The position numbers and the translations under genes were made by a program. Source: a virus. Taken from it: a stretch of DNA of 64,000 nucleotides. Position 1 is the first letter of the stretch. Every line of letters begins with the position of its first letter. Under the pieces are notes generated by a model. That model ran no database searches, was not told the DNA's origin, and worked only from the letters and a program-made list of their open reading frames with translations. The DNA is taken from positions 1-64,000 of the IMG/VR virus record IMGVR_UViG_3300021197_001433; one strand, written 5' to 3'. Shown here piece after piece: positions 1-64,000 of this stretch.

Positions 1-2
1 AC

Positions 3-1256
3 CTTCCAGTTGGCTTTGAAACAGTGCCCGAAGAGGACTTTCAGGCCCGCGAGGCACTGACTACTGCCCGTGTAAAGATGTTGCTCAAGACCAGTTGGTT
101 TGGTACAATGGCTACTCGTCTCCCACTTGTTAATAGTGATGCATGGCTGAACACAGCCGCAACAGATGGCAAGTATTTTTACTATAATTCCAAGTTTATT
201 AACATGCTAAAGCCAGGAGAACTTATCTTCTTGTTTGGGCATGAAGTACTGCATAATGTATACGAGCATTTAGGTCGTAGCAAGCAAAACAAACACAATC
301 CAATGCTATCTAATATTGCCGCAGACTATTGCGTAAACAGAGATTTGAAAGACAATCGTATTGGTACTTTTATTACTACTGTACCTGCGCTGTATGATCG
401 CAAGTATGATGGCATGAGCATGGAAGAAGTTTATGACAGCCTTTACGAAAATGCTGACAAGATTGATATTGAACAACTTGTAGATCAATTGTTAGATGAA
501 CACTTGGACGGCGAAGATGACGGACAAGGTGATGGTGGGCAGCCGCAAGAAGATGCAAATGGTAACCTTGTTAGTAAAAGCAAGCCTAGTTATACTAAAG
601 AGCAACGCCAGGAGATCAGAGACAATATTAAAGAAAGTCTACTACAAAGTGCCGCTGGTGCAAGTGCTGGTGAAATGCCTGCAGGTGTAAAGCGCATTAT
701 CAAGGACCTTACAGAGCCTAAGATGCCCTGGACTGAACTGCTTAACATGAGCATTCAAAGTACACTAAAAGGCGATTACAGTTTTATGAATCGCAGTAAA
801 AAAGGTTACTTTAGTGATGTTGCACTGCCAGGCATGTTGCCAGAAATGACAATAGATATTGCTATTGCTCTTGATATGAGTGGCAGTATTTCAGACACAA
901 TGGGCAAAGAAATGCTTAGTGAAGTTAAAGGCATTATGGAACAGTTTGCAGACTTTAAGATCAAAGTTTGGTGTTTTGATACACAGTGCTATGGATATGA
1001 GGAGTTTACTCCACAGAATATTGACGAGATAGAAAACTATGTTATCACCGGAGGTGGTGGTACAGACTTTGATTGTAACTGGACATTTATGAAGGAGAAC
1101 GAAATCCTTCCTGAACGTTTTATTATGTTTACTGATGGTTATCCTTGGAACAGTTGGGGCGATGCAGACTACTGTGATACTGTGTTTATTATTCACGGCA
1201 GTGACGACATTAAACCTCCTTTTGGAAACTATGCCTACTATGATCAGAATAAATAG
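3..1256 (+). CDS. vWA-domain protein with metallopeptidase-like N-terminus (5' partial)
   Basis: The reading frame is open to the window edge, so the true start probably lies upstream; an in-frame GTG at 24 is the first start-like codon and residues are numbered from it. An N-terminal HEVLH (residues 73-77) is an HExxH zinc-peptidase signature, and a C-terminal half carries DMSGS at 284-288, the DxSxS metal-ion-dependent adhesion site of von Willebrand A domains, followed by GGGGTDF. This matches the DUF2201 / VWA-like pair often found in T4-like marine phages beside a MoxR-type AAA ATPase, which would lie outside this window. An acidic low-complexity linker (about residues 155-180) joins the halves. 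Role unknown; such pairs usually act in protein remodelling or assembly. Ends 14 bases before the next gene. Confidence 0.8.
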   Translation, partial: LPVGFETVPEEDFQAREALTTARVKMLLKTSWFGTMATRLPLVNSDAWLNTAATDGKYFYYNSKFINMLKPGELIFLFGHEVLHNVYEHLGRSKQNKHNPMLSNIAADYCVNRDLKDNRIGTFITTVPALYDRKYDGMSMEEVYDSLYENADKIDIEQLVDQLLDEHLDGEDDGQGDGGQPQEDANGNLVSKSKPSYTKEQRQEIRDNIKESLLQSAAGASAGEMPAGVKRIIKDLTEPKMPWTELLNMSIQSTLKGDYSFMNRSKKGYFSDVALPGMLPEMTIDIAIALDMSGSISDTMGKEMLSEVKGIMEQFADFKIKVWCFDTQCYGYEEFTPQNIDEIENYVITGGGGTDFDCNWTFMKENEILPERFIMFTDGYPWNSWGDADYCDTVFIIHGSDDIKPPFGNYAYYDQNK

Positions 1257-1270
1257 ATAAGGAGACCATT

Positions 1271-1687
1271 GTGCGTTATTATATTATTTTTTGCATCCTT
1301 AGCGTTATAGGCGGGTTTGTCTATGGCAGTGCTTTCGGACAAACCTTGGATAGCACTCCAGAGGATGAGAATGTTTACTGGGCAGCAAAGCCTGTACAGT
1401 GTGGACCCACTAAACAAATGTTTGAACAAATGGCAGAACTTGGACAGAAAGCAGCATTTGGTGGACTAGGACTTGCCCATAGTGAAAACTATGCAGGCTC
1501 ACTTAACGTTTTTAACTTCCTGGCGGTAAACATGGAAGATAATACCTGGGTTATGGTAGAAGTAAGCGAAGATAAAGAACTTGCTTGTGTTACTGCATAT
1601 GGACAAGGCACTGAATGGAACCCTAAGCAATTAGAACAATTCACTAATCCAAATACTTATAATACCCCTAAATTCCTGGATAAATAA
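1271..1687 (+). CDS. hypothetical exported protein
   Basis: A 138-residue protein with a clear N-terminal signal-like segment: Arg-2, a hydrophobic stretch of about 17 residues and small residues near 20-24 (GSAFGQ). The mature part holds two cysteines and is acidic, with no domain I recognise. GTG is chosen as start because AAGGAG lies 6 bases upstream (1259-1264). It is probably cotranscribed with the vWA gene. The likely location is the periplasm or membrane of the infected cell; nothing indicates a reaction. The stop codon lies inside an AT-rich hairpin (1683-1714). Confidence 0.7.
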   Translation: MRYYIIFCILSVIGGFVYGSAFGQTLDSTPEDENVYWAAKPVQCGPTKQMFEQMAELGQKAAFGGLGLAHSENYAGSLNVFNFLAVNMEDNTWVMVEVSEDKELACVTAYGQGTEWNPKQLEQFTNPNTYNTPKFLDK

Positions 1688-1714
1688 TAATAGTAGCATA
1701 TTACTATTATTATT
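1683..1714 (+). terminator. AT-rich hairpin overlapping a stop codon
   Basis: A 13-bp perfect inverted repeat (1683-1695 with 1702-1714, loop GCATAT) covers the TAA of the exported-protein gene and ends in a T-rich stretch. It could attenuate transcription before the promoter at 1713-1741. The stem is almost all A/T, so termination would be weak. Confidence 0.4.
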
Positions 1715-1741
1715 GACATGCAGACATATTTCATATAAAAT
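1713..1741 (+). promoter_or_regulatory. sigma70-type promoter
   Basis: TTGACA (1713-1718), a 17-bp spacer and TAAAAT (1736-1741). The predicted start near 1748 gives a 30-base leader carrying AAGGAG before the ATG at 1778. It probably drives the small conserved genes and thyX with the host polymerase. Confidence 0.6.
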
Positions 1742-1777
1742 ACATATAAGATATATCAAAGACACAAGGAGATTCGA

Positions 1778-2044
1778 ATGTCTGAAGAAGAGAATTTGCC
1801 AGCGGATACTGCAGAATCCGTAGCAGAAGAAGATCAAATGGTTACAGCACCACAGTTAGGTGTTGCAGATTTAAAACTTGCAGCAAACATTATTGAAGTT
1901 GTAAGCAGTCGCGGTGCTATTAAAGCAGGCGAAATGGCAGCATGTGGCGAACTCTATAATAAACTTATGGAGTTTTTAGTTGCAAATGGTGCTGTAGAAG
2001 TATCAGCGCCAGCCGAAGAGGCTGAAGGAGAATCAGATGATTAA
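1778..2044 (+). CDS. conserved phage hypothetical protein, small acidic
   Basis: An 88-residue acidic protein with a predicted helical centre (about 28-75, containing GVADLKLAANIIEVVSSRGA) between acidic tails. From memory, similar small proteins precede the 212-residue protein that follows in T4-like cyanophages; function unknown. The start is supported by an AAGGAGA Shine-Dalgarno and by the promoter just upstream. It overlaps the next gene by 8 bases (ATGATTAA), consistent with translational coupling. Confidence 0.75.
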   Translation: MSEEENLPADTAESVAEEDQMVTAPQLGVADLKLAANIIEVVSSRGAIKAGEMAACGELYNKLMEFLVANGAVEVSAPAEEAEGESDD

Positions 2045-2675
2045 GCATGTAGGTAGACACAATGAACAGAAAGTCGCAGTAATATTCCGCGAGATCCCTG
2101 GCGAAGAGCACATGGCACTGGTTACATATCCAGATCGACTTGCACAAAATACACATGATGATTTAATGAACGCTATCCAAAGCAACAAAGGTCAAGAAGC
2201 AAGAAATTTGGGAGAAGCATTGCATGGTATTGTTGGTTCAAGTGGTGAATCAATTCTTAATCAATTACATAAAAATGCGTTTATGAAAAAAGTTCGTACA
2301 CAAGATATTATGATGATTCCTCGTCCTAATACTCCTGGTGTAAGACTTGATGAACTTAACAAAATTATTAATGATTTGGATACTGGCAGTGATGCAGCAG
2401 GTAAACTTGCTGAATTGGATGCTAACGCTGGACTTGCTGATCCTCAAAAGAAGGCAGCAGGCATTCAAGCGGCAGCGGATGTTGTTGGAACACCTGGATT
2501 ACTGCAAGATTCAGATATTGCTCGTAACCTAGTTACACAAGCAGATCAAATGCGCACTCAGATTGCAGGACTGGAAGCAGAAGCAACACGTTTAATGGAA
2601 GAGGCAGCAACACTTGATCCAAGCCTAGCAGCACCTAAGAAAAAACGTGGTCGTCCAGCAAAGGCAAAAGCATAA
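2037..2675 (+). CDS. conserved phage hypothetical protein with basic AT-hook-like tail
   Basis: A 212-residue protein. The N-terminus (MIKHVGRHNEQKVAVIFREI) and the segment around VRLDELNKIINDLD resemble, as I recall it, a conserved protein of T4-like cyanophages. The C-terminal 60 residues form a probable helix ending in KKKRGRPAKAKA, which includes the RGRP core of AT-hook DNA-binding peptides. That suggests contact with DNA, but no function is established. The previous gene's end supplies AAGGAG as ribosome binding site. One base separates its TAA from the thyX ATG. Confidence 0.75.
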   Translation: MIKHVGRHNEQKVAVIFREIPGEEHMALVTYPDRLAQNTHDDLMNAIQSNKGQEARNLGEALHGIVGSSGESILNQLHKNAFMKKVRTQDIMMIPRPNTPGVRLDELNKIINDLDTGSDAAGKLAELDANAGLADPQKKAAGIQAAADVVGTPGLLQDSDIARNLVTQADQMRTQIAGLEAEATRLMEEAATLDPSLAAPKKKRGRPAKAKA

Positions 2676-2676
2676 T

Positions 2677-3348
2677 ATGAAAGTTCAACTGGTAAGTTAT
2701 AGCAAACCTGCTCCAGGGTTTGAAGCAGAAGGTGTTGGTGACGTTCAAGAACTTATCGCATTTTGTGCAAGAGTAAGTAACCCTAGCGCACAAATTAACA
2801 CCGAAACAAGTGAAAAACTTATTAGGTACTTGGTTAAACATCAGCATTGGTCACCATTAGAAATGGTCAGTGCTTGTCTTGAAATTGAAACTACTCGTGA
2901 TATTGCACATCAAATTGTGCGTCACCGTAGTTTTAGTTTTCAAGAGTTTAGCCAGCGTTATGCTAATCCTGTTGAGGACATGCAATTTGTTAGCAGAGAA
3001 GCAAGACTGCAAGATATTAAGAATAGACAAAACAGTATTGATTTAGAAGATGACGAAGAGTCCAAAAAACTTGATCAACAGTGGCGGGCAAAACAGGATC
3101 AAGTTATTATGGCTGCAGACAAGGCATATCGCTGGGCTATTGATAACAACATTGCTAAAGAGCAAGCCCGTGTAGTTCTTCCGGAAGGACTAACAAAGAC
3201 CCGTTTGTATATGAACGGTACTCTACGCAGTTGGGTTCATTATATTGAATTGCGTAGTGCGCATGGCACACAGAAAGAGCATATGGATATTGCTAAAGAA
3301 TGTGCTACTGTAATCGCAGAAATCTTCCCTCTCGCAAACTCTCTTTAA
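2677..3348 (+). CDS. thyX: flavin-dependent thymidylate synthase
   Basis: ThyX makes dTMP from dUMP using methylene-tetrahydrofolate and NADPH with FAD, supplying thymidine for phage DNA. The 223-residue length is normal for the family. The ThyX signature RHRxxSxxxxSxR is complete as RHRSFSFQEFSQR at residues 82-94, and the C-terminal part has the substrate-binding-like LPEGLTKTRLYMNGTLRSW. The ATG at 2677 is chosen over an upstream frame extension because it directly follows the previous stop and matches the family's usual start. Marine T4-like phages commonly carry thyX as a nucleotide-metabolism gene. Confidence 0.95.
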   Translation: MKVQLVSYSKPAPGFEAEGVGDVQELIAFCARVSNPSAQINTETSEKLIRYLVKHQHWSPLEMVSACLEIETTRDIAHQIVRHRSFSFQEFSQRYANPVEDMQFVSREARLQDIKNRQNSIDLEDDEESKKLDQQWRAKQDQVIMAADKAYRWAIDNNIAKEQARVVLPEGLTKTRLYMNGTLRSWVHYIELRSAHGTQKEHMDIAKECATVIAEIFPLANSL

Positions 3349-3359
3349 GGAGATACACC

Positions 3360-3590
3360 ATGGGTGCTAAACATCCCGAAGCAGTTATTAATAAACTACA
3401 ATGCAATAAGAACGAATTCATACTGGCAGCAAAACATCTAGTAAAAACTGGAGTTGTAAAATCACCAGGTGATGCTATACGTTACATGGAAGCACAAAAT
3501 AGTAGTGTAAGTGAAATTATAGAACAACTAGTAGTCAGCAAACAAACGGTAAAGATTTTAGAAGAATCAGATGAAGATCAAACTGAGTGA
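3360..3590 (+). CDS. hypothetical protein
   Basis: A 76-residue protein of unknown function. The ATG at 3360 is preceded by TAAGGAGAT, a strong ribosome binding site, so the longer open frame upstream is not needed. The sequence is mostly helical in character, with GVVKSPGDAIRYMEAQ in the middle and an acidic end. It overlaps the start of the first sugar aminotransferase by 20 bases, placing it at the head of, and probably in the same transcript as, the sugar cassette. Confidence 0.65.
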   Translation: MGAKHPEAVINKLQCNKNEFILAAKHLVKTGVVKSPGDAIRYMEAQNSSVSEIIEQLVVSKQTVKILEESDEDQTE

Positions 3591-4599
3591 CTTCCCAAAA
3601 ATAAATTTAGAAAAAGTACTTGCCAGAACACAAAATAGTAAGAATTATATACTAGGACCCAGTGTGCAAAAGTTCGAGGAACAGTTTGCAGAATACACTG
3701 GGTCTGAATCCTGTGCTGGCACAGGTAATTGTACAGATAGTTTGCGTATGTGTTTGCAAGCACTGGGCATAGGACCTGGCAGTCGTGTAGCAGTGCCAAG
3801 TTTTACTTGGTTAAGCACGGCTGAAGTGGTAAAACAACTGTATGCAAGTCCTGTGTTTGTGGATATAGATCAAACACTATGCATGGATCCTAAAAGCCTA
3901 TTACATGTAATTGACAGTGTGGATGCAGTAATTTATGTCAATTTATTTGGCAATGTTGCTGACATCTCAGGCATACAAACTGTTGCAGGCAGTGTGCCAG
4001 TTATAGAAGATAATGCACAAGCATGTGGAGCACTGTATAAAGGCAAGCCACTAGGTGCAACTGGTGTAATTAGTTGCTATAGTTTTTATCCTACTAAAAA
4101 TTTAGCCACACTAGGAGATGCTGGTGCAGTCACAGGACCAGCAGACTTTGTAGAACAAATTAAACACCTACGAAACCATGGTCAGGCTAATGTTAAGTTT
4201 CGTGCGCACAGCGTGGGTTGGAATAGTAGAATGGATAGCATACATGCTGACATACTAATTAACGAACTAAACTATCTTACTGAGCGTAATATAAGACGTT
4301 GTGAAATTGCACAATACTATCGTGAAAATATAGATGCGTTTACACAAACTATTAATCCAGATTGCAAACCAGTGTATCACCAATATCCATTACTAACAGA
4401 TAAATTTAGTGAACTAGACGACATACAAACTCGCAGTTATTATAATACTCCTATCCATAAACTAGCAGCATATAACACTGGACAAACGTTACCCGTAACA
4501 GAATACTATGCTAAACACAATATTTGTATACCAGTACATCCATATCTTACTGATGCACAAGTTACACACATTGTTGACAAGGTAAATCAATGCGTATAG
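3571..4599 (+). CDS. DegT/DnrJ/EryC1/StrS-type sugar aminotransferase (first copy)
   Basis: A PLP-dependent aminotransferase that would transfer an amino group, usually from glutamate, to a keto-sugar nucleotide. The 342 residues cover a normal DegT fold: the cofactor-binding segment AGTGNCTDSL (49-58), the aspartate that holds the pyridine nitrogen in EDNAQ (D147), and the Schiff-base lysine K176 in SFYPTKNL. It is followed by a Gfo/Idh/MocA dehydrogenase with a 10-base overlap; this pairing is like WbpB/WbpE, in which the dehydrogenase makes a 3-keto sugar for the aminotransferase. A second, divergent DegT gene lies at 7045. Confidence 0.9.
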   Translation: MKIKLSDFPKINLEKVLARTQNSKNYILGPSVQKFEEQFAEYTGSESCAGTGNCTDSLRMCLQALGIGPGSRVAVPSFTWLSTAEVVKQLYASPVFVDIDQTLCMDPKSLLHVIDSVDAVIYVNLFGNVADISGIQTVAGSVPVIEDNAQACGALYKGKPLGATGVISCYSFYPTKNLATLGDAGAVTGPADFVEQIKHLRNHGQANVKFRAHSVGWNSRMDSIHADILINELNYLTERNIRRCEIAQYYRENIDAFTQTINPDCKPVYHQYPLLTDKFSELDDIQTRSYYNTPIHKLAAYNTGQTLPVTEYYAKHNICIPVHPYLTDAQVTHIVDKVNQCV

Positions 4600-5444
4600 C
4601 AGTAATAGGCACAGGACGCTGGGGAACAAACATTGCTAATACAGTCGAACAGAAATATGACTGTGTGCGCATTGATCTAGGCGACAGTGTAAACTATGAT
4701 TATGATGCGGCTATTATTGCAACTCCTGCACCTACCCATCATTTTTTAGCAAATGAACACCTAGCAAAAAATATTCCTGTGTTAATTGAGAAACCTGTTA
4801 GTATTTTAAATGAAACTGTACAACATATTTGTGATGTTGCCCAAAGTAATAATACAGTATGTCAAGCAGGGCATATACTATGTTTTACTCCTAATACACA
4901 ATGGATTAAAAACAGTTATCCTCTGGATACATTAAAAATGTTTGAAAGTCGTAGGTTAAATTGGGGTACTATTCCGCAAGGAGATGTGGATCTAGCACTA
5001 CACCTAAGTGTGCATGATCTTGCACTACTGGATTATTTAAAGGGCGAAGAAATACAAAGTGTACAAAAGTTTAGTGAATTTACTACAGAATGTATAAATG
5101 CAGACTACGCTGTATGGAAAATAGATTACACCAGTTTTAGTGCAATGTTGCATGCAGGCTGGCACTATCCTCAGAAGTGTCGCAGTGTAACACTTGTAGG
5201 CAAAACAATGAGTGTATTTGCAGATGACAATACAGATACCATTGAACTGCGTGAAGGTAGATATTTAAACAGTTTAACAACTGACAAACAAGAAACCATT
5301 GTGCATAATGAAAAATTAACGCCCCTGCGTAAACAAATAGACAACTTTGTTTTTAGTATACTTACAAACAACTTGGAAAGCGTTAATGGTATAGCACATA
5401 TACGCAGAGTATATAATAACTTGGAGAAACTTAGAAATGTATAA
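4590..5444 (+). CDS. Gfo/Idh/MocA-family oxidoreductase
   Basis: An NAD(P)-dependent sugar dehydrogenase. The N-terminal Rossmann motif is GTGRWG (residues 7-12), and the family's EKPVS lies near residue 68, where the lysine is catalytic. At 284 residues it is shorter than the usual 320-350, so part of the C-terminal sheet domain may be reduced. By position between a DegT aminotransferase and a PIG-L deacetylase it probably oxidises a sugar nucleotide to the keto form that is then aminated. It overlaps the next gene by 8 bases. Confidence 0.85.
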   Translation: MRIAVIGTGRWGTNIANTVEQKYDCVRIDLGDSVNYDYDAAIIATPAPTHHFLANEHLAKNIPVLIEKPVSILNETVQHICDVAQSNNTVCQAGHILCFTPNTQWIKNSYPLDTLKMFESRRLNWGTIPQGDVDLALHLSVHDLALLDYLKGEEIQSVQKFSEFTTECINADYAVWKIDYTSFSAMLHAGWHYPQKCRSVTLVGKTMSVFADDNTDTIELREGRYLNSLTTDKQETIVHNEKLTPLRKQIDNFVFSILTNNLESVNGIAHIRRVYNNLEKLRNV

Positions 5445-6078
5445 ACGTATTCTTGCAATTGGTGCGCATCCAGATGATGTTGAATTAGGATGTGCTGGCA
5501 CATTGTTAAAGTTTCGGGCACTGGGTGCTGATGTAGACATTGTAGTTGCTCGTGATGACAATGCGCCTCGTCCAAGTGTGCGCAGAGACAGAGCACAAAT
5601 GCAAAGAGAGTATCAAGACAGTGAACGTGTATTAGGCATTCCATTTAATATTATGACTAATCCAGTTGACGCCACAGGCAGACCAAGACTGGAATGGAAT
5701 AGTGCAAGTGTTACTGAAATGGATGCAGTAGTAAATGCAAAAGACTATGATTTAATTATTACACATAGTAAAGGTGACCATCACAACGATCATCAAAGTA
5801 CTTTTAATATTGTTAACAGTAGCCTGCGCAGATACCGAGGAGAATTTTGGTGCATGGAAGGTGGACCTTATAGTAATAAAAATAAAACATTTACTCCAAA
5901 TATATTTGTTGACATTTCGGACTTGATTGATCAGAAGTTAGATAGTATAATGTGTTATACAAGTTATTTTGATGAAACATTATTGCATAATATTCGAGGT
6001 CTTGCAGCATATCGCGGACAAATGCTGGGTGTACAATACGCAGAAGCATTTGATTTACAGTACAGGAATATACGATGA
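5437..6078 (+). CDS. PIG-L/LmbE-type N-acetyl-sugar deacetylase
   Basis: A zinc-dependent de-N-acetylase. The metal-binding motif AHPDDVELGCAGTLL is at residues 9-23 (family consensus PHPDD) and the second zinc ligand region DHHNDH follows near residue 112. The 213 residues match the family. Such enzymes remove N-acetyl groups from GlcNAc-containing lipids, from mycothiol or bacillithiol precursors, or from sugar intermediates. In this cassette a role in making a free amino sugar is most likely. GGAG precedes the start. Four bases overlap the epimerase gene. Confidence 0.88.
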   Translation: MYKRILAIGAHPDDVELGCAGTLLKFRALGADVDIVVARDDNAPRPSVRRDRAQMQREYQDSERVLGIPFNIMTNPVDATGRPRLEWNSASVTEMDAVVNAKDYDLIITHSKGDHHNDHQSTFNIVNSSLRRYRGEFWCMEGGPYSNKNKTFTPNIFVDISDLIDQKLDSIMCYTSYFDETLLHNIRGLAAYRGQMLGVQYAEAFDLQYRNIR

Positions 6079-7058
6079 AAAGAATACTTATACTAGGTGG
6101 TCATGGATTTATTGGCAGTCATACTGCTAACTTATTAAAAGCACAGGGACATACAATAGGTGTAGTGGATTGTTATCACAAATACTATACTTTTCCAAAA
6201 GATGAATATGATTGTGTACTAGAACAACGGCAGACTCATTGCGGTGCAGATCAAGTATTCCCAGGACAAATTGAGGATCCTGTGTTTATGGAAAACACAT
6301 TTAAACAGTTTAAACCCAACATTGTTATTCATGTTGCTACATATCCAAATGCTTACATGGTTAAGCGTAACGTGATTGATGCAACAGGTAATATGATAAC
6401 TGCTACTGCAGTAACACTGGATCTGTGTGTAGAACACAATGTGGAACGTATTGTGTTTGCTAGTAGTAGTATGGTATATGGTGACTTTACTAGTGATGCG
6501 CCTGTTGAAACAGCAAGAACAGATCCTCTTACACTGTATGGTAGTTACAAACTACAGGGCGAAAAAATGTGTCAGATTTGGCAACGTGAAAAAGGATTAG
6601 AATATACTATCCTACGCCCTAGTGCCTTGTACGGAACAAGAGATATGATAGTGCGTGTAATTAGTAAACTAGCAGAAGCAGCACTTACCACTGGAGAACT
6701 GCGTGTACAAGGTCCTGATAATAAATTGGACTTTAGTTGGGTGGAAGATGTTGCTAGTGCTTTTGCTACAGCCGCTACACACAAAAATTGTGCTAATGAA
6801 ATTTTTAATTGCACTAGGGGCAAAGGTCGCACTATTATGGAAGCCGCTGAAATGGTACAAGCACGTTTAGGCGGAAGTATTACTACACTACCGCATGATG
6901 ATTTCTACCCTAATAGGGATACACTTACTAGCAACAAACTAAAAAATTGCACAGATTGGAATCCTCGCATGGATATTGAAAGAGGTATTCCGCAGTATTT
7001 AGATTGGTTATTGGAACAACCCTACACAAAGAAACTACCACGTTATGAAAGCATTTAA
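6075..7058 (+). CDS. NAD-dependent epimerase/dehydratase (extended SDR)
   Basis: An extended short-chain dehydrogenase acting on nucleotide sugars (epimerase, dehydratase or reductase). It shows GGHGFIGSH (8-16, NAD-binding GxxGxxG), the active-site serines in SSSMVYG (130-136), and the YxxxK pair Y155/K159 in YGSYK. Its 327 residues are normal for the class. Exact sugar specificity cannot be read from the sequence. It lies fourth in the cassette and overlaps the second DegT gene by 14 bases. Confidence 0.88.
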   Translation: MKRILILGGHGFIGSHTANLLKAQGHTIGVVDCYHKYYTFPKDEYDCVLEQRQTHCGADQVFPGQIEDPVFMENTFKQFKPNIVIHVATYPNAYMVKRNVIDATGNMITATAVTLDLCVEHNVERIVFASSSMVYGDFTSDAPVETARTDPLTLYGSYKLQGEKMCQIWQREKGLEYTILRPSALYGTRDMIVRVISKLAEAALTTGELRVQGPDNKLDFSWVEDVASAFATAATHKNCANEIFNCTRGKGRTIMEAAEMVQARLGGSITTLPHDDFYPNRDTLTSNKLKNCTDWNPRMDIERGIPQYLDWLLEQPYTKKLPRYESI

Positions 7059-8064
7059 TTTAGATAGACACTGGAACGAAGTATGTGGCAAGGTATCACG
7101 TCTTGCTAATAAACAAATGTGTAAAGGTGTATTTCAACGTGGCGAACTAACACTGGAACTTGAACAGCGCATCTGTAAATTAACAGATCGCAATTTCTGT
7201 GCAACCTATGGCAGTGGCACTGCAGCATTAACACAGGGTTTACGGAATCTTAATTTACCCAGGGGTTCAGAAGTTCTAGTACCTGCATACACATGGATTA
7301 GCAGTGTAAGTGCAATTAGTCTTGCAGGACTTAAACCTGTATTTTGTGATGTAGATGCTTTTTATCACATTGATTTGACAAAAGCGGCAAGTAAAATTAC
7401 AAGTAATACTAGAGTTTTACTGTACGTTACACTACTTGGAAACCCTAGTGTAAGTAATGTAGGGGCATGGTGTACTAGAAATGGCTTGCTACTGGTTGAG
7501 GATGCTGCACAAAGTTTTGGTGCTAGGCTTAGTGATGCAGTTTTTAGTATGCTAAGTTTTAGTCCAACAAAACCCTGCACTAGTTTTGGTAGTGGTGGTG
7601 CAATAGTAACAAATGATGCTGAAGTTGCAGAACTAGCAACACTGGGTAGATTGCATGGCAAGCGCGTCAACAGTGATGTAACAAATACACTTGGTATCAA
7701 CAGTGTGATGAGTACACATGAAGTTGCAAGTGTGCTAGTAAACTTGGATTACATGGACACACATCAACAGAGGCGCAAAGATATTGCAAGCCAGTATTAC
7801 AAAGAACTTACTGGTGTTGTAGAGTTTGCTAGATACAGAGAGTCTAGTACATATAGCAAGTACGTTATTAGACACGCAAACAGAGATAATATGCCTGGTA
7901 CTCTGCATTATCCTGTACTGCCTCCAACCGAAAAACCTTATCAGCAAACAGTTCCAAAAATGGCTGCACAATTACAGAGTACAAGTATTACACTTCCTAA
8001 CTGTGCATATATGACAGATCAAGAAGTTGAATCAGTTATAAAGGCTGTCAAATCGGCTGCGTAG
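7045..8064 (+). CDS. DegT/DnrJ/EryC1/StrS-type sugar aminotransferase (second copy)
   Basis: A second PLP aminotransferase of 339 residues. It has the cofactor-phosphate region TYGSGTAALT (54-63), D153 in VEDAAQSFG, and the PLP lysine K176 in SFSPTKPCTSFGSGG. It is clearly divergent from the copy at 3571, so two different amino groups, or amination plus another PLP reaction such as 3-dehydration, may be installed. The last 33 bases overlap the end of the convergent minus-strand gene at 8032. No terminator is visible between the converging operons. Confidence 0.9.
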   Translation: MKAFNLDRHWNEVCGKVSRLANKQMCKGVFQRGELTLELEQRICKLTDRNFCATYGSGTAALTQGLRNLNLPRGSEVLVPAYTWISSVSAISLAGLKPVFCDVDAFYHIDLTKAASKITSNTRVLLYVTLLGNPSVSNVGAWCTRNGLLLVEDAAQSFGARLSDAVFSMLSFSPTKPCTSFGSGGAIVTNDAEVAELATLGRLHGKRVNSDVTNTLGINSVMSTHEVASVLVNLDYMDTHQQRRKDIASQYYKELTGVVEFARYRESSTYSKYVIRHANRDNMPGTLHYPVLPPTEKPYQQTVPKMAAQLQSTSITLPNCAYMTDQEVESVIKAVKSAA

Positions 8065-9258
8065 CCACTGCCAATCATTTATTTGTTTGAGATCTTCTCC
8101 AGTTTTAGCAAACTCCGCTCCATCATTTGCTCCTCGTAGCACCCATTCACTATGGTCTCCGTGTGCATGTGTACACCACACTTCTAGTCTATGCCGTGTT
8201 TCAATGTCCACTTGTCCTGGTATACAACGACTTTGTAGTTTAGTACATTCACGAAATGCTGTGCGCCATGCACGATATGGATCCTCTGCAAAATGTGCAA
8301 ATGCACTAAGTTCTGGGACAACTTGTATTGGAAAACTTGTAGTAAAGTCTACACCAAAATCATCTACTTCAGTGTTTAATAGTAAATCACAGTTATATAA
8401 TATCACTCCCATTGTTCCATATTCTAGATCATTGCTCATGTTGCGAGCATTAAAAATGTAATGACTGGGTGTGCGCAATCTATCAGGTAAAAAATCAAAT
8501 CCGAAGTCTGGATTAATTTGTGTTTTTGCAAATACTGCAAAGTAATGATCTGTGTCACTTATCTCAGCCGCACGGCGTAGTGCATTAAGTTGTCCTTCAA
8601 CTCCGTGTAATCTCTTTGCCTGCGGATAGGATTTTTTTAGTATATCGTAGTTTAAATCGGCGTTTTTTTCGTCATAGGAAATGAACACTACATCTTGTGT
8701 CTTTTCATCTACTTTATAGTCAGTATGACGCAATATGTATGGGTAGTCATAGTACTGTGTCCGAAAATGCTGTTTACAGTCACGTGGCACTAGTAGTACG
8801 CTACCGTTTGTGCCAAAGGCGTGTAGATTGCGTTTTTCCCATAAATTAGGTTGAAAATCAAATCGTGCATCACTGTAGTATACCCAGTCATACATGTTGC
8901 CCAGTGTTGGTCTAGGCACACCATCGCTATGCCAGTTGATATGCTCGTACCAACCGAGAACCTTAAGGTCACCTGCTTGACGCTTAAAAGCGTCTACAGG
9001 TACTAAAAAAGTATCACCAAACTGTTGATCACCACTTGCCCAGCAGTGTATTTGTGTTGCTTCCCAGGGTACAGGTTGCCATGTAAAATCAAAGTCTGTG
9101 TAGTCACATAGATCACTTACAACCCATACATATTCTGTGGTTGCACGTTCTACTATGCGTTTGATAGTGGCTAGATGTGTATTGTTATAGCGTGTGTATT
9201 TTGTGTGTGCAGGCAGTTGTGCTGTACCGCCCATTTGCATGCAGTATATGTCAAACAT
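8032..9258 (-). CDS. glycosyltransferase-like protein, possibly catalytically degenerate
   Basis: A 408-residue protein. The ATG at 9258 overlaps the preceding stop by 8 bases (ATGTTTGA) and is preferred over an in-frame codon at 9273. The C-terminal half is a paralogue of the protein at 21669: both have an ISYDE/LSYDE strand, a P.AKR.(H/D)GV.G segment and AWR..FRE. The paralogue's DGD (DxD-like) triad falls here at VFAKT, so the usual metal-binding acidic motif is missing in this domain. The N-terminal half has VVSDLCDYTDFDF, an acidic segment that may serve instead. A nucleotide-sugar transferase or a non-catalytic partner are both possible. It is the last gene of the accessory operon. Confidence 0.6.
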   Translation of the reverse strand: MFDIYCMQMGGTAQLPAHTKYTRYNNTHLATIKRIVERATTEYVWVVSDLCDYTDFDFTWQPVPWEATQIHCWASGDQQFGDTFLVPVDAFKRQAGDLKVLGWYEHINWHSDGVPRPTLGNMYDWVYYSDARFDFQPNLWEKRNLHAFGTNGSVLLVPRDCKQHFRTQYYDYPYILRHTDYKVDEKTQDVVFISYDEKNADLNYDILKKSYPQAKRLHGVEGQLNALRRAAEISDTDHYFAVFAKTQINPDFGFDFLPDRLRTPSHYIFNARNMSNDLEYGTMGVILYNCDLLLNTEVDDFGVDFTTSFPIQVVPELSAFAHFAEDPYRAWRTAFRECTKLQSRCIPGQVDIETRHRLEVWCTHAHGDHSEWVLRGANDGAEFAKTGEDLKQINDWQWLRSRFDSLYN

Positions 9259-9553
9259 CCCAGCCCAACGCAAACTTGGTTTCTTCAGGAATCATATCAG
9301 GACCAAAAGGAGGATCCCATACTAATTCACGTTCCACTTTATTAACACCTTCAACAGCCATTACTGCATCATAGATGTCCTGACAAATCTGATCTGCAAA
9401 AGGACACATCATACTTGTAAGCGTATGCTTTACAATTACACTTTCTTCTGCAACATCCAAGTGGTATATTAACCCAAGATCATATACATTAATGCTAATC
9501 TCAGGATCATGCACTGTGCGCAATGCTGCAATTACAAGTTCTTCACTTACCAT
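9251..9553 (-). CDS. MIP18/SufT-like (DUF59) Fe-S cluster maturation protein
   Basis: A 100-residue protein of the MIP18 family. It carries the family core DPEISINVYDLGLIY (16-30) and the later conserved cysteine, C50, in TSMMCPFADQI. Members (SufT, PaaD, MIP18) help insert Fe-S clusters into target proteins. The gene shares an operon with five radical-SAM proteins, each needing at least one [4Fe-4S] cluster, so assisting those is the natural inference. It lies between a 2OG-Fe(II) oxygenase and the last glycosyltransferase-like gene, overlapping both by 7-8 bases. Confidence 0.85.
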   Translation of the reverse strand: MVSEELVIAALRTVHDPEISINVYDLGLIYHLDVAEESVIVKHTLTSMMCPFADQICQDIYDAVMAVEGVNKVERELVWDPPFGPDMIPEETKFALGWDV

Positions 9554-10059
9554 ATAGGACTTGGTTCCTCTGTTATTCTATAACTCTGATATATGCTCAT
9601 GCGCCTTTTTGTAACAGGCGAGCGCATGCCATGTTCATGTTGCGTGGGGTTAAACATCAAGTACCCACCATTTTTAATGTAAGGAACACTGCGCCACATG
9701 CCATCTATGTAACAGTGGGTACCCATACTTTCGTCACCTTTGCAAAGATATATCTGTACATTAGCACTTAGATTAGGACTTAAATCTTTGTGTACTTCAT
9801 TAATATAACCTTCATAATCATACCATAACTGTGTTGCATTAGCAAAACACGGTGTAGCAAAATATTCTTGTATCTTTTTTTCTATTTCAGGTAAGTGCAG
9901 TCCTTTTTTATAGTGTCCTTCGTCTCTGTTTAGTGCCCCTTGTCCCAAGCGTTGCCAGCAGTCTCGCTGTTTGAAATACTTGCGTAGTTTCTTTATTGTT
10001 GCTTTATCAAATGCATCTTCGATACGATAAAAGTCATCATGCAATTTCACTAACTGCAT
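9547..10059 (-). CDS. 2-oxoglutarate/Fe(II)-dependent oxygenase
   Basis: A 170-residue oxygenase of the double-stranded beta-helix type. A facial triad can be read as H90-x-D92 (EVHKD) and a distal histidine at 141 or 143 (QHEHGMR), with R152 or R153 positioned to bind 2-oxoglutarate (KRRMSIYQSYR). Such enzymes hydroxylate or desaturate small molecules, sugars or protein side chains. The substrate is unknown. It overlaps the carbamoyltransferase gene by 10 bases and the MIP18-like gene by 7. It belongs to a different subfamily from the pair at 22567-24214. Confidence 0.75.
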   Translation of the reverse strand: MQLVKLHDDFYRIEDAFDKATIKKLRKYFKQRDCWQRLGQGALNRDEGHYKKGLHLPEIEKKIQEYFATPCFANATQLWYDYEGYINEVHKDLSPNLSANVQIYLCKGDESMGTHCYIDGMWRSVPYIKNGGYLMFNPTQHEHGMRSPVTKRRMSIYQSYRITEEPSPIW

Positions 10060-11537
10060 ACTGTTACTCCATAACGTTCTTCAAATCTATCTGCATCACT
10101 GCGATTGTTTACCATTGGTTCGCCTTTGATATTTAAACTTGTGTTTAATAGCAGTGGACAACCTGTCAAAAAATACCACTTTTCAAGCAGCGCACGAACA
10201 CCTGGATGATCGTTTTTGCCCACAGTTTGTACTCTAGCAGTTTCATCTTTATGCACAATAGCAGGATATAGTTCTGGGTTCTTTAAATAGTACACACCCT
10301 GCATATATGGATTTGTATCTCCGTGCATGTTAAAAACATCTTCAGCATGTTCTTCTAATACCATTGGTGCAAACGGACGGAACTTTTGTCTACGCTTTAT
10401 TTCATTTACACGATCTTTAATATCCTCACCGCGTGGATCAGCAAGCAAACTTCTAGTGCCCAATGCTCTTGGTCCAAACTCTGCACGACCAGTAGCAACA
10501 CCTACAATTTTATCAGTCATTAATTTTCCAATAACTGCATCAACAGGATACTCGCCTCCCATGTCATGTCCTAGATAAGGACCTTCCCACTGTAACCGTT
10601 TTCCATACATCAGTGCTGCAGCACCCAAACTACTACCGCAGTCACCTGGGTTAGGCATAATCCACAATTTGCGACAGTATCCACTAAGCATGCTATTTGC
10701 TACGCAGTTTAGAGCAACACCGCCCATGAACACTACATTGTCTCGTCTCGTACAATGCTTTTGAAATATACCGCGCAGTAATTGCTCTAGAACTCGTTGC
10801 GCGCCAGCAGCAATATCATACTCCGTTAATCCTGTGCCTGCGAAATGATCCTCATCAATACCTGTGTGTAAGTTGTCTACAAACTGTACTAGATCCTCGT
10901 CTTTAACAAGTTTTAGATTTTCTTGGTATGCATCCAAATAACTTTTGCCATATGCTGCCATGCCCATTAAAATGTATTCATCTTCCATGGGCTTTAATCC
11001 AACATACTTTGTTACTGCACTGTAGTAAAGTCCAATACTGTGAGGATACTGCTGGCTCCAGATCTTTTTATATCGTGCAATGCCTTTGCCCAATATTTGT
11101 GGTTCATACCAAGCATCCCAAACACTGATTGTATCCCATTCACCAATAGCATCCACTACTATAACTTTTGCACTGTCAAAAGGACTGGTTTGAAATCCTG
11201 CTGCAGCGTGACACTTATGATGACCATAACTTTGGACAGGTGCCCACATACGATGTTTGCGTAATATATTTTTTGGTGTTGTGCTAAAGTCCAGTGCTTT
11301 ACGCCATTCGCCACTGTATAACTGTCGTGTGCGCTTTGACCAGTGATTCTCGTACCATGCTATGTGATTGGGCTCGCCATAACTGCATGCATCTTCAATC
11401 AGTGCATCATTTAAGTTAGCATCATTCTTTATGCCGCTATAACGCTCTGCATGTCCAGCAAAAAGGATATCACCTCGTTTATTAATTAGTGTTGCGCCAG
11501 CATCGTGGAAGCCTGCACTAAGTCCTAGAATTGTCAT
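10050..11537 (-). CDS. NodU/TobZ-type O-carbamoyltransferase
   Basis: Transfers a carbamoyl group from carbamoyl phosphate, through carbamoyl-adenylate, to a sugar hydroxyl. The N-terminal Kae1-like part starts with LGLSAGFHDAGATL (4-17) and contains MEDEYILMGMAAYG and FMGGVALNCVAN. The C-terminal YrdC-like part has the family signature GRAEFGPRALGTRSLLADPR. The 495 residues are somewhat short of the usual 540-580. In the cluster it probably carbamoylates the phage-made sugar or glycan. It is followed within 10 bases by a 2OG oxygenase. Confidence 0.92.
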   Translation of the reverse strand: MTILGLSAGFHDAGATLINKRGDILFAGHAERYSGIKNDANLNDALIEDACSYGEPNHIAWYENHWSKRTRQLYSGEWRKALDFSTTPKNILRKHRMWAPVQSYGHHKCHAAAGFQTSPFDSAKVIVVDAIGEWDTISVWDAWYEPQILGKGIARYKKIWSQQYPHSIGLYYSAVTKYVGLKPMEDEYILMGMAAYGKSYLDAYQENLKLVKDEDLVQFVDNLHTGIDEDHFAGTGLTEYDIAAGAQRVLEQLLRGIFQKHCTRRDNVVFMGGVALNCVANSMLSGYCRKLWIMPNPGDCGSSLGAAALMYGKRLQWEGPYLGHDMGGEYPVDAVIGKLMTDKIVGVATGRAEFGPRALGTRSLLADPRGEDIKDRVNEIKRRQKFRPFAPMVLEEHAEDVFNMHGDTNPYMQGVYYLKNPELYPAIVHKDETARVQTVGKNDHPGVRALLEKWYFLTGCPLLLNTSLNIKGEPMVNNRSDADRFEERYGVTVCS

Positions 11538-11682
11538 CGTTTAATACCCATGTCTTGCTACAATAATAACATACTGCAACTGGTCTGTCTAGTGTTATTT
11601 TTATAGTAAACAGTGGATGAGATTTATCTGGACAACTTAGTGTGCAGGGTTCATCAACTGTAAATGTTTCTTTACTTTTCAA
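11518..11682 (-). CDS. small CHCC-type zinc-binding protein
   Basis: A small protein with the arrangement C-x3-C-x4-HP followed by CYYC (SCPDKSHP ... AVCYYCSKTW), which matches the zf-CHCC family related to the NDUFS6 zinc subunit of complex I. The start is uncertain: the open frame reaches 11748 with no ATG. TTG at 11682 is chosen because it leaves only an 11-base overlap with the upstream flavoprotein gene and has a purine-rich GAGAAAG upstream. A role tied to Fe-S or redox proteins is suggested by family and neighbours only. Confidence 0.6.
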   Translation of the reverse strand: MKSKETFTVDEPCTLSCPDKSHPLFTIKITLDRPVAVCYYCSKTWVLNDDNSRT

Positions 11683-12397
11683 CAAATGCTTTCTCTTGTA
11701 CAAAATTTCCTGCACTGCGCTTACTGCCTTCAGTAAATCCTGTGTCAATGAACAAATTTTTCATGTCTGTATTAAAATCCATGCTGCCACATATCATAAC
11801 TTTATCGCTGTCAGGTCTAATAAATTTCCAATATTCATCATTTGCAATATGTTCTTGTATGCGACCACCAAGCACACCCTGCGCAGGTGTCTCCTGAGTT
11901 ACAGTTGGATAGTAATTATGAATGCTATCACTGAGCATCTCTTGTAAAAAATCATGGTAAGCAAGTAGTTCATCATTTGTTCTTACTGACCATGCTAGGT
12001 TTATTGTAGTAAAATTATTGTAGGTATCTGGATCTCTAAGTATACTAACAAATGGAGCAATGCCAGTACCAGTAGCAAATAACCATAAATTGCCACCTAG
12101 TTCAATGTTTGCCATTGTAAGTGTGCCGCTGGTTCTTTCTTTTACTTCAAGTTTATCTCCAACATCTACATGTTGTAATTTACTTGTTAGTGGACCGTCA
12201 GGTACTTTAATGCTGTAAAACTCAAGGTAGTCATCACCAGGGCCTGAGGTGAAACTATATGCCCTGGTAATGTTAGTTTCAGGTAAGCCAATCATTGTAA
12301 ACTCACCTGCTGTAAATCTGAAACTACGAGGACGCTCTGTCCTCATACGAAACAGTGCGTCTGTATAGTGTTCTACTTCTGTAATTGATAGTATCAT
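11672..12397 (-). CDS. ferredoxin/flavodoxin-NADP reductase-like flavoprotein
   Basis: A 241-residue FNR-fold protein. FAD is bound by RAYS (45-48, family RxYS), the NADP domain starts with ATGTGIAPF, and the C-terminus has the CGS-MDFNTDM segment common in FNRs and ends in an aromatic-poor FVEK rather than the usual terminal Tyr/Trp. It would move electrons between NADPH and a ferredoxin or flavodoxin. In Escherichia coli the Fpr-flavodoxin couple reduces radical-SAM clusters, so it is a likely reductant source for the five radical-SAM proteins in this operon. The start is coupled to the tiny basic ORF upstream through ATGA. Confidence 0.88.
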   Translation of the reverse strand: MILSITEVEHYTDALFRMRTERPRSFRFTAGEFTMIGLPETNITRAYSFTSGPGDDYLEFYSIKVPDGPLTSKLQHVDVGDKLEVKERTSGTLTMANIELGGNLWLFATGTGIAPFVSILRDPDTYNNFTTINLAWSVRTNDELLAYHDFLQEMLSDSIHNYYPTVTQETPAQGVLGGRIQEHIANDEYWKFIRPDSDKVMICGSMDFNTDMKNLFIDTGFTEGSKRSAGNFVQEKAFVEK

Positions 12398-12489
12398 TTG
12401 TAAATAAATGGATCGCGCTTGCGCAGTTCTTTTAAACGTTTTCTATAACGTATTTCCATTTTAATTTTAGCAATTAATTTTTTAATCAA
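12394..12489 (-). CDS. tiny very basic peptide (31 residues)
   Basis: A short frame between the cytidylyltransferase-like gene and the flavoprotein gene. It starts with TTG at 12489 (overlapping the preceding stop by 8 bases) or ATG at 12459, and its TGA overlaps the flavoprotein ATG (ATGA). About half of the residues are Lys or Arg; it ends KRDPFIYK. The precise fit at both ends suggests a real coupled gene. I recall similar basic peptides ending in RDPFIYK in T4-like cyanophages, but cannot confirm it. Function unknown; nucleic-acid binding is conceivable. Confidence 0.55.
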   Translation of the reverse strand: MIKKLIAKIKMEIRYRKRLKELRKRDPFIYK

Positions 12490-12856
12490 GTTCACCGTCT
12501 AGCCTCATTTCTTCTCTTATTTTTGTACCACTCACCTCATGTATTTTAGCACCTAAATCATGTTGTGTCAATGTGTAACCCACACCTCTTCCATAACTAA
12601 TGTCTACGATATTTGGTACACGCATTATAATATAGTTTTCTGTATATGCATGACCTGCTGCCTCTAGTGAATCTCTAATGTTATGCCATACTTGTTCGTA
12701 ATCAAATGGATTATCTTCCCAGCCCTCTACATCACGCACCTGTATTACAACTTGTCCAGTTTCCTCTAGTGCCTGCTCAAATAGTGCAGTGTGTCCACTG
12801 TGCCAGGGTTGCCAGCGTCCCAATAATTGCACTGTGGGCTTTTTCCAATCAAACAT
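12482..12856 (-). CDS. cytidylyltransferase-like nucleotidyltransferase
   Basis: A 124-residue nucleotidyltransferase of the HxGH superfamily. GRWQPWHSGH (13-22) gives the HxGH nucleotide-binding motif (H19-H22), and SGTKIREEM near residue 109 corresponds to the ISxTxxR motif. Enzymes of this type join NTP to a phosphorylated alcohol or sugar (glycerol-3-phosphate, ethanolamine phosphate, NMN). It directly follows an APS-kinase-like gene with a one-base stop/start overlap (TAATG), suggesting a kinase-nucleotidyltransferase pair that activates a small molecule for transfer onto a glycan. Confidence 0.8.
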   Translation of the reverse strand: MFDWKKPTVQLLGRWQPWHSGHTALFEQALEETGQVVIQVRDVEGWEDNPFDYEQVWHNIRDSLEAAGHAYTENYIIMRVPNIVDISYGRGVGYTLTQHDLGAKIHEVSGTKIREEMRLDGELD

Positions 12857-13299
12857 TATAATCTCTCCGTTGGTTTTCCTTGCTGAGCAAGCATGTAATT
12901 ATTTACGACTTTTGTAAGTTCTGCATGTGTATCCTTAAACCAAGATGCTACATGATAGTTACAGTGTTGTACTGGTTCAAACACAGCATTAGTATCTTCG
13001 TATCGACCTTCAGTAATAGTATCCATCCATACTGTGTAGTCTGCTGCAAACGCTGCGCGGGCTGCACTAGTAGGACAAACAAAGTCTGCTACTGCAATAC
13101 GTCCTGCCAGTACTACACCATCTGCTAGATGTCTCATGCGCTGTGCTTGCCTCATGCGACCCTCGAGTGTAAAGTCCCAGTCATCATACATTGTTCTTAT
13201 TTTATCTGCGTTAAGCCATACACCGTTAATTAATTCACAAAACGGTTCTGCTAGTGTGCTTTTTCCACTACCAGGCAATCCGCATATTAATATTTTCAT
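12856..13299 (-). CDS. APS-kinase-like P-loop kinase
   Basis: A 147-residue P-loop kinase with Walker A GLPGSGKST at residues 7-15. The segment NADKIRTMYDDWDF corresponds to the adenylylsulfate-kinase region GDNIR, and VADFVCPTSAAR to the S(F)ISPYR region, so the closest family is CysC. True CysC is about 200 residues, and the partner here is a cytidylyltransferase-like protein rather than an ATP sulfurylase. A sugar or alcohol kinase is therefore as likely as sulfate activation. It lies between the 361-residue unknown protein and the nucleotidyltransferase, overlapping both. Confidence 0.75.
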   Translation of the reverse strand: MKILICGLPGSGKSTLAEPFCELINGVWLNADKIRTMYDDWDFTLEGRMRQAQRMRHLADGVVLAGRIAVADFVCPTSAARAAFAADYTVWMDTITEGRYEDTNAVFEPVQHCNYHVASWFKDTHAELTKVVNNYMLAQQGKPTERL

Positions 13300-14381
13300 C
13301 TAAGATTCTCGAGTTGTAGTTGTTCATGATCTGCACTACTCCAATGATAGTCATATGTAGCACTACTAGATCCACATTCTATTTTATAGATATCTAAATA
13401 ATCGCCCATCTGTTTCCAGATGTCCTGGGCATCTGTTGTCCCAAAACTATTTAGCAGGTCAACTGAACCCAATTTTAAATATCCTAGACTAAGTTGCGGG
13501 TTATATGGATTAAAACCATTTTCTGTTAACCAACTACTGAATCCTTGAATCTCATCTCTATGCCAGGGTGCGTTTTCAAATGTAACATCATTGCCCCATT
13601 CAACGTCAAACTCACCGCTGTAGTATTTTAAATGTGTTATGGCTTCACAAACTGCGTCAGTAAGCACTGGAGCATGTTCGTCTCTGTACACCTCCATAAG
13701 TGTTTTGCCTATCTGACACCAGTGCATGTACACCCCACCCAGTTCTCTGTTGTAACCGTTTTCTAAAAACCCAATGCGATGCTCATCATCTAATAGATGG
13801 CGCGGTGTCCTAGTAAATTGTGTAATTTGACTAGGGCGTGTCCAGTATGGATTCTGCACAACTTTACGCTGGCTCATGCACAGACTTTCTATTTCGTGAC
13901 ACAACAAATTAAGTTGTCTAATAGCATAGCGTATTTCCGCTGAGCAGTTTACTGTGTACTTGCTTGGATTTTCTACTGTGCCTTCCAGTACTTCAAAATG
14001 ATTGTGTAGTATATTCATTACATCATGTTTAAGTACGAGACCTTTATTAACGGGATCGTCATCCATTCTGCCAATGGGATACTCTGGACCAAAACGTACT
14101 ACATCAGGCGCAAACCATTCTTCAATATAATAATCCAATTCGCTTTGATTAATTGTAAAAATATGTCTGTTTAATTCCTTGCACAGGTATTGTAAATCTC
14201 TTTGTGTATGTGGAAAACCATGGAAGCAATAATTCTTTTCAAGGTGCAAACTTTTTTGCAGCACATCCTGCTCCAGTGCCACTATCCAGTCCTGTGCCAT
14301 TTTATTATCACAGGGTACAATGTTGTAATCAATTGTTTCCTGTGTTTTGTAATTGCGTAAAACTATTTTAACAGATTTCAT
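13296..14381 (-). CDS. hypothetical protein of the radical-SAM operon
   Basis: A 361-residue soluble protein with no motif I recognise. It is rich in Trp, Tyr and His, has scattered cysteines without a CxxC or CxxxCxxC pattern, and no signal or membrane segment. Its start overlaps the end of the first radical-SAM gene by 14 bases and its end overlaps the kinase gene by 4, so it is tightly embedded. It could be a substrate-binding partner, a scaffold or the modified target of the radical-SAM enzymes. None of these is shown by sequence. Confidence 0.7.
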   Translation of the reverse strand: MKSVKIVLRNYKTQETIDYNIVPCDNKMAQDWIVALEQDVLQKSLHLEKNYCFHGFPHTQRDLQYLCKELNRHIFTINQSELDYYIEEWFAPDVVRFGPEYPIGRMDDDPVNKGLVLKHDVMNILHNHFEVLEGTVENPSKYTVNCSAEIRYAIRQLNLLCHEIESLCMSQRKVVQNPYWTRPSQITQFTRTPRHLLDDEHRIGFLENGYNRELGGVYMHWCQIGKTLMEVYRDEHAPVLTDAVCEAITHLKYYSGEFDVEWGNDVTFENAPWHRDEIQGFSSWLTENGFNPYNPQLSLGYLKLGSVDLLNSFGTTDAQDIWKQMGDYLDIYKIECGSSSATYDYHWSSADHEQLQLENLR

Positions 14382-15648
14382 CCCAAAACTCTCTTGCTTG
14401 TATGGTCTTTAGTGTGTCTCTAAACTGCATACCACCGCGCAGATTATCCAACGCTTGCATACGCCACTTGCCTTTTATTCTTGCTTTTGCATATTCATCC
14501 GGAAACTGTTCTTCAAATGTAGGACGAGTAAGTAGATCTTTTAGCATTTGTCTTATTGTAGGATTATCTATGTAACTAGTTAGTAACAACTCATTTACAT
14601 AATCATGAAGTATTTTTTTAGGAAGAAACAGCGGGCTCATTGCAATATCAGGCGTAAATGCAAATACTACTTTAGCAAGTATATCCACTTTGTAATGATT
14701 TGCAAGACGACATATGCCTACTAAATCAAACAAACCTGGTAATGTAAGTGTAAAGTCAATACGCATTTTGCGTCTATCACCTGCTGCGTGGTGTACCCCA
14801 CTAGCAAAATTATCTAGCCATTTTCTATAATCTAATCCTGTGCGTATATATTCTCCAACTTCCGTTGTGCCATCTAGGCTTGCACATATTTGCCAATCGC
14901 GAATGTTGCGTAGTATATCTGTGTACAAATTTTGACCTTTATAGTCTACACGACTTAGGTTTGTATTATAACGTGCATACAAGCCAGGGCCATCTCCTAG
15001 TTCAATGATACGTTGCATGTACTGCCAATGCTGTTCATACATAAGTGGCTCTCCGCCTACCCAGTATACTTCTTCGATACGATGTTCTTCAACTGCTTGT
15101 GCAAACTCTGCTTCTACAGTATCTTTTTGGAAAGTTTCAATAGCCTTTTTCACAGGCTTTTCCATCCAGGGTTCTATTCTATTTTGTTTACGGGCTTCTG
15201 TCTCCCAAGCACTACTAAGCATTGGTCCACACATACGACATTTATAGTTACACAAGTTGCTAAAACGATAATCCCAACTAACAGGTTTCATAGTTGTATA
15301 ACCATCCCAGTCTGTGTTTACTACAACATCCTCCCATTTGTGTGCGAACAACTGATTAAAATAATCCCTATAAACATCATGGTTAAGTAGCCGTTTATCA
15401 CATACTTCACATTCAGGCGGTACTTCATTGTTTAACATCTGCATACGGATACGGCGTATATTTTCTCCGTTCCAATATTCATCAAGTGTGCTTGGTTTGT
15501 ATTCTCCCGTGCCTTCTGCTGTATCAATGTACTGTTTAAAGTTTTGTGCAGGCTCACGACTAGCACAGCACAAGCGTCTCTCAGTTTGTGGACTAAGATA
15601 TGTGTGTGTCCAGGGTGCCATACATAAATTATCTGGCTTAGAGTTCAT
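14368..15648 (-). CDS. radical-SAM protein 1 (twitch-type N-terminus)
   Basis: A 426-residue radical-SAM protein. The SAM-cluster motif CxxxCxxC is C133-C137-C140 (NLCNYKCRMCG), followed by the SAM-binding GGEP. The N-terminus has extra cysteines typical of phage twitch-type radical-SAM proteins: LCMAPWTH (C9), a CC pair at 27-28 and CEVC at 80-83, which may hold an auxiliary cluster. It is downstream of four related genes and overlaps radical-SAM 2 by 11 bases. The reaction and substrate are unknown; related SPASM/twitch enzymes modify peptides, sugars or cofactors. Confidence 0.88.
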   Translation of the reverse strand: MNSKPDNLCMAPWTHTYLSPQTERRLCCASREPAQNFKQYIDTAEGTGEYKPSTLDEYWNGENIRRIRMQMLNNEVPPECEVCDKRLLNHDVYRDYFNQLFAHKWEDVVVNTDWDGYTTMKPVSWDYRFSNLCNYKCRMCGPMLSSAWETEARKQNRIEPWMEKPVKKAIETFQKDTVEAEFAQAVEEHRIEEVYWVGGEPLMYEQHWQYMQRIIELGDGPGLYARYNTNLSRVDYKGQNLYTDILRNIRDWQICASLDGTTEVGEYIRTGLDYRKWLDNFASGVHHAAGDRRKMRIDFTLTLPGLFDLVGICRLANHYKVDILAKVVFAFTPDIAMSPLFLPKKILHDYVNELLLTSYIDNPTIRQMLKDLLTRPTFEEQFPDEYAKARIKGKWRMQALDNLRGGMQFRDTLKTIQAREFWDEIC

Positions 15649-16807
15649 ATTGTATTGCTCGTGCTATTTTACTATGGCTTACAGCAAAGTTTTGATTACG
15701 GTATAGATCTGTTTGCCGTAGTTTATTTGCTAGATCAGTATTATCCATTTGTCTACTGTTTACAATAATATTTTTTAAACTTAGTATATCTGTTTTATAT
15801 TTTGCATGTTTGATCTGTTGCTTTTGCAAATACAGCATCACTTGACCAACTGCCATGCGCGGCATACGACTTAGACTAAACTCCCAGGGGTCGTGCATAA
15901 GGTTAAAATGTATGCTATCAAAGTTCATTGTGTCTGCCCAGGTTAATACATCATCCAAATAGTAGATGTTTTGTACATTCCAAGTACAACATAACTGTGT
16001 AGTAATAGGATATCCCTTGTCTCTGAGTGCATGCACCTTGCTTATATTTGTATTTGCAGTATGCCACTTAGCGCCATAGCGTTCATATTCAAAACGTTCT
16101 TCGGTGTTGTCTACGCTAAATGCAATCTGCACATGTTTGAAATGCTGCCATATAGTTGGATCTTTTGGAAACTGTGTAGTGTTAGTATTATAATGTATGT
16201 CAATATCCTGTGCAAGTCCTCGATCAACTGCACGTTGTAATAGGTCAAAATGCTCCTTGATCATCCATGGTTCACCGCCTGTAAATTCAAAATACTTTAC
16301 TTGCGGTAGCATCCTGTCTAACTGCGTCCAAAAATGTTCACTTTCTCTGGGCCATTGTCCTGCTTTTAACCAAGTTCGTGCTATATGATTATCAGGATCA
16401 TTACTATAATCCAGTTCTTCTTTTGCCCATTTACTGCTACTCCAAGACCCACATATTCTACATTTCAAATTACAAATATTACCAAGTTTTAAATCTAAAA
16501 ATACAAGTTCTTTGCCACTAGTATCCGTGTAATCAACATCAATGTGTTTAAACTTTTCTAACATGTATTGGCGTTTTGATTTTTTACCAGCATCTTCTTC
16601 GCGCCAACAGTTGCGACATCCATCAGGCTTTTCATCATTGCTAAATTGTGTGCGCAGTTCCTGCATTGTTTTACTTGCAAACGCATCCTCTAGTGTATGT
16701 GTTTTAAGATCAACATTGGGTATTTCATCTGTGTACAAGCAACAAGGACGAGTTGTTCCCATTGGCGTTGTTTCTACACTTATCCACGGAAGTATACATT
16801 TAGGCAT
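15638..16807 (-). CDS. radical-SAM protein 2 (twitch-type N-terminus)
   Basis: A 389-residue protein with CxxxCxxC at C112-C116-C119 (NICNLKCRICG) and a GGEPW motif. N-terminal extra cysteines occur as CILPW (C4), CC at 22-23 and CRNCW at 64-67, in the same order as in its four neighbours. It is the shortest of the five. The ATG at 16807 overlaps the preceding stop by 8 bases. Same general chemistry expected: reductive cleavage of SAM to a 5'-deoxyadenosyl radical using a [4Fe-4S] cluster. Confidence 0.88.
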   Translation of the reverse strand: MPKCILPWISVETTPMGTTRPCCLYTDEIPNVDLKTHTLEDAFASKTMQELRTQFSNDEKPDGCRNCWREEDAGKKSKRQYMLEKFKHIDVDYTDTSGKELVFLDLKLGNICNLKCRICGSWSSSKWAKEELDYSNDPDNHIARTWLKAGQWPRESEHFWTQLDRMLPQVKYFEFTGGEPWMIKEHFDLLQRAVDRGLAQDIDIHYNTNTTQFPKDPTIWQHFKHVQIAFSVDNTEERFEYERYGAKWHTANTNISKVHALRDKGYPITTQLCCTWNVQNIYYLDDVLTWADTMNFDSIHFNLMHDPWEFSLSRMPRMAVGQVMLYLQKQQIKHAKYKTDILSLKNIIVNSRQMDNTDLANKLRQTDLYRNQNFAVSHSKIARAIQYEL

Positions 16808-18104
16808 AGACTTGCAAACCCGCTAGTTCTGGAAATACTTCATAAAAGTTTTCTGTTCTTACTGCATCTAATTGTGCTGTTACTTGATTAAACTTTTTAA
16901 GGTGCTGTGTGTTGGTTTGACTGTTCATAAAACTAATTGTACTACGGAACCCATTTGTTGCACGTTGCAAATGATCCTGAGGTTGTAACCAAGCAATGTG
17001 TTCCTCAAGTTTTTCTGTTGCTTGTGCTTTTAGTTCCTGGGGTAAACAATCTGCACGATACCAATCCGGGGATTGCAGTATGTTTACGTTTAAGTCCTGT
17101 GCGTTTAGTAATCCACTTTCTACCCACGCTCTATGAAAATCAGGCACATGTAGTACGTTCATTAAACTTACAGTGGGACTAATATAAAAGTCCACGTCAG
17201 GACACACTTCTAGCATGCGTTGTCTGTTGTGTACAATTTTATTCCAGTCACATCCACTGCGCATTAGTTCTGCACGATCTCCACTGGCATCCAAACTTGC
17301 ACCTATGCTTACACTTTCAAACATACTCCAATAGTCAAGTACATCCAAGTCCTTGTACAGCGTTTCATTAAAGTTTGTATTGTAAATTAATTTAACATCA
17401 AAACGTTCTCGTTTAACTAATTCTTTGAGTATGTTATAGTGTTCCTGCATAATAAGAGGTTCGCCGCCGGCAAAATATATTTGCTCAATGTGATCAATAT
17501 GCGGAATCATCTGTTCCCATATATCATTCTTATTACGTCCTGCCCATTCAATACGCTTATGATTAGGTGCCTGTCCATGCATTTTTACATGATCGTCATA
17601 CCACAAACTGCTAAACATAGGACCGCAACTGCGACACTTTAGGTTGCACTGATTACTAAAACGTATATCCCAGTATACTAATTCAAAGTCTGGATTAACA
17701 CCCTGATCTACTTTGTCAATGTGATGACCAAAATGTTTGTTGTGGCTGTTTCGCATACTAAAGAAGCCCTGCGCTTCCTGTTCGTAGCAGCGTGTACATT
17801 CCTTGCAAGGTTTATCAGCAAGCATGCTCTCACGCATTTGGCAATACTTTGACCCGTTCCAAATTTCCTCTAATGAGTTATCGCGCATGTTGCCGATAGG
17901 GTGTTCCATTTCAGCCAAGCAACAAGGGTATGCTTCGCCTGTTGGAAATCCGTGTATATGTGTCCAGGGTATCATACAAAAGTTCTTGCTTTCCATCAAA
18001 CGATATTGTTGATCTTTGCGTAAACTTTCTAATTCCACAAACACTGGACGTCTACTATTGTAGTCATATGTTTCGTAATACTTTTTTGTTTCAGAGGCTT
18101 TCAT
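16800..18104 (-). CDS. radical-SAM protein 3 (twitch-type N-terminus)
   Basis: The ATG at 18104 (GAGGA upstream) is preferred to an in-frame TTG at 18116. The 434-residue product has CxxxCxxC at C153-C157-C160 (NQCNLKCRSCG), AGGEP, and an N-terminal FCMIPWTH, CC pair and PCKECTRC cluster. It carries about 35 additional residues before the FC motif, absent from the other copies. The central region resembles radical-SAM 1 most closely (WDIRFSN versus WDYRFSN before the cluster). It overlaps radical-SAM 4 by 14 bases. Confidence 0.88.
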   Translation of the reverse strand: MKASETKKYYETYDYNSRRPVFVELESLRKDQQYRLMESKNFCMIPWTHIHGFPTGEAYPCCLAEMEHPIGNMRDNSLEEIWNGSKYCQMRESMLADKPCKECTRCYEQEAQGFFSMRNSHNKHFGHHIDKVDQGVNPDFELVYWDIRFSNQCNLKCRSCGPMFSSLWYDDHVKMHGQAPNHKRIEWAGRNKNDIWEQMIPHIDHIEQIYFAGGEPLIMQEHYNILKELVKRERFDVKLIYNTNFNETLYKDLDVLDYWSMFESVSIGASLDASGDRAELMRSGCDWNKIVHNRQRMLEVCPDVDFYISPTVSLMNVLHVPDFHRAWVESGLLNAQDLNVNILQSPDWYRADCLPQELKAQATEKLEEHIAWLQPQDHLQRATNGFRSTISFMNSQTNTQHLKKFNQVTAQLDAVRTENFYEVFPELAGLQVYA

Positions 18105-19410
18105 ACCAATCCTCAAGTTCTGGAAACGCTAGTGCAAATGTTTTGTTACGACGTATGTCATACTGTGTGTAAAACTTCTTAAAGTCATTGTGCAGTTTAG
18201 GCATTTCAAATGCTTCACTGTGCGGAGTTTCCACAACTTGCAAATATTCAATAAGCCTAGTCATGTGTCCTCGTTCCCAATCATGCATCTCGCTTTGATC
18301 TATTGCTTGTAATCTATCAACACAGGTCTTGCGAATTTCGTAGGGCAATACCAAAGGAGATTGAAAACTAGGAAAGCGTAGTATATTGTAACTCATAAAT
18401 GCAAAGTCCTTACCAAAAACAGTTCTAGCATTAAGTATTTTTTCAATTAGATCTGGCAGTGTTGGCAAACACAGTGCATTAATAGTAAACATGCAGTGCG
18501 TGTGTACATCATTTAGAGTAAGTTTTGCCATGTTTTTCCACCATTGCTCAAACTCTAGTCCGTCTCGGATGTACTCTGCACTTAGTCCAGTTGCTTCACA
18601 ACTACTGTAAATATCCAAACGCGGCAAATGTGTTTTTGCCTCTATAAGTCTGTCAACAAACTCCTGCTTGCCGCCTAGGTTACTGTTAACTGCAATGCCA
18701 GTTTGACTTTTATCTGCATTTAGTTTAAACCAATCAAACAGTCTCCACAGTTCCGCAGTCATTGTTGGTTCACCACCTGTAATGCGTAGTTCTCGCAGTG
18801 TGCGATGTAAGTCAGTATCCCACCATTTAAAGAACGCTTCTACATATGGATTAGTTTCGCCATACTTAAACTTTTGGCTGTGATCATGTGCATGGATAAA
18901 GTGTCCTCTACCGTCACTTTGTAGATCAGTGTAACTACCTTTTTGTTTTATATCTTTTACCCATGTTGTGCTAAATGCGGGATTGCAATAACTGCAAGCA
19001 AAGTTACATGTTCTATCAAAGGCAATCTCAAGGGTAATAAGATCAACGTCATCAGCGCAGGGTGTATTAAAAGCATTTTTTAGTTCCTCACTAGTATATA
19101 TCTTGGATTTGTAAACACGATCACTAATAAAACCTTTACCCATGTCCTCAAGTTTCCAACAGTATTCACAACCCTTGGGACGTACACCATCCTGCATTTG
19201 TTTACGTTGGAATTTTTTCTCAGGTGTATTGTGTAGTAGTTTTGGATTTTTCAAAACTTCCTCAGGATCAACTAGGTGCGCAGGCGGATGATGACAACTA
19301 GTAGTCATACCGCTGCCAAGCCAAATAGTAGCGTTGTACCACTTGGCTGCGCAGAAACTTGCGCTCTTAGTGTCTAAATGATTTGCTTTAAATATTAGAT
19401 CTGTTTGCAT
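18091..19410 (-). CDS. radical-SAM protein 4 (twitch-type N-terminus)
   Basis: The ATG at 19410 is chosen; a GTG at 19419 is an alternative. The 439-residue protein has CxxxCxxC at C135-C139-C142 (RTCNFACSYCNP) and TGGEPT. Its N-terminal cysteine block differs from copies 1-3: FCAAKW (C20), one SCHHPPAH in place of the CC pair, and CEYCW at 81-84. That form is shared only with radical-SAM 5, so copies 4 and 5 make a subfamily in which histidine follows the second cysteine. Confidence 0.88.
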   Translation of the reverse strand: MQTDLIFKANHLDTKSASFCAAKWYNATIWLGSGMTTSCHHPPAHLVDPEEVLKNPKLLHNTPEKKFQRKQMQDGVRPKGCEYCWKLEDMGKGFISDRVYKSKIYTSEELKNAFNTPCADDVDLITLEIAFDRTCNFACSYCNPAFSTTWVKDIKQKGSYTDLQSDGRGHFIHAHDHSQKFKYGETNPYVEAFFKWWDTDLHRTLRELRITGGEPTMTAELWRLFDWFKLNADKSQTGIAVNSNLGGKQEFVDRLIEAKTHLPRLDIYSSCEATGLSAEYIRDGLEFEQWWKNMAKLTLNDVHTHCMFTINALCLPTLPDLIEKILNARTVFGKDFAFMSYNILRFPSFQSPLVLPYEIRKTCVDRLQAIDQSEMHDWERGHMTRLIEYLQVVETPHSEAFEMPKLHNDFKKFYTQYDIRRNKTFALAFPELEDWYESL

Positions 19411-20755
19411 AATACTCACACTGTTGCCAGAAAGTTGTCATCTCTGGAAATGTTTCTAAAAAATTTGTTCCTCTGCGACGGTCATGTTCACTAAAGAACT
19501 TGTAAAAGTCTGCACGTTTGCGTTCTACATCAGTTGTGCCTTGTAACATCCAATCCAAGTCACGCTTCATCTTTAGTACTTCGTAGTCCTTAAAGCCATG
19601 CATTTCGTGCATGTTTTCTTCCATGTAGCGTATACATTCCTGCATTACTATTTGATATTCCATAGGCAGTATTTGCATACTTTGCCATTCTGGTGTGTAC
19701 AATAGTGGAGTATCAAACCATATACGCTGATAAGTGTTTGTATATGTTTTACGCAAGTATACTATGTATTCTAACAGTTTTTTAAGGGAAAGTATACTTA
19801 AATTATTCATTGTAATAATGAATGTTAGACTGCTACGATATGGAACATCGCGCACAAATTCTTCACATCTATTTATTGCTAGATCAAAGTCTAGTCCGTG
19901 ACGTATGTATTCTGCCTGTTTACCCCAGGTATCCAAACTTACAAACTGCATAAAGTGTTCTATCTGTTCGCCTTCACATAGTCTCTGTACATAGCCTTTG
20001 TACTTGTCCCACACCTTAGTGTCAACACTAAAGTTGCTGGTTGTGTTTAAATGCAAATCAGGTTTGGGATTATCTAGTACATAGTCAAACACCCTATAGG
20101 TGTTAGGATCCATAGTAGGCTCACCGCCTGTCATTCTGAAGTGTTTAAGATCCTTGTATAGCGTGGGCCACCATCTCCAGAAGGCTTCTCTGTAGGGATT
20201 GTCCTCCCTAAGGGGGATGGCCCTACGTGAACCCACAAAGTGTGCAGGGTCATTGTGCGGTACAGTGGTGGGCCATGCGCCGTATTGTTTTGACTCTGCT
20301 GTCCAGGTGCTACTAAACTGAGGGCTGCAATAACTGCAACTAAGATTACAAACATTATTAAAATTTACCTCCACATAACTTGGGTTAACATCCGCACTGG
20401 GATTATTCACTATTTTATTAAAACTCGCCATTGCCCAGGGCTCGCCACTGCGATAGTGACGATCACTCATATTGCCCTGTGCTTCTATATTCCAGCAATA
20501 GTTACAATCACTACACTTTGTACCTGCCATCATTTCTAATCTGCTTTGTTTTTTGTGTGCAGTGTTGTGTAACGCACTTGGATTATCTCTAAGTGGAGCG
20601 ATATCTATTTTATGCAATGGCGGATGATAGCAACTATTTGTATGTCCCGTAGTAAGGTGCAGACTTACTTGTTGCCACTTTGCTAAACAAAAACTATCAC
20701 TTACTGTTGCTAGTTTAGTCTTTGCAGTTAGTGCATCATTATAATAATCACTCAT
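19388..20755 (-). CDS. radical-SAM protein 5 (twitch-type N-terminus)
   Basis: A 455-residue protein, first of the five to be transcribed. CxxxCxxC is C136-C140-C143 (NVCNLSCSYCSP), followed by TGGEPT. The N-terminus has SFCLAKW (C23), SCYHPPLH and a CSDCNYCW cluster at 81-88. It is closest to radical-SAM 4 (shared FSxTWxxxxKQ after the cluster and REDNPYREAF/GETNPYVEAF). The start overlaps the end of the GT-like gene upstream by 4 bases and its end overlaps radical-SAM 4 by 23. Confidence 0.88.
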   Translation of the reverse strand: MSDYYNDALTAKTKLATVSDSFCLAKWQQVSLHLTTGHTNSCYHPPLHKIDIAPLRDNPSALHNTAHKKQSRLEMMAGTKCSDCNYCWNIEAQGNMSDRHYRSGEPWAMASFNKIVNNPSADVNPSYVEVNFNNVCNLSCSYCSPQFSSTWTAESKQYGAWPTTVPHNDPAHFVGSRRAIPLREDNPYREAFWRWWPTLYKDLKHFRMTGGEPTMDPNTYRVFDYVLDNPKPDLHLNTTSNFSVDTKVWDKYKGYVQRLCEGEQIEHFMQFVSLDTWGKQAEYIRHGLDFDLAINRCEEFVRDVPYRSSLTFIITMNNLSILSLKKLLEYIVYLRKTYTNTYQRIWFDTPLLYTPEWQSMQILPMEYQIVMQECIRYMEENMHEMHGFKDYEVLKMKRDLDWMLQGTTDVERKRADFYKFFSEHDRRRGTNFLETFPEMTTFWQQCEYYANRSNI

Positions 20756-21675
20756 AGATTTTCTAATACTCTTTTATTTGTTAGTAACCGCGGAAGCAAT
20801 GCTTGCATGTCTACTGGATTGCGTAATAACTCGCCTAAACTTTTAAACACTGCATCAATTCGTATGTAACTGCTTTCCGTGTCATAACTTTTATCAATGA
20901 TGTCATCAAATATATCGAATCCCATGCGTTTTAAATTCTGTTCAAACTCTGGGCTTCCAATTACCATAAACAATCTACCATATGCAATTGGTCGAAATGT
21001 TTTTTCGGTAACGAAAAAAGTATCTGCTGTTGTATTTGTTTCACACACTATTTCAATTGATACATCTTTGTAAATAGAATTCCAAATGTCTGGCACAACG
21101 CATATTTCATGTTCCATGGTTGCAGGATTTATTGCATTGCCTGTGTCACTATAAGGCAACATAGGAATTAGACTTTGCCATCGTTCATTATGCTCGCAAA
21201 TAAAACCTGTAAAATCGCTTTCCCATTCTGTTACTGTATCAACATCTAAATGCATACTTGCTTTGCCACGATCGCTATACTGCCAGTTTTTGTGTTTCCA
21301 AAAACCATAAAGTCTTTCGTTGGTTGCTCTAGCACAAAACATCCCATAGTTAAACTTGGTAGATGGTATAATTTCTGTTTCTTTAAATTCCTCAGAAAAA
21401 TATGGCATATATTCTGGATTTGTTGTGTGTTTAAATGTTTCGCTTTTGTGTAGTCTATCGCTGCTAGTAAACTCAATTTGTGTATAAGGAATATCTAATT
21501 CATCACAGATATTTTTTACTTTTTGTTCTATACCATTTTCAACAATATCCCAACCTTCATGCATCAGATCTAATACAATTTCTTCATCTTTATGCTGTGC
21601 AATTTTACAAGCAAGTAATTCTACATCACGACTGTGTGCTGCCCCACAATAATTTGTAAGGTCAATTGTTACCAT
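20752..21675 (-). CDS. hypothetical protein, possible glycosyltransferase
   Basis: A 307-residue protein without a firm family. The C-terminal part contains FVTEKTFRPIAYGRLFMVIG (about residues 225-244) and then GFDIFDDIIDKSYD. The E-K-x(3)-P-(5)-P/L-F arrangement resembles the nucleotide-sugar-binding region of GT-B enzymes such as fucosyltransferases and exostosins, and I have seen this signature in phage proteins annotated as glycosyltransferases. It lies between a GT-A-like gene and the radical-SAM array. The assignment is tentative. Confidence 0.6.
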   Translation of the reverse strand: MVTIDLTNYCGAAHSRDVELLACKIAQHKDEEIVLDLMHEGWDIVENGIEQKVKNICDELDIPYTQIEFTSSDRLHKSETFKHTTNPEYMPYFSEEFKETEIIPSTKFNYGMFCARATNERLYGFWKHKNWQYSDRGKASMHLDVDTVTEWESDFTGFICEHNERWQSLIPMLPYSDTGNAINPATMEHEICVVPDIWNSIYKDVSIEIVCETNTTADTFFVTEKTFRPIAYGRLFMVIGSPEFEQNLKRMGFDIFDDIIDKSYDTESSYIRIDAVFKSLGELLRNPVDMQALLPRLLTNKRVLENL

Positions 21676-22583
21676 CCTTCGTGCTTTCTTATTGCATCTA
21701 TCTCCAGTGACATAGGATCTCCTGGACAGTAGGTTTGTGCATAATACTTCTTAAAAAAAGCACTTTCTTTAATGCCTATATCTAACATAGGCAATCCAAG
21801 TCTAGTCATTAGTGCGCCGTTAATTTCAGGCATATTCATAATATCATATTCAGCATATATACGATTTAAGTTTTCAAACCACTGCACTTCTGTATAATCC
21901 CAGTCAGTAAGCATGGTCATGTATGTGCCCATTCGTGCGCCATTGATAGCGTGTGTGCCGTGTTCAACATCTCTGCCTACGTTATGCCACATGCTAAGTC
22001 TATCAAAGTTTGACTTGTGTACCATATCTTCAAACTCAGTTAGTGTGGGCTTTGTGCCATTGCGCAAACACATTTTTACACCTTCACGGAATCCTGCACG
22101 CCAAGCATGTAGTTCACTTCCGTTGGGATATGTTGTACTATATACGTTATTCATTGCTAGATACTTGGGATCGTAACAAAACTCTACATCATTTTCATCC
22201 GTACCATCGCTTGCTTCATGTGTACGCATTTTGTTTACGAATGTGCGTGTCCAGCAACTCATGCCACCATTGCCATACATTAGTCCATTTACAGCATTAA
22301 TTGCTTTCCAACGAAATACACAGTCTGCGTAATTGTCCTCTATGTCCAGTGTAAGATCAAAAAATTCACTGAAAGGCATATTGTCGCCATCAATAAGAAT
22401 AAAACGTTCAGTGTCACTTGCCGCCGCCGCCGCTTTGTGTGCAGCATCACTGCCTTGTACACCGTCTACACGCTTTGCCCAGGGCACCATGTTTTGTATT
22501 TTAACCCAGAATTCTTCTTTGTTGGGTTCATCATAACTTAGATATATACAATCTAAATCGGCTACATCAAGTTTCTGTGCCAT
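21669..22583 (-). CDS. glycosyltransferase-like protein
   Basis: A 304-residue protein homologous to the C-terminal half of the gene at 8032. A beta-strand ending FILIDGDNMP near residue 67 supplies a DxD-like triad for a divalent metal and nucleotide sugar, as in GT-A folds. Later segments include MYGNGGMSCWTR and HAWRAGFREGVKM. It probably transfers a sugar onto a phage- or host-derived acceptor. It overlaps the 2OG oxygenase gene by 17 bases and the next gene by 7. Confidence 0.68.
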   Translation of the reverse strand: MAQKLDVADLDCIYLSYDEPNKEEFWVKIQNMVPWAKRVDGVQGSDAAHKAAAAASDTERFILIDGDNMPFSEFFDLTLDIEDNYADCVFRWKAINAVNGLMYGNGGMSCWTRTFVNKMRTHEASDGTDENDVEFCYDPKYLAMNNVYSTTYPNGSELHAWRAGFREGVKMCLRNGTKPTLTEFEDMVHKSNFDRLSMWHNVGRDVEHGTHAINGARMGTYMTMLTDWDYTEVQWFENLNRIYAEYDIMNMPEINGALMTRLGLPMLDIGIKESAFFKKYYAQTYCPGDPMSLEIDAIRKHEGW

Positions 22584-23307
22584 ATTTTCTTTCTTTTTCT
22601 TTTTGCATTACAACCTTGTCCTGATCACTAAGTTCTAAACAAGGATTTTTATTGTCAAGCGTAATGTTAAAACTAAAACTCCAACGCTCGCCTTTACTAC
22701 GAAAAGGATTAACCATATGCATTAACCATGCAGGAAAGAAATAAATGTCTCCAACTTTAGGTTTAAAACGACAAGTATTTGCACCATAACTTTGAGCTCT
22801 GCCATCTACAAAAGTAATCATACCAGCACTTGGATCATGATCTTCCATGGCCCATTCACGTTCTATATCGTCTGGCAAGCGCACATATCCAACGCCAGTA
22901 ATTGCACCAGTGTGCTTGTGGATAGGGTTCCAGTCACCTGCTACACTGATGTTTCCCCAAGCATCATGTAATGTACAATTTAGATCCATCATTTCTAACT
23001 GTGGTTCAACTAACTGTTTATGTTCTTCAGTTATATAATCCATCAAATGCCACTGTCTTTGCATAACTTCCTTGTACAAATCTGCACTGCCAGTTGCAAG
23101 CATGTTAACAAATTCATCCTGACCAGATCCTAGTCCTCCTGCAGATAGTGCAAACTCTCTTGTGTTATTGCCAGCAAGTTGACTACTGCGATCTTCAGCA
23201 TTCTTATGATTTTCAAATGCATAATTTAGTGATTCCAATACACTCTCAGGTATTTGCGTTCTTAGAATAGGGGGACTAAAGGGCCAAAAAACTTCTACAT
23301 TAGTCAT
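22567..23307 (-). CDS. 2OG-Fe(II) oxygenase family protein (copy A)
   Basis: A 246-residue protein of the putative 2OG-Fe(II) oxygenase group common in marine phages. The jelly-roll core has GNISVAGDWNPIHKHTG (H130, H132), then VGDIYFFPAWLMHMVNPF with H197, and R208 in GERWSFSFN as a likely 2-oxoglutarate anchor. It is a tandem paralogue of copy B, sharing GNISVAGD-NP-H-HTG and EDHDPSAG. Expected chemistry is hydroxylation; the substrate is unknown. It overlaps copy B by 8 bases. Confidence 0.82.
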   Translation of the reverse strand: MTNVEVFWPFSPPILRTQIPESVLESLNYAFENHKNAEDRSSQLAGNNTREFALSAGGLGSGQDEFVNMLATGSADLYKEVMQRQWHLMDYITEEHKQLVEPQLEMMDLNCTLHDAWGNISVAGDWNPIHKHTGAITGVGYVRLPDDIEREWAMEDHDPSAGMITFVDGRAQSYGANTCRFKPKVGDIYFFPAWLMHMVNPFRSKGERWSFSFNITLDNKNPCLELSDQDKVVMQKEKERKYGTET

Positions 23308-24214
23308 TTTTTTTATCCTTTATAAACTTATTTCTGCTTTCTATATATTCATTAAAAGGAAGGTCTGTGACATTCTGAGGTTGTTCCTGGTACAATCCAT
23401 CTACATCAACCTCGTCTTTCATCCAGTCTTTAATAGGGATAGGATTACGAATTGCTTCTTGTCTTGCCTCTTCCATTTGGGCTTTATCTTCATCAGTAAG
23501 TTCTAAATCACCTGTTAAGTTTGTAACAGTAGTATTGAAACTAAAACTCCAGCGTTCTCCTGCGCTTCTAAATGGGTAAACTTGATGCTGTAACCATGCA
23601 GGAAAGAAATAAATTTTTCCTACTTCTGGTTTTAATCGTAATACAGTTGGACCTAGACCATTGTTACGTTCACCATAACTAAAATGTATACATCCTGCAC
23701 TGGGATCGTGATCTTCTGTTGCCCATTCTTGTTCCATTGCTGGTGGCAAATTCAAGTATCCAACACCGCTGATTTGACCTGTATGCGTGTGTGCGGGATT
23801 AAAATCGCCCGCTACACTAATGTTACCCCAGGCTTGATGAATTGTGCAACTTAAATTCATATTTGGCAAACGATTTTCTACAATTTCAATGTGCTTTGCA
23901 GTAGCATTACGTCTAGTGTTTTCCCACTGTACACGTTTACTTAAACTGTACAACTCACCACTGCCATCAGCCAGCATTTTTACAAAAGCATTTGCATCCT
24001 CTTCATTGAGTACCTTATCATTAATTTGAAATTCACGTTTCATATTGCCTGCCAGATTGTGGCTATGATCGTCTGCTTTAGCATTATTTTCAAATAATTC
24101 TATCAAACTATATCCAACATGCTCTGGAATAACAGTCTTTATAATATTAGGCCCAAAAGCTCTAATTAATTCCACTTCCTGATCAGGATATCCTGTATCT
24201 TCAACTCGTTGCAT
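23300..24214 (-). CDS. 2OG-Fe(II) oxygenase family protein (copy B)
   Basis: A 304-residue paralogue of copy A with the same core: WGNISVAGDFNPAHTHTG, EDHDPSAGCIHF, and KIYFFPAWLQHQVYPF followed by GERWSFSFN. It differs by an N-terminal extension of about 15 residues and a charged C-terminal tail of about 60 residues (ends in KDKKND) that may bind a partner. AAGGAG lies upstream of the ATG. The tandem arrangement and similarity indicate duplication; the two proteins could act on successive positions or form a heteromer. Confidence 0.82.
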   Translation of the reverse strand: MQRVEDTGYPDQEVELIRAFGPNIIKTVIPEHVGYSLIELFENNAKADDHSHNLAGNMKREFQINDKVLNEEDANAFVKMLADGSGELYSLSKRVQWENTRRNATAKHIEIVENRLPNMNLSCTIHQAWGNISVAGDFNPAHTHTGQISGVGYLNLPPAMEQEWATEDHDPSAGCIHFSYGERNNGLGPTVLRLKPEVGKIYFFPAWLQHQVYPFRSAGERWSFSFNTTVTNLTGDLELTDEDKAQMEEARQEAIRNPIPIKDWMKDEVDVDGLYQEQPQNVTDLPFNEYIESRNKFIKDKKND

Positions 24215-24225
24215 ATTTTACTCCT

Positions 24226-24516
24226 TTATGGCATATACGGATTTCGCGGAAGATCTTGTTGATCAAGACTCCATGTACGCCTTGGGCGATCGCCTATATA
24301 CTCTAGTTTTTCATCTACTACTTCGTAATCTTGTGTCATTGAAAAACACTTGTCATATTCTTCCTGTGTAATTTCAATATATTTTACACCTTCTTTAAGG
24401 TCATAACTTATATCAATTATAGCACCTTTATCATTATAATACAACTTATGAATTGGCTTCGCTGGCACATCCCAGTTGTGATCCCTGCATGCTTGAAAAA
24501 AATTACTGTAATCCAT
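24226..24516 (-). CDS. hypothetical protein, 96 residues
   Basis: A small acidic protein with a helical start (MDYSNFFQACRDHNWDVP), a central charged sheet-like part (EGVKYIEITQEEYDKCF) and a Pro/Arg-rich end. I recognise no family. Its start overlaps the GT-A-like gene by 14 bases, and its end is 11 bases before copy B of the oxygenases, so it is part of the operon. Small proteins beside radical-SAM genes can be substrates or carrier proteins; there is no core-peptide repeat or leader pattern here to argue for that. Confidence 0.65.
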   Translation of the reverse strand: MDYSNFFQACRDHNWDVPAKPIHKLYYNDKGAIIDISYDLKEGVKYIEITQEEYDKCFSMTQDYEVVDEKLEYIGDRPRRTWSLDQQDLPRNPYMP

Positions 24517-25315
24517 ATCTTTTTATTAACTCCTGTGTACAAAAATTTTTGTTATAGTAATGAAATGGCACTGTTTGAGCGTAACCATTAACGCAAAATG
24601 TCATATCATCTGTTAGTGTCCAATGGCAACTGTCCTGCCAATCATCCGTATTAAATTTGTTGATATGTTTTTTCATATGTGTGAAGGTTGGATAATTTAA
24701 TGTTGGAACATAGAATTGTTCGCTGCCTAGTTCAGTTGCAGCAATACTCATAAACACATCTGTATCTGCAGTGTTATGTCTACAGTTACTTAGCACTGTG
24801 TTCTTGTACACATTAAAATTATCAAACACTTGTTGACATTTATCAAAAAACTGTTTTGTTTCAGTACAATGTCTGAAATACATAAAGCCATTGTAAGCAT
24901 TGCATAGATTGTTCTCATGCCACATACGCCTGTGGTGCTGATCTTCTACTACTTCGCCTCTGTAGTTCTGTACTTGTGTAGTAAAACAGACATTGCGCAG
25001 TCTACATCCTGCCCACCAGTGATCAATATTGCTGGTTATAAGCATGTCACTTTCTACTTTGAATGTTTCTTTAAAAGGAGTAAGTTCCCATGCCAGACAT
25101 TCGCTGGCAAATGGCGCCATTGTAGGTATAGTAATTACTTTGTCAAACACATCTAACATATATTCTGGCACAGGCGTTGCTGTATCTACTACCACTGCAA
25201 AGTCATTTATCTTACAATAAGTTTTTACGCTAAGAGCAAGCAGGTATGCACACTGTAGATATTGTTCGCCCTGTGCAAACGTTAGATAGCCTTGATCGCG
25301 TGTTTTTGCTCTCAT
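24503..25315 (-). CDS. GT-A-type glycosyltransferase-like protein
   Basis: A 270-residue protein with the layout of a GT8-like transferase: an N-terminal strand-helix part (YLLALSVKTYCKINDFAVVV), then KVESDMLIT where ESD stands in the DxD position, a middle with NAYNGFMYFR (a common product-binding element), and TADTDVFMS. It is related in layout to the next gene (25312). It probably adds a sugar from a nucleotide sugar. It overlaps the neighbouring gene by 4 bases. Confidence 0.65.
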   Translation of the reverse strand: MRAKTRDQGYLTFAQGEQYLQCAYLLALSVKTYCKINDFAVVVDTATPVPEYMLDVFDKVITIPTMAPFASECLAWELTPFKETFKVESDMLITSNIDHWWAGCRLRNVCFTTQVQNYRGEVVEDQHHRRMWHENNLCNAYNGFMYFRHCTETKQFFDKCQQVFDNFNVYKNTVLSNCRHNTADTDVFMSIAATELGSEQFYVPTLNYPTFTHMKKHINKFNTDDWQDSCHWTLTDDMTFCVNGYAQTVPFHYYNKNFCTQELIKRYGLQ

Positions 25316-26070
25316 AGTTTATCGCCTATTTCTAAAAGACTGCGCTTGTTCATTACATGTAAATCACCAGTGTAGCGTACAACGTTATGTGATTTTTTGT
25401 ATTCATACTTTATTAACCATCGACCATTGCGGTAATCCAGCACACTATCACTACTACTAAGTGCAGGCAGTGCATAGTCAAATGTGTCCATGTTCGCATA
25501 CCCATTGCATATTTGATGCGCAATACTTAGTGCAAAGTCATTACGAAAAGGTGTTTTACTGTATCCAAAAAGTTTAGCAAAGTAATCATAGTTTTTGTAT
25601 ACCATGTGCCAGGTATCAAATATACGCTGTGCATGTTCTGATTTACGAAAATACACCACTGTTGCCCAGCGCATTTCAAATCCATTTTCTGTCATAAACT
25701 GATCATGTCTAAACTGATCATTGCCTGTTATATCCCAACTGCTATTATGACATATAAAATCTTTATCACACCCAAAATAGTTTGCTAGTGTATCACACTG
25801 CACAATGTAATCACTGTCTAATAATATAGTTTCATCATAAGGACTTAGTTCATATGCACTGTATCTTCCTATATTATTCCATTCAGTGCCCTCAAGTTCA
25901 CCATTTGGATAACGAAAAGTACGGAAGTTGCGTTGCGCCGGATCTAATTTAATTATTGTACAAGGTACGTTTAAGTGTTTGGTTGCAAGTCGTGCGCACA
26001 TTTCACTTAGACTTTTGTAGTCTAACTGAGCACTTTCACTATATAATATAACAACGCCTTTAGACTTCAA
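25312..26070 (-). CDS. GT-A-type glycosyltransferase-like protein
   Basis: A 252-residue protein starting with TTG at 26070, since no ATG is available and it overlaps the previous gene by 11 bases. ILLDSDYIV near residue 83 gives a clean DxD motif for metal and nucleotide-sugar binding. RWATVVYFRKSEHAQRIF follows, as in GT8-like proteins, and the C-terminal LHVMNKRSLLE resembles the HxxxK/R element that closes the active site. It is second in the operon after the consensus promoter. Confidence 0.7.
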   Translation of the reverse strand: MKSKGVVILYSESAQLDYKSLSEMCARLATKHLNVPCTIIKLDPAQRNFRTFRYPNGELEGTEWNNIGRYSAYELSPYDETILLDSDYIVQCDTLANYFGCDKDFICHNSSWDITGNDQFRHDQFMTENGFEMRWATVVYFRKSEHAQRIFDTWHMVYKNYDYFAKLFGYSKTPFRNDFALSIAHQICNGYANMDTFDYALPALSSSDSVLDYRNGRWLIKYEYKKSHNVVRYTGDLHVMNKRSLLEIGDKL

Positions 26071-26404
26071 CTTGCCCTGCTTTGCGCTTGTCCTTTAGCA
26101 GTTGATATTCATTGTGCCAATCATTGTGTACTTCATTCCAGCGTTCGTCACACAATTCTAATAGTTCTTGTACATTAACCTCAATAGGAGTATCGTAACT
26201 ATCTGGAATAATAGTCTCTACGGACTTGTTAAACAAACCTACATTCACGTTTTTCATGTACAAGTAACTTAGCAGTGTCATATCAACACGAAACAATCCA
26301 CCATTGTATGTTACACTAAGGCGTTGCTGTTGTTGTTCTTTAAGTGTTTGTTTTTGCCTATTAAGCGCAAAACGCTCATTAGCATATGATTCTAGATTTT
26401 CCAT
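26060..26404 (-). CDS. conserved phage hypothetical protein, first gene of the accessory operon
   Basis: A 114-residue protein. The ATG at 26404 is chosen over an in-frame TTG at 26440, which lies in the promoter -35. The N-terminal 30 residues are Gln/Lys-rich and helical; then comes SVTYNGGLFRVDMTLLSYLY, a segment I recall from conserved cyanophage proteins near tail genes, and an acidic helical end. There is no Shine-Dalgarno sequence, and the predicted transcription start is one base before the ATG, so a leaderless mRNA is likely. Function unknown. Confidence 0.7.
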   Translation of the reverse strand: MENLESYANERFALNRQKQTLKEQQQQRLSVTYNGGLFRVDMTLLSYLYMKNVNVGLFNKSVETIIPDSYDTPIEVNVQELLELCDERWNEVHNDWHNEYQLLKDKRKAGQVEV

Positions 26405-26411
26405 AGTAGAT

Positions 26412-26440
26412 ATTATAACAGGCGCCGTAGCGCCTGTCAA
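26412..26440 (-). promoter_or_regulatory. perfect sigma70 consensus promoter of the accessory operon
   Basis: Read on the minus strand: TTGACA (26440-26435), exactly 17 bp, TATAAT (26417-26412). Both hexamers match the consensus fully. The predicted +1 is near 26405. The spacer consists almost wholly of an inverted repeat (see the hairpin entry). It would recruit unmodified host RNA polymerase and so permit early expression of genes 26404 to 8032. Confidence 0.8.
26418..26437 (-). terminator. GC-rich hairpin with UACG loop inside a promoter spacer
   Basis: The perfect 8-bp stem ACAGGCGC/GCGCCTGT has a 4-base loop, TACG on the minus strand, giving a C(UACG)G tetraloop of the very stable UNCG class. 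It lies 24 bases after the stop of the structural gene at 26462 and is followed by TTATAATAT. It may terminate or insulate late virion transcripts while its DNA forms the spacer of the next promoter. Confidence 0.6.
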
Positions 26441-26461
26441 TAGTAAAAATGTTAATTTATA

Positions 26462-27367
26462 TTAAGAGTGACCTGCAGTACCAGATACTGTGATTGTGCC
26501 ACCAGCATCAGTAACATGAGTAGTATCGTGTTTTTCACTAGTAAATGACATACGCTTTGTGCCATCCACTTGGTCTTGTACGTTATAAATTGACTTGTTG
26601 AAACTTGTATTATCTGCTGCACTATCAACCCATGTGCAACTTACTTCTACACTTGCAGCACTGTCTTGTGTTCTAGCCTGCCACTGCACAAAGTTTGCTG
26701 TGTATGGACTTGTACCTTCTGCTTGTTTAAACACTGTAGCATAAGTTGCTGTAAGATCATAATAACCTTTGTCAGTGTCGTTAGTAGTTGGTGATCCTGA
26801 ACCACCGCTTTTACCTGATGTTTGTCCATTGATAAAGTATGTACCTGCTGCAGTTAACAGTGCAGCCCAGGCATTTGCTTTGGCATCTGATGTATGCCCA
26901 GTAAGTGTACCTGACATACCTAAACGCCCACCTGCGTTAAAAAAGTAACGTGCTTGGTTTGTACTAGCCCATGCCCACTTGTGTGTAAATGTCATAGTGC
27001 CTGTAAATGTCGCTGTGCTATCTCTGTTTGTTGTTGTAGCCGATTGCCTAGTAGCAACGTTTAATCTATTTGTTGTTACTGTTGCAATATTTGTTGAAAT
27101 TGCTGCAATTGCTCCAATGACATCACCAGCACTTGGGTTAGTAATTGAAGTAATAGTGCTGCCTTGATGTGATGCACTACTTGTTACTCGTGCTAACAAT
27201 GTTACCCATTGTGAAGCCGCCACTGCGCTACCAGCCGTAACAGCACTTACTGTTGTGCCTTGTCCATATCCAGCATCACCTGTTCCAGTGCCCCATATTG
27301 CGTTTACACTAGTTGCAAATCCATTATAGTGATCATCTAGAATTGAATCGCCTGTTTGATATGCCAT
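26462..27367 (-). CDS. virion structural / tail-fibre-associated protein
   Basis: A 301-residue Ser/Thr/Ala/Gly-rich protein starting MAYQTGDSILDDHYNGF. The segment QARYFFNAGGRL is a signature I recall from T4-like cyanophage structural proteins near the tail fibres. It probably sits at the distal tail fibre or its adaptor. CGGAG precedes the start. It is the last gene of the late virion run on this strand; a strong hairpin follows. Confidence 0.7.
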   Translation of the reverse strand: MAYQTGDSILDDHYNGFATSVNAIWGTGTGDAGYGQGTTVSAVTAGSAVAASQWVTLLARVTSSASHQGSTITSITNPSAGDVIGAIAAISTNIATVTTNRLNVATRQSATTTNRDSTATFTGTMTFTHKWAWASTNQARYFFNAGGRLGMSGTLTGHTSDAKANAWAALLTAAGTYFINGQTSGKSGGSGSPTTNDTDKGYYDLTATYATVFKQAEGTSPYTANFVQWQARTQDSAASVEVSCTWVDSAADNTSFNKSIYNVQDQVDGTKRMSFTSEKHDTTHVTDAGGTITVSGTAGHS

Positions 27368-27382
27368 TTACTCTTTCTCCGA

Positions 27383-28837
27383 TTAGTTAATTGTAACAAA
27401 GGCTTCTACAGTGCCTTCTTCCATTGTTGTTTTGGAATTGATAGCCCTGCCGATAACATTAAATGCTGTAATTGATTCGTCGCTGTTAACGGCTCTTGCT
27501 AGTCCATTGCCTGCGCTTACTAGTCTATCACCTTTATTTACCATTCCAATTACACGCACAGGAACTCTTCCTGCAACCGCTACTGGTGATCCACCTTTTT
27601 GCGCACTATTCATTAGGTACGCTGGTTTACTACTAACAACTCCAAATACATTATTTGAAAGTTCATCATTTACTGCAGTAATTTCTTCTGCGCCTCCCAG
27701 TGCTACAATAGTACCAGGTGCATATGCTGAGTCTGCTCTAAAGTTTTCAGCCAAGTCAGCATACTGTGCCGCAGTGGATGTTCCGTTAAATGTTGTTGCA
27801 AACACTGTATTCACTCTGTTACCGCTTGTACCAATGTTTACTGTGCCACTAATTAGGATGTTACCTGTCATTGTGCCACCAGTTGTTGGAAGTGCGCCAC
27901 TGCCTGACACTTGACTGTCAACATACGCTTTAGTTGCAACACCTAGGTTATCACTAGGAGCACCTGCTACAAGAACACGGTTTGTTGCGCCATCAACTGT
28001 CATTGCTGTGCTAACAACACCACCATCGTTAACTTTGATTAGGATATCACCATCGCTAGTTGCGTTACTTAGGCTTACGTCACTGCCACTAACACCAACT
28101 GTAAAGTCACTGTCAACACCAACAACCATGCCAGTGTCGTTAAGAATACTTAACACACCACTTGTACTATCACTTGCGTTACTGCGGAGATAGTTAGCGG
28201 CTGCTTGTCCACCTAGGGCATCAGAATCTGTTGATGTACCTTGGAACTTAATATCTGAAATTGCTGTACTTAATTGTACACCTGGCTTAATAGTTGCAAA
28301 ACCTGAAAGCGCACTCTGCGGAGTAAATGCTGCATCCTTGGATACTGTGCCAACTACTGTGTTGTTTGTGTAAAGTTTAATAACAACATGATCTGTTGCA
28401 CCATTGTCTGTAACAGTTTCAACAATAGCACCTGATGTTCCTGTGCCACTAGTAAATGATGGACCAATTGTTGTAAAACTAGATCCATTATATACTTTCA
28501 ACTGTCCGTTTGTGGTATCCCACCAAAGGTCACCAGTAACATTTGTACTTGGCTGACTGCTACTTGCAGTACTACTACTAACAGTTTTAAATGCACTGCC
28601 TGTGTAAACTTTAAGTAGGTTGTTTGTTTTATCCCACCACATTTGACCTGCTACTGGACTGCTTGGTGCGCTAGTATTACTAAAATTTTCTAATAGTTTT
28701 ACTAGGTTCTCATTAAAGAACTCCCCATAGCCAGCGTAGTTCTTACCTATAAGTGTAAGATCAGTGGTTGTATCAATAGTTCCATCTGCTACTGTTGCAA
28801 GAATAGTACCATCTGTTTTGTTAACTGTATAAGCCAT
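27383..28837 (-). CDS. tail fibre protein (shared YADLAE C-terminal domain)
   Basis: A 484-residue fibre. The N-terminal part has two repeats of a WWD-T-N-LKVY motif (QMWWDKTNNLLKVY and DLWWDTTNGQLKVY), typical of phage fibres that attach to baseplates. The middle is beta-rich and contains SDNLGVATKAYVDSQV, a common fibre adhesin hinge. The end (YADLAENF, PGTIVALGG, GVVSSKPAYLMN, GRVPVRV) is homologous to the end of the fibre at 29565. The late promoter GATAAATA lies about 32 bases upstream and GGAG precedes the ATG. Confidence 0.8.
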   Translation of the reverse strand: MAYTVNKTDGTILATVADGTIDTTTDLTLIGKNYAGYGEFFNENLVKLLENFSNTSAPSSPVAGQMWWDKTNNLLKVYTGSAFKTVSSSTASSSQPSTNVTGDLWWDTTNGQLKVYNGSSFTTIGPSFTSGTGTSGAIVETVTDNGATDHVVIKLYTNNTVVGTVSKDAAFTPQSALSGFATIKPGVQLSTAISDIKFQGTSTDSDALGGQAAANYLRSNASDSTSGVLSILNDTGMVVGVDSDFTVGVSGSDVSLSNATSDGDILIKVNDGGVVSTAMTVDGATNRVLVAGAPSDNLGVATKAYVDSQVSGSGALPTTGGTMTGNILISGTVNIGTSGNRVNTVFATTFNGTSTAAQYADLAENFRADSAYAPGTIVALGGAEEITAVNDELSNNVFGVVSSKPAYLMNSAQKGGSPVAVAGRVPVRVIGMVNKGDRLVSAGNGLARAVNSDESITAFNVIGRAINSKTTMEEGTVEAFVTIN

Positions 28838-28868
28838 CTTTATTTGCTCCGCATGTATTCGTTACTGT

Positions 28869-28876
28869 TATTTATC
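28869..28876 (-). promoter_or_regulatory. T4-like late promoter (GATAAATA)
   Basis: GATAAATA on the minus strand, 32 bases upstream of the ATG at 28837. T4 late promoters are TATAAATA -10 elements recognised by gp55; the same octamer occurs upstream of 32441. Confidence 0.55.
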
Positions 28877-28896
28877 AACTGCATTAACTGGGTATA

Positions 28897-29565
28897 TTAT
28901 ATACTACTCAGGTTAGTCAGTGTTTGTATTCTAACTGTGTAATCAATTTGTATTAGTCTGTTTAAACTTTTTTGTACCGGATGAAATACAACATGTGTCA
29001 GTAGTTTACCCGTATTAACTGTGCCTGTCCAACTGCGCAAGCCTAATTCATCAAATGTGTAAGTGTCATTAAAATTACTAGTGTTATCAAATGCTGCTTG
29101 ATCATTTGGTTCACCATAATCTAGTAAACAACTTACAATAATATCTGTATAAATTTGTCCAGCAGTGTGACTGGTTGCAAGTTTATTTCTTGCAGTATCA
29201 GTGTTTAAACTACTGTTATCATCCACAACTTTATAGTAAGTTTGATTGTAAAGATTAGCATTACTACCGCTACTATTAGCAGGCAAGTATGTAATTACAC
29301 CTGTTGGATCAACACTAGTGCCACCATTACCAAAAGCCATTTCATGTATAAAGCCTGTGGTTTTATTTGATAAACTTAGTGCAAGTGCTTCACTCATATT
29401 CTCATAGTGAATAGCATTACGCTTGTTAACATAATCTTCGCCTGTATCTGGATCAAAGATTCGAATATGCCCTTCCATCATCACGCCACTAGTGTCTTTC
29501 AGCGCACTTTCTGGTTGTTGTGGTTGTTCGATGTTATCGTTCATTTCTTGTTCCTGACCGTCCAT
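28897..29565 (-). CDS. virion structural protein (tail region)
   Basis: A 222-residue protein, with no clear domain, lying between two tail fibres. After a Gln/Asn-rich acidic start it has the segment GHIRIFDPDTGEDYVNKRNAIHYENMSEAL, which is like neck or baseplate proteins of marine T4-like phages that I recall. Its ATG shares bases with the TAA of the fibre at 29565 (TAATG), implying coupled translation and possibly a stoichiometric link, such as a fibre connector or chaperone. Confidence 0.65.
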   Translation of the reverse strand: MDGQEQEMNDNIEQPQQPESALKDTSGVMMEGHIRIFDPDTGEDYVNKRNAIHYENMSEALALSLSNKTTGFIHEMAFGNGGTSVDPTGVITYLPANSSGSNANLYNQTYYKVVDDNSSLNTDTARNKLATSHTAGQIYTDIIVSCLLDYGEPNDQAAFDNTSNFNDTYTFDELGLRSWTGTVNTGKLLTHVVFHPVQKSLNRLIQIDYTVRIQTLTNLSSI

Positions 29566-32441
29566 TATACTTTAAGCATACATTCTACAAGACTTTCGCC
29601 TAAATCGCTATTTGTTTCTAATGCAATTCCAACAATTTTTCCTTGTCCGTTTGCACTTGCACAACCGTTGTTTGCTACAAATACAGGCTGTCCTTTGCTA
29701 ACAGTTCCTACAACACGGACTGGCACACGACCAACTAGTGCAATATCCTGTCCGTCTATAGCATTGTTCATTAGGAAAGCAGGCTGTGTAGATATAACAC
29801 CTGCAATGTAGTCATCTTCGCTAGTTGCCCGTGTCATTTCTGCATCACCGCCTACACTTACTACAGTACCTGGCGAATATTCTGCATCTGTTGTATATTT
29901 CTCAGCCAAGTCAGCATATAGTGCAGACGATGCTTGACCAGTAATTGCCTGGCTAAATGTAACAACACCGTTTGAAGCAATTGATATTGCATCTAAGTCA
30001 CTGGCACTTCCAATAAGTCCACCATCTGCAATTACTAAATCACCTGCTACAGTAAAGTCTCCAATACTACTCAAACTTGCTGTTTCTGCGGCTGTTGCAC
30101 TGGCTGCTGTTCTAAACGACAACTTGGTTGCGTTGTTATCCGCAGCAAAGTCGCCTTCTGATACCGCAGCAATACCTGCTGCTACTAATATAGCATCAGT
30201 TCCAGTGCCTTCTGCGGGTGCCTGAAAGTCAATCTGTCCTAAAACATCGTTAGCAGCAATATCGTTATCACCAGCACTGAAATTTAGGATTGGGAAACTG
30301 TTATCCGCTGTCGCAGGGACACTCAGTGTTAATCCTGCATCTGCTACATGTGTAAGCACAACATCATTATCTGCTCCAAAACTAATTGTAGCACCATCAT
30401 GTTGTAGTTCTAGATCCTGTGTTAGAGTAACATCACCATCTGCTCCAATAGCAATGGCATCTGGGTCTGAAGCACTACCAATAGTTCCAGCATCTTTAAT
30501 TATGAAGTCATCTGAAATTGTCAATAGACCAGCACTGCTTAATGACATCTTAGATGATGCTGCTTCACTTGCGCCAGTGTGGAATTCTAATTTTGTTGCA
30601 TTATTATCTGCAGCAAAGTCGCCTTCTGATACTGCTTGGATAGCGGCGGCTACTAGTATAGCATCTGTGCCTGTTCCTTCATCTGGCGCTTGAAACTCGA
30701 TCTTACCTATGACATCACTAGCAGCGATATCTGTTTCACCAGTTTGTAATGTCAACGTAATTGGTTTATCATCACCAGTGGCAGTGTGTTTTAGTATTAA
30801 TCCAGTATCGTGATTGTGAATGAATTTAATTTCATTGTTAGCACCAAATGTTAATTCTGCACCGTCATGTTGTAATTCTAAATCCTGTGTAAGTGTAATA
30901 TCACCATCTGCGCCAATAGAAAGTGCATCTGTATCACTTGCACTACCAATGTTAGCACCGTCAGGCACTACAATATTAGTACCAAATGTTGCTGTTGCAC
31001 TTACAAGTGTAAGTTCTGCAACGTTGTCAACTTTCATAACAATGCTGCCCGTGCCACTATCAATTGTTTCTACACTAGTGTCACCTTCAATAATTTTATC
31101 TGCATTGAGACTACTAATACTTGAATCAACATATGCTTTTGTTGCTGCTTCTTGGGCGTTAGTTGGATCAGTAACGTTAACAATTTTGTTACTGTTCATA
31201 TCCATGTTACTGTCAAGTTCTACTACACCAGTGCCGCTTGCTAGTAGGACTAGGTTAGCGTTTGTAGAGTTTGTAGTAATATTGTTTCCAGATATTGTTA
31301 CTTCATCCATGATTGCAGCATCAACATAAAGATTCTTAAATCTTACAGTATCAGTTCCAATGTCAAGATCACTGTCAGTCTCTGGTGATAGTGAACCAGT
31401 CAGCAGTGTCATTTTATCTGCACCATTAACTCTCATTACTATTTTGTTATCTGTGCCAAATTTGATCTGATTGTCTGCATCGCGACCAATAACCATACTA
31501 GCATTCAACAAACTTGTAATACCAGTTTGTGCACCTGTTATAGAACCATTAAGCGTATCTGCATACACATTTGTCCATCTTACACTGTTTGTGCCTAAAT
31601 CAAATGTACTGTCTGCACTTGGTACAATACTACCAACTGTTTGGACTACGCCTGTGCCGTTTGGCTTGAGAATAATATTTGCGTTTGTACTAATATTTTC
31701 AATAGTGTTTGCTGCACTATTCAACTTTAAGTTACCGAACTCTGGTGCCGTTGATGATGCAATACTAATACCATTTGTACTTTGCGTTAGTACAATGTTA
31801 TCGCCCTGTGTTAATTGTCTAAAGTTAAATGTAACACCTGACTTGCCAGCAAATACGTCTTTACCATTTGATACTTGTAGGCTTGCTGCTTGGTTGGCTT
31901 CACCGCCTGCTGCGCCTGGAAGTTCAGCAAGTTCAATCTTGCCACTAGTGGCATTATAAACAAGTCCATGACCATTGGTTGGGCTATTCAACGTTGTGGT
32001 CAAAACATCCTGTAGTTGCGTAATACTAATATTATTAATTCTTGCTTGTACTTCAGCAAGACTTGGTCCAGTGTATGTAATAGCACCTGAGGTTGCGTTG
32101 TATGATAAACTTCCATCTCCGCCTGCATCTGTAACACTAATTGCATCTCGTATTTCTGCATCAGTAAGTTGGATAACACCTGTTGAAGCATCATAAGAGA
32201 GGTTGTCACCTGAAACACTAATTGCTCCTCTTGCTCTAGCAGTAGTGTGGTATTGGTTAGTGCCCTCTGCAATGTTAGTAGTTGTTAAAGTAATTGCGTT
32301 AGCGGTTGCGCTGACGCTGTTAACAGTTTTTACATAGGCACCCTCAATTGTAGTGGTACGCCCATCCAAATCACTGAAGTTACCGTCCAGTTCGTTAAAC
32401 GTAAGAGCGGTGCTCTTCGTATTTCTTAGTACTATAGCCAT
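29565..32441 (-). CDS. long tail fibre protein with 156-residue repeats
   Basis: A 958-residue fibre. It begins MAIVLRNTKSTALTF, a start common in cyanophage fibres, continues with beta-rich repeats such as ADGDxTLTQDLELQHDGA, and ends with the same YADLAE / PGTVVSVGG / GVISTQPAFLMN / GRVPVRV domain as the fibre at 27383. DNA and protein show two full units and part of a third with an exact 468-base period. GGAG lies before the ATG and GATAAATA 35 bases upstream. Likely host-receptor binding. Confidence 0.82.
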   Translation of the reverse strand: MAIVLRNTKSTALTFNELDGNFSDLDGRTTTIEGAYVKTVNSVSATANAITLTTTNIAEGTNQYHTTARARGAISVSGDNLSYDASTGVIQLTDAEIRDAISVTDAGGDGSLSYNATSGAITYTGPSLAEVQARINNISITQLQDVLTTTLNSPTNGHGLVYNATSGKIELAELPGAAGGEANQAASLQVSNGKDVFAGKSGVTFNFRQLTQGDNIVLTQSTNGISIASSTAPEFGNLKLNSAANTIENISTNANIILKPNGTGVVQTVGSIVPSADSTFDLGTNSVRWTNVYADTLNGSITGAQTGITSLLNASMVIGRDADNQIKFGTDNKIVMRVNGADKMTLLTGSLSPETDSDLDIGTDTVRFKNLYVDAAIMDEVTISGNNITTNSTNANLVLLASGTGVVELDSNMDMNSNKIVNVTDPTNAQEAATKAYVDSSISSLNADKIIEGDTSVETIDSGTGSIVMKVDNVAELTLVSATATFGTNIVVPDGANIGSASDTDALSIGADGDITLTQDLELQHDGAELTFGANNEIKFIHNHDTGLILKHTATGDDKPITLTLQTGETDIAASDVIGKIEFQAPDEGTGTDAILVAAAIQAVSEGDFAADNNATKLEFHTGASEAASSKMSLSSAGLLTISDDFIIKDAGTIGSASDPDAIAIGADGDVTLTQDLELQHDGATISFGADNDVVLTHVADAGLTLSVPATADNSFPILNFSAGDNDIAANDVLGQIDFQAPAEGTGTDAILVAAGIAAVSEGDFAADNNATKLSFRTAASATAAETASLSSIGDFTVAGDLVIADGGLIGSASDLDAISIASNGVVTFSQAITGQASSALYADLAEKYTTDAEYSPGTVVSVGGDAEMTRATSEDDYIAGVISTQPAFLMNNAIDGQDIALVGRVPVRVVGTVSKGQPVFVANNGCASANGQGKIVGIALETNSDLGESLVECMLKV
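30015..30950 (-). repeat. tandem 468-bp repeats in the tail fibre gene
   Basis: The codons for IGSASD-x-DA-x-I recur at 30950, 30482 and 30014, each 468 bases apart, giving two complete 156-residue units and the start of a third. Within units, TLTQDLELQHDGA, EGTGTDAILVAA and AVSEGDFAADNNATKL are nearly identical. Expected to allow length change by recombination. Confidence 0.8.
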
Positions 32442-32475
32442 TTTTTATATTCTCCGCATATGCTTGTCATATCAT

Positions 32476-32483
32476 TATTTATC
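32476..32483 (-). promoter_or_regulatory. T4-like late promoter (GATAAATA)
   Basis: GATAAATA on the minus strand, 35 bases upstream of the long tail fibre ATG, in the 58-base gap after the giant gene. Confidence 0.55.
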
Positions 32484-32499
32484 GCTTGTAAAACTTGTA

Positions 32500-35400
32500 T
32501 CATATTAGATCCTCTGCATAACCTGTAACTACATAGTCTTTTGCAAAATAATTCTTTTCATTTAGTTCAAGTCTATAATTAGGCACCTGTGCTTGCTTTT
32601 CCCTAAGGAAGTTAGCATTTGTTGTTGTTGCTTGCTGTATACCTAATCCATTTGCTGGTGTATTGTGTATTCCTGCATCATACCATACTTTAGTATGTGT
32701 AGTGCTATCTGGCAACTCTTGATCTTTACTACCATCTACTACAATAAATCCTGGGGTAATACGCTGCAACATGCCTGTACCTGAAGTACCTCTTCGCAAG
32801 TTGGTAATGTAATTGTCCTCTAGACTTACCTCCCAGTAAGTAATTCTCTCTCCGCCTATAAACACAACGCCAGGATTACTGGCATTAACATTTGCAAATG
32901 GCAGTACACTTGCATCCTCAACATAGATTTTTGTATCTGTAATCTCAACTGTTTCTGTAACAAAGGTCTGATTATCTTTTGCTAGTCTCAAATACTCAAC
33001 ATTACCATTCATATCCTGGAATATTCTAAATCCAACTGGATACTGTATTATATTTTCTGTAAAGTGTGTAATAATAACCACTGAGCTACCGCCAATAGTA
33101 TCCTGTACTGCCTCACTCATAATCACATTTTTACCACTTACAGTAAATTCACCTGGATGTAATCTTTTACCATCAACTGTAATCCAGAAGTGGTTAACAT
33201 TAGTTGCTGTTCTATCTATTGCATAAGTTCCTACTGTACCACTAGTAACCTGTCTATCAAATCCTGCTGTATCAAAATTTACTTCATCAAATGCATCTTC
33301 AATGGTTGTACTACCGGTACCCTGTCCAACATATACTTTTGTCTGTATACGCAATGGATCATGATTACTAAATGCCTGTAACTTAATATCACTACTTGCT
33401 GTTTGAGGCACATCTGCTGACATAAGCATACTTTCACCATCTAAACTTATAGTAAAGTCTGCTGAAGTATTATCAGTAACAATAACTATGTCGCCTTCGT
33501 TTGGTGCTGTGGTCATTGTAACAAACTGTGTACCTGTTGAAATAGTATAATCTATATCTCGCACCGCACTAAGAGCTGGTGTACCATCTTTGCGCAAAAT
33601 TGCTACGCTAATTGCACCTACAAAAACAATATTACCTTCGCCACATGTTTGCGGGGTTGCAAACTGTAAACTACTTCCATCTGCAGTATGATATACACTG
33701 TTTACAGGACGTATTCTCTTATTGTCAACTTCTAGAACACTATTAGCACTGCCAGGAGGAGCATAAAATGCTTTTGCGCCACCAAAAAGATAGCCGTCCT
33801 CAACATAACCCTCAACCATATATGATAACCCAAACAGGGTAGTAGTACCGTCTGTTTCCAATGTCTGTGTAGCAAATTTAGTAGCAGCCTTTCTATCTTC
33901 TGCTTGATTAAACACAAAAACATGAATGTGTGCGCCATTATTAGGCACACTACTAAGTGTCATTAATGATCTATTGTCCTGAGTAGTGAACGTTGCGCCA
34001 ACTTCTTGTCCATCAACATAAATTAGAGTTTGCTGAGTTCTTTCAGGAACGTTAGGCAATACAAAACCTATTGTGCTACCATCACCAACATAGGTGTAGT
34101 TGCCTATCATATTTTCGCCAGTTTGACTGAAAGCATAAATGTGCAGTATATCTGTTGGTCCCAGAGGATTAGGCAATCTTATATTATTATTCCTAAACCC
34201 ATCATTTGTAAAGTCAAACTGTCTAGTTTCGTTTATATACACAATCAAGTATACAAAATCATCTTCACTTTTATTTGGATCGCCATAACTAAATGTTTGC
34301 AGTGTTCCTGTAGGATCTGTATAACTTGTGTACTGTATCTCTGCACCGTTGCCGTCACCTTCATAGTCGTTACTACTATGGGTATATACTTCCATGTCCA
34401 GTGTATCAAATATACGACCTGGTATTAGTTCTTCTGGTGCATGACTGTTGTATGTATCAACAAATCCTGCGCCATCAACTATAATACTTTCAGGTGCAAC
34501 ACCAAGTGATAGTTCTACTAAGTATCCAGGCGGTAAGTAACCAGGCTCTACAAATACATCTCCTATAATGCCTGCTTGATCAAAATCTGTGCCGCGGAAG
34601 ACAGTGTCTATTGAACTTATTACAGCAATACCATCATCGTCAATCTGAATATCATCAAATCCAATTACATCAAAATTAGCACTGTCAAATCCAGGGTTTT
34701 GATCAAAGCCAGGCCCAGTTATTTTTGTGCCACCATAGCCAATACCATTTTGTAGTAACTCAATATCGTCCCCTATCATACCTGATGTAGGGTAATAGTA
34801 AGCACTAATTCTATCAGCAGCATTAGTAAAATCATTATCTGCTTTAACTTCAAGCACTGTAACACCAGTGGTGTTTTCTATACTAAACGTTGAGCCACTA
34901 GTAAAATCAACAATACATGTATAAACTTCCTGTGTTTTTGTTACAGTATCTTGATATGCAATAATATCATCTACTACATAGGCTGTGTTCTTAGTCCAAT
35001 CTTTGATTGCACTACTGTATGTGATACGATCAAATTTAATTGTAGTATCGAAACTTCTTATTGTAGTATTGACAAGCCGTGGACTTAGCAGTAGTCCTGA
35101 ACCCGCGCTGCCATCAACAGTAATAGTAGGTTCACTAGTATAACCACTGCCCTTGTTTGTCATATTGACATTAACAATTTCCACACCGTTTGTAATAGCA
35201 ACTGCAGTTGCTTGTACCCCATCTGCTAGATCAGGCGCACTAATTGTAATAGTTGGATCAGTAACATATCCTGAACCCGCGTTAACAATTTCTATACTAT
35301 CTAAACTATATCCATAATTTTCACTCCAGGGCTTGTTAAGTCCCTGTGTTTGTAATATTTCATCACCTGCAAAATCGCCACTTGGCTTGCGGAAATATAA

Positions 35401-38400
35401 ATTATTTTCATCATAAAATGAGTGTATATCAAAGTCAGTTGTATCACTTCCATAGGTATCTACTTTATCATATTTGCTGACATACTCACGAATTTTAGTT
35501 TTGTAAGGCTTAACCTCATTGATAAAATCTTCAATGAAGTTTGTATTATCAAATTTAAAAGTATTGTACTGATCTAAACTACGAATCTTATGTGCAACAG
35601 TAATGAAACTTGACTTAAACAACCAATCCTGACTAAAGTTATTTTCGTTGATAGCATATTCCATTAAGCGGAAGAACAATTCATTCATGTTAATTTCATA
35701 GTCACCTATGAACAAATCATTCTTAAGTGCATCAACTATCTGGCGAATTTCATCTGCAGGCACTTTATCAAATGCGCCGAAATCAAATGCATCATTATCA
35801 AATCCAGTTGCTTGGAAGTTACTGTTAGCAGTGTTAAAACTATACAAACTATCATTAAACTGTAGGGTACCGCGTTCAATAACAACTTCGTCCCAGCCTG
35901 TGTCTGTCTTAACAAACATGCTAAAGTTGCCTTCATCATTGCTAGTAACTTTTGCAATATCGCCTGTGACTGCATCAGTAAGTGTAAGCAAGTCTGCTTC
36001 AAGTGTTACTTGATATTTTGGAACAGTTGTTCCGTCATACCCTGTAGCATAATAAGTTGCATAATCCCAGTAGTCTGCTGTATTGTAGCCCTGAATATTA
36101 GTTAACTGGTAACTCTTATCCTCTTGTAGTGTGTAAATTGCCCAGTAGTTGCTTTGGGTCTCATCTTCAAGAACAAGCACTTTATAACCAGTTGTAAGAA
36201 TTGCAGTGTTTAAATAGTCTCTTTCAGCAATGGAATCTACACTAATGTTATATTCACCACTGTTTACAGTAGGAATATTCTCGCTGCTTAACAATCTGCT
36301 TACACTACTAAGTCTAGCAAAAGGTGCTTTCACTAGTATACTATTACAATACTGTGTTAGTACTTTAAGTGCCGCAGCACGGTTAACAAACATACCCTGT
36401 CGAGGCTGTGTAAGTACACCGTACTTTTCAACTTCACTTAGGAATGGATCTGGAACCAAGTTACCAACACTGTCACTGCCTGCTAGACTGTCAACAAGTT
36501 TAGTATACATTCTTGCTGGGATATCTTGGTCAACATTGCCTCTGCCAAACAGTTCATATTCACTGTGAAGCACGCCTTCGTTTTTAACTACATCATAGTT
36601 TACACTTAACACTACATCACTATCTGCAAAATATTGTTTACAGTTGTATAGTGCTATTGCATTCTTGTCAACAATTGCAATATATGGAACGCCCTGTGCT
36701 TTTGGATCTTCAATTAACTTTGTTACACTATCTGCACTTATTGTTCTAAATTCTGCCTCTACTGGAATATCAGTTCTACCTGAAACCCAGAAATAGTAGT
36801 ATGTCTGTGTGCTATTTGAACTGTTATTGTAAATTACACTAGTTGAAAACTTGTTTACATCTTTGACTGTACCTTCGCCTGTGTATTGCTCAGGCGGTAC
36901 AGGACTTTCTATCCATTCGTAAACATCAATACTACTGCCAGGAAAAGCAACATTCCAATAGTTTGTCCTGAAATCCAACTCACCTTGTTCTGATAATAGA
37001 TAATGCACAGTGCTAGTATCCCACCACAGTGTATTATTTTGTTTGTAGTTCCATTTAGCATACAGTGCAGGATCATTATGACTTACAAATGATAGTTCAC
37101 TTTGTGCAACTCCAGGTATCTTTCCCTTTGTTGAATCCAAATAATCCAGGAATACCTTTATTTGCCCATCTTTTTTGTTGTAAAGTGCTACACGATTTAT
37201 CTGCGTTACATCTACGCGATCACCTTGACTGCGCAAAGTTGCCCAACTGCTTGCTCTTGTATTGTTATTAAATTCATATACACTACCACTGTTGTTATAT
37301 GTTCCTGAATCCTGTGGAGCACCGATGAATATTCTGTTATCACTAAACGCTGCACTTGCACCAAACTGATCCAGTGCTGCTACGTTTGTACTCTTGAGTG
37401 CTTGTCCAAACACCATTTGACTTGGGTTCGCTAGTGTTGGAACATTGCTATCCAGCAATTCGTACAAGTATCCAGCGCCACTCTGAGTGCGTCTGTCTGT
37501 AAATGTAGTACCATTACTATCATATGTTGTGGTTGCTTCAAGATAGTCTTCACTGTTGCTATCTTGTTCAACATCAAATCCAACGGCAAGCATTGTACTT
37601 GCTTTGTCACTTGCAATTACAAGGTTGCGTGTTCCTGGATTACTTCCAATCCCTACCTCAACATTTTTATCAAATGCTACAGTACGTCCAAAGTTTTCAT
37701 TTTCAAATGCTTGTGGATGACTAATTTTTTGTGTAAACTTATAAATTTCAAAAACATCATCTCTGGTGAACATTTGCCCACTGCCAGGATTGATAGTAAG
37801 TTTATTATTAGTCTCAGTGCTAGTTGAAGTAATAACAACTTGTCCTAAACTGTTTACACTGCTAGTGACTCCGGGCAAACTAGCACCTAGTATATCGCCA
37901 CTTAGGTTTGCTGGATTGTCACTACTACTAGACACTGTGATCAATTTATTATTCAAGTAGAATGTATCGCCTGCAGTTTGTGCATGTGGGACATTGGTTG
38001 TTACTGTGCCATAATTTTTTCCTGTGTCCTGGAATATAAACACACTGCCCGTGTTTGGATTGGTCTCATCCTCACCCGGACTTCCAATAGCAACCATGGT
38101 AGCGTCGCTATCAACAGCAACGCTGTATCCAAACTGCTCACCTTCTGTAACAGTTTGTCCTGTAATATTCTGATCTATTTTTTGTTTTTCAATAAATGTA
38201 CCAGTGTAAACAACAATTCTTGCACCACTTGCTGGTGTGTATTTGAATGTAATTGTTTTCGCTGAACGTGTATAAAATCCTTCGCTGGATCCATCATTAT
38301 CAACTGGAACATCAGGATTGTTTGTCTCAGTTTGTAGTATACCATCTACCTCAACAAAAATCTGTGTTTGTAAATCTTCAGTTGTAGTAAAGCCTTTTGT

Positions 38401-41400
38401 TATACCATCTCCTGCAAATTGCTGCACAACCTGACTTTGTATACTGACTTCACCAGCATCGCCGAACACTGTACTATCCGTACCTGCAACAGCGGCGTTA
38501 GGTGCACCTATAACTACTGTGCGACCTTGATAATCACAATCTATAGCAAAACCATAGTTGTCACCAGTACTGGCATCAAACGGTACAAGCATATCGCTTA
38601 GTGCATAGTAATCTTCTTGTCTAATAACAACATCTAATCCGTTTGCAGGAGCAGCAACAAAAGTTATATCACTTCCGCTTATTGTAAAATCTTTAGTAGG
38701 CAAGTATACGTTGCCATTTTCGTCTGTAATATTAAGTGCAAGAATGTTAATTGGTGTAAAGCCTAGTGCAAAAACTTTAGTTGCACTAGCATCACCTGTA
38801 ACAGTTTTTACTTCCTGACTGGATACAGGTATAGTTACCTGTGTATAACAATATATGTCATTGCTACCTGGAGCACCAACAAACAAATATCTACCATTGC
38901 CGCTCATTACAACACTGGTTCCAAATTTATCACTAGCACCTAATCCTGCAGGACGTATTGCAGGACGTCTGTTAAATTGACCACTACTATCAACATAGTA
39001 AATGAATACTGCACCTCTACCGCTTTGTGTTTCTGGTGCACCTACTGCAACATAGTCAACGCCTGCTGCAACGCTGTGTCCAAAACTATCAACTGAGTTA
39101 CCAATTGTTGCAACTGCAAATGAGTTACCCTCTACTAGAACTCCGCCTTCACTGCGAACATATGGAGTAACCAGTCCATAACCATTGTCTGGAGCGCCAA
39201 CAATTGCAACAGTCGCACTTCTGTTTAGTGCTACACTTGTACCATATTTGTCGTCTGCATTAATACTAGCAGCAGTTTTTACACCTGTTGTTGTCCAAGG
39301 TCTTGTATTTTGCAATACTTGCCATTTGCCGTTATTGTCCTTATCAACCCAAACAAGTTCTTTGTTATTCCAACCACTAACTGGAGTATATGTGCTTAAA
39401 CTACTTGGTTGAGCAAAACGTACATTACTAAGTTTGTACATAGGAATGTTAATGTCAGTTATTTCTGCTTCTGTTTCAGCATCTACTATTGTAAACTTAT
39501 TGGGTGCTGATACTTCAAAAATCTTTGCTACCTTACCAATTGGTTGTGCAGCGCGAATAATAACATAATCATCTTCAACAAGTCCATGATTTACATCTGT
39601 AGTGTAAATTAAATATCCATTGCCAGTACTTTCAACACTTGTAACTGTACTAAGTGTTTCATCAATTCTACGGATACTCCAGGTATTGGAATCATCAGTA
39701 GCAATCCAAATTTTCTTACCTTTGCCTAGTTCTTCAATTCTGTCGCTAAGTCCGAGTAGTTCACTGGTATTGAACACTGTAAAATCTACATCATCTAAAC
39801 GTGCATAACCTGCACTGTCTAAATCTTTGAGCGTATTTGTATTTGAATCTCGTACGGAGAAAACATCGCCCGTGTAGTTGTTGGGTTTTTTGTAAAGGTC
39901 TTTTTCTTGAACATGATAATGCCCAAGTTCAGTAGTGCTTGGCAAGTCACCAGCAGCATGATAATGCAATACAAAAGGATTATTAGTTGCTTCTTGTTCT
40001 GGAATAATTGTTTCGATAATTTGGTTACTATCTATACTTCCATATTCACCAACACGGAATGCCCACTCTTCAAAATAATCAATAGTTTGATCAAGGTTAG
40101 TAAGTTTGGCATCAATCAGTTTGTTAATTGCTGCACCTGTGCCTTTTTGTTTCAGCATACCCTGGTAGAACTTTACCTGACTAACATCATCCAGTCCTAA
40201 TCCTGCGAGATAATCTTTCTCGTTGAATCCAATTATACCTTTGCCTAGTTTGTCTACACCATCTTCTAAATTAAGATTATCAGTTTCAAAAAAGTCTTTA
40301 AACTGAGTTGCTTTGTTTGCAAGGTTTTTAACAAGCCCTGTCTTAATATTGTCTGCAACTGTCCAGTCATTATAATCAAATACAGTGCTACCATCTACTG
40401 CATATTTTGCTACATAAGTAGTTCCTTGGAAACTAACAATATCGCCTTTCTTATAATCAGTATAGGTTGCCCAAACGTTAATTTTATCTTCGTTAATAAA
40501 GAAGCCAGGAGCATGCAGTGTGCCGTTCCAGTCGCCACTGCGAGCACCTATAAGTTTTAACCTGCTATGTCTATTACCCAATTCTGGCTGGTAGATAATA
40601 TCATTAAAGATTGTTGTATTATTAAACACTAGTACATGTTCATGTTGGATAGGATCCAGTTGCACACTGTATAACTGTGTATTCTCTGCATCTACTTTAA
40701 TTTCAATTACGTTATCTATTCTGCTTACATCATAGAACTTTGGATTAATAATACTTCCATTTGCATCTTTTATTTCACCATTGGTTCTAATGTCATCAAT
40801 AGTAGCATATGCACGATTTAATGTAAGCGTATCACTATAAGGACTAATAACAATAACACTACCCAAGGGCCACTTTTGGTCTGTCCAAAAAGCAAATTCT
40901 TTGCCTGCACTGATAAAGTCGTTCTTTTCACCAACGCCTGTTGTGCCATCAAATACGAATCCACGACTTAGTAAGTACCTTTGATAACTTACGAGGAAAT
41001 CAAATACTTGTTGTCGATTTGTAATTATTGTGCCATAGGGTATATTTACAATACGATTTTCAAAGTCTTTATACTCGAGGTATACTGTTTCGCCAACGCT
41101 AACACGAGCAGGATCTGTGCCTTCACTACTAGGGATAATTTTAAAGAAAGGATTCTTAATATCATACCCTTGTATTTCATAGCCATCTGCTCGTTGAATA
41201 ATCTGTACGCCACTGTATACAACACGCTCCAGAGGTAGACTCTTTTTAGTATAAATGTTAAGATCTTCGTCTGGTATAAAAATGTTTTCACTTTGGCTGC
41301 TAGGTGTTACACTTTCAGCAACAACCTTAAGGTATTGCTTATCTGTAAAACCTGCCATACCATAGCAAAGGTTAAGTTCAAGATTGTTAATTCTATTAAT

Positions 41401-44400
41401 TGCATCATCTACGCTGAAGCCATTGTATCTTAAATATTCACTTATAAATTGATTGTAACCTTCTACTTCTTTGTGACTATGTGTATCATTATCTTCCTCA
41501 GCGCCGGTGGCTTGTCCATGTAGTTCGAAATCTACAATGCCAGGTCTGTAGCTCTTGAACTTTTGTAGTATTTGGTCATACTGTGCATTTTTTTCAAACA
41601 AGTTAGTATCAAACATAAGTGTGCCGTACTTTGCTGCTTTAATTGTTGCAGCAAGTATTTGCACTACATATGGATATTCACTACTGCGCCTCCATGCAGT
41701 TTCACCAGGCGATCCATCACTAAATGCCCAATCGTCGCTGACATTTGTACTAAACGCATCTTGTACTAGGAATTCAGCAGGGCTACGAAGTTGTCCTTGT
41801 TCGTCAACAGGTATTATACTCATTAAATCTGGACGCTGTCGTCTTGTATCAATAGTAAATGTTGTGCCAGTTGCATCAGTGTAAACTTTTCCATCACGCA
41901 AATCTTCCCAGAGCACTGTGTTGCCACTTGTATAAGGAGCAACACCATAGCGTTGATCCCACCACAGTGGCTTTTCTTTAACGCCCAGCATTTGCCATGG
42001 CTTAGTGTGAGGGGTGTCTGTATCGAAGAACCAATTGTAAATTGCACGCCAATGACCTGGGATTCTGCTTCCATCTATTTTATAAACACTGTTTCTATAG
42101 TTCCAAGTAAATGGATTGCCTGCTTCAACTGTATCATTTTTCTGCATTCTTACTTTGTTACGCAGAGCCCATTCACCAAAGTAACTACGGATAATATTAT
42201 TTGCTTCAGCAAAATCAGTAAGAGTGCTACGGAAATACCCAGGAACTACTTCTGTAATATCAAATAAGTCCTTGTTATACTGTGTCTTAATATTATTGAA
42301 TATACGTTTTTCAAGTTCTAGTACAACGTTGTCTCTGATGTCGTCCCAGCCTATCCATACGCTGCCATCATGTCCTTGGATAACAGTTTTTTCTACAGTA
42401 TATGTATTATCAGCATACTTGTTTGGTATAAACTTTGGATACAATCCCATTGCACTAGGAGTTGGTGGAATAAAACTACCATGTGTATTTGTATATTCTA
42501 CAATAGTAATTTTGTCATCTACACTTAAACCAATTAATGCAACATCTAAATTTGTTGTAGTAAGTACTACCTTTGCTTCTGTAGTATCAAATGTATAATC
42601 CTGTCCTTCAACAAGAAGGTTAGGAACGCCAGTGCTAATTGGTGTATGATATACTAGTACACCACGGCTGCCTATACTTGTAAGATCAAATTGGGTTGTA
42701 AATTCAAATTCAGTTTCTGCGGCATCATCAATAGTATACACTAGTTGTGATTTTTGATTTCCCCAGGGTACCATGTCGCTGAAGTAAAATGGGAAAGTAC
42801 TAGTTTTTGTACCTGCCATAAACAACAGAATATCATCAACACACTTTGCAGGATCTGTCAAATCAAGGTCAAGTTTATTAATGTTATCAATAAATCTATT
42901 TTTAAATTTAGTATACTCATTCTTAACGAAGTTTATACTATCAATAGTGTTTGCTTCTGTATTGCTTAGTAGGTGCATTGGCAATATCATGCCAGCACTG
43001 TGTTGTAATATATTACCGGGATATGCACGGAAGTTTGTATCACGTAGGTTACTTTTGCCAGGAGCAACACCAAGTAGAGTTTTAATTTGTCTACTAAGTT
43101 GTACAGCATGGTTACGCATTTGTCCCAGTGTTAGTGTGTCAAATGTTGCGTTGCCTGCATTGTTTTGTAGATTATCTGGTACCTCGTAAAAACTATTTGG
43201 TGATTTGTTTGCACTAATAAACTTGATAACAACCACATCATTTTCATTCAGCGCAGTTGTAAACACAACATATTCTCTATCCTGTTGTATTAAATGAGTG
43301 TAATCAGTTTTATATATAAACTGTCCATTTACACTTACCTGCAGCGGCTCTCTAATTCTACTAGTATCAACACTTGCACCTATTTCAAAACTGTTTAGTT
43401 CATTTGCACTAACTTCATATGTAACAATCTGATACTGTGTACTATTTTCAATAGTTTTTGTCCAGCCATTGTATAGCACTCTATTTCCGTCAATATCAAA
43501 CTGATGTGCGTGTCCACTGCGTACAATTACATTTGTGTTACCTGTGCTTTTTGTATATTGGAATATATCACTATCAAAATTGTTTTCAAATACAATGTCA
43601 CCAATTGTACTAAAGTTTTGATAACTTAATCCAAAGTTTAGAATTGCATCTGGACTATTGTTATTGTTACGCTTATAACTAAACAGTTTGTTTCCAGTAA
43701 AGTTACTACTTGGATATTTTGTTGTGTCACTAAAACTAGTATGATCTGGATCAAATATATCAAACAATGGATCCTGATTTAGTGTTGTTTTTTGTTGTGC
43801 TTCAGTCCAAACAGTGTCATCTAAATAAAATTGTTTGCCCTGATTAGTTGCACCAAGTGTACTAAGCACACAGTTAGTGTCTACAACTGTGCCTATATCA
43901 ACAAGATTAATAATTTCAACTTTACCTGAGGTATTTCCTCCATCTGCACCAACAGTTGTACTATCTGCAAAAATTGATAGTGAATCAGTGGTTGCTGCAC
44001 TTTGATCTGCACTAATTATATCCACACGATAAATTTTTGTTCTAACATCAGTGTCTGTGTCTGCACTGAAGATCACTGTGCTATCTTGCTGCAAATCAAT
44101 ACCATCAGCAAAATAACCTGGTGTGCCATTTACATTACTAAGTGCATCTGTTTGTGTTGTGTCTACTACAGTAACAGGAGCAACACTAGTTGTTCCCATG
44201 TTGAATAATTCTAGTCCACTGTAAAATTCAATAATTGGACGTTTTGCTCTTGCAGTGTCATCTAAATCTGCAGTATAGTTGTTATAAGTTGCTGTTGCTT
44301 CAATAACTTCTCTGTGGAACCAGCGATTGCCACGACTCCAAGCATTACGATCTGGACTTGCACGATTAATAGTAATGTAATCCTGATCTTTAGGAGCATT

Positions 44401-45942
44401 TAGTGTTCCGTCCCAGCCACCAGCATCATATGCTACTGAATCAAATCCATCACTGGTACTGTTAGTGTATTTTTCAGGTGTAATCATTTCGTCAACTGCA
44501 ACCAGTTGTATACCGCCTGGTTGTCCTACACCTTCAACATAGTATTCTCTGTCGCCATATAGTGCAGGCGTAACATTGCTGTTAAATTCTACTTTAAGTC
44601 CATTTGTAAATTTTACACTGTTTGCACTTGTAAATGATTGTTTATTGAGTATATCTTCTGTAACATTAATAGCGGCTGTAACATCCTCATCTACAATTTG
44701 GATTTTACCAAACTGCAGTTCATTTGTTGCATCCTGATAATACAGTGTATTCAATCCTGCTGTATAGGGCTCTATTAGTTCTGGAACTCCACTGGCATTT
44801 TTATAGAATTCTCTATTACCATATAAGTTACCCTGTTTAATTTTAACTTTTTCTGCAACGGGCCAATCAGTGCTACGAGTAAGTTGAACTGTATCAACGC
44901 CACCAACTTTGTTTACTGCAATACTATATACATCATAGCGAACATCCACAGGCAGTGTAGTTGTTTCGTCCCAAGGATGATCGTCATCATCATATCCGTA
45001 TGCGTCAAATGGTGCGCCCTGTTCCCAGTCACTTGCTACTGTACTAGGACTTACAAATACTAGTGTCTTTCCATCAATTTCTGTTTGTACATCAATGCCG
45101 CCATGTGTGTCAATCAGTGTTTGATAAGGTACATTGTGAATATCTTTGTATGCAAGATCAGTAGCAAAGTCAGGATTTGCAGCCTGTGTTGCGTTTATCA
45201 TAATATTTTGTGCGTTAGTAGCAGGAACATTAAAGGTAATCGTTCCATTATCTTCGCCATTGTTAGTAAGTCCAAGTATTTTTCTTGTGCTTACATTACT
45301 TCCATAGTTACTAATGCCAGACAAGCCTGGTTCAGTTTGGATCCAAAATGGATGACCTGATTGTTGTACACTAAATGTGTAACTACCGCCACGGGCAATT
45401 GTAATAGTTGGATTTTCGTTATCACTATTATCAATGCTGTATTCATCAACACCAGCAACTGTGCGTCGTGTAATAGCAAAATCTTTTTCCATATCGACGA
45501 CACTGTTAAAAACTTGCACACTGTCAGGGCCTGCTGGCAACCAAAAGTATTCGCCATAGTTTACAAGTTTGTCTAAATCATTAAAACCACTGTAGTTGTA
45601 ATATTCTTGGTCGTTAAGATCAGCATGTGTGTCAACATTTACATTATTGTATCTCAGTTGATTAATAAAGTCAATGTAACCAGTCAAACTTTCAATGCTT
45701 TTATTAGCACTGCGATAAACAACCGCAGGCTCAAGTTGATAATTTTGTCTATCTTTGTCTATCTCTTGGACATAACTATCTCCTACTTGAAAACTTGCTG
45801 CTTGCTGCCGACCAATATAACTGTTAATTCTTGTTAAATTAGGTTCACTGATTAACTGGTCAACAGTAGCGTTAAGAAACTTGTTGTTTTTATTAGTTTG
45901 AAATACGTCTGGTAATAAGACTTGACTTTTACGAAGTGCCAT
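32500..45942 (-). CDS. giant 4480-residue virion structural protein (baseplate region)
   Basis: One uninterrupted frame of 13.4 kb. It directly follows gp6 (TAATG overlap), the position of gp7 in T4, so a baseplate-wedge or baseplate-periphery role is the first guess. Near residues 185-200, GGSYTFSVQQSGHPFWI resembles a cupredoxin-like beta domain. Around 2230-2890 at least six repeats with FG-S-VA plus VAIVGAP, VAVGAP, LFVGAP, VVIGAP, VAIGSP and IFIGAP form a probable FG-GAP beta-propeller of the integrin-alpha type. Several GFDxxxFD motifs lie in the last third. The C-terminus has GERITYWE and LRRGTSGTG, common in baseplate and fibre connectors. Confidence 0.85.
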   Translation of the reverse strand: MALRKSQVLLPDVFQTNKNNKFLNATVDQLISEPNLTRINSYIGRQQAASFQVGDSYVQEIDKDRQNYQLEPAVVYRSANKSIESLTGYIDFINQLRYNNVNVDTHADLNDQEYYNYSGFNDLDKLVNYGEYFWLPAGPDSVQVFNSVVDMEKDFAITRRTVAGVDEYSIDNSDNENPTITIARGGSYTFSVQQSGHPFWIQTEPGLSGISNYGSNVSTRKILGLTNNGEDNGTITFNVPATNAQNIMINATQAANPDFATDLAYKDIHNVPYQTLIDTHGGIDVQTEIDGKTLVFVSPSTVASDWEQGAPFDAYGYDDDDHPWDETTTLPVDVRYDVYSIAVNKVGGVDTVQLTRSTDWPVAEKVKIKQGNLYGNREFYKNASGVPELIEPYTAGLNTLYYQDATNELQFGKIQIVDEDVTAAINVTEDILNKQSFTSANSVKFTNGLKVEFNSNVTPALYGDREYYVEGVGQPGGIQLVAVDEMITPEKYTNSTSDGFDSVAYDAGGWDGTLNAPKDQDYITINRASPDRNAWSRGNRWFHREVIEATATYNNYTADLDDTARAKRPIIEFYSGLELFNMGTTSVAPVTVVDTTQTDALSNVNGTPGYFADGIDLQQDSTVIFSADTDTDVRTKIYRVDIISADQSAATTDSLSIFADSTTVGADGGNTSGKVEIINLVDIGTVVDTNCVLSTLGATNQGKQFYLDDTVWTEAQQKTTLNQDPLFDIFDPDHTSFSDTTKYPSSNFTGNKLFSYKRNNNNSPDAILNFGLSYQNFSTIGDIVFENNFDSDIFQYTKSTGNTNVIVRSGHAHQFDIDGNRVLYNGWTKTIENSTQYQIVTYEVSANELNSFEIGASVDTSRIREPLQVSVNGQFIYKTDYTHLIQQDREYVVFTTALNENDVVVIKFISANKSPNSFYEVPDNLQNNAGNATFDTLTLGQMRNHAVQLSRQIKTLLGVAPGKSNLRDTNFRAYPGNILQHSAGMILPMHLLSNTEANTIDSINFVKNEYTKFKNRFIDNINKLDLDLTDPAKCVDDILLFMAGTKTSTFPFYFSDMVPWGNQKSQLVYTIDDAAETEFEFTTQFDLTSIGSRGVLVYHTPISTGVPNLLVEGQDYTFDTTEAKVVLTTTNLDVALIGLSVDDKITIVEYTNTHGSFIPPTPSAMGLYPKFIPNKYADNTYTVEKTVIQGHDGSVWIGWDDIRDNVVLELEKRIFNNIKTQYNKDLFDITEVVPGYFRSTLTDFAEANNIIRSYFGEWALRNKVRMQKNDTVEAGNPFTWNYRNSVYKIDGSRIPGHWRAIYNWFFDTDTPHTKPWQMLGVKEKPLWWDQRYGVAPYTSGNTVLWEDLRDGKVYTDATGTTFTIDTRRQRPDLMSIIPVDEQGQLRSPAEFLVQDAFSTNVSDDWAFSDGSPGETAWRRSSEYPYVVQILAATIKAAKYGTLMFDTNLFEKNAQYDQILQKFKSYRPGIVDFELHGQATGAEEDNDTHSHKEVEGYNQFISEYLRYNGFSVDDAINRINNLELNLCYGMAGFTDKQYLKVVAESVTPSSQSENIFIPDEDLNIYTKKSLPLERVVYSGVQIIQRADGYEIQGYDIKNPFFKIIPSSEGTDPARVSVGETVYLEYKDFENRIVNIPYGTIITNRQQVFDFLVSYQRYLLSRGFVFDGTTGVGEKNDFISAGKEFAFWTDQKWPLGSVIVISPYSDTLTLNRAYATIDDIRTNGEIKDANGSIINPKFYDVSRIDNVIEIKVDAENTQLYSVQLDPIQHEHVLVFNNTTIFNDIIYQPELGNRHSRLKLIGARSGDWNGTLHAPGFFINEDKINVWATYTDYKKGDIVSFQGTTYVAKYAVDGSTVFDYNDWTVADNIKTGLVKNLANKATQFKDFFETDNLNLEDGVDKLGKGIIGFNEKDYLAGLGLDDVSQVKFYQGMLKQKGTGAAINKLIDAKLTNLDQTIDYFEEWAFRVGEYGSIDSNQIIETIIPEQEATNNPFVLHYHAAGDLPSTTELGHYHVQEKDLYKKPNNYTGDVFSVRDSNTNTLKDLDSAGYARLDDVDFTVFNTSELLGLSDRIEELGKGKKIWIATDDSNTWSIRRIDETLSTVTSVESTGNGYLIYTTDVNHGLVEDDYVIIRAAQPIGKVAKIFEVSAPNKFTIVDAETEAEITDINIPMYKLSNVRFAQPSSLSTYTPVSGWNNKELVWVDKDNNGKWQVLQNTRPWTTTGVKTAASINADDKYGTSVALNRSATVAIVGAPDNGYGLVTPYVRSEGGVLVEGNSFAVATIGNSVDSFGHSVAAGVDYVAVGAPETQSGRGAVFIYYVDSSGQFNRRPAIRPAGLGASDKFGTSVVMSGNGRYLFVGAPGSNDIYCYTQVTIPVSSQEVKTVTGDASATKVFALGFTPINILALNITDENGNVYLPTKDFTISGSDITFVAAPANGLDVVIRQEDYYALSDMLVPFDASTGDNYGFAIDCDYQGRTVVIGAPNAAVAGTDSTVFGDAGEVSIQSQVVQQFAGDGITKGFTTTEDLQTQIFVEVDGILQTETNNPDVPVDNDGSSEGFYTRSAKTITFKYTPASGARIVVYTGTFIEKQKIDQNITGQTVTEGEQFGYSVAVDSDATMVAIGSPGEDETNPNTGSVFIFQDTGKNYGTVTTNVPHAQTAGDTFYLNNKLITVSSSSDNPANLSGDILGASLPGVTSSVNSLGQVVITSTSTETNNKLTINPGSGQMFTRDDVFEIYKFTQKISHPQAFENENFGRTVAFDKNVEVGIGSNPGTRNLVIASDKASTMLAVGFDVEQDSNSEDYLEATTTYDSNGTTFTDRRTQSGAGYLYELLDSNVPTLANPSQMVFGQALKSTNVAALDQFGASAAFSDNRIFIGAPQDSGTYNNSGSVYEFNNNTRASSWATLRSQGDRVDVTQINRVALYNKKDGQIKVFLDYLDSTKGKIPGVAQSELSFVSHNDPALYAKWNYKQNNTLWWDTSTVHYLLSEQGELDFRTNYWNVAFPGSSIDVYEWIESPVPPEQYTGEGTVKDVNKFSTSVIYNNSSNSTQTYYYFWVSGRTDIPVEAEFRTISADSVTKLIEDPKAQGVPYIAIVDKNAIALYNCKQYFADSDVVLSVNYDVVKNEGVLHSEYELFGRGNVDQDIPARMYTKLVDSLAGSDSVGNLVPDPFLSEVEKYGVLTQPRQGMFVNRAAALKVLTQYCNSILVKAPFARLSSVSRLLSSENIPTVNSGEYNISVDSIAERDYLNTAILTTGYKVLVLEDETQSNYWAIYTLQEDKSYQLTNIQGYNTADYWDYATYYATGYDGTTVPKYQVTLEADLLTLTDAVTGDIAKVTSNDEGNFSMFVKTDTGWDEVVIERGTLQFNDSLYSFNTANSNFQATGFDNDAFDFGAFDKVPADEIRQIVDALKNDLFIGDYEINMNELFFRLMEYAINENNFSQDWLFKSSFITVAHKIRSLDQYNTFKFDNTNFIEDFINEVKPYKTKIREYVSKYDKVDTYGSDTTDFDIHSFYDENNLYFRKPSGDFAGDEILQTQGLNKPWSENYGYSLDSIEIVNAGSGYVTDPTITISAPDLADGVQATAVAITNGVEIVNVNMTNKGSGYTSEPTITVDGSAGSGLLLSPRLVNTTIRSFDTTIKFDRITYSSAIKDWTKNTAYVVDDIIAYQDTVTKTQEVYTCIVDFTSGSTFSIENTTGVTVLEVKADNDFTNAADRISAYYYPTSGMIGDDIELLQNGIGYGGTKITGPGFDQNPGFDSANFDVIGFDDIQIDDDGIAVISSIDTVFRGTDFDQAGIIGDVFVEPGYLPPGYLVELSLGVAPESIIVDGAGFVDTYNSHAPEELIPGRIFDTLDMEVYTHSSNDYEGDGNGAEIQYTSYTDPTGTLQTFSYGDPNKSEDDFVYLIVYINETRQFDFTNDGFRNNNIRLPNPLGPTDILHIYAFSQTGENMIGNYTYVGDGSTIGFVLPNVPERTQQTLIYVDGQEVGATFTTQDNRSLMTLSSVPNNGAHIHVFVFNQAEDRKAATKFATQTLETDGTTTLFGLSYMVEGYVEDGYLFGGAKAFYAPPGSANSVLEVDNKRIRPVNSVYHTADGSSLQFATPQTCGEGNIVFVGAISVAILRKDGTPALSAVRDIDYTISTGTQFVTMTTAPNEGDIVIVTDNTSADFTISLDGESMLMSADVPQTASSDIKLQAFSNHDPLRIQTKVYVGQGTGSTTIEDAFDEVNFDTAGFDRQVTSGTVGTYAIDRTATNVNHFWITVDGKRLHPGEFTVSGKNVIMSEAVQDTIGGSSVVIITHFTENIIQYPVGFRIFQDMNGNVEYLRLAKDNQTFVTETVEITDTKIYVEDASVLPFANVNASNPGVVFIGGERITYWEVSLEDNYITNLRRGTSGTGMLQRITPGFIVVDGSKDQELPDSTTHTKVWYDAGIHNTPANGLGIQQATTTNANFLREKQAQVPNYRLELNEKNYFAKDYVVTGYAEDLI

Positions 45943-48900
45943 TAGTAACCATATCCTCCACCGCCGCTGGAACCGCCGCTTGATCCACTGCTACTTGAAC
46001 TACTACTTGAACTGCTACTACTTGAACTACTTCCACCGCTACTGTAAGTGGTTGTGGAACTAGATGATACATTTGTAGATGTTGCTACTGCGGTGCTTGT
46101 ACTGCCTGCACTTGCGCTTTCGCTTGCTAGACTAGTTGTGGTTGTGTTAACAACACTACCGTTTGCTTGCAGACTGTTTGCAGTGATAACATCAATAACT
46201 TCAATGTCATTTACTGTTGCTGCACTTATTAATATTTCATCACGCTGACTTTGAATCTGGAACAAACTACCAAAATTACTTGTTGCTAGTTTTGGAACAA
46301 TTACTACACTTAGAACATCAGGTGATAATGAGTTGTAAAGATATGCTGCTAGTTCGCTGAAAAAGAAACTATCTCCAAAGTCCCAGTTGTTAACACTAAA
46401 GTAATTGTTAATTGCTGCAACTACACGTTCTTTGACTTCACTGTCACTAATAAGAGTGCTTGTATTTTTAACTACCTTAAATGTTGCTTGCAATTCTTCA
46501 TCTGCCTTATTGCCAAATAGTGGTCTGTAACTAACACTGTTAAAGATAATAGTATCGCTTACACTCTTGTATTGTTCAAGTGATCCAAATTGATCACGCA
46601 ACTCGTTTGTTGTAGGCTTAACAGGTTTGCTAACAGTACCAGTGATGTCTGTGACATAGTTTCTATAATCTGTATCATACTGTCTTGTAAGCAAGAACAA
46701 ATCAATAATGTTACTAGGACTAGGGTCAATACGTCTGTTATTAGGCGAGTTGTGAGTGTACTGAAATAGTAGATCACTGCGTCCTGTACGCTTTACATAA
46801 TCTGTAGTCTCTGCTATACTTTTTACATTGCTACCACTGATGCTTAGTATATAAAACTTATTATCTGTGCTTGCATAAAATACTTGTCCACTGCTAAACT
46901 GTGCAATTACTTCGTTAATTGCTGCTTGTGTAACATAACGCTGTTCAATGTCTGTTATTGTAACTGGAGTGTAGGTTAAATAGCCGCCTGTGCTTGTGCT
47001 AGTCTGATAAAACACTACTTTGGTTGTTGAGTTTGTGTCTGGAGCAACAATTATATCAAATACCTCAGGATTATCAACGACGCCATCGCTGTCAATGTCT
47101 GGGAATGTAACCTTAATTCTGTTTGTAAGTGTAAAACCGTCTGTCTCTGTAATAACATCATCAATTTGCATTGCATAATCAACAGCAAGACTGTTTACGC
47201 TGTCTGGCAAACTATTAACTTTTAGAATATTAATTTTATCTCTGATTGTTTTGCCTGTGCGTGGATCAAATATCTTTAGGTTATTATCAAAGTAAAAACG
47301 TGTTTCAAGTTTACTTTCAAATATATAACTGGTATCTCTAAAGTTTACTGTGTATGTACTGCCATCATTTGTAAACTTGAAAAACCAACTGTTGTCCAAG
47401 TTTGTGTTTGTAGTATTGCCTGCATATGCTAAACTAAATGTAGTTGATTGATCTAGATCAAGTGCATTAATAATAGTCCATGCTTGTGTGTCTCTGTCAT
47501 AGCGCAATCCAAAAGTTTTAAAGTCACCTATATAGTTGATTACATTATTTCTAACTTCAGCAGTAAGCGCAGTATTCCATGGAGCAATGACCTGATTAAC
47601 AATTGCATTCTGAGGAATAATCTCACTGAGTGTAACAGGCCCTATGCCTGTATCTAAATTGCCCACACCCTGGTTAGTGCCGTCAGTTTCAATTGCACTT
47701 ATACTTGCCCAAATGTAATCTCTGGTATTAATTGTGCCACTGGTGCCATCAATTAGATTGTTATTAATATCAAAAACTTTACCACTTGGTGCAGTAAATT
47801 TTAGCAGTGCGCCAACTTTGGCATACTTTAAGTTACTTGTTGCAAACTCTCCTATTTTTAGTGGGCTATCAACATCATTTTTAAAGTAACCTGTACAGGT
47901 TCCGCTGCTACTTGTAGTTAGATTCCAAGTTGCATTAAGACTTGTAGTATCAATACCACCATAGTTTTTCAAGTAGAAATGCAGACTATCATTATCAATA
48001 ATGTTTTTTTCTACTTGCTGTGCCACAATATTACTAATATCACTATCGGTTACGAAAGTAAACTGGAACTGTTGTAGATCTTCTGTGCGATAAATTATTC
48101 CATCTTCTGCTACAATATTTGTACTACTGTATTTGCCTGTTGTATCACGCACATCCAAGTAACGACTAATACCACTGGCAGTACGGTTAATTGCTTTGCT
48201 CTTAAGAATGTTACTAAACTTTGTATAGGGAAGAACTTGATAGTCTTCACCAGTAATCATACGATCCTGTGTGTAGTACTGTTGCTGTGCTTTTAGTTTA
48301 ATATCCCGCAGATTTTCTCTGCCGCTTGCATTTGCAACTGTGCTTTGTAAACTTAGGTTGACTGTTAAGTTTTCAATTTGGTTACTGTGACTAATGTAAG
48401 GAATAACAATTTGCAGATTTTGCATATCATTAGGACTAATCTTATATGTTGTGCCTGCACCTGTGCGGAAATAAACACGGAAATTACCTGTTGGGATATT
48501 ACTGAAAACATCATCACCAAATACTAGACTAATTTGATCGTCTGCACGGCTGCGTACTGTAAACAAGTTTTTGTTGTTTACACTTAAACTATTATAGATT
48601 ACGTTATTGCCGCTGATAGCAGGTACTTTGTCCCAGCGTGTGGTTTCTCTGCCAGCGTCATCAAGTTGGTAAAGCCAAACATCGTTGTTGTCAATATTGT
48701 TGATGTCCAGTTCAACTGTGCGATTAGGTAGTTTCTCAGCAATGCTAAAGTCTGCACTCTGTAAGTTACCCTGTTTAAAGTAAAAGAAGAATCCGTTGTT
48801 TGCACTGTTAAAGCCTCTGTTATCATTGCGATAAAGAATGTTTGTTGTACTACCAGGTTGAGGTGCTACTTCATATAGGAAATCTGTGCCACTGTATGTG

Positions 48901-49550
48901 CCTTTGACGATTTCAAATTCTAAATTTTGAGAGCCAACATCACTGCTAAAATCATAGATAGGCACAGTACCTGCATTTAATCTAATTTGATATTCCTCAA
49001 TAGCAATTCCACCAACTGTGGTTCTAAGTGCAGGATTTCCATACTGTTGTGTGCTGACCATTGCTGCATTAAGGATAGTAGTAAACTGTTCTAAAAAGTC
49101 ACTGTTACTTGGATCGCCCCAACTAATTTCAGTGTCTCTTAGGCTGTTTCCGTTGCTGTCTGTAATTGCTTCTGTTGTTTCAACACTGTCTACTTTAAGT
49201 AAACCTCGAGCAATTTGTTGACGCTTTGGATAATAGTTTAGCATGCGAGCCAGGCGTAGTATGCTGTCTCTGCGTTCTGCTGTTTCTAAGAAATTTTCAC
49301 GGGCGTTTAAATCTGCGCGGAAACTAAGGCTTTGCCCAAGAAACGCAATCATGTCGATTAGTGCAATATATTCACTGCTTTCAATAAAATCGTTAAAATC
49401 TTCTGGGTAATAGTTACGCAAATAGTCAACCATACTTTTGCGTATGGTCTCATAATCGTAACTTTGAAAATCTGCTTCCCGGAAGGTCTCGTAAACTTTC
49501 TTCCAGTCTTCCGCAGCAAATAAGTTTGATTGTCTTGTACTAGCAGCCAT
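45942..49550 (-). CDS. 6: baseplate wedge protein gp6
   Basis: The N-terminus (YETFREADFQSYDYETIRKS, YYPEDFNDFIESSEYIALID) is characteristic of T4 gp6, the wedge subunit that closes the baseplate ring. At 1202 residues it is nearly twice T4 gp6 (660). The extra length includes a long beta-rich middle and an extreme C-terminal Ser/Gly tract of about 50 residues ending GGGGYGY. It is preceded by AGGA and the late-type octamer AATAAATA. It lies between gp25 and the giant protein, in T4 order. Confidence 0.9.
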   Translation of the reverse strand: MAASTRQSNLFAAEDWKKVYETFREADFQSYDYETIRKSMVDYLRNYYPEDFNDFIESSEYIALIDMIAFLGQSLSFRADLNARENFLETAERRDSILRLARMLNYYPKRQQIARGLLKVDSVETTEAITDSNGNSLRDTEISWGDPSNSDFLEQFTTILNAAMVSTQQYGNPALRTTVGGIAIEEYQIRLNAGTVPIYDFSSDVGSQNLEFEIVKGTYSGTDFLYEVAPQPGSTTNILYRNDNRGFNSANNGFFFYFKQGNLQSADFSIAEKLPNRTVELDINNIDNNDVWLYQLDDAGRETTRWDKVPAISGNNVIYNSLSVNNKNLFTVRSRADDQISLVFGDDVFSNIPTGNFRVYFRTGAGTTYKISPNDMQNLQIVIPYISHSNQIENLTVNLSLQSTVANASGRENLRDIKLKAQQQYYTQDRMITGEDYQVLPYTKFSNILKSKAINRTASGISRYLDVRDTTGKYSSTNIVAEDGIIYRTEDLQQFQFTFVTDSDISNIVAQQVEKNIIDNDSLHFYLKNYGGIDTTSLNATWNLTTSSSGTCTGYFKNDVDSPLKIGEFATSNLKYAKVGALLKFTAPSGKVFDINNNLIDGTSGTINTRDYIWASISAIETDGTNQGVGNLDTGIGPVTLSEIIPQNAIVNQVIAPWNTALTAEVRNNVINYIGDFKTFGLRYDRDTQAWTIINALDLDQSTTFSLAYAGNTTNTNLDNSWFFKFTNDGSTYTVNFRDTSYIFESKLETRFYFDNNLKIFDPRTGKTIRDKINILKVNSLPDSVNSLAVDYAMQIDDVITETDGFTLTNRIKVTFPDIDSDGVVDNPEVFDIIVAPDTNSTTKVVFYQTSTSTGGYLTYTPVTITDIEQRYVTQAAINEVIAQFSSGQVFYASTDNKFYILSISGSNVKSIAETTDYVKRTGRSDLLFQYTHNSPNNRRIDPSPSNIIDLFLLTRQYDTDYRNYVTDITGTVSKPVKPTTNELRDQFGSLEQYKSVSDTIIFNSVSYRPLFGNKADEELQATFKVVKNTSTLISDSEVKERVVAAINNYFSVNNWDFGDSFFFSELAAYLYNSLSPDVLSVVIVPKLATSNFGSLFQIQSQRDEILISAATVNDIEVIDVITANSLQANGSVVNTTTTSLASESASAGSTSTAVATSTNVSSSSTTTYSSGGSSSSSSSSSSSSSSSGSSGGSSGGGGYGY
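45950..46045 (-). repeat. low-complexity serine/glycine tract in gp6
   Basis: Simple-sequence DNA built of AGT/AGC and GGT/GGC codons encodes about 15 consecutive serines followed by a Gly/Ser run at the gp6 C-terminus. It is prone to slippage and may act as a flexible linker toward the giant protein. Confidence 0.7.
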
Positions 49551-49576
49551 GTTTTAACATTCCTATTCTATTGCAG

Positions 49577-49584
49577 TATTTATT
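49577..49584 (-). promoter_or_regulatory. late-type promoter element (AATAAATA)
   Basis: AATAAATA on the minus strand, 27 bases upstream of the gp6 ATG, in the 54-base gap after gp25; one base away from the T4 late consensus. Confidence 0.45.
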
Positions 49585-49604
49585 TGCAGAATAAAGTATG
49601 TATA

Positions 49605-49982
49605 TTATTGTGTGCTTGTATCTGGTCTATCAAACTTTACCATTAGATTTTCTACTTCATTACTGACAACATATCGTAAACTCATTTCAATTTGTAGTCC
49701 GTTTTCGTATTCATCTAATGTAATGCCTTCGCTGCGTACTCTAGGATCATTTTCAATCACTGCATTTACTTCTTGAATTACAATTGCTTTGGTTTGTTCT
49801 GTTAGAGGATCCATAATTAAATCACGCAAACTAGTACCAAAGTTTCCGTTCATTAATTTTTCACCTTTGCGTATTGCAAAGTGGTTCAGTAAGTCTCGCT
49901 TAATGAGATCAGTGTCAGTTATCTTTGAACCACCAAAGTTGTTGTTAATAGTACTGAATCCTTTGTATACTGCTATAGCCAT
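49605..49982 (-). CDS. 25: baseplate wedge protein gp25
   Basis: A 125-residue protein of the gp25/GpW family. It has the conserved centre IRKGEKLMNGNFGTSLRDLI and the EPL-like DPLTEQ that follows, typical of the wedge core shared by contractile tails and type VI secretion (TssE). The ATG at 49982 is preferred over an upstream in-frame codon at 50018, which would overlap gp5, and is preceded by AAGGAAAG. It lies between gp5 and gp6. Confidence 0.92.
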   Translation of the reverse strand: MAIAVYKGFSTINNNFGGSKITDTDLIKRDLLNHFAIRKGEKLMNGNFGTSLRDLIMDPLTEQTKAIVIQEVNAVIENDPRVRSEGITLDEYENGLQIEMSLRYVVSNEVENLMVKFDRPDTSTQ

Positions 49983-49989
49983 AATGTAT

Positions 49990-52572
49990 TTACTTTCCTT
50001 GGTTATCAGCACCAGCATAGATTGCTAGTATCTGTTGTTCCAACTGCTTTTGTGCTTCAGGATTATCGAACATCTGTGCATGTAATGCAGCAATATTTGC
50101 ATCAGATCCAGTTGATGCACGACTTTGAGGTTCACTTTTAAGTGGAACTTGTGAGGATCTTGATCCTGCAGCCCGCTTTGCTGCGGCAGCACCAGTTAGC
50201 ATATTATTTTTTACACTGCTAAAAATGTCAGCACCTCCTGGTATGTTTGTTGTATTTTGTAGTACACCTTCGATCTCAGTAAATCCTTCGCGAACTTTGG
50301 CGACAATCTCTGGACTTGCATTATTACTTGCTGTAAGTTGTGCTAGTATTTGTTCTTTACCATCTGTAAGTTTGATACCACCATTGTTTACTAGTGTTTG
50401 ATAGTCCTCTGCTACAATTGCTTGTTGCACACTTTCCTGTAATCCTGCATTGCCCAAGAACTTGTTTAAACTGTTTGCGCCGCCTTTGCCTGTCCAAACG
50501 TTGGTATCTGTTAATTGGTCATTAAACACTGCTTCTGGACGCACAAAACCTTGTTTTTGTAGTTGTCCCACGTTTACGCCAAACTTTCCAACGCTTTTCG
50601 TTACACTGTCAACAAATGCTGGATTGTTTAAACTTCCTGCTTGTTTTACCACTGCAGCGTTAAGTGCTTGTGTATCAAAACTGTCCAATGCGCCAATACT
50701 AAACCCAGTATTAGTCTGTTGTACTATATCTGTAATTGGAAACTTGGATAATTGTGGACTGCTAAGTATAGACCCAAGTTGATCCTGTGCCTGCGGAAGT
50801 ACTTTATTAAACTCCGCAACTGCTCCTGGCAGTTTGTTTTGAAACTCTGCTACTGCTCCCGGAAGTTGTGCTTGCATTTCGCTTGCCATGCCTGTAATCT
50901 TACCATTAATGTCTTTGGTAAAAGAATTCAAATCAGGACTTACACCACCAAATGCACTTGGATCAACTGGCAAATCACTTACTATACTACCAATATTGCT
51001 TGGAATTAACGATCCGCCTGTGCCACCAAATGCTAATTCATCTGGCAACCCTACATCTCCTACTCCAACTGATTTAATTATGTCTGGACTTATTGCACTA
51101 GTAAGTGCTGGACTAACAATACCATATCCACCTGCAGGCCCACCGCTTGCTCCTGCTAGTCCACCACTAAAAGGTGTACTAGTATTTGTTGTTCCATGCC
51201 CTATAAATGGCTCGTGCATTGTAAGTCTATCAACACTGGTACTAAGCATTTGTTCTTCATCTAGTATAAACTGATTCTGTGCTTCATCATAGGTTGTATC
51301 TTCTTTTTGTCCAGCACTAATTTTTTTTGCTTGTTTTGCTTTTGTCTTTGGACCTTGTAGCAATACTAGACTACCTGCAACACTAATGTTGCCACCTGCG
51401 TTGTAGTAACTTGCACCTCCGCTTGACGCAAATAGTTCACTGTCTGTGTGCAAGTGTAAATTCTTTTTGCCGTTAATACCTAGTTCACCATCACTTTGAA
51501 CAGTAAGTTCTTTTTTGCCTTCCAGTGCAAGTTGTTGTTCACTTACTATTTGTGTGTAGCCTTTGCTGTGAAACTTTATGTTTTCATCAGCATGAAAGTT
51601 AATATTTTTGCTGCGGAAATTTATACTATCCTGTGCATACACATCCATAGTACCTGTATTGCTTAGTTCTATCCAGGTACTGCCTATACTATTGCCAATA
51701 TAGATAACACCCTCAGTGTCGTTAAGCAGAATTTGATGACCAGTACTTGTGCGAAAACGTATTTGATTACTGTTGCCATCAATATCGCCATCGTCCAGCG
51801 TAATGCTGTGTCCTTTACGTCTAGCATAGGGTGCTAGTAATCCCTCAACAATATCTTTACTTGCTGTGTCCGGATTTTTTACTGCTGCAGCATTTGCTGT
51901 GAGAAAATCCTGTCCATTGCCATCTATTCTACGTCCTTTACTGCTAATACCTATAAGTTCACTAGGTGATTCGCGCATGTATCCACTGTTGTTAATACCA
52001 CGCACAGTATCACCAAGCAGTCCTTGTTGACGCAGATAATTCTGTGTAAAGAAATCCACTGGTCTTGGTTGTTTTTTAAAGTTTGTTACTTTTTTACTGC
52101 TTTTGTCTCCTTTGGGATTATCATTAAACTCTCCACCAGGATCGCCGTCCACTGTTAATGTTGCTTCAGGAACAGTTTGTAACATAAATGTGTCAGGTAC
52201 ACATGCAAAATAAAACCCTTCAGCGTTGCGACCTTCTGGAAAGAAACACAGTACTTTTGTACCTAGATCAGGCGGTGGTGTTACAAATCCACTGCTAACT
52301 TTAGTGCTATAATAACTATCTTGAGGACCTTGATTATCTACTCTACTGTAAAAAGGCGTGCAATATCGCACAGTACGCCACTGTGACTTAGTAGCAGGAT
52401 TTGTGCTAAAAGTAGGTATGAACACTTGGATAACACCCATGTGTGCTCCATGTACGTTTGCTTTAACAATGCCTGTAACAATACCACGTTCTTCTCGAAC
52501 ACCAGTTACGTTTGCAGTATTGTATTGAGGATCACCGCCTCGTTTTCCTGTTCTTGTAATATCTGTAGCCAT
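49990..52572 (-). CDS. 5: baseplate hub/spike protein gp5
   Basis: An 860-residue central spike protein. The N-terminal OB-fold part has VNVHGAHMG-like and GTKVLCFFPEGRNAEGFYFACV segments typical of gp5/VgrG. Residues about 260-420 have RFRTSTGHQILLNDTEG and short repeats (INFRSKNINFHADENIKFHS) expected for the beta-helical spike. I see no lysozyme domain like that in T4 gp5. A C-terminal part of about 400 residues rich in Gly, Ala and Gln is extra and of unknown role. It is followed after 7 bases by gp25. Confidence 0.85.
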   Translation of the reverse strand: MATDITRTGKRGGDPQYNTANVTGVREERGIVTGIVKANVHGAHMGVIQVFIPTFSTNPATKSQWRTVRYCTPFYSRVDNQGPQDSYYSTKVSSGFVTPPPDLGTKVLCFFPEGRNAEGFYFACVPDTFMLQTVPEATLTVDGDPGGEFNDNPKGDKSSKKVTNFKKQPRPVDFFTQNYLRQQGLLGDTVRGINNSGYMRESPSELIGISSKGRRIDGNGQDFLTANAAAVKNPDTASKDIVEGLLAPYARRKGHSITLDDGDIDGNSNQIRFRTSTGHQILLNDTEGVIYIGNSIGSTWIELSNTGTMDVYAQDSINFRSKNINFHADENIKFHSKGYTQIVSEQQLALEGKKELTVQSDGELGINGKKNLHLHTDSELFASSGGASYYNAGGNISVAGSLVLLQGPKTKAKQAKKISAGQKEDTTYDEAQNQFILDEEQMLSTSVDRLTMHEPFIGHGTTNTSTPFSGGLAGASGGPAGGYGIVSPALTSAISPDIIKSVGVGDVGLPDELAFGGTGGSLIPSNIGSIVSDLPVDPSAFGGVSPDLNSFTKDINGKITGMASEMQAQLPGAVAEFQNKLPGAVAEFNKVLPQAQDQLGSILSSPQLSKFPITDIVQQTNTGFSIGALDSFDTQALNAAVVKQAGSLNNPAFVDSVTKSVGKFGVNVGQLQKQGFVRPEAVFNDQLTDTNVWTGKGGANSLNKFLGNAGLQESVQQAIVAEDYQTLVNNGGIKLTDGKEQILAQLTASNNASPEIVAKVREGFTEIEGVLQNTTNIPGGADIFSSVKNNMLTGAAAAKRAAGSRSSQVPLKSEPQSRASTGSDANIAALHAQMFDNPEAQKQLEQQILAIYAGADNQGK

Positions 52573-52575
52573 TGA

Positions 52576-55305
52576 TTATACTGTCCCAATATATCTGGTT
52601 GCCCATGCTTCACTTTGGCTTGCTGGGTTATCTTGAATTGTTTCTATACTTTGATCTTCGCCTCTAGCGATTTCTGCTGTTCTTTCATTGTTTACACTAG
52701 GACTTGTATAAGGTGTATCCTCATAGTCAAAAAAGTCTAAACTGCTTGTATCCACTAGCGGATTTACTACTGTTGCGCCACCTGCATCAGTGCTAGGTTT
52801 GTTGCCACTGCGTCTAACACGGTTATTAATCTCAAAGTCACCATCTTCTACTTCATCACTAGCACGGACGGTGGATGTTTGAACTCCTGTTTTTGTTAAA
52901 CCACCTTTACTAGGTTGCAATTTAGCTCTGAATCCTTCAAGTCTTTGTTGGAATACACCGCCACTGAAAGTGCTGTCAACACTTGTAACTTGATATACTC
53001 CACTAAAACTACTGTTACCATATCTACTAGGATTTGCAAGTCCACTTGTTTCATCATAGTCCACTGGTGTTCTAAGATTAACTTGAATATAGGGAGGTGT
53101 CAAGTTATAATTTATAGTTCCGTCAGGCATAAATGGTTCTGTATATTGTTCTCCTTGACGAACTCTATCTTGCCAGTATGCATCGCTAGTGGGAATAAAG
53201 GCAGGATCACCAACAATTTGCAATCCAAGATCAATCATATCAACACCATCACTCATAACACTACTAAACAAGTCCTTTGATCTTGCACGTTTAACATTAT
53301 CCTGGCTGTTTATTGTATTGCCCTCTATACTCTGTGGAAGTTCTTTTACCATAGTACCTCCCAGTGTTTCATCTGCAGTGTTAATACCAAAAGGTTTTCC
53401 TGTGCCTGCAGTCATTACTTGAATGAACGCAGTTCTAAACTTCATATCAAAATCCAATACTTCTGTGTTTGCACCGCTAAAAATGTAATCATATTCTTTG
53501 TGTACACCTATACCTGTAGGTTTACTTTTTTTAGCCCAGGGAAAATCTTCATAATAAATTTTATTTGGTTCCACAGCAAAATTCACAAGATACTTGTATC
53601 TCCCATCTTTATTATCCATGCCGCCGCCAGGACTATCTGCACTTTCAATAATAGGTCTTACTTTAAACCAGTCAATTCCACTACTGTCATTTACATCAGG
53701 ACTTGGATTATCTACAATATTTTTATCCATATAGTCACTGTGTAGTATTACAAGATTAAGCAGTTTTGTAATATCTGTACCTGCGTTTATTTTAAATGTT
53801 TGTGTTTCTTTATCAAGCGTAATGCCCTGTGCAATACCTCTTACATACGCATCAAACTGTTTTTTATCGCCCTTGCTTTTTTCTTTTTCTTTGCCTTCTT
53901 CTGTGGGTGCAGGAGTATTAAGTGCATCATATAGATCAGTTAAATTAAGTTTGGCATTTGCTATATTCGCTGCAATAGTAAACTTGTAAGTATCATGTTT
54001 TTCTGCTGCTGGTGGAATCTCTTTTTCAGTGACTTCATTATTTTTTTCTACTAGTGCTTTGGATGGTTTTGTACGTTTACGTTGATGGTTAGTAAGCACT
54101 TCACCTAGGTTTGCTGATTTTGTTTTTTGTGTAGTTTTTACAACCCTTTCTCGGGTAGTAGTCTCTTGAGCTCTTATTCTCTCTGTAACAGTGGACTTTA
54201 CTGTCTCTTCAACCATAACACCAGCACTAAAAATGTCTCCAACTGTTGTTGCTTTAAGTTCTACGTTAAAGGGTATAATACTCTGTATACTACCCATTGT
54301 ATGATTAGCAAATGGGATTGCCTGACATTTGTATTGAGTGCCGCTGCTAGTGACATCAAAACTCATATCAGTCAATCTAATAGGAATATACTTTGGTGTG
54401 CTAGGTGCCCCCATGGGTTGCCCATTTTCATCATACCCTTTAAATTTTATTTCCAATAGATAAGGAGCATGTATATACTTTTCCCTAGTGCTTGCTAGTA
54501 CACCACCGGCTGCACGTTGTAGTCTTTCCAATAGCGTAACACCACGTGGTTCTGTAATAGTAAAACGTATATCAGTTGCGTTTGTATTGGACTTAAACCT
54601 ACTTGGACCAACAGCAACATTAGAGATTTCTAAATCATCAATAAAGAAATCATTACTAAAGTCTGTACCGCCTCCCTCTGTGCCAACTCCGCCACTACGC
54701 ATAAGCAAATAACTAGCAGGTGGTCTAAGTGCATCCTGTGGAGTTCTAGGTTGACTAAGAAGGTTTACATAACTTTTACTATTCATCAAATAAAGTGCAA
54801 TATTGTATGTGTAACTTGTAAATTTATTAAGTTCATTTGTTATAGGATTAATTTGTATCTTACTTAAATCCTGCGTAAACGGGCCATTGTTTAGTGCCTT
54901 GACGCTGCTACTTTGACCAATTTTTGTTCGTATCCTTGCACTTTCATTTAGACCAATTGGAGGACCTGTGTCACTGCCGTCTGTGGTAGCAAGGAAATTG
55001 GTATATTTTCCATCATCATACTCATCATCCATGCCATAGACTTCTTCGGGTGCTATTGCATTAGTAATACTGCCGAATCCTGCCTCAGCACGATCTGAAG
55101 TCCGGGGGGTTCTGCCTGGGGAAACTTGTATTCTTACTAAATTTCCAGCAGCGTCTTGTATAACGTCAACATCTCCCGGTGCCACTGCAGGCACAGTAAG
55201 TGGTTCTTCTACTGAGATCGTAGGATTCTGTTGAGGAGGCTCATAAAGTGAAAAGTCCTCTGGTGCTGGATTGTTTAACTTGTTTTTATAGTGCGGACTA
55301 GGCAT
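52576..55305 (-). CDS. large baseplate hub-type structural protein
   Basis: A 909-residue protein between gp53 and gp5. Segments such as DIRFTITEPRGVTLLERLQRAA, FEIKFKGYDENG-type strand pairs, and TSSGTQYKCQAIPFANH belong to a virion protein I recall in this position in T4-like cyanophages. Its place next to gp5 suggests the role of the T4 hub protein gp27, but similarity to gp27 cannot be judged by eye. A Lys/Glu-rich linker lies near residues 385-460. AGGAA precedes the ATG. Confidence 0.72.
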   Translation of the reverse strand: MPSPHYKNKLNNPAPEDFSLYEPPQQNPTISVEEPLTVPAVAPGDVDVIQDAAGNLVRIQVSPGRTPRTSDRAEAGFGSITNAIAPEEVYGMDDEYDDGKYTNFLATTDGSDTGPPIGLNESARIRTKIGQSSSVKALNNGPFTQDLSKIQINPITNELNKFTSYTYNIALYLMNSKSYVNLLSQPRTPQDALRPPASYLLMRSGGVGTEGGGTDFSNDFFIDDLEISNVAVGPSRFKSNTNATDIRFTITEPRGVTLLERLQRAAGGVLASTREKYIHAPYLLEIKFKGYDENGQPMGAPSTPKYIPIRLTDMSFDVTSSGTQYKCQAIPFANHTMGSIQSIIPFNVELKATTVGDIFSAGVMVEETVKSTVTERIRAQETTTRERVVKTTQKTKSANLGEVLTNHQRKRTKPSKALVEKNNEVTEKEIPPAAEKHDTYKFTIAANIANAKLNLTDLYDALNTPAPTEEGKEKEKSKGDKKQFDAYVRGIAQGITLDKETQTFKINAGTDITKLLNLVILHSDYMDKNIVDNPSPDVNDSSGIDWFKVRPIIESADSPGGGMDNKDGRYKYLVNFAVEPNKIYYEDFPWAKKSKPTGIGVHKEYDYIFSGANTEVLDFDMKFRTAFIQVMTAGTGKPFGINTADETLGGTMVKELPQSIEGNTINSQDNVKRARSKDLFSSVMSDGVDMIDLGLQIVGDPAFIPTSDAYWQDRVRQGEQYTEPFMPDGTINYNLTPPYIQVNLRTPVDYDETSGLANPSRYGNSSFSGVYQVTSVDSTFSGGVFQQRLEGFRAKLQPSKGGLTKTGVQTSTVRASDEVEDGDFEINNRVRRSGNKPSTDAGGATVVNPLVDTSSLDFFDYEDTPYTSPSVNNERTAEIARGEDQSIETIQDNPASQSEAWATRYIGTV

Positions 55306-55306
55306 A

Positions 55307-55606
55307 TTAGATTCCTAATGCTGTTTCGACTGTATCCTTTTTGGGAATGTAAAACTTCTTTCCTGCACGAAAATCCCAGACAGGATCTTCAAATGCATTT
55401 GGATTACGAGCCATAAACACCCACCATAGATTACTATTGCCATACAAGTCAAAAGCAAGTAGGTCAGGTCTGTTTTGATGCACTAGTGTAAGTGTATGTA
55501 GTACATCGTCTCTGAAAGGAGGAATACGTCGTGGACTAAGCACATCCAAGTAGTAACTGTATTGATTGGTATTAGCATAGGGACTATCACTATTGTATTC
55601 AGCCAT
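55307..55606 (-). CDS. 53: baseplate wedge protein gp53
   Basis: A 99-residue protein with the gp53 core NRPDLLAFDLYGNSNLWWVF followed by N-FEDPVWDF-AGKKFYIP, a LysM-like arrangement found in the wedge protein of T4-like phages. T4 gp53 is about twice as long; short forms are usual in marine T4-likes. GGAGG stands before the start. The stop/start overlaps with the gp48/54-like gene by one base. Confidence 0.85.
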   Translation of the reverse strand: MAEYNSDSPYANTNQYSYYLDVLSPRRIPPFRDDVLHTLTLVHQNRPDLLAFDLYGNSNLWWVFMARNPNAFEDPVWDFRAGKKFYIPKKDTVETALGI

Positions 55607-56448
55607 TAAATAAATCCTCCACCTTTGCCTGGATTACCAATTAGTCCGCCTTTGCTAAACTTATCCAAACTAAAGTTTCCAATTTGATTTTTACTGTAGA
55701 TAGGCAATAGACTAATTGTCATATTCATATAACTTGGTATCATAGTTTTAGTTGCAGTATCAGGACTGCTTGCAAGAGGAACTTCAATATAGTCTCTGTC
55801 TGCTGGCATAATTTCTGTAAAGTTTGTAATTACAACAGGTATACTGTTGTAGTTAAACGGACCATATCCACTTAGTCTTAGAACTGGTGGCGGTGTGCCT
55901 CGTAACTGATCTGCTCCGTAGAACATTTTATAGGCACTGCGGAAAAAATGTAGTACAGCGAAAACATAACGTGCTTCATCTGCGTTAGTTGCTGTAAAAT
56001 ATCCATCAATATTAATTGTATCCACGCTACTAGCATTGTAACTGTGTTGAATATAGTTACTGTGTGTTGGATGCGCTCCTGCGTATTGCGCACTGTGACT
56101 AACACTTACTGTGGGTGTATAGGGAAAAAGCACGCCATCTGTGTCAAGCAGTGGCTCCAGCAATTTATTTTTTGCGTCTTTATACAAGTAATTTCCACTA
56201 CTAGGACTCATACTAAGTCTAACACGGATATCACCGTCTCTGAACACAGTAGCAGCAACATCACTAAATCCAGGAATGTTCTCACCTGCAAAATTTAATC
56301 CTGCTTGGATAAGTCTATTACCACTGCTATCTAGTAGATTGCGACCAATTTTACTAAGTGGATCATTACCTGGAAGAGCCCTTCCACTAGCATCACTTAC
56401 AAATTGCTGTGCTTTTCGCTTAAAGATACTACCTAAATTAAACGCCAT
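55606..56448 (-). CDS. tail tube cap/initiator, gp48 or gp54-like
   Basis: A 280-residue protein that is the first gene of the leftward late run. The N-terminal MAFNLGSIFKRKAQQFV and the central strands PTVSVSHSAQYAGAHPTHSNY and IDGYFTATNADEARYVFAVLHFFRSAYKMFYG match the baseplate tail-tube family (gp48/gp54), which starts tube polymerisation on the hub. I cannot separate gp48 from gp54 by eye. TATAAATA lies 34 bases upstream. Confidence 0.75.
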   Translation of the reverse strand: MAFNLGSIFKRKAQQFVSDASGRALPGNDPLSKIGRNLLDSSGNRLIQAGLNFAGENIPGFSDVAATVFRDGDIRVRLSMSPSSGNYLYKDAKNKLLEPLLDTDGVLFPYTPTVSVSHSAQYAGAHPTHSNYIQHSYNASSVDTINIDGYFTATNADEARYVFAVLHFFRSAYKMFYGADQLRGTPPPVLRLSGYGPFNYNSIPVVITNFTEIMPADRDYIEVPLASSPDTATKTMIPSYMNMTISLLPIYSKNQIGNFSLDKFSKGGLIGNPGKGGGFI

Positions 56449-56471
56449 TTATCAAATCCTTGTTTTTTTAC

Positions 56472-56500
56472 TTGATAAGTATATTTATAGGCTGTATAAT
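56472..56500 (+). promoter_or_regulatory. sigma70-type promoter of gp55
   Basis: TTGATA (56472-56477), 17 bp and TATAAT (56495-56500); predicted start about 56507, leaving a 21-base leader with AAGGA before the ATG at 56528. The late promoter of the divergent gene lies inside the spacer. Confidence 0.7.
56482..56489 (-). promoter_or_regulatory. T4-like late promoter (TATAAATA)
   Basis: A perfect T4 late -10 octamer on the minus strand, 34 bases upstream of the gp48/54-like ATG at 56448, lying within the spacer of the oppositely directed gp55 promoter. Confidence 0.7.
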
Positions 56501-56527
56501 ATACGCATATAAAAGGAATCACATTAA

Positions 56528-57340
56528 ATGATCAAAAGGAAAAAATATCTCAACAACCGAGATTTGTTGAAAGAAATCCACCTAAGTAAAAATACATATA
56601 GTAGTTTTGTTAATGAAAATGATGATGTTTATGACATTATCTTACCCAACGTAGAAAAAATTAACATTCGCACTATTGCACAAGCAAAACGTAATCAAGC
56701 AGATAGATTACAAAAGAAAGCATATGAAGCAGCTCGTGCAGAAGGACAAAAAGTAAAGCAAGCAGACTTTGCTGTTGATTGGAAAAAAATTGACAAGAAG
56801 GATGTTGTTTTTCGCATTATGACGCATGACCATATTCCACTGCATCCAGGTCGCAAAAAGTCACCAAAGACTGTGGCAGACCATCATGTACAGTGTAACT
56901 TCCCTCCTTTTCAACACTTTAGACTGGACGACAGTGATGTTGCAGTTTGTGTTGGTAAAAGTCACTGGGACGGCGGACTAGAAAACGGAAACTTCAGTAA
57001 AACACATGGCAAGACTACTAACAAACTTGCCCGTATGTATATGAAATTATGCGAACGTTATGGCACTAGAAGTAACTGGCGTGGATACACATACAATGAT
57101 GAGATGCGTAGTCAAGCATTGTTGCAACTTGCACAGATTGGCTTACAGTTTGATGAAAGCAAAAGTGAGAATCCATTTGCATACTACACTGCAGCAATTA
57201 CAAACAGTTTTACAAGAGTGCTAAACTTGGAAAAGAAAAATCAGAGCATCCGTGATGATATTCTCGAAAGTGCTGGACTAAATCCTAGTTACACAAGACA
57301 AACTGAAAACGAACTAGCAAAGAGTTCTGATCCTATCTAA
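56528..57340 (+). CDS. 55: late-transcription sigma factor gp55
   Basis: A 270-residue gp55-type sigma. The diagnostic part is near the C-terminus: NDEMRSQALLQLAQIGLQFD and FAYYTAAITNSFTRVLNLEK, equivalent to sigma region 2, which recognises the late -10 octamer with host core polymerase. T4 gp55 has 185 residues; here the extra length is an N-terminal half with a basic helix (about 55-85) and a segment resembling the phage-specific gp55 N-terminus. It is expected to read the GATAAATA/TATAAATA elements in this window. Its start has a Shine-Dalgarno (AAGGA). Confidence 0.85.
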   Translation: MIKRKKYLNNRDLLKEIHLSKNTYSSFVNENDDVYDIILPNVEKINIRTIAQAKRNQADRLQKKAYEAARAEGQKVKQADFAVDWKKIDKKDVVFRIMTHDHIPLHPGRKKSPKTVADHHVQCNFPPFQHFRLDDSDVAVCVGKSHWDGGLENGNFSKTHGKTTNKLARMYMKLCERYGTRSNWRGYTYNDEMRSQALLQLAQIGLQFDESKSENPFAYYTAAITNSFTRVLNLEKKNQSIRDDILESAGLNPSYTRQTENELAKSSDPI

Positions 57341-58143
57341 TGAAAAATAAAAAACTGTTATCAATTGGTTGTAGTTTTACAGCACACAGTGGATTCGATC
57401 AGAACATACACAAGCATTGGTTGTCACAATTTTCCAAAAATAACAATTTTGAAACGACAAACCTAGGACTACCAGGTTGCTCAAATGCTGAAATTTTTTT
57501 CCGCACAGTAGAAGCGATTTCTAAATGTGCAGATTATGATTTTGTCACAGTACAATGGACAAGTTTACATCGCTTGTGGGTATACCATAACGATAAAAAC
57601 ATTGATGACTATACAATGGTTAACGGAACAGGTATAGGAGGTCTACATAGTGATAGTGATCATGTAAAAACGTATCAAAAAATACACCATGGTTATTTTG
57701 GCAACCAGTATGTAGCACTAAAGCAATGGCTTCTATACACCATTGCACTTGAAGTTTTTTTAAGATCTCGAGGCTTAAAGTTTGTTTTTATTCTTGGTGC
57801 TCAAAACTATCTTGATACTATACCAAAAATATCCTATAATAAAGACACTGGCTTTGAAAACACTGTTCTTAAAATAGTTGATGACATCGCAACATATTTT
57901 GATGATATGTTTGATACAAAAAATAACGCTGATGACTTGATAATAGAAAAACTGTCAGATATACAAAATCTAATAAAACAAAGTCAGTGTCTTACATGGC
58001 TAAATTTTGACTCAAAACCATTTACTAAATTAGGACCAGATGACGATCGTGCAGATGACAACTCACATCCAGGACCTATAGCAAATAAAAACTTGTGCAA
58101 ACAACTTACAGATTACTATGCAAAACTTGACAACAATAGTTAA
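57340..58143 (+). CDS. SGNH/GDSL-like hydrolase family protein
   Basis: A 267-residue protein with the block layout of SGNH hydrolases: block I LSIGCSFT (nucleophile S12), block II GLPGCSNAEIF (Gly/Asn), and block V DDNSHPGPIANK near the end with a DxxHPG-type Asp-His pair. Such enzymes are esterases or acetyl-transferring/removing enzymes for sugars and lipids. The TAATG overlap shows it is translationally coupled to gp55. A role in deacylating a host surface glycan, or a link to the glycan genes, is possible; its place among transcription and recombination genes is odd. Confidence 0.72.
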   Translation: MKNKKLLSIGCSFTAHSGFDQNIHKHWLSQFSKNNNFETTNLGLPGCSNAEIFFRTVEAISKCADYDFVTVQWTSLHRLWVYHNDKNIDDYTMVNGTGIGGLHSDSDHVKTYQKIHHGYFGNQYVALKQWLLYTIALEVFLRSRGLKFVFILGAQNYLDTIPKISYNKDTGFENTVLKIVDDIATYFDDMFDTKNNADDLIIEKLSDIQNLIKQSQCLTWLNFDSKPFTKLGPDDDRADDNSHPGPIANKNLCKQLTDYYAKLDNNS

Positions 58144-58155
58144 AGGCACTATACT
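58127..58155 (+). promoter_or_regulatory. sigma70-type promoter, leaderless type, for gp47
   Basis: TTGACA (58127-58132), 17 bp and TATACT (58150-58155). Six bases separate the -10 element from the ATG, so the usual +1 falls on the A at 58162. No Shine-Dalgarno is well placed. Confidence 0.65.
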
Positions 58156-58161
58156 TAACAC

Positions 58162-59172
58162 ATGAGTTTGTTCAAACGGGCCGCCGTATTCACGGATATT
58201 CACTTTGGCAACAAGAGCAATAGCCAAACGTTTAACCGCGACTGTCTCGATTTTGTAACTTGGTTTTGTAAAGAAGCCAAGTCACAGGGTGCAGACACTT
58301 GTATCTTTATGGGAGACTGGCATCATCAACGTGCGAGTATCAACGTTGCTACACTGAACTACAGTATAGAAGCACTGGAGTTATTAAACACAACATTTGA
58401 TACTATACATTTTATACCAGGCAACCATGATGAATACTACAGAGACAAACGTGACTATAACAGCATCGCGTTTATTAAGAAATTTGAGAACATACAATTT
58501 TACAATGATATTACCACAGTTGATGGTGTAGCATTTATACCCTGGCTAGTTGGTGATGAACACAAGCAGATGCAGAAAATAACTGCTGACTATGTAATTG
58601 GTCACTTTGAACTGCCTCATTTTTATATGAACGCTATGGTACAGATGCCCGATCACGGTGAACTAAGTGCAAATGACTTTGGTCGTTGCGGTACTGTGTT
58701 TACAGGACATTTTCATAAAAGGCAAGAACGTGAGAATGTTGTGTACACAGGCAACGCATTTCCTCACAACTACAGCGACGCTGGTGATGATGATCGCGGT
58801 CTAATGATACTGGACTGGGATGGAACAAGACAGTTTATTGCCTGGCCCGATCAACCCAAGTATCGTGTACTAAAAATTAGTGATCTACTGGAAGGCCCAG
58901 AAAAGTATTTGAGTCCCAAGACTTATGCTCGTGTACACTTGGATGTGGACATCAGTTATGAAGAAGCAAACTTTATTAAAGAAACCTTTATGCAAGAATA
59001 TGGATTGCGTGAAATGAGTTTGATCCCTCTTAAAGTTGAGGACATGGACATGCAAATCTCAGGTGAGATTAACTTTGAAAGCGTGGACACTATTGTTACT
59101 AGTCAATTGCAACAGATTGATAGCGAACAATATGATACTAATCTAATGTTAGACATTTATAGGAACTTGTAG
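58162..59172 (+). CDS. 47: recombination endonuclease subunit gp47 (Mre11-like)
   Basis: A 336-residue metallophosphatase-fold nuclease. Metal-binding motifs appear in order: D12-x-H14 (FTDIHFGN), GDWHH, GNHDE, a GHFE element and TGHFHKR. Together with gp46 it forms the SbcCD/Mre11-Rad50-like complex that resects DNA ends for phage recombination-dependent replication and degrades host DNA. Length agrees with T4 gp47 (339). A consensus-like promoter ends 6 bases before the ATG. Confidence 0.93.
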   Translation: MSLFKRAAVFTDIHFGNKSNSQTFNRDCLDFVTWFCKEAKSQGADTCIFMGDWHHQRASINVATLNYSIEALELLNTTFDTIHFIPGNHDEYYRDKRDYNSIAFIKKFENIQFYNDITTVDGVAFIPWLVGDEHKQMQKITADYVIGHFELPHFYMNAMVQMPDHGELSANDFGRCGTVFTGHFHKRQERENVVYTGNAFPHNYSDAGDDDRGLMILDWDGTRQFIAWPDQPKYRVLKISDLLEGPEKYLSPKTYARVHLDVDISYEEANFIKETFMQEYGLREMSLIPLKVEDMDMQISGEINFESVDTIVTSQLQQIDSEQYDTNLMLDIYRNL

Positions 59173-59178
59173 TATAAT
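59150..59178 (+). promoter_or_regulatory. sigma70-type promoter, leaderless type, for gp46
   Basis: TAGACA (59150-59155), 17 bp and TATAAT (59173-59178), then AAACAC and the ATG at 59185. The predicted +1 is the A of the ATG. The -10-to-ATG string closely resembles that of gp47. Confidence 0.6.
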
Positions 59179-59184
59179 AAACAC

Positions 59185-60948
59185 ATGTTTAAAATTGATA
59201 CACTTACAGTAAAAAACTTTATGAGTGTGGGTAACACCACACAAGCAATTGACTTCAACCGCAATGACCTTACACTTGTGCTGGGTGAAAACTTGGACAC
59301 AGGCGGCGGTGATGCTGGCAGTAGAAATGGTACTGGCAAGACCACTATCATCAATGCGCTAAGTTATGCACTATATGGCAATGCACTTACAAACATTCGC
59401 AAGGACAACTTGATCAACAAGACCAATGGCAAGAACATGCTGGTCACTGTGGAGTTTGAAAAAGATGGACTAAATTATCGTATTGAACGTGGACGTAAGC
59501 CTAATGTGCTAAAGTTCTACATTAACAACAACGAACAAGAAACAGAGGATAACGCACAGGGCGATAGCAGAGAAACACAAAAGGCTATTGAAGAACTGTT
59601 GGGTATGAGTCACGACATGTTTAAACATGTGCTTGCACTAAACACATACAGTGAACCATTCTTAAGCATGAGACAAAACGATCAACGTGCTATTATTGAA
59701 CAGTTGTTGGGTATTACTATTCTCAGTGAAAAAGCAGAGAAACTAAAAGAGATAGTGCGTGTAACTAAGAACAAGATTCAAGAAGAAGAATACCGTATCA
59801 AAGCAGTTGAAGATGCTAACGGCAAGATTGTAGAACAAGTTGATGCGCTAAAGCGCAGGCAGCGTATGTGGCAAGACAAAAAAGATCAGGACATTGCAAA
59901 CTTTAAAACAGCAATCAATGATCTTAGTCATGTTGATATTGATGCTGAACTTAGAGCGCACACTGAACTTGCAGACTGGAACACACTAAACAATGCACAG
60001 GTTCAACTACAAAAAGACATTGCTGCACTGCAGGCACAGGAAGGCAGAGCAGAGCGCGATGTTAAAAAAGCAAACAAGGCTCTAGTAGGTTGGCAAGACG
60101 GAGTGTGTCATAGTTGCAATCAAAGCATTACACACCTGGATAGTCATAAACAAGAGATTGAAAAAGCGGAGAAGGAACATGACGAAGCAAATAATTTCCT
60201 TACAGAACTACAAACAGCAATTACAGATCTCAAAACTCAGCAAGAAACAGTCCCAAGCAAACCACGAACTTTCTATGATAGCGCCACTGATGCACACAAC
60301 CATCGTTCAAGCCTATCCACACTGGAATCACAACTACAAAGTAAGCAAGATGAAAGTGACCCTTACACCGATCAGATAGCAGAAATGGAAACTACTGCAG
60401 TACAAGATATTACCTGGGATGCGATTAATGAACTTACTAGAGTACAAAATCATCAGGAGTTTTTATTAAAACTACTAACTAATAAAGATAGTTTTATAAG
60501 AAAGCGTATTGTAGATCAAAATCTCGCTTACTTAAATACAAGATTAGAAGGATACTTGGGTGCAATTGGATTGCCACACAGTGTGGTGTTCCAAAATGAT
60601 CTAAGTGTAGAAATACAAGAATTAGGACGAGATTTAGACTTTGATAATCTAAGCAGAGGCGAACGTAACAGACTTATACTCTCACTAAGTTGGGCGTTCC
60701 GTGATGTTTGGGAAAGTTTATATCAACCTATAAACCTGTTGTTTATCGACGAACTAGTAGATAGCGGTATGGATTCAGCAGGTGTAGAAAATGCCATGGG
60801 CGTACTCAAGCGCATGAGCAGGGAAAGAAACAAGAGTGTTTGGTTGGTAAGCCACAAAGATGAACTAGTAGGTCGTGTAAACAACGTACTCAAAGTTGTC
60901 AAAGAAAATGGGTTTACTAGTTATGACACTGATATTGAAATAGTATAG
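59185..60948 (+). CDS. 46: recombination endonuclease subunit gp46 (Rad50-like ATPase)
   Basis: A 587-residue SMC-type ATPase. Walker A GSRNGTGKTT is at about 45-54; a coiled-coil follows; the zinc hook CHSC is at 308-311 (VCHSCNQ); the second coil leads to the ABC signature LSRGERNRL and the Walker B LLFIDELVDSG. The partner gp47 is 12 bases upstream. It tethers and processes DNA ends during recombination. Length fits T4 gp46 (560). Confidence 0.94.
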   Translation: MFKIDTLTVKNFMSVGNTTQAIDFNRNDLTLVLGENLDTGGGDAGSRNGTGKTTIINALSYALYGNALTNIRKDNLINKTNGKNMLVTVEFEKDGLNYRIERGRKPNVLKFYINNNEQETEDNAQGDSRETQKAIEELLGMSHDMFKHVLALNTYSEPFLSMRQNDQRAIIEQLLGITILSEKAEKLKEIVRVTKNKIQEEEYRIKAVEDANGKIVEQVDALKRRQRMWQDKKDQDIANFKTAINDLSHVDIDAELRAHTELADWNTLNNAQVQLQKDIAALQAQEGRAERDVKKANKALVGWQDGVCHSCNQSITHLDSHKQEIEKAEKEHDEANNFLTELQTAITDLKTQQETVPSKPRTFYDSATDAHNHRSSLSTLESQLQSKQDESDPYTDQIAEMETTAVQDITWDAINELTRVQNHQEFLLKLLTNKDSFIRKRIVDQNLAYLNTRLEGYLGAIGLPHSVVFQNDLSVEIQELGRDLDFDNLSRGERNRLILSLSWAFRDVWESLYQPINLLFIDELVDSGMDSAGVENAMGVLKRMSRERNKSVWLVSHKDELVGRVNNVLKVVKENGFTSYDTDIEIV

Positions 60949-60958
60949 GAGACATAGA

Positions 60959-61132
60959 ATGTCACACGAACAAATTGTAGAAGCATACGAAGCATATTTA
61001 AAAGAGAGCGAAGCATTTGAAACCAAAGGTGTAAAAGCCGCTGCTACTCGCGCCCGCAAGGCATTGGGCGATCTAGGTAAACTTAGCAAGTCACGACGCG
61101 CTGAGATTCAGGAAAAGAAGAACAATATGTAA
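60959..61132 (+). CDS. small basic helical protein
   Basis: A 57-residue protein with AGGAG 9 bases before the ATG. The N-terminal third is acidic and helical; the rest is rich in Lys, Arg and Ala (VKAAATRARKALGDLGKLSK), resembling short histone-H1-like or DNA-binding segments. I recall similar small proteins after gp46 in T4-like cyanophages. Function unknown. It lies 10 bases downstream of gp46. Confidence 0.7.
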   Translation: MSHEQIVEAYEAYLKESEAFETKGVKAAATRARKALGDLGKLSKSRRAEIQEKKNNM

Positions 61133-61153
61133 TTGTGCATATATACAGAGCAC

Positions 61154-61576
61154 ATGGAACCTTGGACTTATAATAATAAAATTGTAGAAGAACTACCCCA
61201 AGGTGCCGTGGGCTTTGTATATTTGATTACAAATACAACTAACAATAGAAAATACATTGGCAAAAAACTGGCACAATTTAAAAAAACTAAACCTCCCCTT
61301 AAAGGCAGAAAAAACAAAAGGCGCACTACTGTAGAATCAGACTGGCGCGATTATTATGGCTCATCAGACGAACTAACAGCAGACATAGAACTTATAGGCA
61401 AAGAAAATTTTAAACGAGAAATTCTTTACTACTGTGAAAACAAATCACAACTAAGTTACATTGAAGCAAGAGAACAGTTCAACCACAAAGTATTAGAATC
61501 AGACGAATATTACAACGGGCACATTAGAGTAAGAGTACACGGTAAAGGTATTCTCAATCGACAATTAAATGGCTAA
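61154..61576 (+). CDS. GIY-YIG family protein (Seg-like putative endonuclease)
   Basis: A 140-residue protein. The GIY-YIG fold is visible as GFVYLITN-x(5)-RKYIGKK (first Tyr pair), followed by a basic linker KKTKPPLKGRKNKRR, DWRDYYGSS, and a glutamate in YIEAREQF that would bind metal. It resembles the Seg/I-TevI catalytic domain and small nucleases carried by T4-like phages. The ATG at 61154 is chosen over TTG at 61133. It may be a free-standing homing nuclease. A TATACA box 6 bases before the ATG again fits a leaderless start. Confidence 0.78.
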   Translation: MEPWTYNNKIVEELPQGAVGFVYLITNTTNNRKYIGKKLAQFKKTKPPLKGRKNKRRTTVESDWRDYYGSSDELTADIELIGKENFKREILYYCENKSQLSYIEAREQFNHKVLESDEYYNGHIRVRVHGKGILNRQLNG

Positions 61577-61954
61577 CATAGTGTCATTATCAAATTAATT
61601 TAGCGTTTACGGTCTGCGCACTAAACCGTCATTGACACAAGTAAAACCAACTTTAGGCACAAAAGATAGCGGCTCTGAGAAAAAGCAACCGCAACTGGAA
61701 GCATATTGCTGTTATGATATGTGAAAGGTTCCGAGACTATTCAGTGAAGGCTGGAGTAGGGGGTTAGCGGGTTTCCGCCTCCGTACAGAAATGTAATCTT
61801 CTTATAACAGTGAGTGATGGACTAGTTAGATATTCATTCAATACTTCATCCGGAGACGGGTGAAGTATGAGCTCCGGTTCTGTTAGATAATCGCTACTTC
61901 GTAGTAAGAAAATAGTTCGAGCGTTAGCGAGAACTAGATGAACGTAGTTCATCT
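61577..61954. other. 378-base gap with strong hairpins and no convincing gene
   Basis: It lies between the convergent GIY-YIG and gp26-extension genes and is less AT-rich than its surroundings. It contains ACGGT/ACCGT near 61608-61630, an 8-bp stem 61841-61848/61861-61868 whose loop holds CCGGAG that can pair with CTCCGG at 61872-61877, and an 8-bp, 3-base-loop hairpin at 61936-61954. Conserved group I intron P7 pairing and a tRNA T-loop are missing. It could be a structured RNA or a two-way terminator. Confidence 0.5.
61936..61954 (-). terminator. hairpin directly after the gp26 extension stop
   Basis: AGATGAAC/GTTCATCT with loop GTA (TAC on the minus strand) starts at the base following the TAA at 61955-61957. 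There is no T-run, so it is either a weak terminator or a 3'-end stabiliser. Confidence 0.45.
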
Positions 61955-62185
61955 TTATAAGATGATTTGATTAGCCTCTTTGCTAAGTTTCATGTTATCT
62001 TCAATCACTTCGTTGAAGTATTTGTATTCGCTCAGAGGAAGTTCTAGAAGTTCCGCATAGGAAACACCACCGCGCATGTACCAACATAATTGTGCTATAG
62101 TTTTTCTGATACGATTTACTTCTGTATCAAATCCTTCTAGTAGCCCCTCAATCTCAGGATTAGATAATGCTAAGAGGCGAATACG
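61955..62185 (-). CDS. -1 frameshift extension of gp26 (tail-chaperone T-like)
   Basis: The frame -1 to gp26 is open from just upstream of the gp26 slippery sequence to TAA at 61955 and encodes 76 residues after the slip. It includes NPEIEGLLEGFDTEVNRIRK and CWYMRGGVSYAELLELPLSE. The MRGG-(I/V)S-Y-x-E-L pattern is typical of small hub-assembly/tail-chaperone proteins of T4-like phages. There is no ATG, GTG or TTG between the upstream stop in that frame and the MRGG methionine, so expression as a gp26 fusion is the simplest reading. It may correspond in function to T4 gp51. Confidence 0.7.
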   Translation of the reverse strand, partial: RIRLLALSNPEIEGLLEGFDTEVNRIRKTIAQLCWYMRGGVSYAELLELPLSEYKYFNEVIEDNMKLSKEANQIIL

Positions 62186-63069
62186 AAAAAATTTGATTGG
62201 TCAAATGTAAATGGTGCAGTGTAACTGTGTCCACATTCATCGCAGGTATGATTTACATCTTTGCTAGGAATAGCCTTGTTAATATCATCTATCTTTGCTT
62301 TAATAACCTCAAACAACTGGCGTTCACTGTTTGTAACAAACTCCTGGATAAAATCTGTATCTATTACTGTATCACCTTCGGGTGTTACTATCCTTAGTAT
62401 AGTACCACTTACGTTCCTTACAGTATAATTTGTCATAGTCTGAAATATTTTGTAGAATCTTTGCTGCTTATCTTCTTCGCTAAGTTCTGTATCATTTATC
62501 ATAGTCACCATGCGTTGTTGTTCAAACTGTTCCAAATTTTGTGTGTTTACACTTTCATAATCGTTTGGTTTAAGAAAAATTTGCATGCCCTTGTATTCAA
62601 GTGGCTCCTGATATGCACTTAAATTTACAGGAAGGTCTAGGAAGTTTCGTAAATCCAGTTCATATTCATCCTGATTACTGCATTGTGGACATGTACTAGT
62701 GTACTCCATCTTCTCACCATAACTTGCAATTCTGATAGCAATTAATATTGTATCTAAATCACATACTGGAATACACCAAGCGTTCTTAATGTTTGGCATA
62801 CAACTGTGAATCATATCCACTACTGCTTGCCCATTCATAAGTGCATCCGGTGTGTTAATAGCAATTTCATCCTTGGTACTCATAGGATATACGGGCAATT
62901 CGTTGTTTACAGTCATTTCTAGACTGTTCATAGCCCAATATTCGCCATTGCTGGGTAATTTAATATAGATTGCAGGTTGCCGCATGTATTTTTGTAGCGG
63001 ATTTGTGCGGTTTTGCATCTGTGCAAGTTGCTCAGGGTTCATCGAAAAGTTCTCAGGTACATCGACCAT
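62170..63069 (-). CDS. 26: baseplate hub protein gp26
   Basis: A 299-residue protein. The ATG at 63069 with GGAG 6 bases upstream is chosen over a longer open frame. LQKYMRQPAIYIKLPSNGEYW begins the conserved region; two cysteine pairs, C127-x2-C130 (CPQC) and C276-x2-C279 (CDECG), can bind zinc; the end FTFDQSNFF is typical of gp26 in marine T4-like phages. T4 gp26 (208 residues) is needed for hub assembly. Its place next to a tape-measure-like gene and the -1 extension suggest a chaperone role like lambda gpG/gpGT. Confidence 0.82.
   Translation of the reverse strand: MVDVPENFSMNPEQLAQMQNRTNPLQKYMRQPAIYIKLPSNGEYWAMNSLEMTVNNELPVYPMSTKDEIAINTPDALMNGQAVVDMIHSCMPNIKNAWCIPVCDLDTILIAIRIASYGEKMEYTSTCPQCSNQDEYELDLRNFLDLPVNLSAYQEPLEYKGMQIFLKPNDYESVNTQNLEQFEQQRMVTMINDTELSEEDKQQRFYKIFQTMTNYTVRNVSGTILRIVTPEGDTVIDTDFIQEFVTNSERQLFEVIKAKIDDINKAIPSKDVNHTCDECGHSYTAPFTFDQSNFFVFAS
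62188..62194 (-). promoter_or_regulatory. candidate -1 ribosomal frameshift site
   Basis: On the minus strand, in the gp26 frame, A_AAT_TTT (62194-62188) is an X_XXY_YYZ heptamer and is immediately followed by overlapping T_TTT_TTC. Slippage at gp26 codons 293-294 of 299 would join gp26 to the 76-residue extension. Confidence 0.65.
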
Positions 63070-63091
63070 GTTTTTCTCCAGGTAAATACTT

Positions 63092-63099
63092 AATAAATA
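63092..63099 (+). promoter_or_regulatory. late-type promoter element (AATAAATA) for the rightward tail gene
   Basis: AATAAATA on the plus strand, 46 bases before the TTG start at 63145; the same octamer precedes gp6 on the other strand. Confidence 0.4.
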
Positions 63100-63110
63100 G
63101 TATGCAAGTA

Positions 63111-63118
63111 TATTTATA
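63111..63118 (-). promoter_or_regulatory. T4-like late promoter (TATAAATA) for gp26
   Basis: Perfect late octamer on the minus strand, 42 bases upstream of the gp26 ATG. Confidence 0.65.
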
Positions 63119-63144
63119 TACGCATATAATTGGAGTTTAAAACT

Positions 63145-64000
63145 TTGCCAACAATTGATGTACCGGGCATCGGAGCCGTACAAGCAGACAATTTTGCTAG
63201 TGAACAAACACTGAATCGTCTTATTGATGCTGTAAACAATCAAACTACAGGTGCGGGAGGTATACAGAGTATCTTTGCAACTGTTGCAGGTGATAGTCGC
63301 AGAGCTGCAGCAGACCTAAAACGTTTAAGTAGTTCAACTACAACACAGAGTAAAGTAACAGATGAGACAAGTTCCAGTGTTCAGAACCTAGGACGTAGCA
63401 GTGCTGGTGTTAGTGCAGCATTTAGCAGTGTTGCAAATAGTTTAAACAATGTGAATATAGAAGCACCTGCTAGTTCACTTGGTCAAATGTTTGATAAAGC
63501 GGCTGGATTAGTAAAGGATGGTGGCGTAGCCTTAGGACTAGCAGTAACCGCTGGTGCTGGACCAGTTGCAGGAGCACTGACTGTAGCGGCTACTCAAATA
63601 GGCGGGGTGTTAGTATCAGCCCTTGGTGTTGCACTAGGTGATATTGATAAGATGGGTACTGAATACCGAAAAGCAGCGAACAATGGTGCGCTGTTTGGAC
63701 AAAGCATGCTTAACTTTAGAAACTTTGCACAAACTAGTGGACTTACTATGCAACAGTTTGGCAATGTGCTTGAAAAAAACAGAGAACAGGTTAGCGTGTT
63801 TGGTATGGCAACTACAGAAGGTGCAGCACAGTTCTCAAATGCAAATGCAAGAGTAATTAGAGACTATGGTGATGCTTTTCAACGCATGGGTTTTACATTT
63901 GAAGAAATAGGCAGCAACACAGCAGAATACCTAGCAGCAATTGCAGAAGGTACACCGGGTGTATACAATAATGCAGTTACTTTAGATGAGGCTACCAAAG
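63145..64000 (+). CDS. putative tail tape-measure-like protein (3' partial)
   Basis: A frame open from TTG at 63145 to the window end (at least 285 codons). There is an in-frame stop just upstream and TGGAG about 10 bases before the TTG, so the start is well bounded. The product has an Ala/Ser/Gln-rich helical N-terminus and a hydrophobic Gly/Ala/Val segment of about 40 residues (about 120-165) of the kind seen in tape-measure proteins that enter the host membrane. Adjacent gp26 and its extension would be its assembly chaperones. The family assignment is by character and position. Confidence 0.7.
   Translation, partial: MPTIDVPGIGAVQADNFASEQTLNRLIDAVNNQTTGAGGIQSIFATVAGDSRRAAADLKRLSSSTTTQSKVTDETSSSVQNLGRSSAGVSAAFSSVANSLNNVNIEAPASSLGQMFDKAAGLVKDGGVALGLAVTAGAGPVAGALTVAATQIGGVLVSALGVALGDIDKMGTEYRKAANNGALFGQSMLNFRNFAQTSGLTMQQFGNVLEKNREQVSVFGMATTEGAAQFSNANARVIRDYGDAFQRMGFTFEEIGSNTAEYLAAIAEGTPGVYNNAVTLDEATK

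Follow-up and report, generated by a model that had tools for sequence, protein, structure and literature searches.

We detected five twitch-type radical-SAM enzymes that are carried as a set by dozens of aquatic T4-like phages and by Bdellovibrio-like bacteria. In the phages the genes form an array that, judged from its gene order and phylogeny, is one ancient ordered unit. We tentatively propose, a little short of even confidence, that the array encodes a multi-step tailoring line providing a radical-modified, carbamoylated unusual glycan for the phage tail or the host surface; the chemistry, the acceptor and the timing are the parts of this reading that we infer.

Array anatomy and conservation

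IMGVR_UViG_3300021197_001433 is a virus fragment of 69,383 bp, assigned to the T4-like phages by a baseplate wedge, a gp55-type sigma factor and SbcCD; the window is the whole analysed stretch, its first 64,000 nucleotides. The genes, order and coordinates of the leftward 18-kb operon (8032-26404; all operon genes below are on the minus strand) agree with the earlier note, and 19 of the 21 gene junctions in 8032-26440 are overlapping, the remaining two being gaps of 84 and 11 bp. The conservation survey covered 63 related contigs, including 57 loci with all five radical-SAM enzymes, and gave the conserved unit tf2-tf1, ORF22, GTc, GTb, ORF16, rSAM5-4-3-2-1, ORF9 and CarbT.

All five radical-SAM proteins proposed earlier belong to N_Twi_rSAM (NF033640), with 288-409 bits vs the cut-off of 170: rSAM5 (19388..20755, 315.8 bits, own clade), rSAM4 (18091..19419, 288.2 bits, clade support 99), rSAM3 (16800..18116, 408.7 bits, invariant Cys), rSAM2 (15638..16807, 313.2 bits, clade support 94) and rSAM1 (14368..15648, 297.2 bits, clade support 100). 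The array positions correspond to five orthologous clades in the tree, where CxxxCxxC is conserved at 100% and the N-terminal auxiliary-cluster Cys at 96-100% (46-52 sequences per clade); the cluster Cys of rSAM4 are conserved at 98-100%, and C136/C140/C143 and the auxiliary C23/C42/C84/C87 of rSAM5 are invariant. The twitch region of rSAM3 gave a weak match to BtrN (2.4e-4). The order 5-4-3-2-1 is common to the loci with the complete five-enzyme set (57/57), and the gp55-ascertained phages carry the same set, including a 5-4-3-1-2 variant. N_Twi genes were also found in a cultured phage, Vibrio phage K566. Reduced versions of the array keep tf1-ORF22-GTc-GTb-ORF16-rSAM5 with only one or two radical-SAM genes left, and therefore the first enzyme appears tied to the three glycosyltransferase-like genes.

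In the Bacteriovoracaceae member UBA6144, a chromosomal block flanked by rplU/obg and lgt comprises seven to eight N_Twi genes, among them orthologs of rSAM4, 1, 2, 3 and 5. No glycosyltransferase or carbamoyltransferase was recognised alongside this block, suggesting that the substrate need not come from the phage glycosyltransferases. Related sets were found in other Bdellovibrionota (L257, L327 and L278). The prediction of function from the neighbours of single cellular relatives was given up, as 119 neighbours had no consistent theme, glycan or other.

ORF22 (26060..26404) is the first gene of the unit here and in 38 of the 57 complete arrays, with a conservation of 26-80%. Upstream lies a promoter with a hairpin (26404..26440, minus strand), TTGACA-17-TATAAT with the extended -10 TG, matching the sigma70-type promoter at 12/12 positions (expectation in 64 kb, 0.05). 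Its spacer contains a perfect inverted repeat, CAGGCGC-TACG-GCGCCTG, and in relatives the stem has changes on both sides. A promoter score of at least 10 was reached in 19/32 relatives vs 6/189 random 120-mers; by these scores, the predicted terminator-plus-sigma70 promoter is a conserved element of the array. The ATG at 26404 that had been chosen for ORF22 is the likely start; a TTG at 26440 falls inside the promoter. We rejected a late promoter of the T4 type, TATAAATA being present only twice in the window and neither time at the operon. Because the array has its own sigma70-type promoter, its enzymes are probably made early, by the host RNA polymerase.

Predicted glycan enzymes and neighbouring genes

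The glycosyltransferase-like assignments of the earlier note hold for GTb and ORF16 and are unproven for GTc, GTa and ORF15. The core gene GTb (24503..25315) has a profile match to glycogenin, GT8 (E 1.3e-5), and the core gene ORF16 (21669..22583), present in 54/57 arrays, encodes a putative GT-A-fold glycosyltransferase with an invariant DGD, the AlphaFold model of which (pLDDT 92.7) found nearly only glycosyltransferases as best PDB matches, at E values of only ~1e-3. GTc (25312..26070), also core, is a putative DxD glycosyltransferase with invariant D85/D87 and no match among PDB profiles. ORF15 (20752..21675), a variable, often duplicated putative glycosyltransferase, has family members in 46/57 arrays with varying copy number. 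The GTa family (8032..9273 here) occurs in 25/57 arrays; profile searches gave no match, and the C-terminal half of this putative glycosyltransferase resembles ORF16 by eye. For the core gene CarbT (10050..11537), the proposed carbamoyltransferase, both domains were found (PF02543 and PF16861), with a match to NovN (5e-73) and with GdmN and TobZ as further relatives. The metal ligands HxxxH (H106/H110) and D299 are invariant, and by its domains and ligands CarbT is an O-carbamoyltransferase of the NodU/TobZ/NovN type, which would act on a sugar hydroxyl.

ORF9 (13296..14381) has a confident model (pLDDT 90.5) with no match in the PDB fold search, and its sequence matches are uncharacterised phage proteins only. 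It is present in 49/57 arrays but in 1/10 gp55-ascertained array records, and was dropped as a universal core gene for its absence from 9/10 of the latter.

The genes tf1 (26462-27367) and tf2 (27383-28837), both on the minus strand upstream of the array, were identified as tail genes by synteny. tf1 adjoins the array upstream in most contigs extending that far; in the gp55 set it was found in 10/10 array records vs 1/12 array-negative ones, only two of the array-negative contigs being informative. The Ser+Thr content of tf1 is 27.9%; such richness is frequent in tail fibres and we counted it against the reading of tf1 as a glycan acceptor. Convergent to the operon (3571..8064, plus strand) are sugar-nucleotide genes for DegT, Gfo/Idh/MocA, a PIG-L deacetylase, an epimerase and a second DegT-type aminotransferase, the last assigned by sequence only; this group is variable among relatives. 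ThyX is encoded near the operon.

Two of the three proposed 2OG-Fe(II) oxygenases, the accessory OGb (23300..24214, 73.8 bits, phrog_81) and OGa (22567..23307, 70.9 bits), match PF13759, and the possible third, OGc (9547..10059), likewise an accessory, is sub-threshold with 15.3 bits vs the cut-off of 23. The accessory P-loop kinase (12856..13299) and nucleotidyltransferase (12482..12856) are the N- and C-terminal halves of phrog_10255, in agreement with their description as a pair. ORF19 (24226..24516) is a small accessory protein present only in close relatives, and the accessory CHCC zinc-motif protein (11518..11748) was called by its motif, library searches giving no match.

Redox and Fe-S genes as accessories

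The gene described earlier as FNR-like (11672..12397) encodes a real Fpr-type NAD(P)H:flavodoxin/ferredoxin reductase (NAD_binding_1, 39.9 bits), of the same superfamily as the nearest NCBIfam model, PRK10926, with 118.5 bits vs the equivalog cut-off of 390. The MIP18/DUF59 Fe-S assembly protein (9251..9553) was likewise confirmed (PF01883, 63.6 bits vs the gathering cut-off of 23.5), its score against the equivalog TIGR02945 being 104 bits, under the cut-off of 143. Each gene is found in only 5/38 array-bearing records, and for this reason both are optional accessories of the array; they are present in 0/12 array-negative records (p = 0.32) and also occur in contigs without a nearby array. 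N_Twi genes are present in 16/20 large FNR/MIP18 records vs 10/12 informative gp55-matched T4-like relatives, thus no commoner than in these relatives, and in 2/9 random IMG/VR contigs, a lower share; the large FNR records without N_Twi are G004, G012 and G013. The proposal that the reductase and MIP18 are parts of the system was not supported by this co-occurrence, and its enzyme families, operon and glycan theme were retained. Isolated phages were rejected as a source of FNR/MIP18 relatives, the INPHARED matches, mostly unannotated records or host-like gene names, looking like bacterial DNA.

No [2Fe-2S] ferredoxin (Fer2 domain) was detected in 47 records including this one, the records being fragments, suggesting that the host would have to complete the electron chain. 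An A-type Fe-S carrier was found in 11/12 records that combine MIP18 or FNR with 8-23 N_Twi copies and in 1/35 ordinary array records (p = 8e-9), and is absent from this record. The idea of an Fe-S supply is thus favoured at the whole-record level by the clustering of A-type carriers in radical-SAM-rich relatives, but not as a core role of the reductase and MIP18; as an undescribed idea it does not stand, having been suggested by Nishimura 2017 (PMC5332604).

Proposed function and alternatives

In the proposed tailoring line, GTc, GTb and ORF16 would build or attach a short glycan, on which the non-redundant rSAM5 to rSAM1, each with one catalytic and one N-terminal auxiliary Fe-S cluster, would perform successive radical steps, e.g., dehydrogenation, epimerisation or deoxygenation. 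CarbT would put a carbamoyl group on the glycan, and the variable genes (extra glycosyltransferases, 2OG oxygenases and the kinase/nucleotidyltransferase pair) would diversify the product. The acceptor would most likely be the phage's own tf1 or a neighbouring fibre, or else a host surface glycan, with the Fpr-like reductase and MIP18 protein as potential optional helpers for the ~10 clusters of the five enzymes. The BtrN-like twitch, the GT8/GT-A evidence, the kinship of CarbT and the sugar-nucleotide genes next door suggest the glycan reading. Weighing against it are the UBA6144 orthologs with no glycosyltransferase recognised near them, the inconsistent neighbourhoods of single cellular relatives, the weakness of the BtrN match, the small number of informative contigs (two) on the array-negative side of the tf1 comparison and the unproven status of GTc, GTa and ORF15.

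A self-contained five-enzyme pathway on a conserved non-glycan target (protein, RNA, cofactor or small molecule), with the phage glycosyltransferases as unrelated neighbours, is unlikely, though to be taken seriously given the UBA6144 block with its lack of a recognised glycosyltransferase or carbamoyltransferase, the related sets in other Bdellovibrionota and the retention of the array across phages from many sampling sites, which suggests a universal target. However, the phage block regularly includes the glycosyltransferase trio, the reduced versions drop radical-SAM genes and not glycosyltransferases, and in the bacteria glycosyltransferases could work in trans. Most SPASM/twitch radical-SAM enzymes modify peptides, and we counted this, together with tf1 directly upstream in most contigs that reach it and its presence in the 10/10 array records, in favour of a reading in which the radical-SAM enzymes directly modify a virion protein, e.g., tf1, after translation. 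We consider it quite improbable, since it leaves CarbT and the glycosyltransferases unexplained, the promoter is of the early type and a precursor-peptide gene has no room among the overlapping array genes; ORF19 and ORF22 may be unusual radical-SAM substrates.

That an electron and cluster supply encoded by the phage (the Fpr-like reductase with the MIP18 and CHCC proteins) is integral to the radical system, as the earlier note proposed, would agree with the location of both genes inside the operon and with the A-type carrier distribution (11/12 vs 1/35; see also PMC5332604). The infrequency of FNR and MIP18 in array records implies, however, that most phages must manage with the systems of the host; with no ferredoxin found in the 47 records and no A-type carrier in this one, we regard the explanation as very improbable. 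We give hardly any credence to DNA hypermodification with CarbT acting on 5-hydroxymethylcytosine: phage enzymes with the same Pfam pair do so in the MetaGPA study (PMC8670742), ThyX is near and the promoter is early-type, but the ThyA/dCMP hydroxymethylase family PF00303 is missing here and in 27/28 array records, and unmodified contigs in that study show the same domains next to glycosyltransferases, like here. It was set aside as unsupported, its companion PF00303 being missing.

With slightly more reserve than for the tailoring line itself, we suggest that the five enzymes could constitute a radical-SAM pathway of five steps that leads to an undescribed product and is inherited as one ordered unit by T4-like phages, with a block of such genes on chromosomes of Bdellovibrio-like bacteria; the outcome would be a chemical modification of the tail or infected cell new to viruses. 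Aquatic phage radical-SAM genes have repeatedly been reported as odd passengers with no function; as members of one ordered unit with its own promoter and a link to tail genes, five of them become a pathway that can be tested and whose minimal gene set is defined, and the bacterial ortholog block offers a way to study the chemistry without the phage. A product that decorated tail fibres or the host surface would have consequences for host range and superinfection in very common aquatic phages.

Comparison with known systems

The host recognition cluster (HRC) of pelagimyophages (Zaragoza-Solas 2020, PMC7029224) shares with the array the T4-like phages, the tail-fibre region, many glycosyltransferases including GT8 and radical-SAM gene cassettes, and the array next to tf2-tf1 is likewise a large glycosyltransferase-rich island beside tail-fibre genes. 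The HRC, placed between VrlC and gp14 in phages of SAR11 hosts, is described as hypervariable and non-syntenic, whereas the five-enzyme block is ordered, conserved over many contigs and has its own promoter. The T4-like marine genomes of Nishimura 2017 (PMC5332604) contain PaaD (of the MIP18/DUF59 type), IscU or an A-type carrier and as many as 12 radical-SAM genes, and an Fe-S supply to viral proteins was suggested there. Many radical-SAM genes together with Fe-S assembly genes are common to both, but that study has no ordered five-paralog unit, carbamoyltransferase/glycosyltransferase block or cellular counterpart, and here the Fe-S genes are accessory. The T4-like Campylobacter phages CP220 and CPt10 have 11-12 radical-SAM genes, five of them in one exchangeable module with a putative glycine amidinotransferase (Timms 2010, PMC2853527); its likeness to the array is by description only.

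BtrN is a twitch-type radical-SAM dehydrogenase with an aminocyclitol substrate, and TobZ/NovN are O-carbamoyltransferases acting on sugars; however, these are single enzymes of antibiotic pathways, and the twitch is C-terminal in BtrN and N-terminal in the array. The MetaGPA 5hmC DNA carbamoyltransferase (PMC8670742) has the same Pfam pair in phages, with a PF00303 companion that the array does not have. New with respect to these systems are the apparently ancient ordered array unit, the conserved predicted terminator-plus-sigma70 promoter, the linkage to tf1 and the Bacteriovoracaceae chromosome with five orthologs.

Organization of the radical-SAM operon

The window covers bases 1-64000 of its source record (69,383 bp, viral), which comes from a phage that, judged by its baseplate wedge, baseplate hub, gp55-type sigma factor and SbcCD proteins, is T4-like. 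The leftward block at 8032-26404 holds 22 genes, 19 of whose 21 junctions overlap, the remaining two being gaps of 84 and 11 bp. All five radical-SAM proteins of the earlier note (here rSAM1-rSAM5, the array) are N_Twi_rSAM, far over the family cut-off, and profile matches bore out the carbamoyltransferase (CarbT), the Fpr-like reductase (FNR, 11672..12397, minus strand) and the Fe-S assembly protein MIP18 (9251..9553, minus strand). The proposed kinase/nucleotidyltransferase pair represents two halves of one known phage protein family. Two of the three 2OG oxygenases were upheld by profile, the third and the CHCC protein remaining weaker calls; among the GT-like proteins, GTb matches glycogenin and the ORF16 model matches mostly GT-A glycosyltransferases with borderline E-values, while GTa, GTc and ORF15 are weaker calls. 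The AlphaFold model of ORF9 (13296-14381) is confident (pLDDT 90.5), with no fold match in PDB and only uncharacterised phage proteins, one of 768 aa, matched in BFVD.

Amino-sugar-nucleotide enzyme genes, variable among relatives, run rightward and converge on the operon. Left of it lies a ThyX-type thymidylate synthase gene (2647-3348), 67-89% identical in several relatives otherwise different there, and a 4480-aa open reading frame (32500-45942) is located between the baseplate wedge and tail-fibre genes.

Conservation and predicted transcription of the array

The IMG/VR scan with rSAM3 gathered 63 contigs, and in this rSAM3-found set the enzyme order 5-4-3-2-1 was present in every contig with all five (57/57). 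Within flanks of at most 10 kb, these complete arrays were accompanied by ORF16 (54), CarbT (49), ORF9 (49), GTb (48) and GTc (45); FNR was near 6/57 and MIP18 near 5/57. In the tree of 97 sequences each of the five array positions has its own clade (four label changes, the minimum possible), and between-clade branches are longer than most within-clade branches; by this phylogeny the array predates the split of these phages. Each clade has near-invariant cluster-binding cysteines and a near-invariant GGEP motif, so by these motifs none of the five enzymes is decaying.

To offset the selection by rSAM3, further contigs were chosen by gp55 similarity. Ten of them are array-positive, and gene order was read in all of these but G066: seven have tf2-tf1-GTc-GTb-ORF16-rSAM5-4-3 and then 2-1 or 1-2, or a rearranged set (G064); the reduced arrays G059 and G061 have one or two rSAM5-like genes only, after the GT trio (GTc, GTb, ORF16). 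ORF9 is absent from 9/10. The upstream tail gene tf1 (26462-27367; tf2, 27383-28837) was present in 10/10 array-positive contigs vs 1/12 negatives, that one bearing it at the contig edge; most negatives are fragments ending short of the tf1 region, leaving G055 and G067, both without tf1 and array, as the informative ones (p = 0.015). The Ser+Thr share of tf1, 27.9%, is the highest among 34 window proteins compared.

A perfect sigma70 promoter motif with extended -10 was detected at 26440-26412 (chance expectation 0.05 per 64 kb); its spacer contains a perfect hairpin, both stem sides of which change in relatives. Promoters with at least 10/12 matches were found in 19/32 relatives vs 6/189 random stretches. 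Other relatives have a terminator hairpin after tf1, then a promoter about 35 nt ahead of the ATG of ORF22, the first operon gene, and the array unit is therefore probably insulated from tail-operon transcription and initiated by the host polymerase. Further strong promoter motifs precede the sigma, SbcD and SbcC genes, suggesting early or middle timing of the array. The gp55-type gene is preceded by divergent promoters (56472-56500), with a sigma70-like site on the plus strand at 56472 and intergenic TATAAATA on the minus strand (56482-56489).

Fe-S genes and radical-SAM content

The earlier note proposed that the reductase and MIP18 are the phage's own electron and cluster supply for the radical-SAM enzymes. 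Co-occurrence with the arrays did not support this: on full records FNR was present in 5/28 array records vs 0/22 controls and MIP18 in 4/28 vs 1/22 (10/22 controls having N_Twi genes), and pooled, each was present in 5/38 array-positive vs 0/12 array-negative records (p = 0.32). Of the records found by FNR or MIP18 (each at least 75 kb), 16/20 carry N_Twi genes, at least six apiece, vs 10/12 informative gp55 relatives and 2/9 random contigs with N_Twi genes, so the link with N_Twi genes mostly reflects the phage group.

No ferredoxin domain was found in 47 records. An A-type Fe-S carrier was present in 11/12 MIP18/FNR records with 8-23 N_Twi copies vs 1/35 others (p = 8e-9), which favours the supply idea in other phages; these 12 records had been picked by MIP18 or FNR, and what the result shows is thus that Fe-S genes occur together in phages rich in radical-SAM genes. 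Records G018, G022, G023, G028 and G034-G036 (IMG/VR) each carry 15-23 N_Twi genes, MIP18 or FNR, and the carrier. Genomes with Fe-S genes and many radical-SAM genes, with a proposed Fe-S supply role, were reported previously (Nishimura 2017, PMC5332604).

Discussion

The best-supported reading, which we hold only tentatively, is that a glycan or glycan precursor would undergo successive radical tailoring steps and then be capped by carbamoylation, the acceptor possibly being tf1, a neighbouring fibre or the host surface. It is suggested by the GT trio persisting even in reduced arrays, by the sugar-type carbamoyltransferases related to CarbT, by a weak BtrN match and by the adjoining sugar-nucleotide genes.

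What speaks most strongly against a glycan-only reading, and accounts for our caution, is cellular. Among the 84,980 species genomes scanned, many Bacteroidota and Bdellovibrionota have N_Twi relatives; several top matches resemble phage contigs that were binned into MAGs, and the array proteins compared are identical between locus L254 and phage record G065. Bacteriovoracaceae UBA6144, in contrast, has eight N_Twi radical-SAM genes grouped on its chromosome in a block flanked by rplU/obg and lgt (L261 6166-18162, DIVA01000093.1), seven in a row with one small unrelated gene between and one on the opposite strand. The block includes orthologs of rSAM4 (two), 1, 2, 3 and 5, placed inside the phage clades, with two interspersed ORFs without assigned function (L261 12481-12909 and 15844-16803). 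Neither a GT nor a carbamoyltransferase was recognised next to the block, which indicates from gene content that the five enzymes can form a unit without the phage GT genes.

In the open-licence literature, where absence is no proof, we found no account of an ordered set of five such enzymes, of its promoter or of its counterpart in bacteria. Radical-SAM cassettes within tail-fibre islands (PMC7029224) and the radical-SAM modules of Campylobacter phages (PMC2853527) have already been published.

Follow-up and report, generated by a model that had tools for sequence, protein, structure and literature searches.

The window analysed here is a 64,000-nt (64-kb) stretch of DNA from a marine T4-like phage; its source record is a 69-kb fragment. 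A short intergenic region near one end of the window separates two operons that point away from each other, one headed by the gene for the late sigma factor gp55 and the other a run of baseplate genes. As a developmental master regulator, gp55 ranks among the earliest to have been recognized. The features of the locus are:

49990–52572, minus strand: gp5-like baseplate hub and tail lysozyme (phrog_13211)
52576–55305, minus strand: virion structural protein of the baseplate run (phrog_11190)
55307–55606, minus strand: gp53-like baseplate wedge subunit (phrog_7145)
55606–56448, minus strand: virion structural protein of 280 aa that opens the leftward baseplate run (phrog_12050, E 1.5e-42)
56449–56527, between the two operons: divergent intergenic region of 79 nt, carrying both putative promoters
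56472–56477, plus strand: predicted sigma70-type early −35 element of gp55, TTGATA (sequence and sigma70-type scan)
56482–56489, minus strand (read from 56489 to 56482): putative late box TATAAATA for the leftward baseplate operon, wholly within the early spacer
56495–56500, plus strand: predicted early −10 element of gp55, TATAAT; consensus spacing would place +1 near 56507
56528–57340, plus strand: gp55, late sigma factor of 270 aa (phrog_12791, "sigma factor for late transcription", E 7e-83)
57340–58143, plus strand: unknown protein of 267 aa, following gp55
58162–59172, plus strand: gp47-like (SbcD-like) recombination endonuclease subunit, with a sigma70-like site of its own at 58127–58155
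59185–60948, plus strand: gp46-like (SbcC-like) recombination endonuclease subunit, with a sigma70-like site of its own at 59150–59178

Both operons begin in the 79-nt gap and face apart, so each needs a promoter there. The leftward run comprises, in order, a virion protein, a gp53-like wedge, a second virion protein, the gp5-like hub/lysozyme, a gp25-like wedge and a gp6-like wedge. Its first gene, which we call gp48-like by position only, has a homologue that is kept beside gp55 in relatives. The window's gp55 matches the T4 gp55 chain of the late initiation complex (7d7c_F) weakly but specifically (E 1.6e-4). The virion run also holds a single leftward ORF of 4480 aa (window 32500–45942).

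Upstream of gp55, TTGATA and TATAAT can be read directly at 56472–56500, separated by the 17-nt spacer AGTATATTTATAGGCTG; these are the same elements from which the initial annotation drew a rightward early promoter. The site matches the sigma70 consensus at 11 of 12 positions and has the joint best score among 18 sigma70-type sites found between 54 and 60 kb. The scan as a whole yields no excess of sites (18, versus 18.4 in shuffles), so it is position and conservation, and not score alone, that argue for an early promoter here. Within the window's clade (a 10-row set with SH-aLRT 96 in the gp55 tree), the −10 element is kept and the −35 element varies (TTGATA, TTGCAT, TTGCTA). A short leader with AAAGGAA lies between this promoter and the gp55 ATG at 56528.

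A leftward-facing late box inside the early spacer had also been proposed, and TATAAATA is indeed present there on the minus strand. The ATG of the first baseplate gene (56448) lies 34 nt beyond it. In T4 the late box occupies −13 to −6 (PMC1524935), and by this rule the late start is predicted near 56476, a base of the early −35 hexamer. Several aspects of the motif's distribution bear on its identity. TATAAATA occurs just twice in the 64 kb, against 6.8 copies expected, and ATAAATA is likewise depleted (9 copies versus 23.6 expected). Four of the nine ATAAATA copies sit 33–41 nt upstream of leftward virion starts (28837, 32441, 49550 and 56448). Besides the copy in the gp55 spacer, these are:

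49577–49583, minus strand: putative late box preceding the gp6-like wedge gene (start 49550)
32476–32482, minus strand: putative late box upstream of a virion gene (start 32441)
28869–28875, minus strand: putative late box upstream of a virion gene (start 28837)

CTAAATA, a published late-box variant found in Aeh1 (PMC1524935, PMC2988020), also occurs ahead of virion genes. In contigs from nine relatives, intergenic DNA makes up about 1–4% of bases by the gene caller used, and roughly one-third to two-thirds of ATAAATA copies are intergenic; a similar share lies 15–70 nt ahead of a gene start on the same strand. Boxes of the (N/T)ATAAATA type thus stand directly upstream of late virion genes, as in T4-type late promoters. 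Judged by this distribution, ATAAATA behaves as the late box of the window phage, presumably recognized by gp55. The PHROG matches of the genes downstream, which are virion and baseplate genes, agree with the earlier assignment of the box to the leftward virion run.

Late boxes are also found face to face. At 63093–63118, between a leftward hub gene (62170–63069) and the next rightward gene, boxes on opposite strands have predicted starts that nearly coincide (~63104–63106). This arrangement recurs beside the homologous hub gene in five relatives' contigs (G003 87247–87278, G004 24623–24654, G005 92232–92270, G007 73249–73287 and G008 7293–7321).

At the gp55 locus, the predicted early and late starts are separated by ~31 bp and diverge, and the two polymerase sites, on opposite strands, are predicted to overlap by ~60 bp. 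Because the early spacer contains the late box and the predicted late start falls in the early −35 element, the site would admit a single polymerase. Provided that both promoters are active, their polymerases would exclude each other at the window's site by geometry.

A blastn search for near-identical phage records returned only 66% matches, within gp55 itself, and we therefore studied conservation in IMG/VR contigs, where more than 600 stretches encode relatives of the window's gp55. We analysed 238 gp55 loci, 232 of which could be scored for the orientation of the upstream ORF. The longest upstream ORF is divergent from gp55 in 225 of these 232; the other seven consist of contigs that are truncated, a locus with gp55 split, and the Kyanoviridae syn9 and Melnitz-1, which serve as outgroups. 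Where sequence allowed, the divergent gene is a homologue of 55606–56448, followed by gp53 and gp5 homologues. Removal of duplicates left 164 distinct gp55 upstream regions. By script, a minus-strand late box is present in 147 of them, compared with a shuffle expectation of 16% and 15/164 for the plus-strand control. In the remaining 17, the box is legible on reading the sequence, the script having misplaced the gap boundary or start codon. All 164 regions therefore have a readable late box that faces the divergent baseplate gene. When gp55 is clustered at 80% identity, the box is found in 34 of 37 clusters (5.7 expected). In most clades the box carries ~1.9–2.0 bits per column, the stretch from the box to the −10 element mostly ~1.3–1.8 and the far flank mostly ~0.5.

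The overlap is also particular to this locus. Ten contigs contain 42 sigma70-type promoters near genes. Overlap with a late box on the reverse strand is seen for the gp55 promoter in 7 of the 7 contigs where it was scored and for 2 of the 35 other promoters, with a Fisher p of 1.3e-6 that is optimistic, since the seven contigs are related and the test overstates their independence. Overlap belongs to the gp55 locus, and not to every promoter of these genomes. The rarity of TATAAATA and ATAAATA, together with the conserved pairing in relatives, indicates that the arrangement is more than chance. A conserved, overlapping divergent pair of putative early and late promoters is thus well supported by sequence comparison. 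Two more divergent early/late pairs were noted elsewhere (G002 67546–67578 and G008 25926–25957), in which the late box abuts the TTGACA of a sigma70-type promoter.

The distance between the late box and the early −10 element is clade-specific. It is −13, with the box nested in the spacer, in the window's clade and in locus L024; −25 in a freshwater clade whose −10 element is extended; −29 or −30, with the box lying against the −35 element (TATTTAGTTGACA), in the two largest marine clades; −33 to −35 in RaK2, 121Q, CBB and GAP32; and −65 in about 20 PA5oct-like loci. In class C it is +13, with a tentative early promoter. (The script's tree labels contain slips: L211, L215 and L219 belong to −25, and L152 and L184 to −65.) Mapped on the gp55 tree, the spacing labels require at least 11 changes, with both promoters retained. 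In a simple model, the shared footprint would be ~60 bp at −13, ~43 at −30 and ~8 at −65. Hence, conservation of the overlap, in the form first described for the window, is found in part: hundreds of related phages keep the pair side by side, and exact nesting is confined to the window's clade and L024. Because spacing differs by clade, steric exclusion would be no constant of the family.

Class C was at one point taken to lack an early promoter. We dropped this view, as a conserved TTGCTT-17-TATACT is present; its role as the early promoter is held tentative because TTGCTT overlaps the ribosome-binding site of the leftward gene. The gp55 leader in this class (e.g. L013, L021, L042) is conserved over ~90–120 nt and has GGCACAATTTTAGGCGCACTTAAT, and most members also have CAGACCTGTTTGTGGTC; an Rfam search of the leader gave a chance hit only and nothing credible. 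In class B (e.g. L056, L065, L082), a partial palindrome resembling TTAACTACGTA recurs in the gp55 early spacer, and a similar element lies ~10–25 nt upstream of several late boxes in G001–G005. In six loci (L157, L172, L173, L175, L176 and L024, the last at G008 18817), a late box, GATAAATA or CAATAAATA, reads into gp55 itself, which predicts that gp55 synthesis would continue late in these phages.

How might such a site work? Before late transcription sets in, host sigma70 polymerase would start rightward at TTGATA-17-TATAAT and transcribe gp55, followed by gp47 and gp46. Once associated with gp55, polymerase would take TATAAATA on the opposite strand and transcribe the leftward baseplate operon. 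With one polymerase on the site at a time, late initiation would block new starts at the gp55 promoter. The result would most likely be at most a moderate, automatic damping of late gp55 synthesis, and the tight packing most likely arose by fitting two divergent promoters into a short gap. We regard this combination, a bidirectional and mutually exclusive early/late promoter with probable mild damping of gp55, as the best explanation and a reasonably probable one. Counting against it, silencing of a strong sigma70 promoter may demand more late polymerase, or faster initiation by it, than is available. The initial annotation went further, proposing that occlusion of the early promoter by gp55 polymerase gives self-limitation of gp55 and a clean early-to-late switch. 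In the window, occlusion is predicted from geometry, the overlap being too deep for two polymerases at once; its generality is opposed by the PA5oct-like phages, in which the two promoters lie 65 bp apart. Self-limitation and a clean switch are plausible as hypotheses.

It is also possible that compaction accounts for everything, that is, that these are ordinary divergent promoters in the shortest workable gap and that their overlap has no selected regulatory role. We give this an even chance. A 79-nt divergent gap imposes some overlap whatever the regulatory gain, and overlap partly tracks gap length, with gaps of ~71–84 nt in clades spaced −13 to −30 and ~119 nt in the PA5oct-like phages at −65. 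The repeated alteration of spacing on the tree while both promoters persist is likewise expected if packing alone matters. However, in the same compact genomes other sigma70-type promoters rarely overlap late boxes (the 2 of 35 above), and in class C, where the gap is 128 nt, the late box nonetheless lies 13 nt from the conserved TATACT. The −65 spacing is held exactly in about 20 PA5oct-like loci despite a diverged early spacer. More generally, spacing is rigid within clades, although in the abutting and nested clades this rigidity is partly forced by the touching elements.

If instead the overlap was selected as negative feedback, with gp55 holoenzyme on the late box occluding the gp55 early promoter so as to limit gp55 and sharpen the switch, overlap would be expected. 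About 60 bp of it is predicted for the window's clade, where the late start would fall within the early −35 element, and nearly all loci of the marine and RaK2-like groups show some overlap. Divergent promoters that overlap, moreover, form one of the layers of a genuine switch in plasmid pLS20 (PMC4207663). Yet PA5oct-like phages retain the pair with almost no overlap (~8 bp predicted), where occlusion would be weak, and the six loci with a late box reading into gp55 would have feedback of the opposite sign. We therefore consider selected feedback rather unlikely. Far less probable, in our view, is that the TATTTA element is not a late promoter at all but belongs to the early promoter, as part of its spacer or upstream region, or serves as a site for a regulator. 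The commonest clade does lock the box against the −35 element, and more of its spacer is conserved, including a TACGTA-like palindrome. But the same box precedes other virion genes that have no sigma70 promoter, its position relative to the early promoter shifts between clades while its strand is constant, and the gap offers no other candidate promoter for the divergent operon. We retain the bidirectional, mutually exclusive promoter with probable mild damping of gp55 as our working model.

Other parts of the late-transcription apparatus can be sought in relatives. The co-activator gp33 is poorly conserved. In the close relative G001, positions 125314–126045 encode a 243-aa protein of phrog_12062, a family of unknown function. 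AlphaFold2 on 15 homologues gives a pLDDT of 90.5, and Foldseek matches the model to yeast PCNA (E 3e-11); on this predicted fold, we identify phrog_12062 as a PCNA-type sliding clamp (gp45). Its profile is positive in G001, G005 and all seven isolated jumbo relatives searched (PA5oct, Atu_ph07, CBB, GAP32, RaK2, 121Q and Phosso); such a clamp is therefore encoded in relatives, and none was found in the window record. CBB is thus positive although a gp45 homologue had been reported as not detected there (PMC5259590). The Pfam T4 clamp model PF02916 is positive in T4 and negative in syn9, so its absence elsewhere carries no meaning. In G001 the clamp gene is preceded by a sigma70-type promoter whose spacer contains CTAAATA on the same strand (126078). 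Of 61 distinct marine and freshwater loci (L290–L369), 42 have the same box immediately ahead of the clamp gene, always with C at −12 and mostly within, or in contact with, a sigma70-like promoter, a placement that hints at middle control or at dual control, early and late; the box was not found upstream of the clamp gene in the isolates. Presence of a clamp makes a T4-style replication-linked late system more plausible in this clade. A T4-like terminal LDFL motif was not seen on gp55 in the window or the relatives inspected, and the C-termini vary.

These data raise the idea that, throughout a clade of marine and jumbo T4-like phages, exclusion between sigma factors at one divergent site sets how much late sigma factor is made, the gp55 holoenzyme occluding the gp55 promoter. 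We think this unlikely; if it is true, gp55 and the clamp, whose early promoter in marine and freshwater relatives carries a late box in the same direction, would be under feedback of opposite sign. In T4, the dosage and timing of late sigma components are viewed as critical design elements (PMC2988020). Here, one 80-bp fragment would contain both the promoter that makes the late sigma and a promoter that the late sigma would use, and exchange of early and late polymerase should be measurable there. In uncultured jumbo phages the conserved pair can also mark where gp55 lies. It further offers a late-promoter motif for groups whose marine relatives, the pelagimyophages, had yielded none to motif searches (PMC7029224). 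We found neither a published statement of the promoter overlap nor a 5′-end map in the open-access literature.

Like T4 (Straboviridae), the window phage has TATAAATA-type boxes upstream of virion genes and a gp55-family sigma factor with a detectable match to that of T4. Unlike the window, T4 has gene 55 following same-strand genes and not divergent from a baseplate gene, and the window's gp55 is extended by a long stretch at its N-terminus and has AKSSDPI at its C-terminus, where T4 gp55 has LDFLYEAND. In syn9 and Melnitz-1, a strong sigma70-type promoter similarly precedes gp55, and gp47 and gp46 follow (the two following genes are unnamed in Melnitz-1), but a same-strand coding context comes before gp55 and the early promoter has no opposite-strand late box. 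The divergent gp55/baseplate order, not found in T4, syn9 or Melnitz-1, is seen in the isolated jumbo phages PA5oct, Atu_ph07, CBB, GAP32, RaK2, 121Q and SCTP-2; in Phosso and Atu_ph07 a cytidylyl/adenylyltransferase-type gene comes first. CBB and GAP32 share this order with the window, and the published account, in the passages available, describes ATAAATA ahead of structural genes at 35 places and a sigma70-like promoter, Porf_244, before gp55, without discussing an overlap there (PMC5259590). They differ in that the gp55 −35 element is of a TGAAACG type, associated with DNA-synthesis genes (PMC5259590), and in that the late box precedes the −10 element by 34 nt, whereas the window's lies inside the spacer. 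Finally, the Pc and Pr promoters of pLS20 also overlap divergently as one layer of a switch, although pLS20 is a conjugative plasmid in which both promoters are governed by RcoLS20 and DNA looping rather than by phage early and late sigma factors (PMC4207663).

Follow-up and report, generated by a model that had tools for sequence, protein, structure and literature searches.

The tail assembly chaperones (TACs) gpG and gpGT of phage lambda, made in a ratio of about 30:1, cover the tape measure protein and bring in the tube subunits (PMC5009743). A 2016 review regarded G-T frameshifting as widely conserved, with T4 as the exception (PMC5009743), and the T4 proteins gp26 and gp51 had been listed among the hub assembly chaperones in a review of 2010 (PMC3004832). 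The chaperones of T4-like phages were identified, and frameshifting in them proposed, by Vladimirov, Gautam and Davidson in 2022 (Virology 566:9-15), as cited in PMC10885494 and PMC12846349; passages of these two sources add that some T4-like phages have one short and one fused longer gene in place of frameshifting (PMC10885494), and that poly-T -1 signals occur in the TAC-N genes of T4-like phages (PMC12846349). As frameshifting in T4-like chaperones had already been proposed, the kind of signal considered below was known. In -1 PRF, the spacer between the heptamer and a stimulatory structure is usually 5-9 nt (PMC7618472), and in E. coli motifs ending in UUN, homogeneous pyrimidine codons and UUY as ZZN are among the more shift-prone (PMC4066793).

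Here we analyse a stretch of 64,000 nucleotides of marine phage DNA (the window; positions 1 to 64,000 of IMG/VR record IMGVR_UViG_3300021197_001433), in which a gp26-like gene very probably encodes both forms of the tail assembly chaperone by means of a -1 slip at U_UUU_UUC, aided by an RNA stem. An earlier note on this DNA had claimed a programmed -1 frameshift that yields a short product and a fusion, and this claim gains support from the invariant slip site, the open -1 frame and the homology to gp51, all of them features of the sequence.

The gp26-like locus and its neighbourhood

The features of the locus are the following, in coordinates of the window:

62170..63069, minus strand: gp26-like gene, short form (TAC-N, 299 aa), with PF12322 and phrog_150 matches and a predicted-fold match
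62185..62191, minus strand: slippery heptamer T_TTT_TTC (U_UUU_UUC), from direct reading and relatives
61955..62185, minus strand: -1 frame extension, 76 aa and stop, the C-terminal domain of the putative long form (TAC-C)
62170..62178, minus strand: 5' arm of the putative stimulatory stem, GCCTCTTAG, which starts 6 nt after the heptamer and contains the gp26 stop
62143..62151, minus strand: 3' arm of the stem, TTGAGGGGC, after an 18-nt loop
63111..63118, minus strand: T4 late-promoter-like TATAAATA, presumed to act as such, with the gp26 ATG about 42 nt downstream
63130..64000, plus strand: start of the divergent neighbour, a 631-aa ORF that spans 63130-65025 of the record, with an uncertain start codon, and is a tape-measure candidate by position only

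Read on the minus strand from 62193 downward, the 3' end of the gp26-like gene is AAT TTT TTC GTA TTC GCC TCT TAG (N-F-F-V-F-A-S-stop), the gene starting with the ATG at 63069 and ending with the stop at 62172-62170. The -1 frame opens only three codons 5' of the first T of the heptamer and closes at the stop at 61957-61955; from the CGT at 62185 it comprises exactly 76 residues, MRGGVSY included (RIRLLALSNPEIEG...CWYMRGGVSYAELLELP...IIL). This direct reading confirms the open -1 frame and the 76-residue tail with MRGGVSY that the earlier note had described. The note had also held that the tail lacks a start codon of its own, which is correct for the window phage, where the earliest ATG, GTG or TTG of the -1 frame is the ATG of MRGGVSY (62077) at codon 38 from the first F, but does not extend to the many relatives with an in-frame TTG (a Leu codon) at codon 6.

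A Pfam search places the short form in PF12322 (T4_baseplate; E=3.3e-15; score 56.8 bits, cut-off 24.5), PHROGs gives a match to phrog_150 (baseplate hub; E=5.7e-17), and the predicted fold of the short form resembles those of T4-like baseplate hub proteins, with E down to 4e-26; a fold search of the PDB gave no match at E<=0.001. The extension is predicted to be all-helical and to form a short helical bundle (mean pLDDT 85), with no match in BFVD at E<=0.001 and, when taken alone, no significant match in Pfam or PHROGs. The source record (69,383 bases) also carries T4-like tail, portal, sigma-55-like, gp46 and gp47 genes. In the 32 larger genes of this AT-rich phage, T_TTT_TTC occurs in frame four times in 18,068 codons, the gp26 copy alone being at the 3' end of a gene. 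As the in-frame motif is not rare in such a phage, the evidence lies in its conservation and not in the motif itself.

The divergent 631-aa ORF is followed by the gene for the portal protein gp20 and has no convincing family match. A divergent ORF lies beside gp26 in most relatives, too, where it is weakly conserved and usually 600-990 aa long, and its identification as a candidate tape measure is a guess from position. A second TATAAATA is found at 56482-56489 on the minus strand, about 34 nt upstream of a tail gene (55606-56448), and a sigma-55-like gene is present at 56528-57340. The location of both sites upstream of genes, together with the sigma-55-like gene, suggests that they are T4-type late promoters; with only two sites in the window against 6.8 expected from shuffles, the motif appears to be avoided elsewhere.

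Two further regions of the window deserve mention. At 14368-20755, on the minus strand, five consecutive large ORFs share similar CxxxCxxC-like motifs and look radical-SAM-like when their translations are judged by eye; likewise by eye, they lie next to sugar-metabolism-like genes at 3.5-8 kb, which is unusual for a phage contig. Between the genes on the gp46 side and the end of the gp26 extension, about 370 bases (61580-61950) are free of long ORFs and have a palindromic-looking, RNA-like sequence; a comparison of 61900-62400 with Rfam gave no match.

Conservation of the slip site and kinship with T4 gp51

A first set of relatives was fetched from IMG/VR with six gp26 peptides lying away from the junction and was supplemented with named isolates (n=70, non-redundant); a second scan, one of whose two patterns (FTFDQ[SA]N) sits just upstream of the slip site, brought the non-redundant union to n=87. 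In the alignment of the junction across relatives, which the earlier note had put forward as a check, T_TTT_TTC is present in 85 of the 87 sequences of the union and T_TTT_TTT in the remaining two; the -1 frame is open in essentially all relatives. The corresponding counts in the first set are 68/70 for TTTTTTC and 2/70 for TTTTTTT (RAS14 and XacN1), and since this set was retrieved by gp26 protein patterns and not by the slip site, the conservation of the heptamer is not due to chance. The wobble base before the heptamer is T in 70/70 genes and the first Phe is TTT, never TTC, in 70/70; from own-gene codon usage the product for the former is ~10^-17.5 and the probability for the latter ~10^-8.2, the true values being less extreme on account of kinship among the sequences. 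The invariant C and the G that follows it are in part a consequence of an Arg residue (CGN) that is conserved in the -1 frame. Elsewhere in the 70 genes there are 12 Phe-Phe pairs, none of them encoded as T_TTT_TTC.

The earlier note had read two overlapping heptamers at this place, A_AAT_TTT and T_TTT_TTC, and only the latter survives the comparison: the codon preceding TTT_TTC is AAT in 27/70 genes and otherwise GAT, ACT, AGT, CAT, CGT, GCT, TAT or TCT, and A_AAT_TTT is accordingly rejected.

Counted from the first F, 78 codons of the -1 frame are free of stops in 57/69 relatives, against ~7 stops in each of the other two frames over the same stretch. The alignment of relatives reveals a conserved extension domain, FFRxRLL...W-MRG...LPFF, the conservation of which starts exactly at the slip site. 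The same slip site and extension are found in PA5oct, CBB, GAP32, 121Q, RaK2, Atu_ph07, SCTP-2, Phosso, a Vibrio phage and the cyanophage S-RIM8. In the records of these isolates the extension is either unannotated or given as a separate small ORF, an annotation that can be corrected for several of them; in S-RIM8, what follows the first ATG is annotated as baseplate hub assembly catalyst, which is the name of gp51.

A few relatives depart from this arrangement. In Synechococcus phage S-SCSM1 (L097, 3163-3371), TCT_TTT_TTC is present and the -1 frame closes after FFRLES, the remainder of the extension domain being carried by the +1 frame with several possible starts; this break might be explained by an indel, by some other shift or by an error in sequencing. 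In Pseudomonas phage Cygsa01 (L099, 2800-2982), the slip site is lost (AGC ATT TTC ACC TAA) and a small gp51-like gene, a separate TAC-C, starts at an ATG overlapping the gp26 stop (TAATG). These two cases suggest that there are solutions beyond frameshifting and the two-gene scheme of T4. In RAS14 (L087) and XacN1 (L091), T_TTT_TTT is followed by 10-11 sense codons before the gp26 stop, as against the usual 1-6, and the extensions are divergent (FFYRTL and FFYSAI).

The relationship with T4 emerges from a profile comparison by hhalign of 68 fusions with seven gp51 sequences, which align nearly over their full length (columns 54-387 against 5-255; P=4e-7, probability 93%), FFRIRLL at the junction being aligned with the VFKLL/LFKLL region of gp51; the extension alone matches gp51 partially, over 34 columns, with a probability of 62%. 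T4 gp26 ends in KEFFELL and a stop, like the short form, and T4 gp51, which belongs to PF12322 as well, has an additional C-terminal stretch. T4 has two copies of PF12322, as opposed to one in the record of the window (69 kb, incomplete) and one in eight of nine jumbo phage genomes, with none detected by the Pfam model in the ninth, SCTP-2, although tblastn does find its gp26. Hence, T4 uses two genes where these phages apparently use one: the window phage apparently makes both the short and the long form from a single gene, and the putative long form carries a C-terminal domain that is homologous to the end of gp51. The abstract of the 2022 study of T4-like chaperones reportedly states that frameshifting appears conserved in several T4-like groups and that T4 uses genes 26 and 51. 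The earlier note had seen in this locus a copy of the lambda layout that would extend it to the gp26/gp51 pair of T4-like phages; the homology of the fused protein to T4 gp51 supports the extension, which is nevertheless not new, as Vladimirov, Gautam and Davidson had, according to the sources citing them, proposed it first in 2022.

The downstream RNA stem and competing explanations

Across the family, the RNA downstream of the slip site, on which the earlier note is silent, tends to fold. In the 70 nt beginning 6 nt past the heptamer, folding against dinucleotide shuffles gives a mean z of -3.3, with 63% of values below -2, as is not the case for windows placed upstream. When synonymous shuffles that keep the extension protein are used, the first 69 nt give a mean z of -1.89 (SE 0.15), as against -0.33 and -0.45 for later stretches. 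This is due to a stem. Its 5' arm, which occupies the Arg-Leu-Leu codons, lies at about +3 to +15 from the heptamer and starts at +3 to +6 in most relatives. The 3' arm is found at about +30 to +41 in the clade of the window, at about +43 or +54 to +58 in others, at about +62 to +76 in most relatives and at about +76 to +90 in a few. Compared with shuffles that preserve the protein and the codon usage, the duplex energy of the 5' arm has a mean z of -2.5, with 70% of relatives at p<=0.05 as against 3-7% for control arms; a helix score >=8 is attained by 79% of 84 relatives and 6.6% of shuffles, and a score >=10 by 57% and 1.5%, respectively.

Covariation was assessed for the stem of the main clade in an alignment of 57 relatives that had not been chosen for pairing. 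Compensatory changes are present in 52 cells, against 24.7 (sd 3.5) after shuffling, a value reached in 0/500 shuffles, and in <=26 cells when the arms are slid by 1-3 columns. The arms are, for example, GTATCCTGA/TCAGGATAC in relative L131, GGCTTCTATC/GGTAGAAGCC in L152 and GGATCTTAAC/GTTAAGATCC in L143, and the stem is weak or absent in L058, L125, L135, L087 and L089. A single RNAalifold consensus for all 57 relatives gave no structure because the 3' arm occupies several registers; likewise, the stem of the window clade was rejected as the general form, as it does not hold over all 57 sequences.

In the window itself, GCCTCTTAG and TTGAGGGGC form nine pairs, three of them G-U, in a 3'-arm register common to the close relatives L002, L003, L005-L007 and others. 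Judged by itself, this stem has borderline support, with p 0.10 in one run and 0.03 in another, the fold downstream of the slip site has z -0.07 (69 nt) and z -1.15 (80 nt) against shuffles, and changes in the stem among the closest relatives are one-sided only (U-A/U-G). Thus, the two parts of a bipartite -1 PRF signal, X_XXY_YYZ and a downstream stem at about 5-9 nt, are present in the family, the window's own stem being borderline. The Rfam comparison, which spans the stem as well, yielded nothing here. A literature search covering a minority of subscription papers found no earlier report of a downstream stem, which is weak evidence, and the conserved RNA stem downstream of the slip site may be new.

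A run of six T is short for slippage by a polymerase, and this counts against the explanation that the polymerase adds a U in the T6 run, such that some mRNAs encode the fusion in frame with no ribosomal shift. That fusion products can arise from transcriptional slippage at runs of this kind is an accepted alternative (PMC5009743), and the T6 run is kept in all relatives, but the run is fixed in the X_XXY_YYZ register of the gp26 frame, which a polymerase would not need, and a conserved stem with compensatory changes follows at ribosomal spacing, so that we consider this explanation very improbable. We give even less credence to the extension being a separate small gene, translated from an internal start, such as a TTG or the MRGGVSY ATG (62077), and coupled to translation of gp26. 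Cygsa01, with its lost slip site and TAATG overlap, does appear to use such an arrangement, and short ORFs have been annotated here in several isolates; against this, the earliest start in the window lies 38 codons in, past the conserved FFRxRLL and W-Y parts, the extension is conserved from precisely the slip site onward, and the wobble bases of the slip site are invariant, for which a separate gene would have no need.

A further alternative, unlikely but deserving more weight than these two, concerns the stem, which might be a side effect of codon constraint or serve another role, such as mRNA stability or the limiting of re-initiation, the heptamer alone driving the shift. The borderline standing of the window's stem against synonymous shuffles and the relatives with no good stem speak for it, whereas the excess in the family (79% vs 6.6%) persists despite shuffles that preserve protein and codon usage, the compensatory changes exceed those of all 500 shuffles and all slides, and the 5' arm is always just 3' of the heptamer even as the 3' arm has moved over the range from +28 to +81. 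Nor is the stem terminator-like, as the T run precedes it.

We hence prefer a programmed -1 frameshift at U_UUU_UUC, aided by the stem. The heptamer, the open -1 frame, the selection on the slip site and the stem of the family are read from the sequences themselves, as is the homology between the fusion and gp51, and from them we infer that ribosomes shift here. Most ribosomes would end at the gp26 stop and yield the 299-aa short form, whereas a minority would be paused by the RNA stem 6 nt 3' of the heptamer, which is the stimulating effect envisaged for it. On the paused ribosomes both tRNA-Phe on U_UUU_UUC would slip back by one base (tandem slippage), and 76 more codons would be read to give a 371-aa long form, the C-terminal helical domain of which would be the counterpart of the end of T4 gp51. 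The resulting short:long ratio would be one of many short and few long chaperones, which, by analogy with lambda gpG/gpGT, might coat the tape measure protein and recruit the tail-tube subunits, the chaperone role itself being a presumed one.

On a wider scale, we lean somewhat towards the proposal that a widespread T4-like clade, which takes in several jumbo phages as well as contigs of marine or freshwater origin, tunes its chaperone ratio by U_UUU_UUC and a stem, the 3' arm of which has been repeatedly relocated with its complementarity to the fixed 5' arm kept, and that T4 later switched to genes 26 and 51. Our findings favour a reading of T4 genes 26 and 51, which have long been catalogued as baseplate hub proteins, as two solutions for making a short and a long chaperone. 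If the stem works as proposed, the -1 signals of these phages form a natural series in which the slip site stays in place and the 3' arm moves, and which would be useful for testing how the position of the stem determines frameshift efficiency and tail assembly.

Comparison with described systems

The closest comparison is with the T4-like TACs themselves (TAC-N and TAC-NC; gp26 and gp51): the gene of the window belongs to the same family (PF12322) and follows the same idea of a short and a long form, whereas in T4 the short form (gp26) and the long form (gp51) come from two separate genes, a strategy that the incomplete record of the window phage, with its one PF12322 copy, does not show. With lambda gpG/gpGT the family shares a slippery heptamer that is conserved close to the 3' end of the short ORF, a -1 frame that stays open, and an extension that in the window has no independent start before codon 38, the TTG at codon 6 of many relatives notwithstanding; by this analogy, both are presumed tail assembly chaperones. 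The two differ in the heptamer, which is G_GGA_AAG in lambda (PMC7618472) and T_TTT_TTC here, in the downstream stem conserved in the family of the window phage, and in gene order, the lambda gene being directly upstream of the tape measure gene and that of the window adjoining a divergent ORF.

The TAC locus of the Vandenendeviridae and Andersonviridae, typified by Pseudomonas phage Adele (PMC12846349), resembles that of the window phage in its -1 frame, which is open in all genomes, and in an invariant poly-T motif, GTTTTT, close to the 3' end of TAC-N. The phage families and the motif itself are other than those of the window phage, and the portion of that account bearing on the locus describes no downstream RNA structure (PMC12846349). 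Finally, as in canonical bipartite -1 PRF, where a stem or pseudoknot follows the heptamer (as in HIV-1 gag-pol, dnaX and IS3-family elements), the family of the window combines X_XXY_YYZ with a stem at about the usual spacing; it differs from these systems in that its loop is long and variable, from about 18 to 70 nt, and in that the 3' arm has moved between clades.
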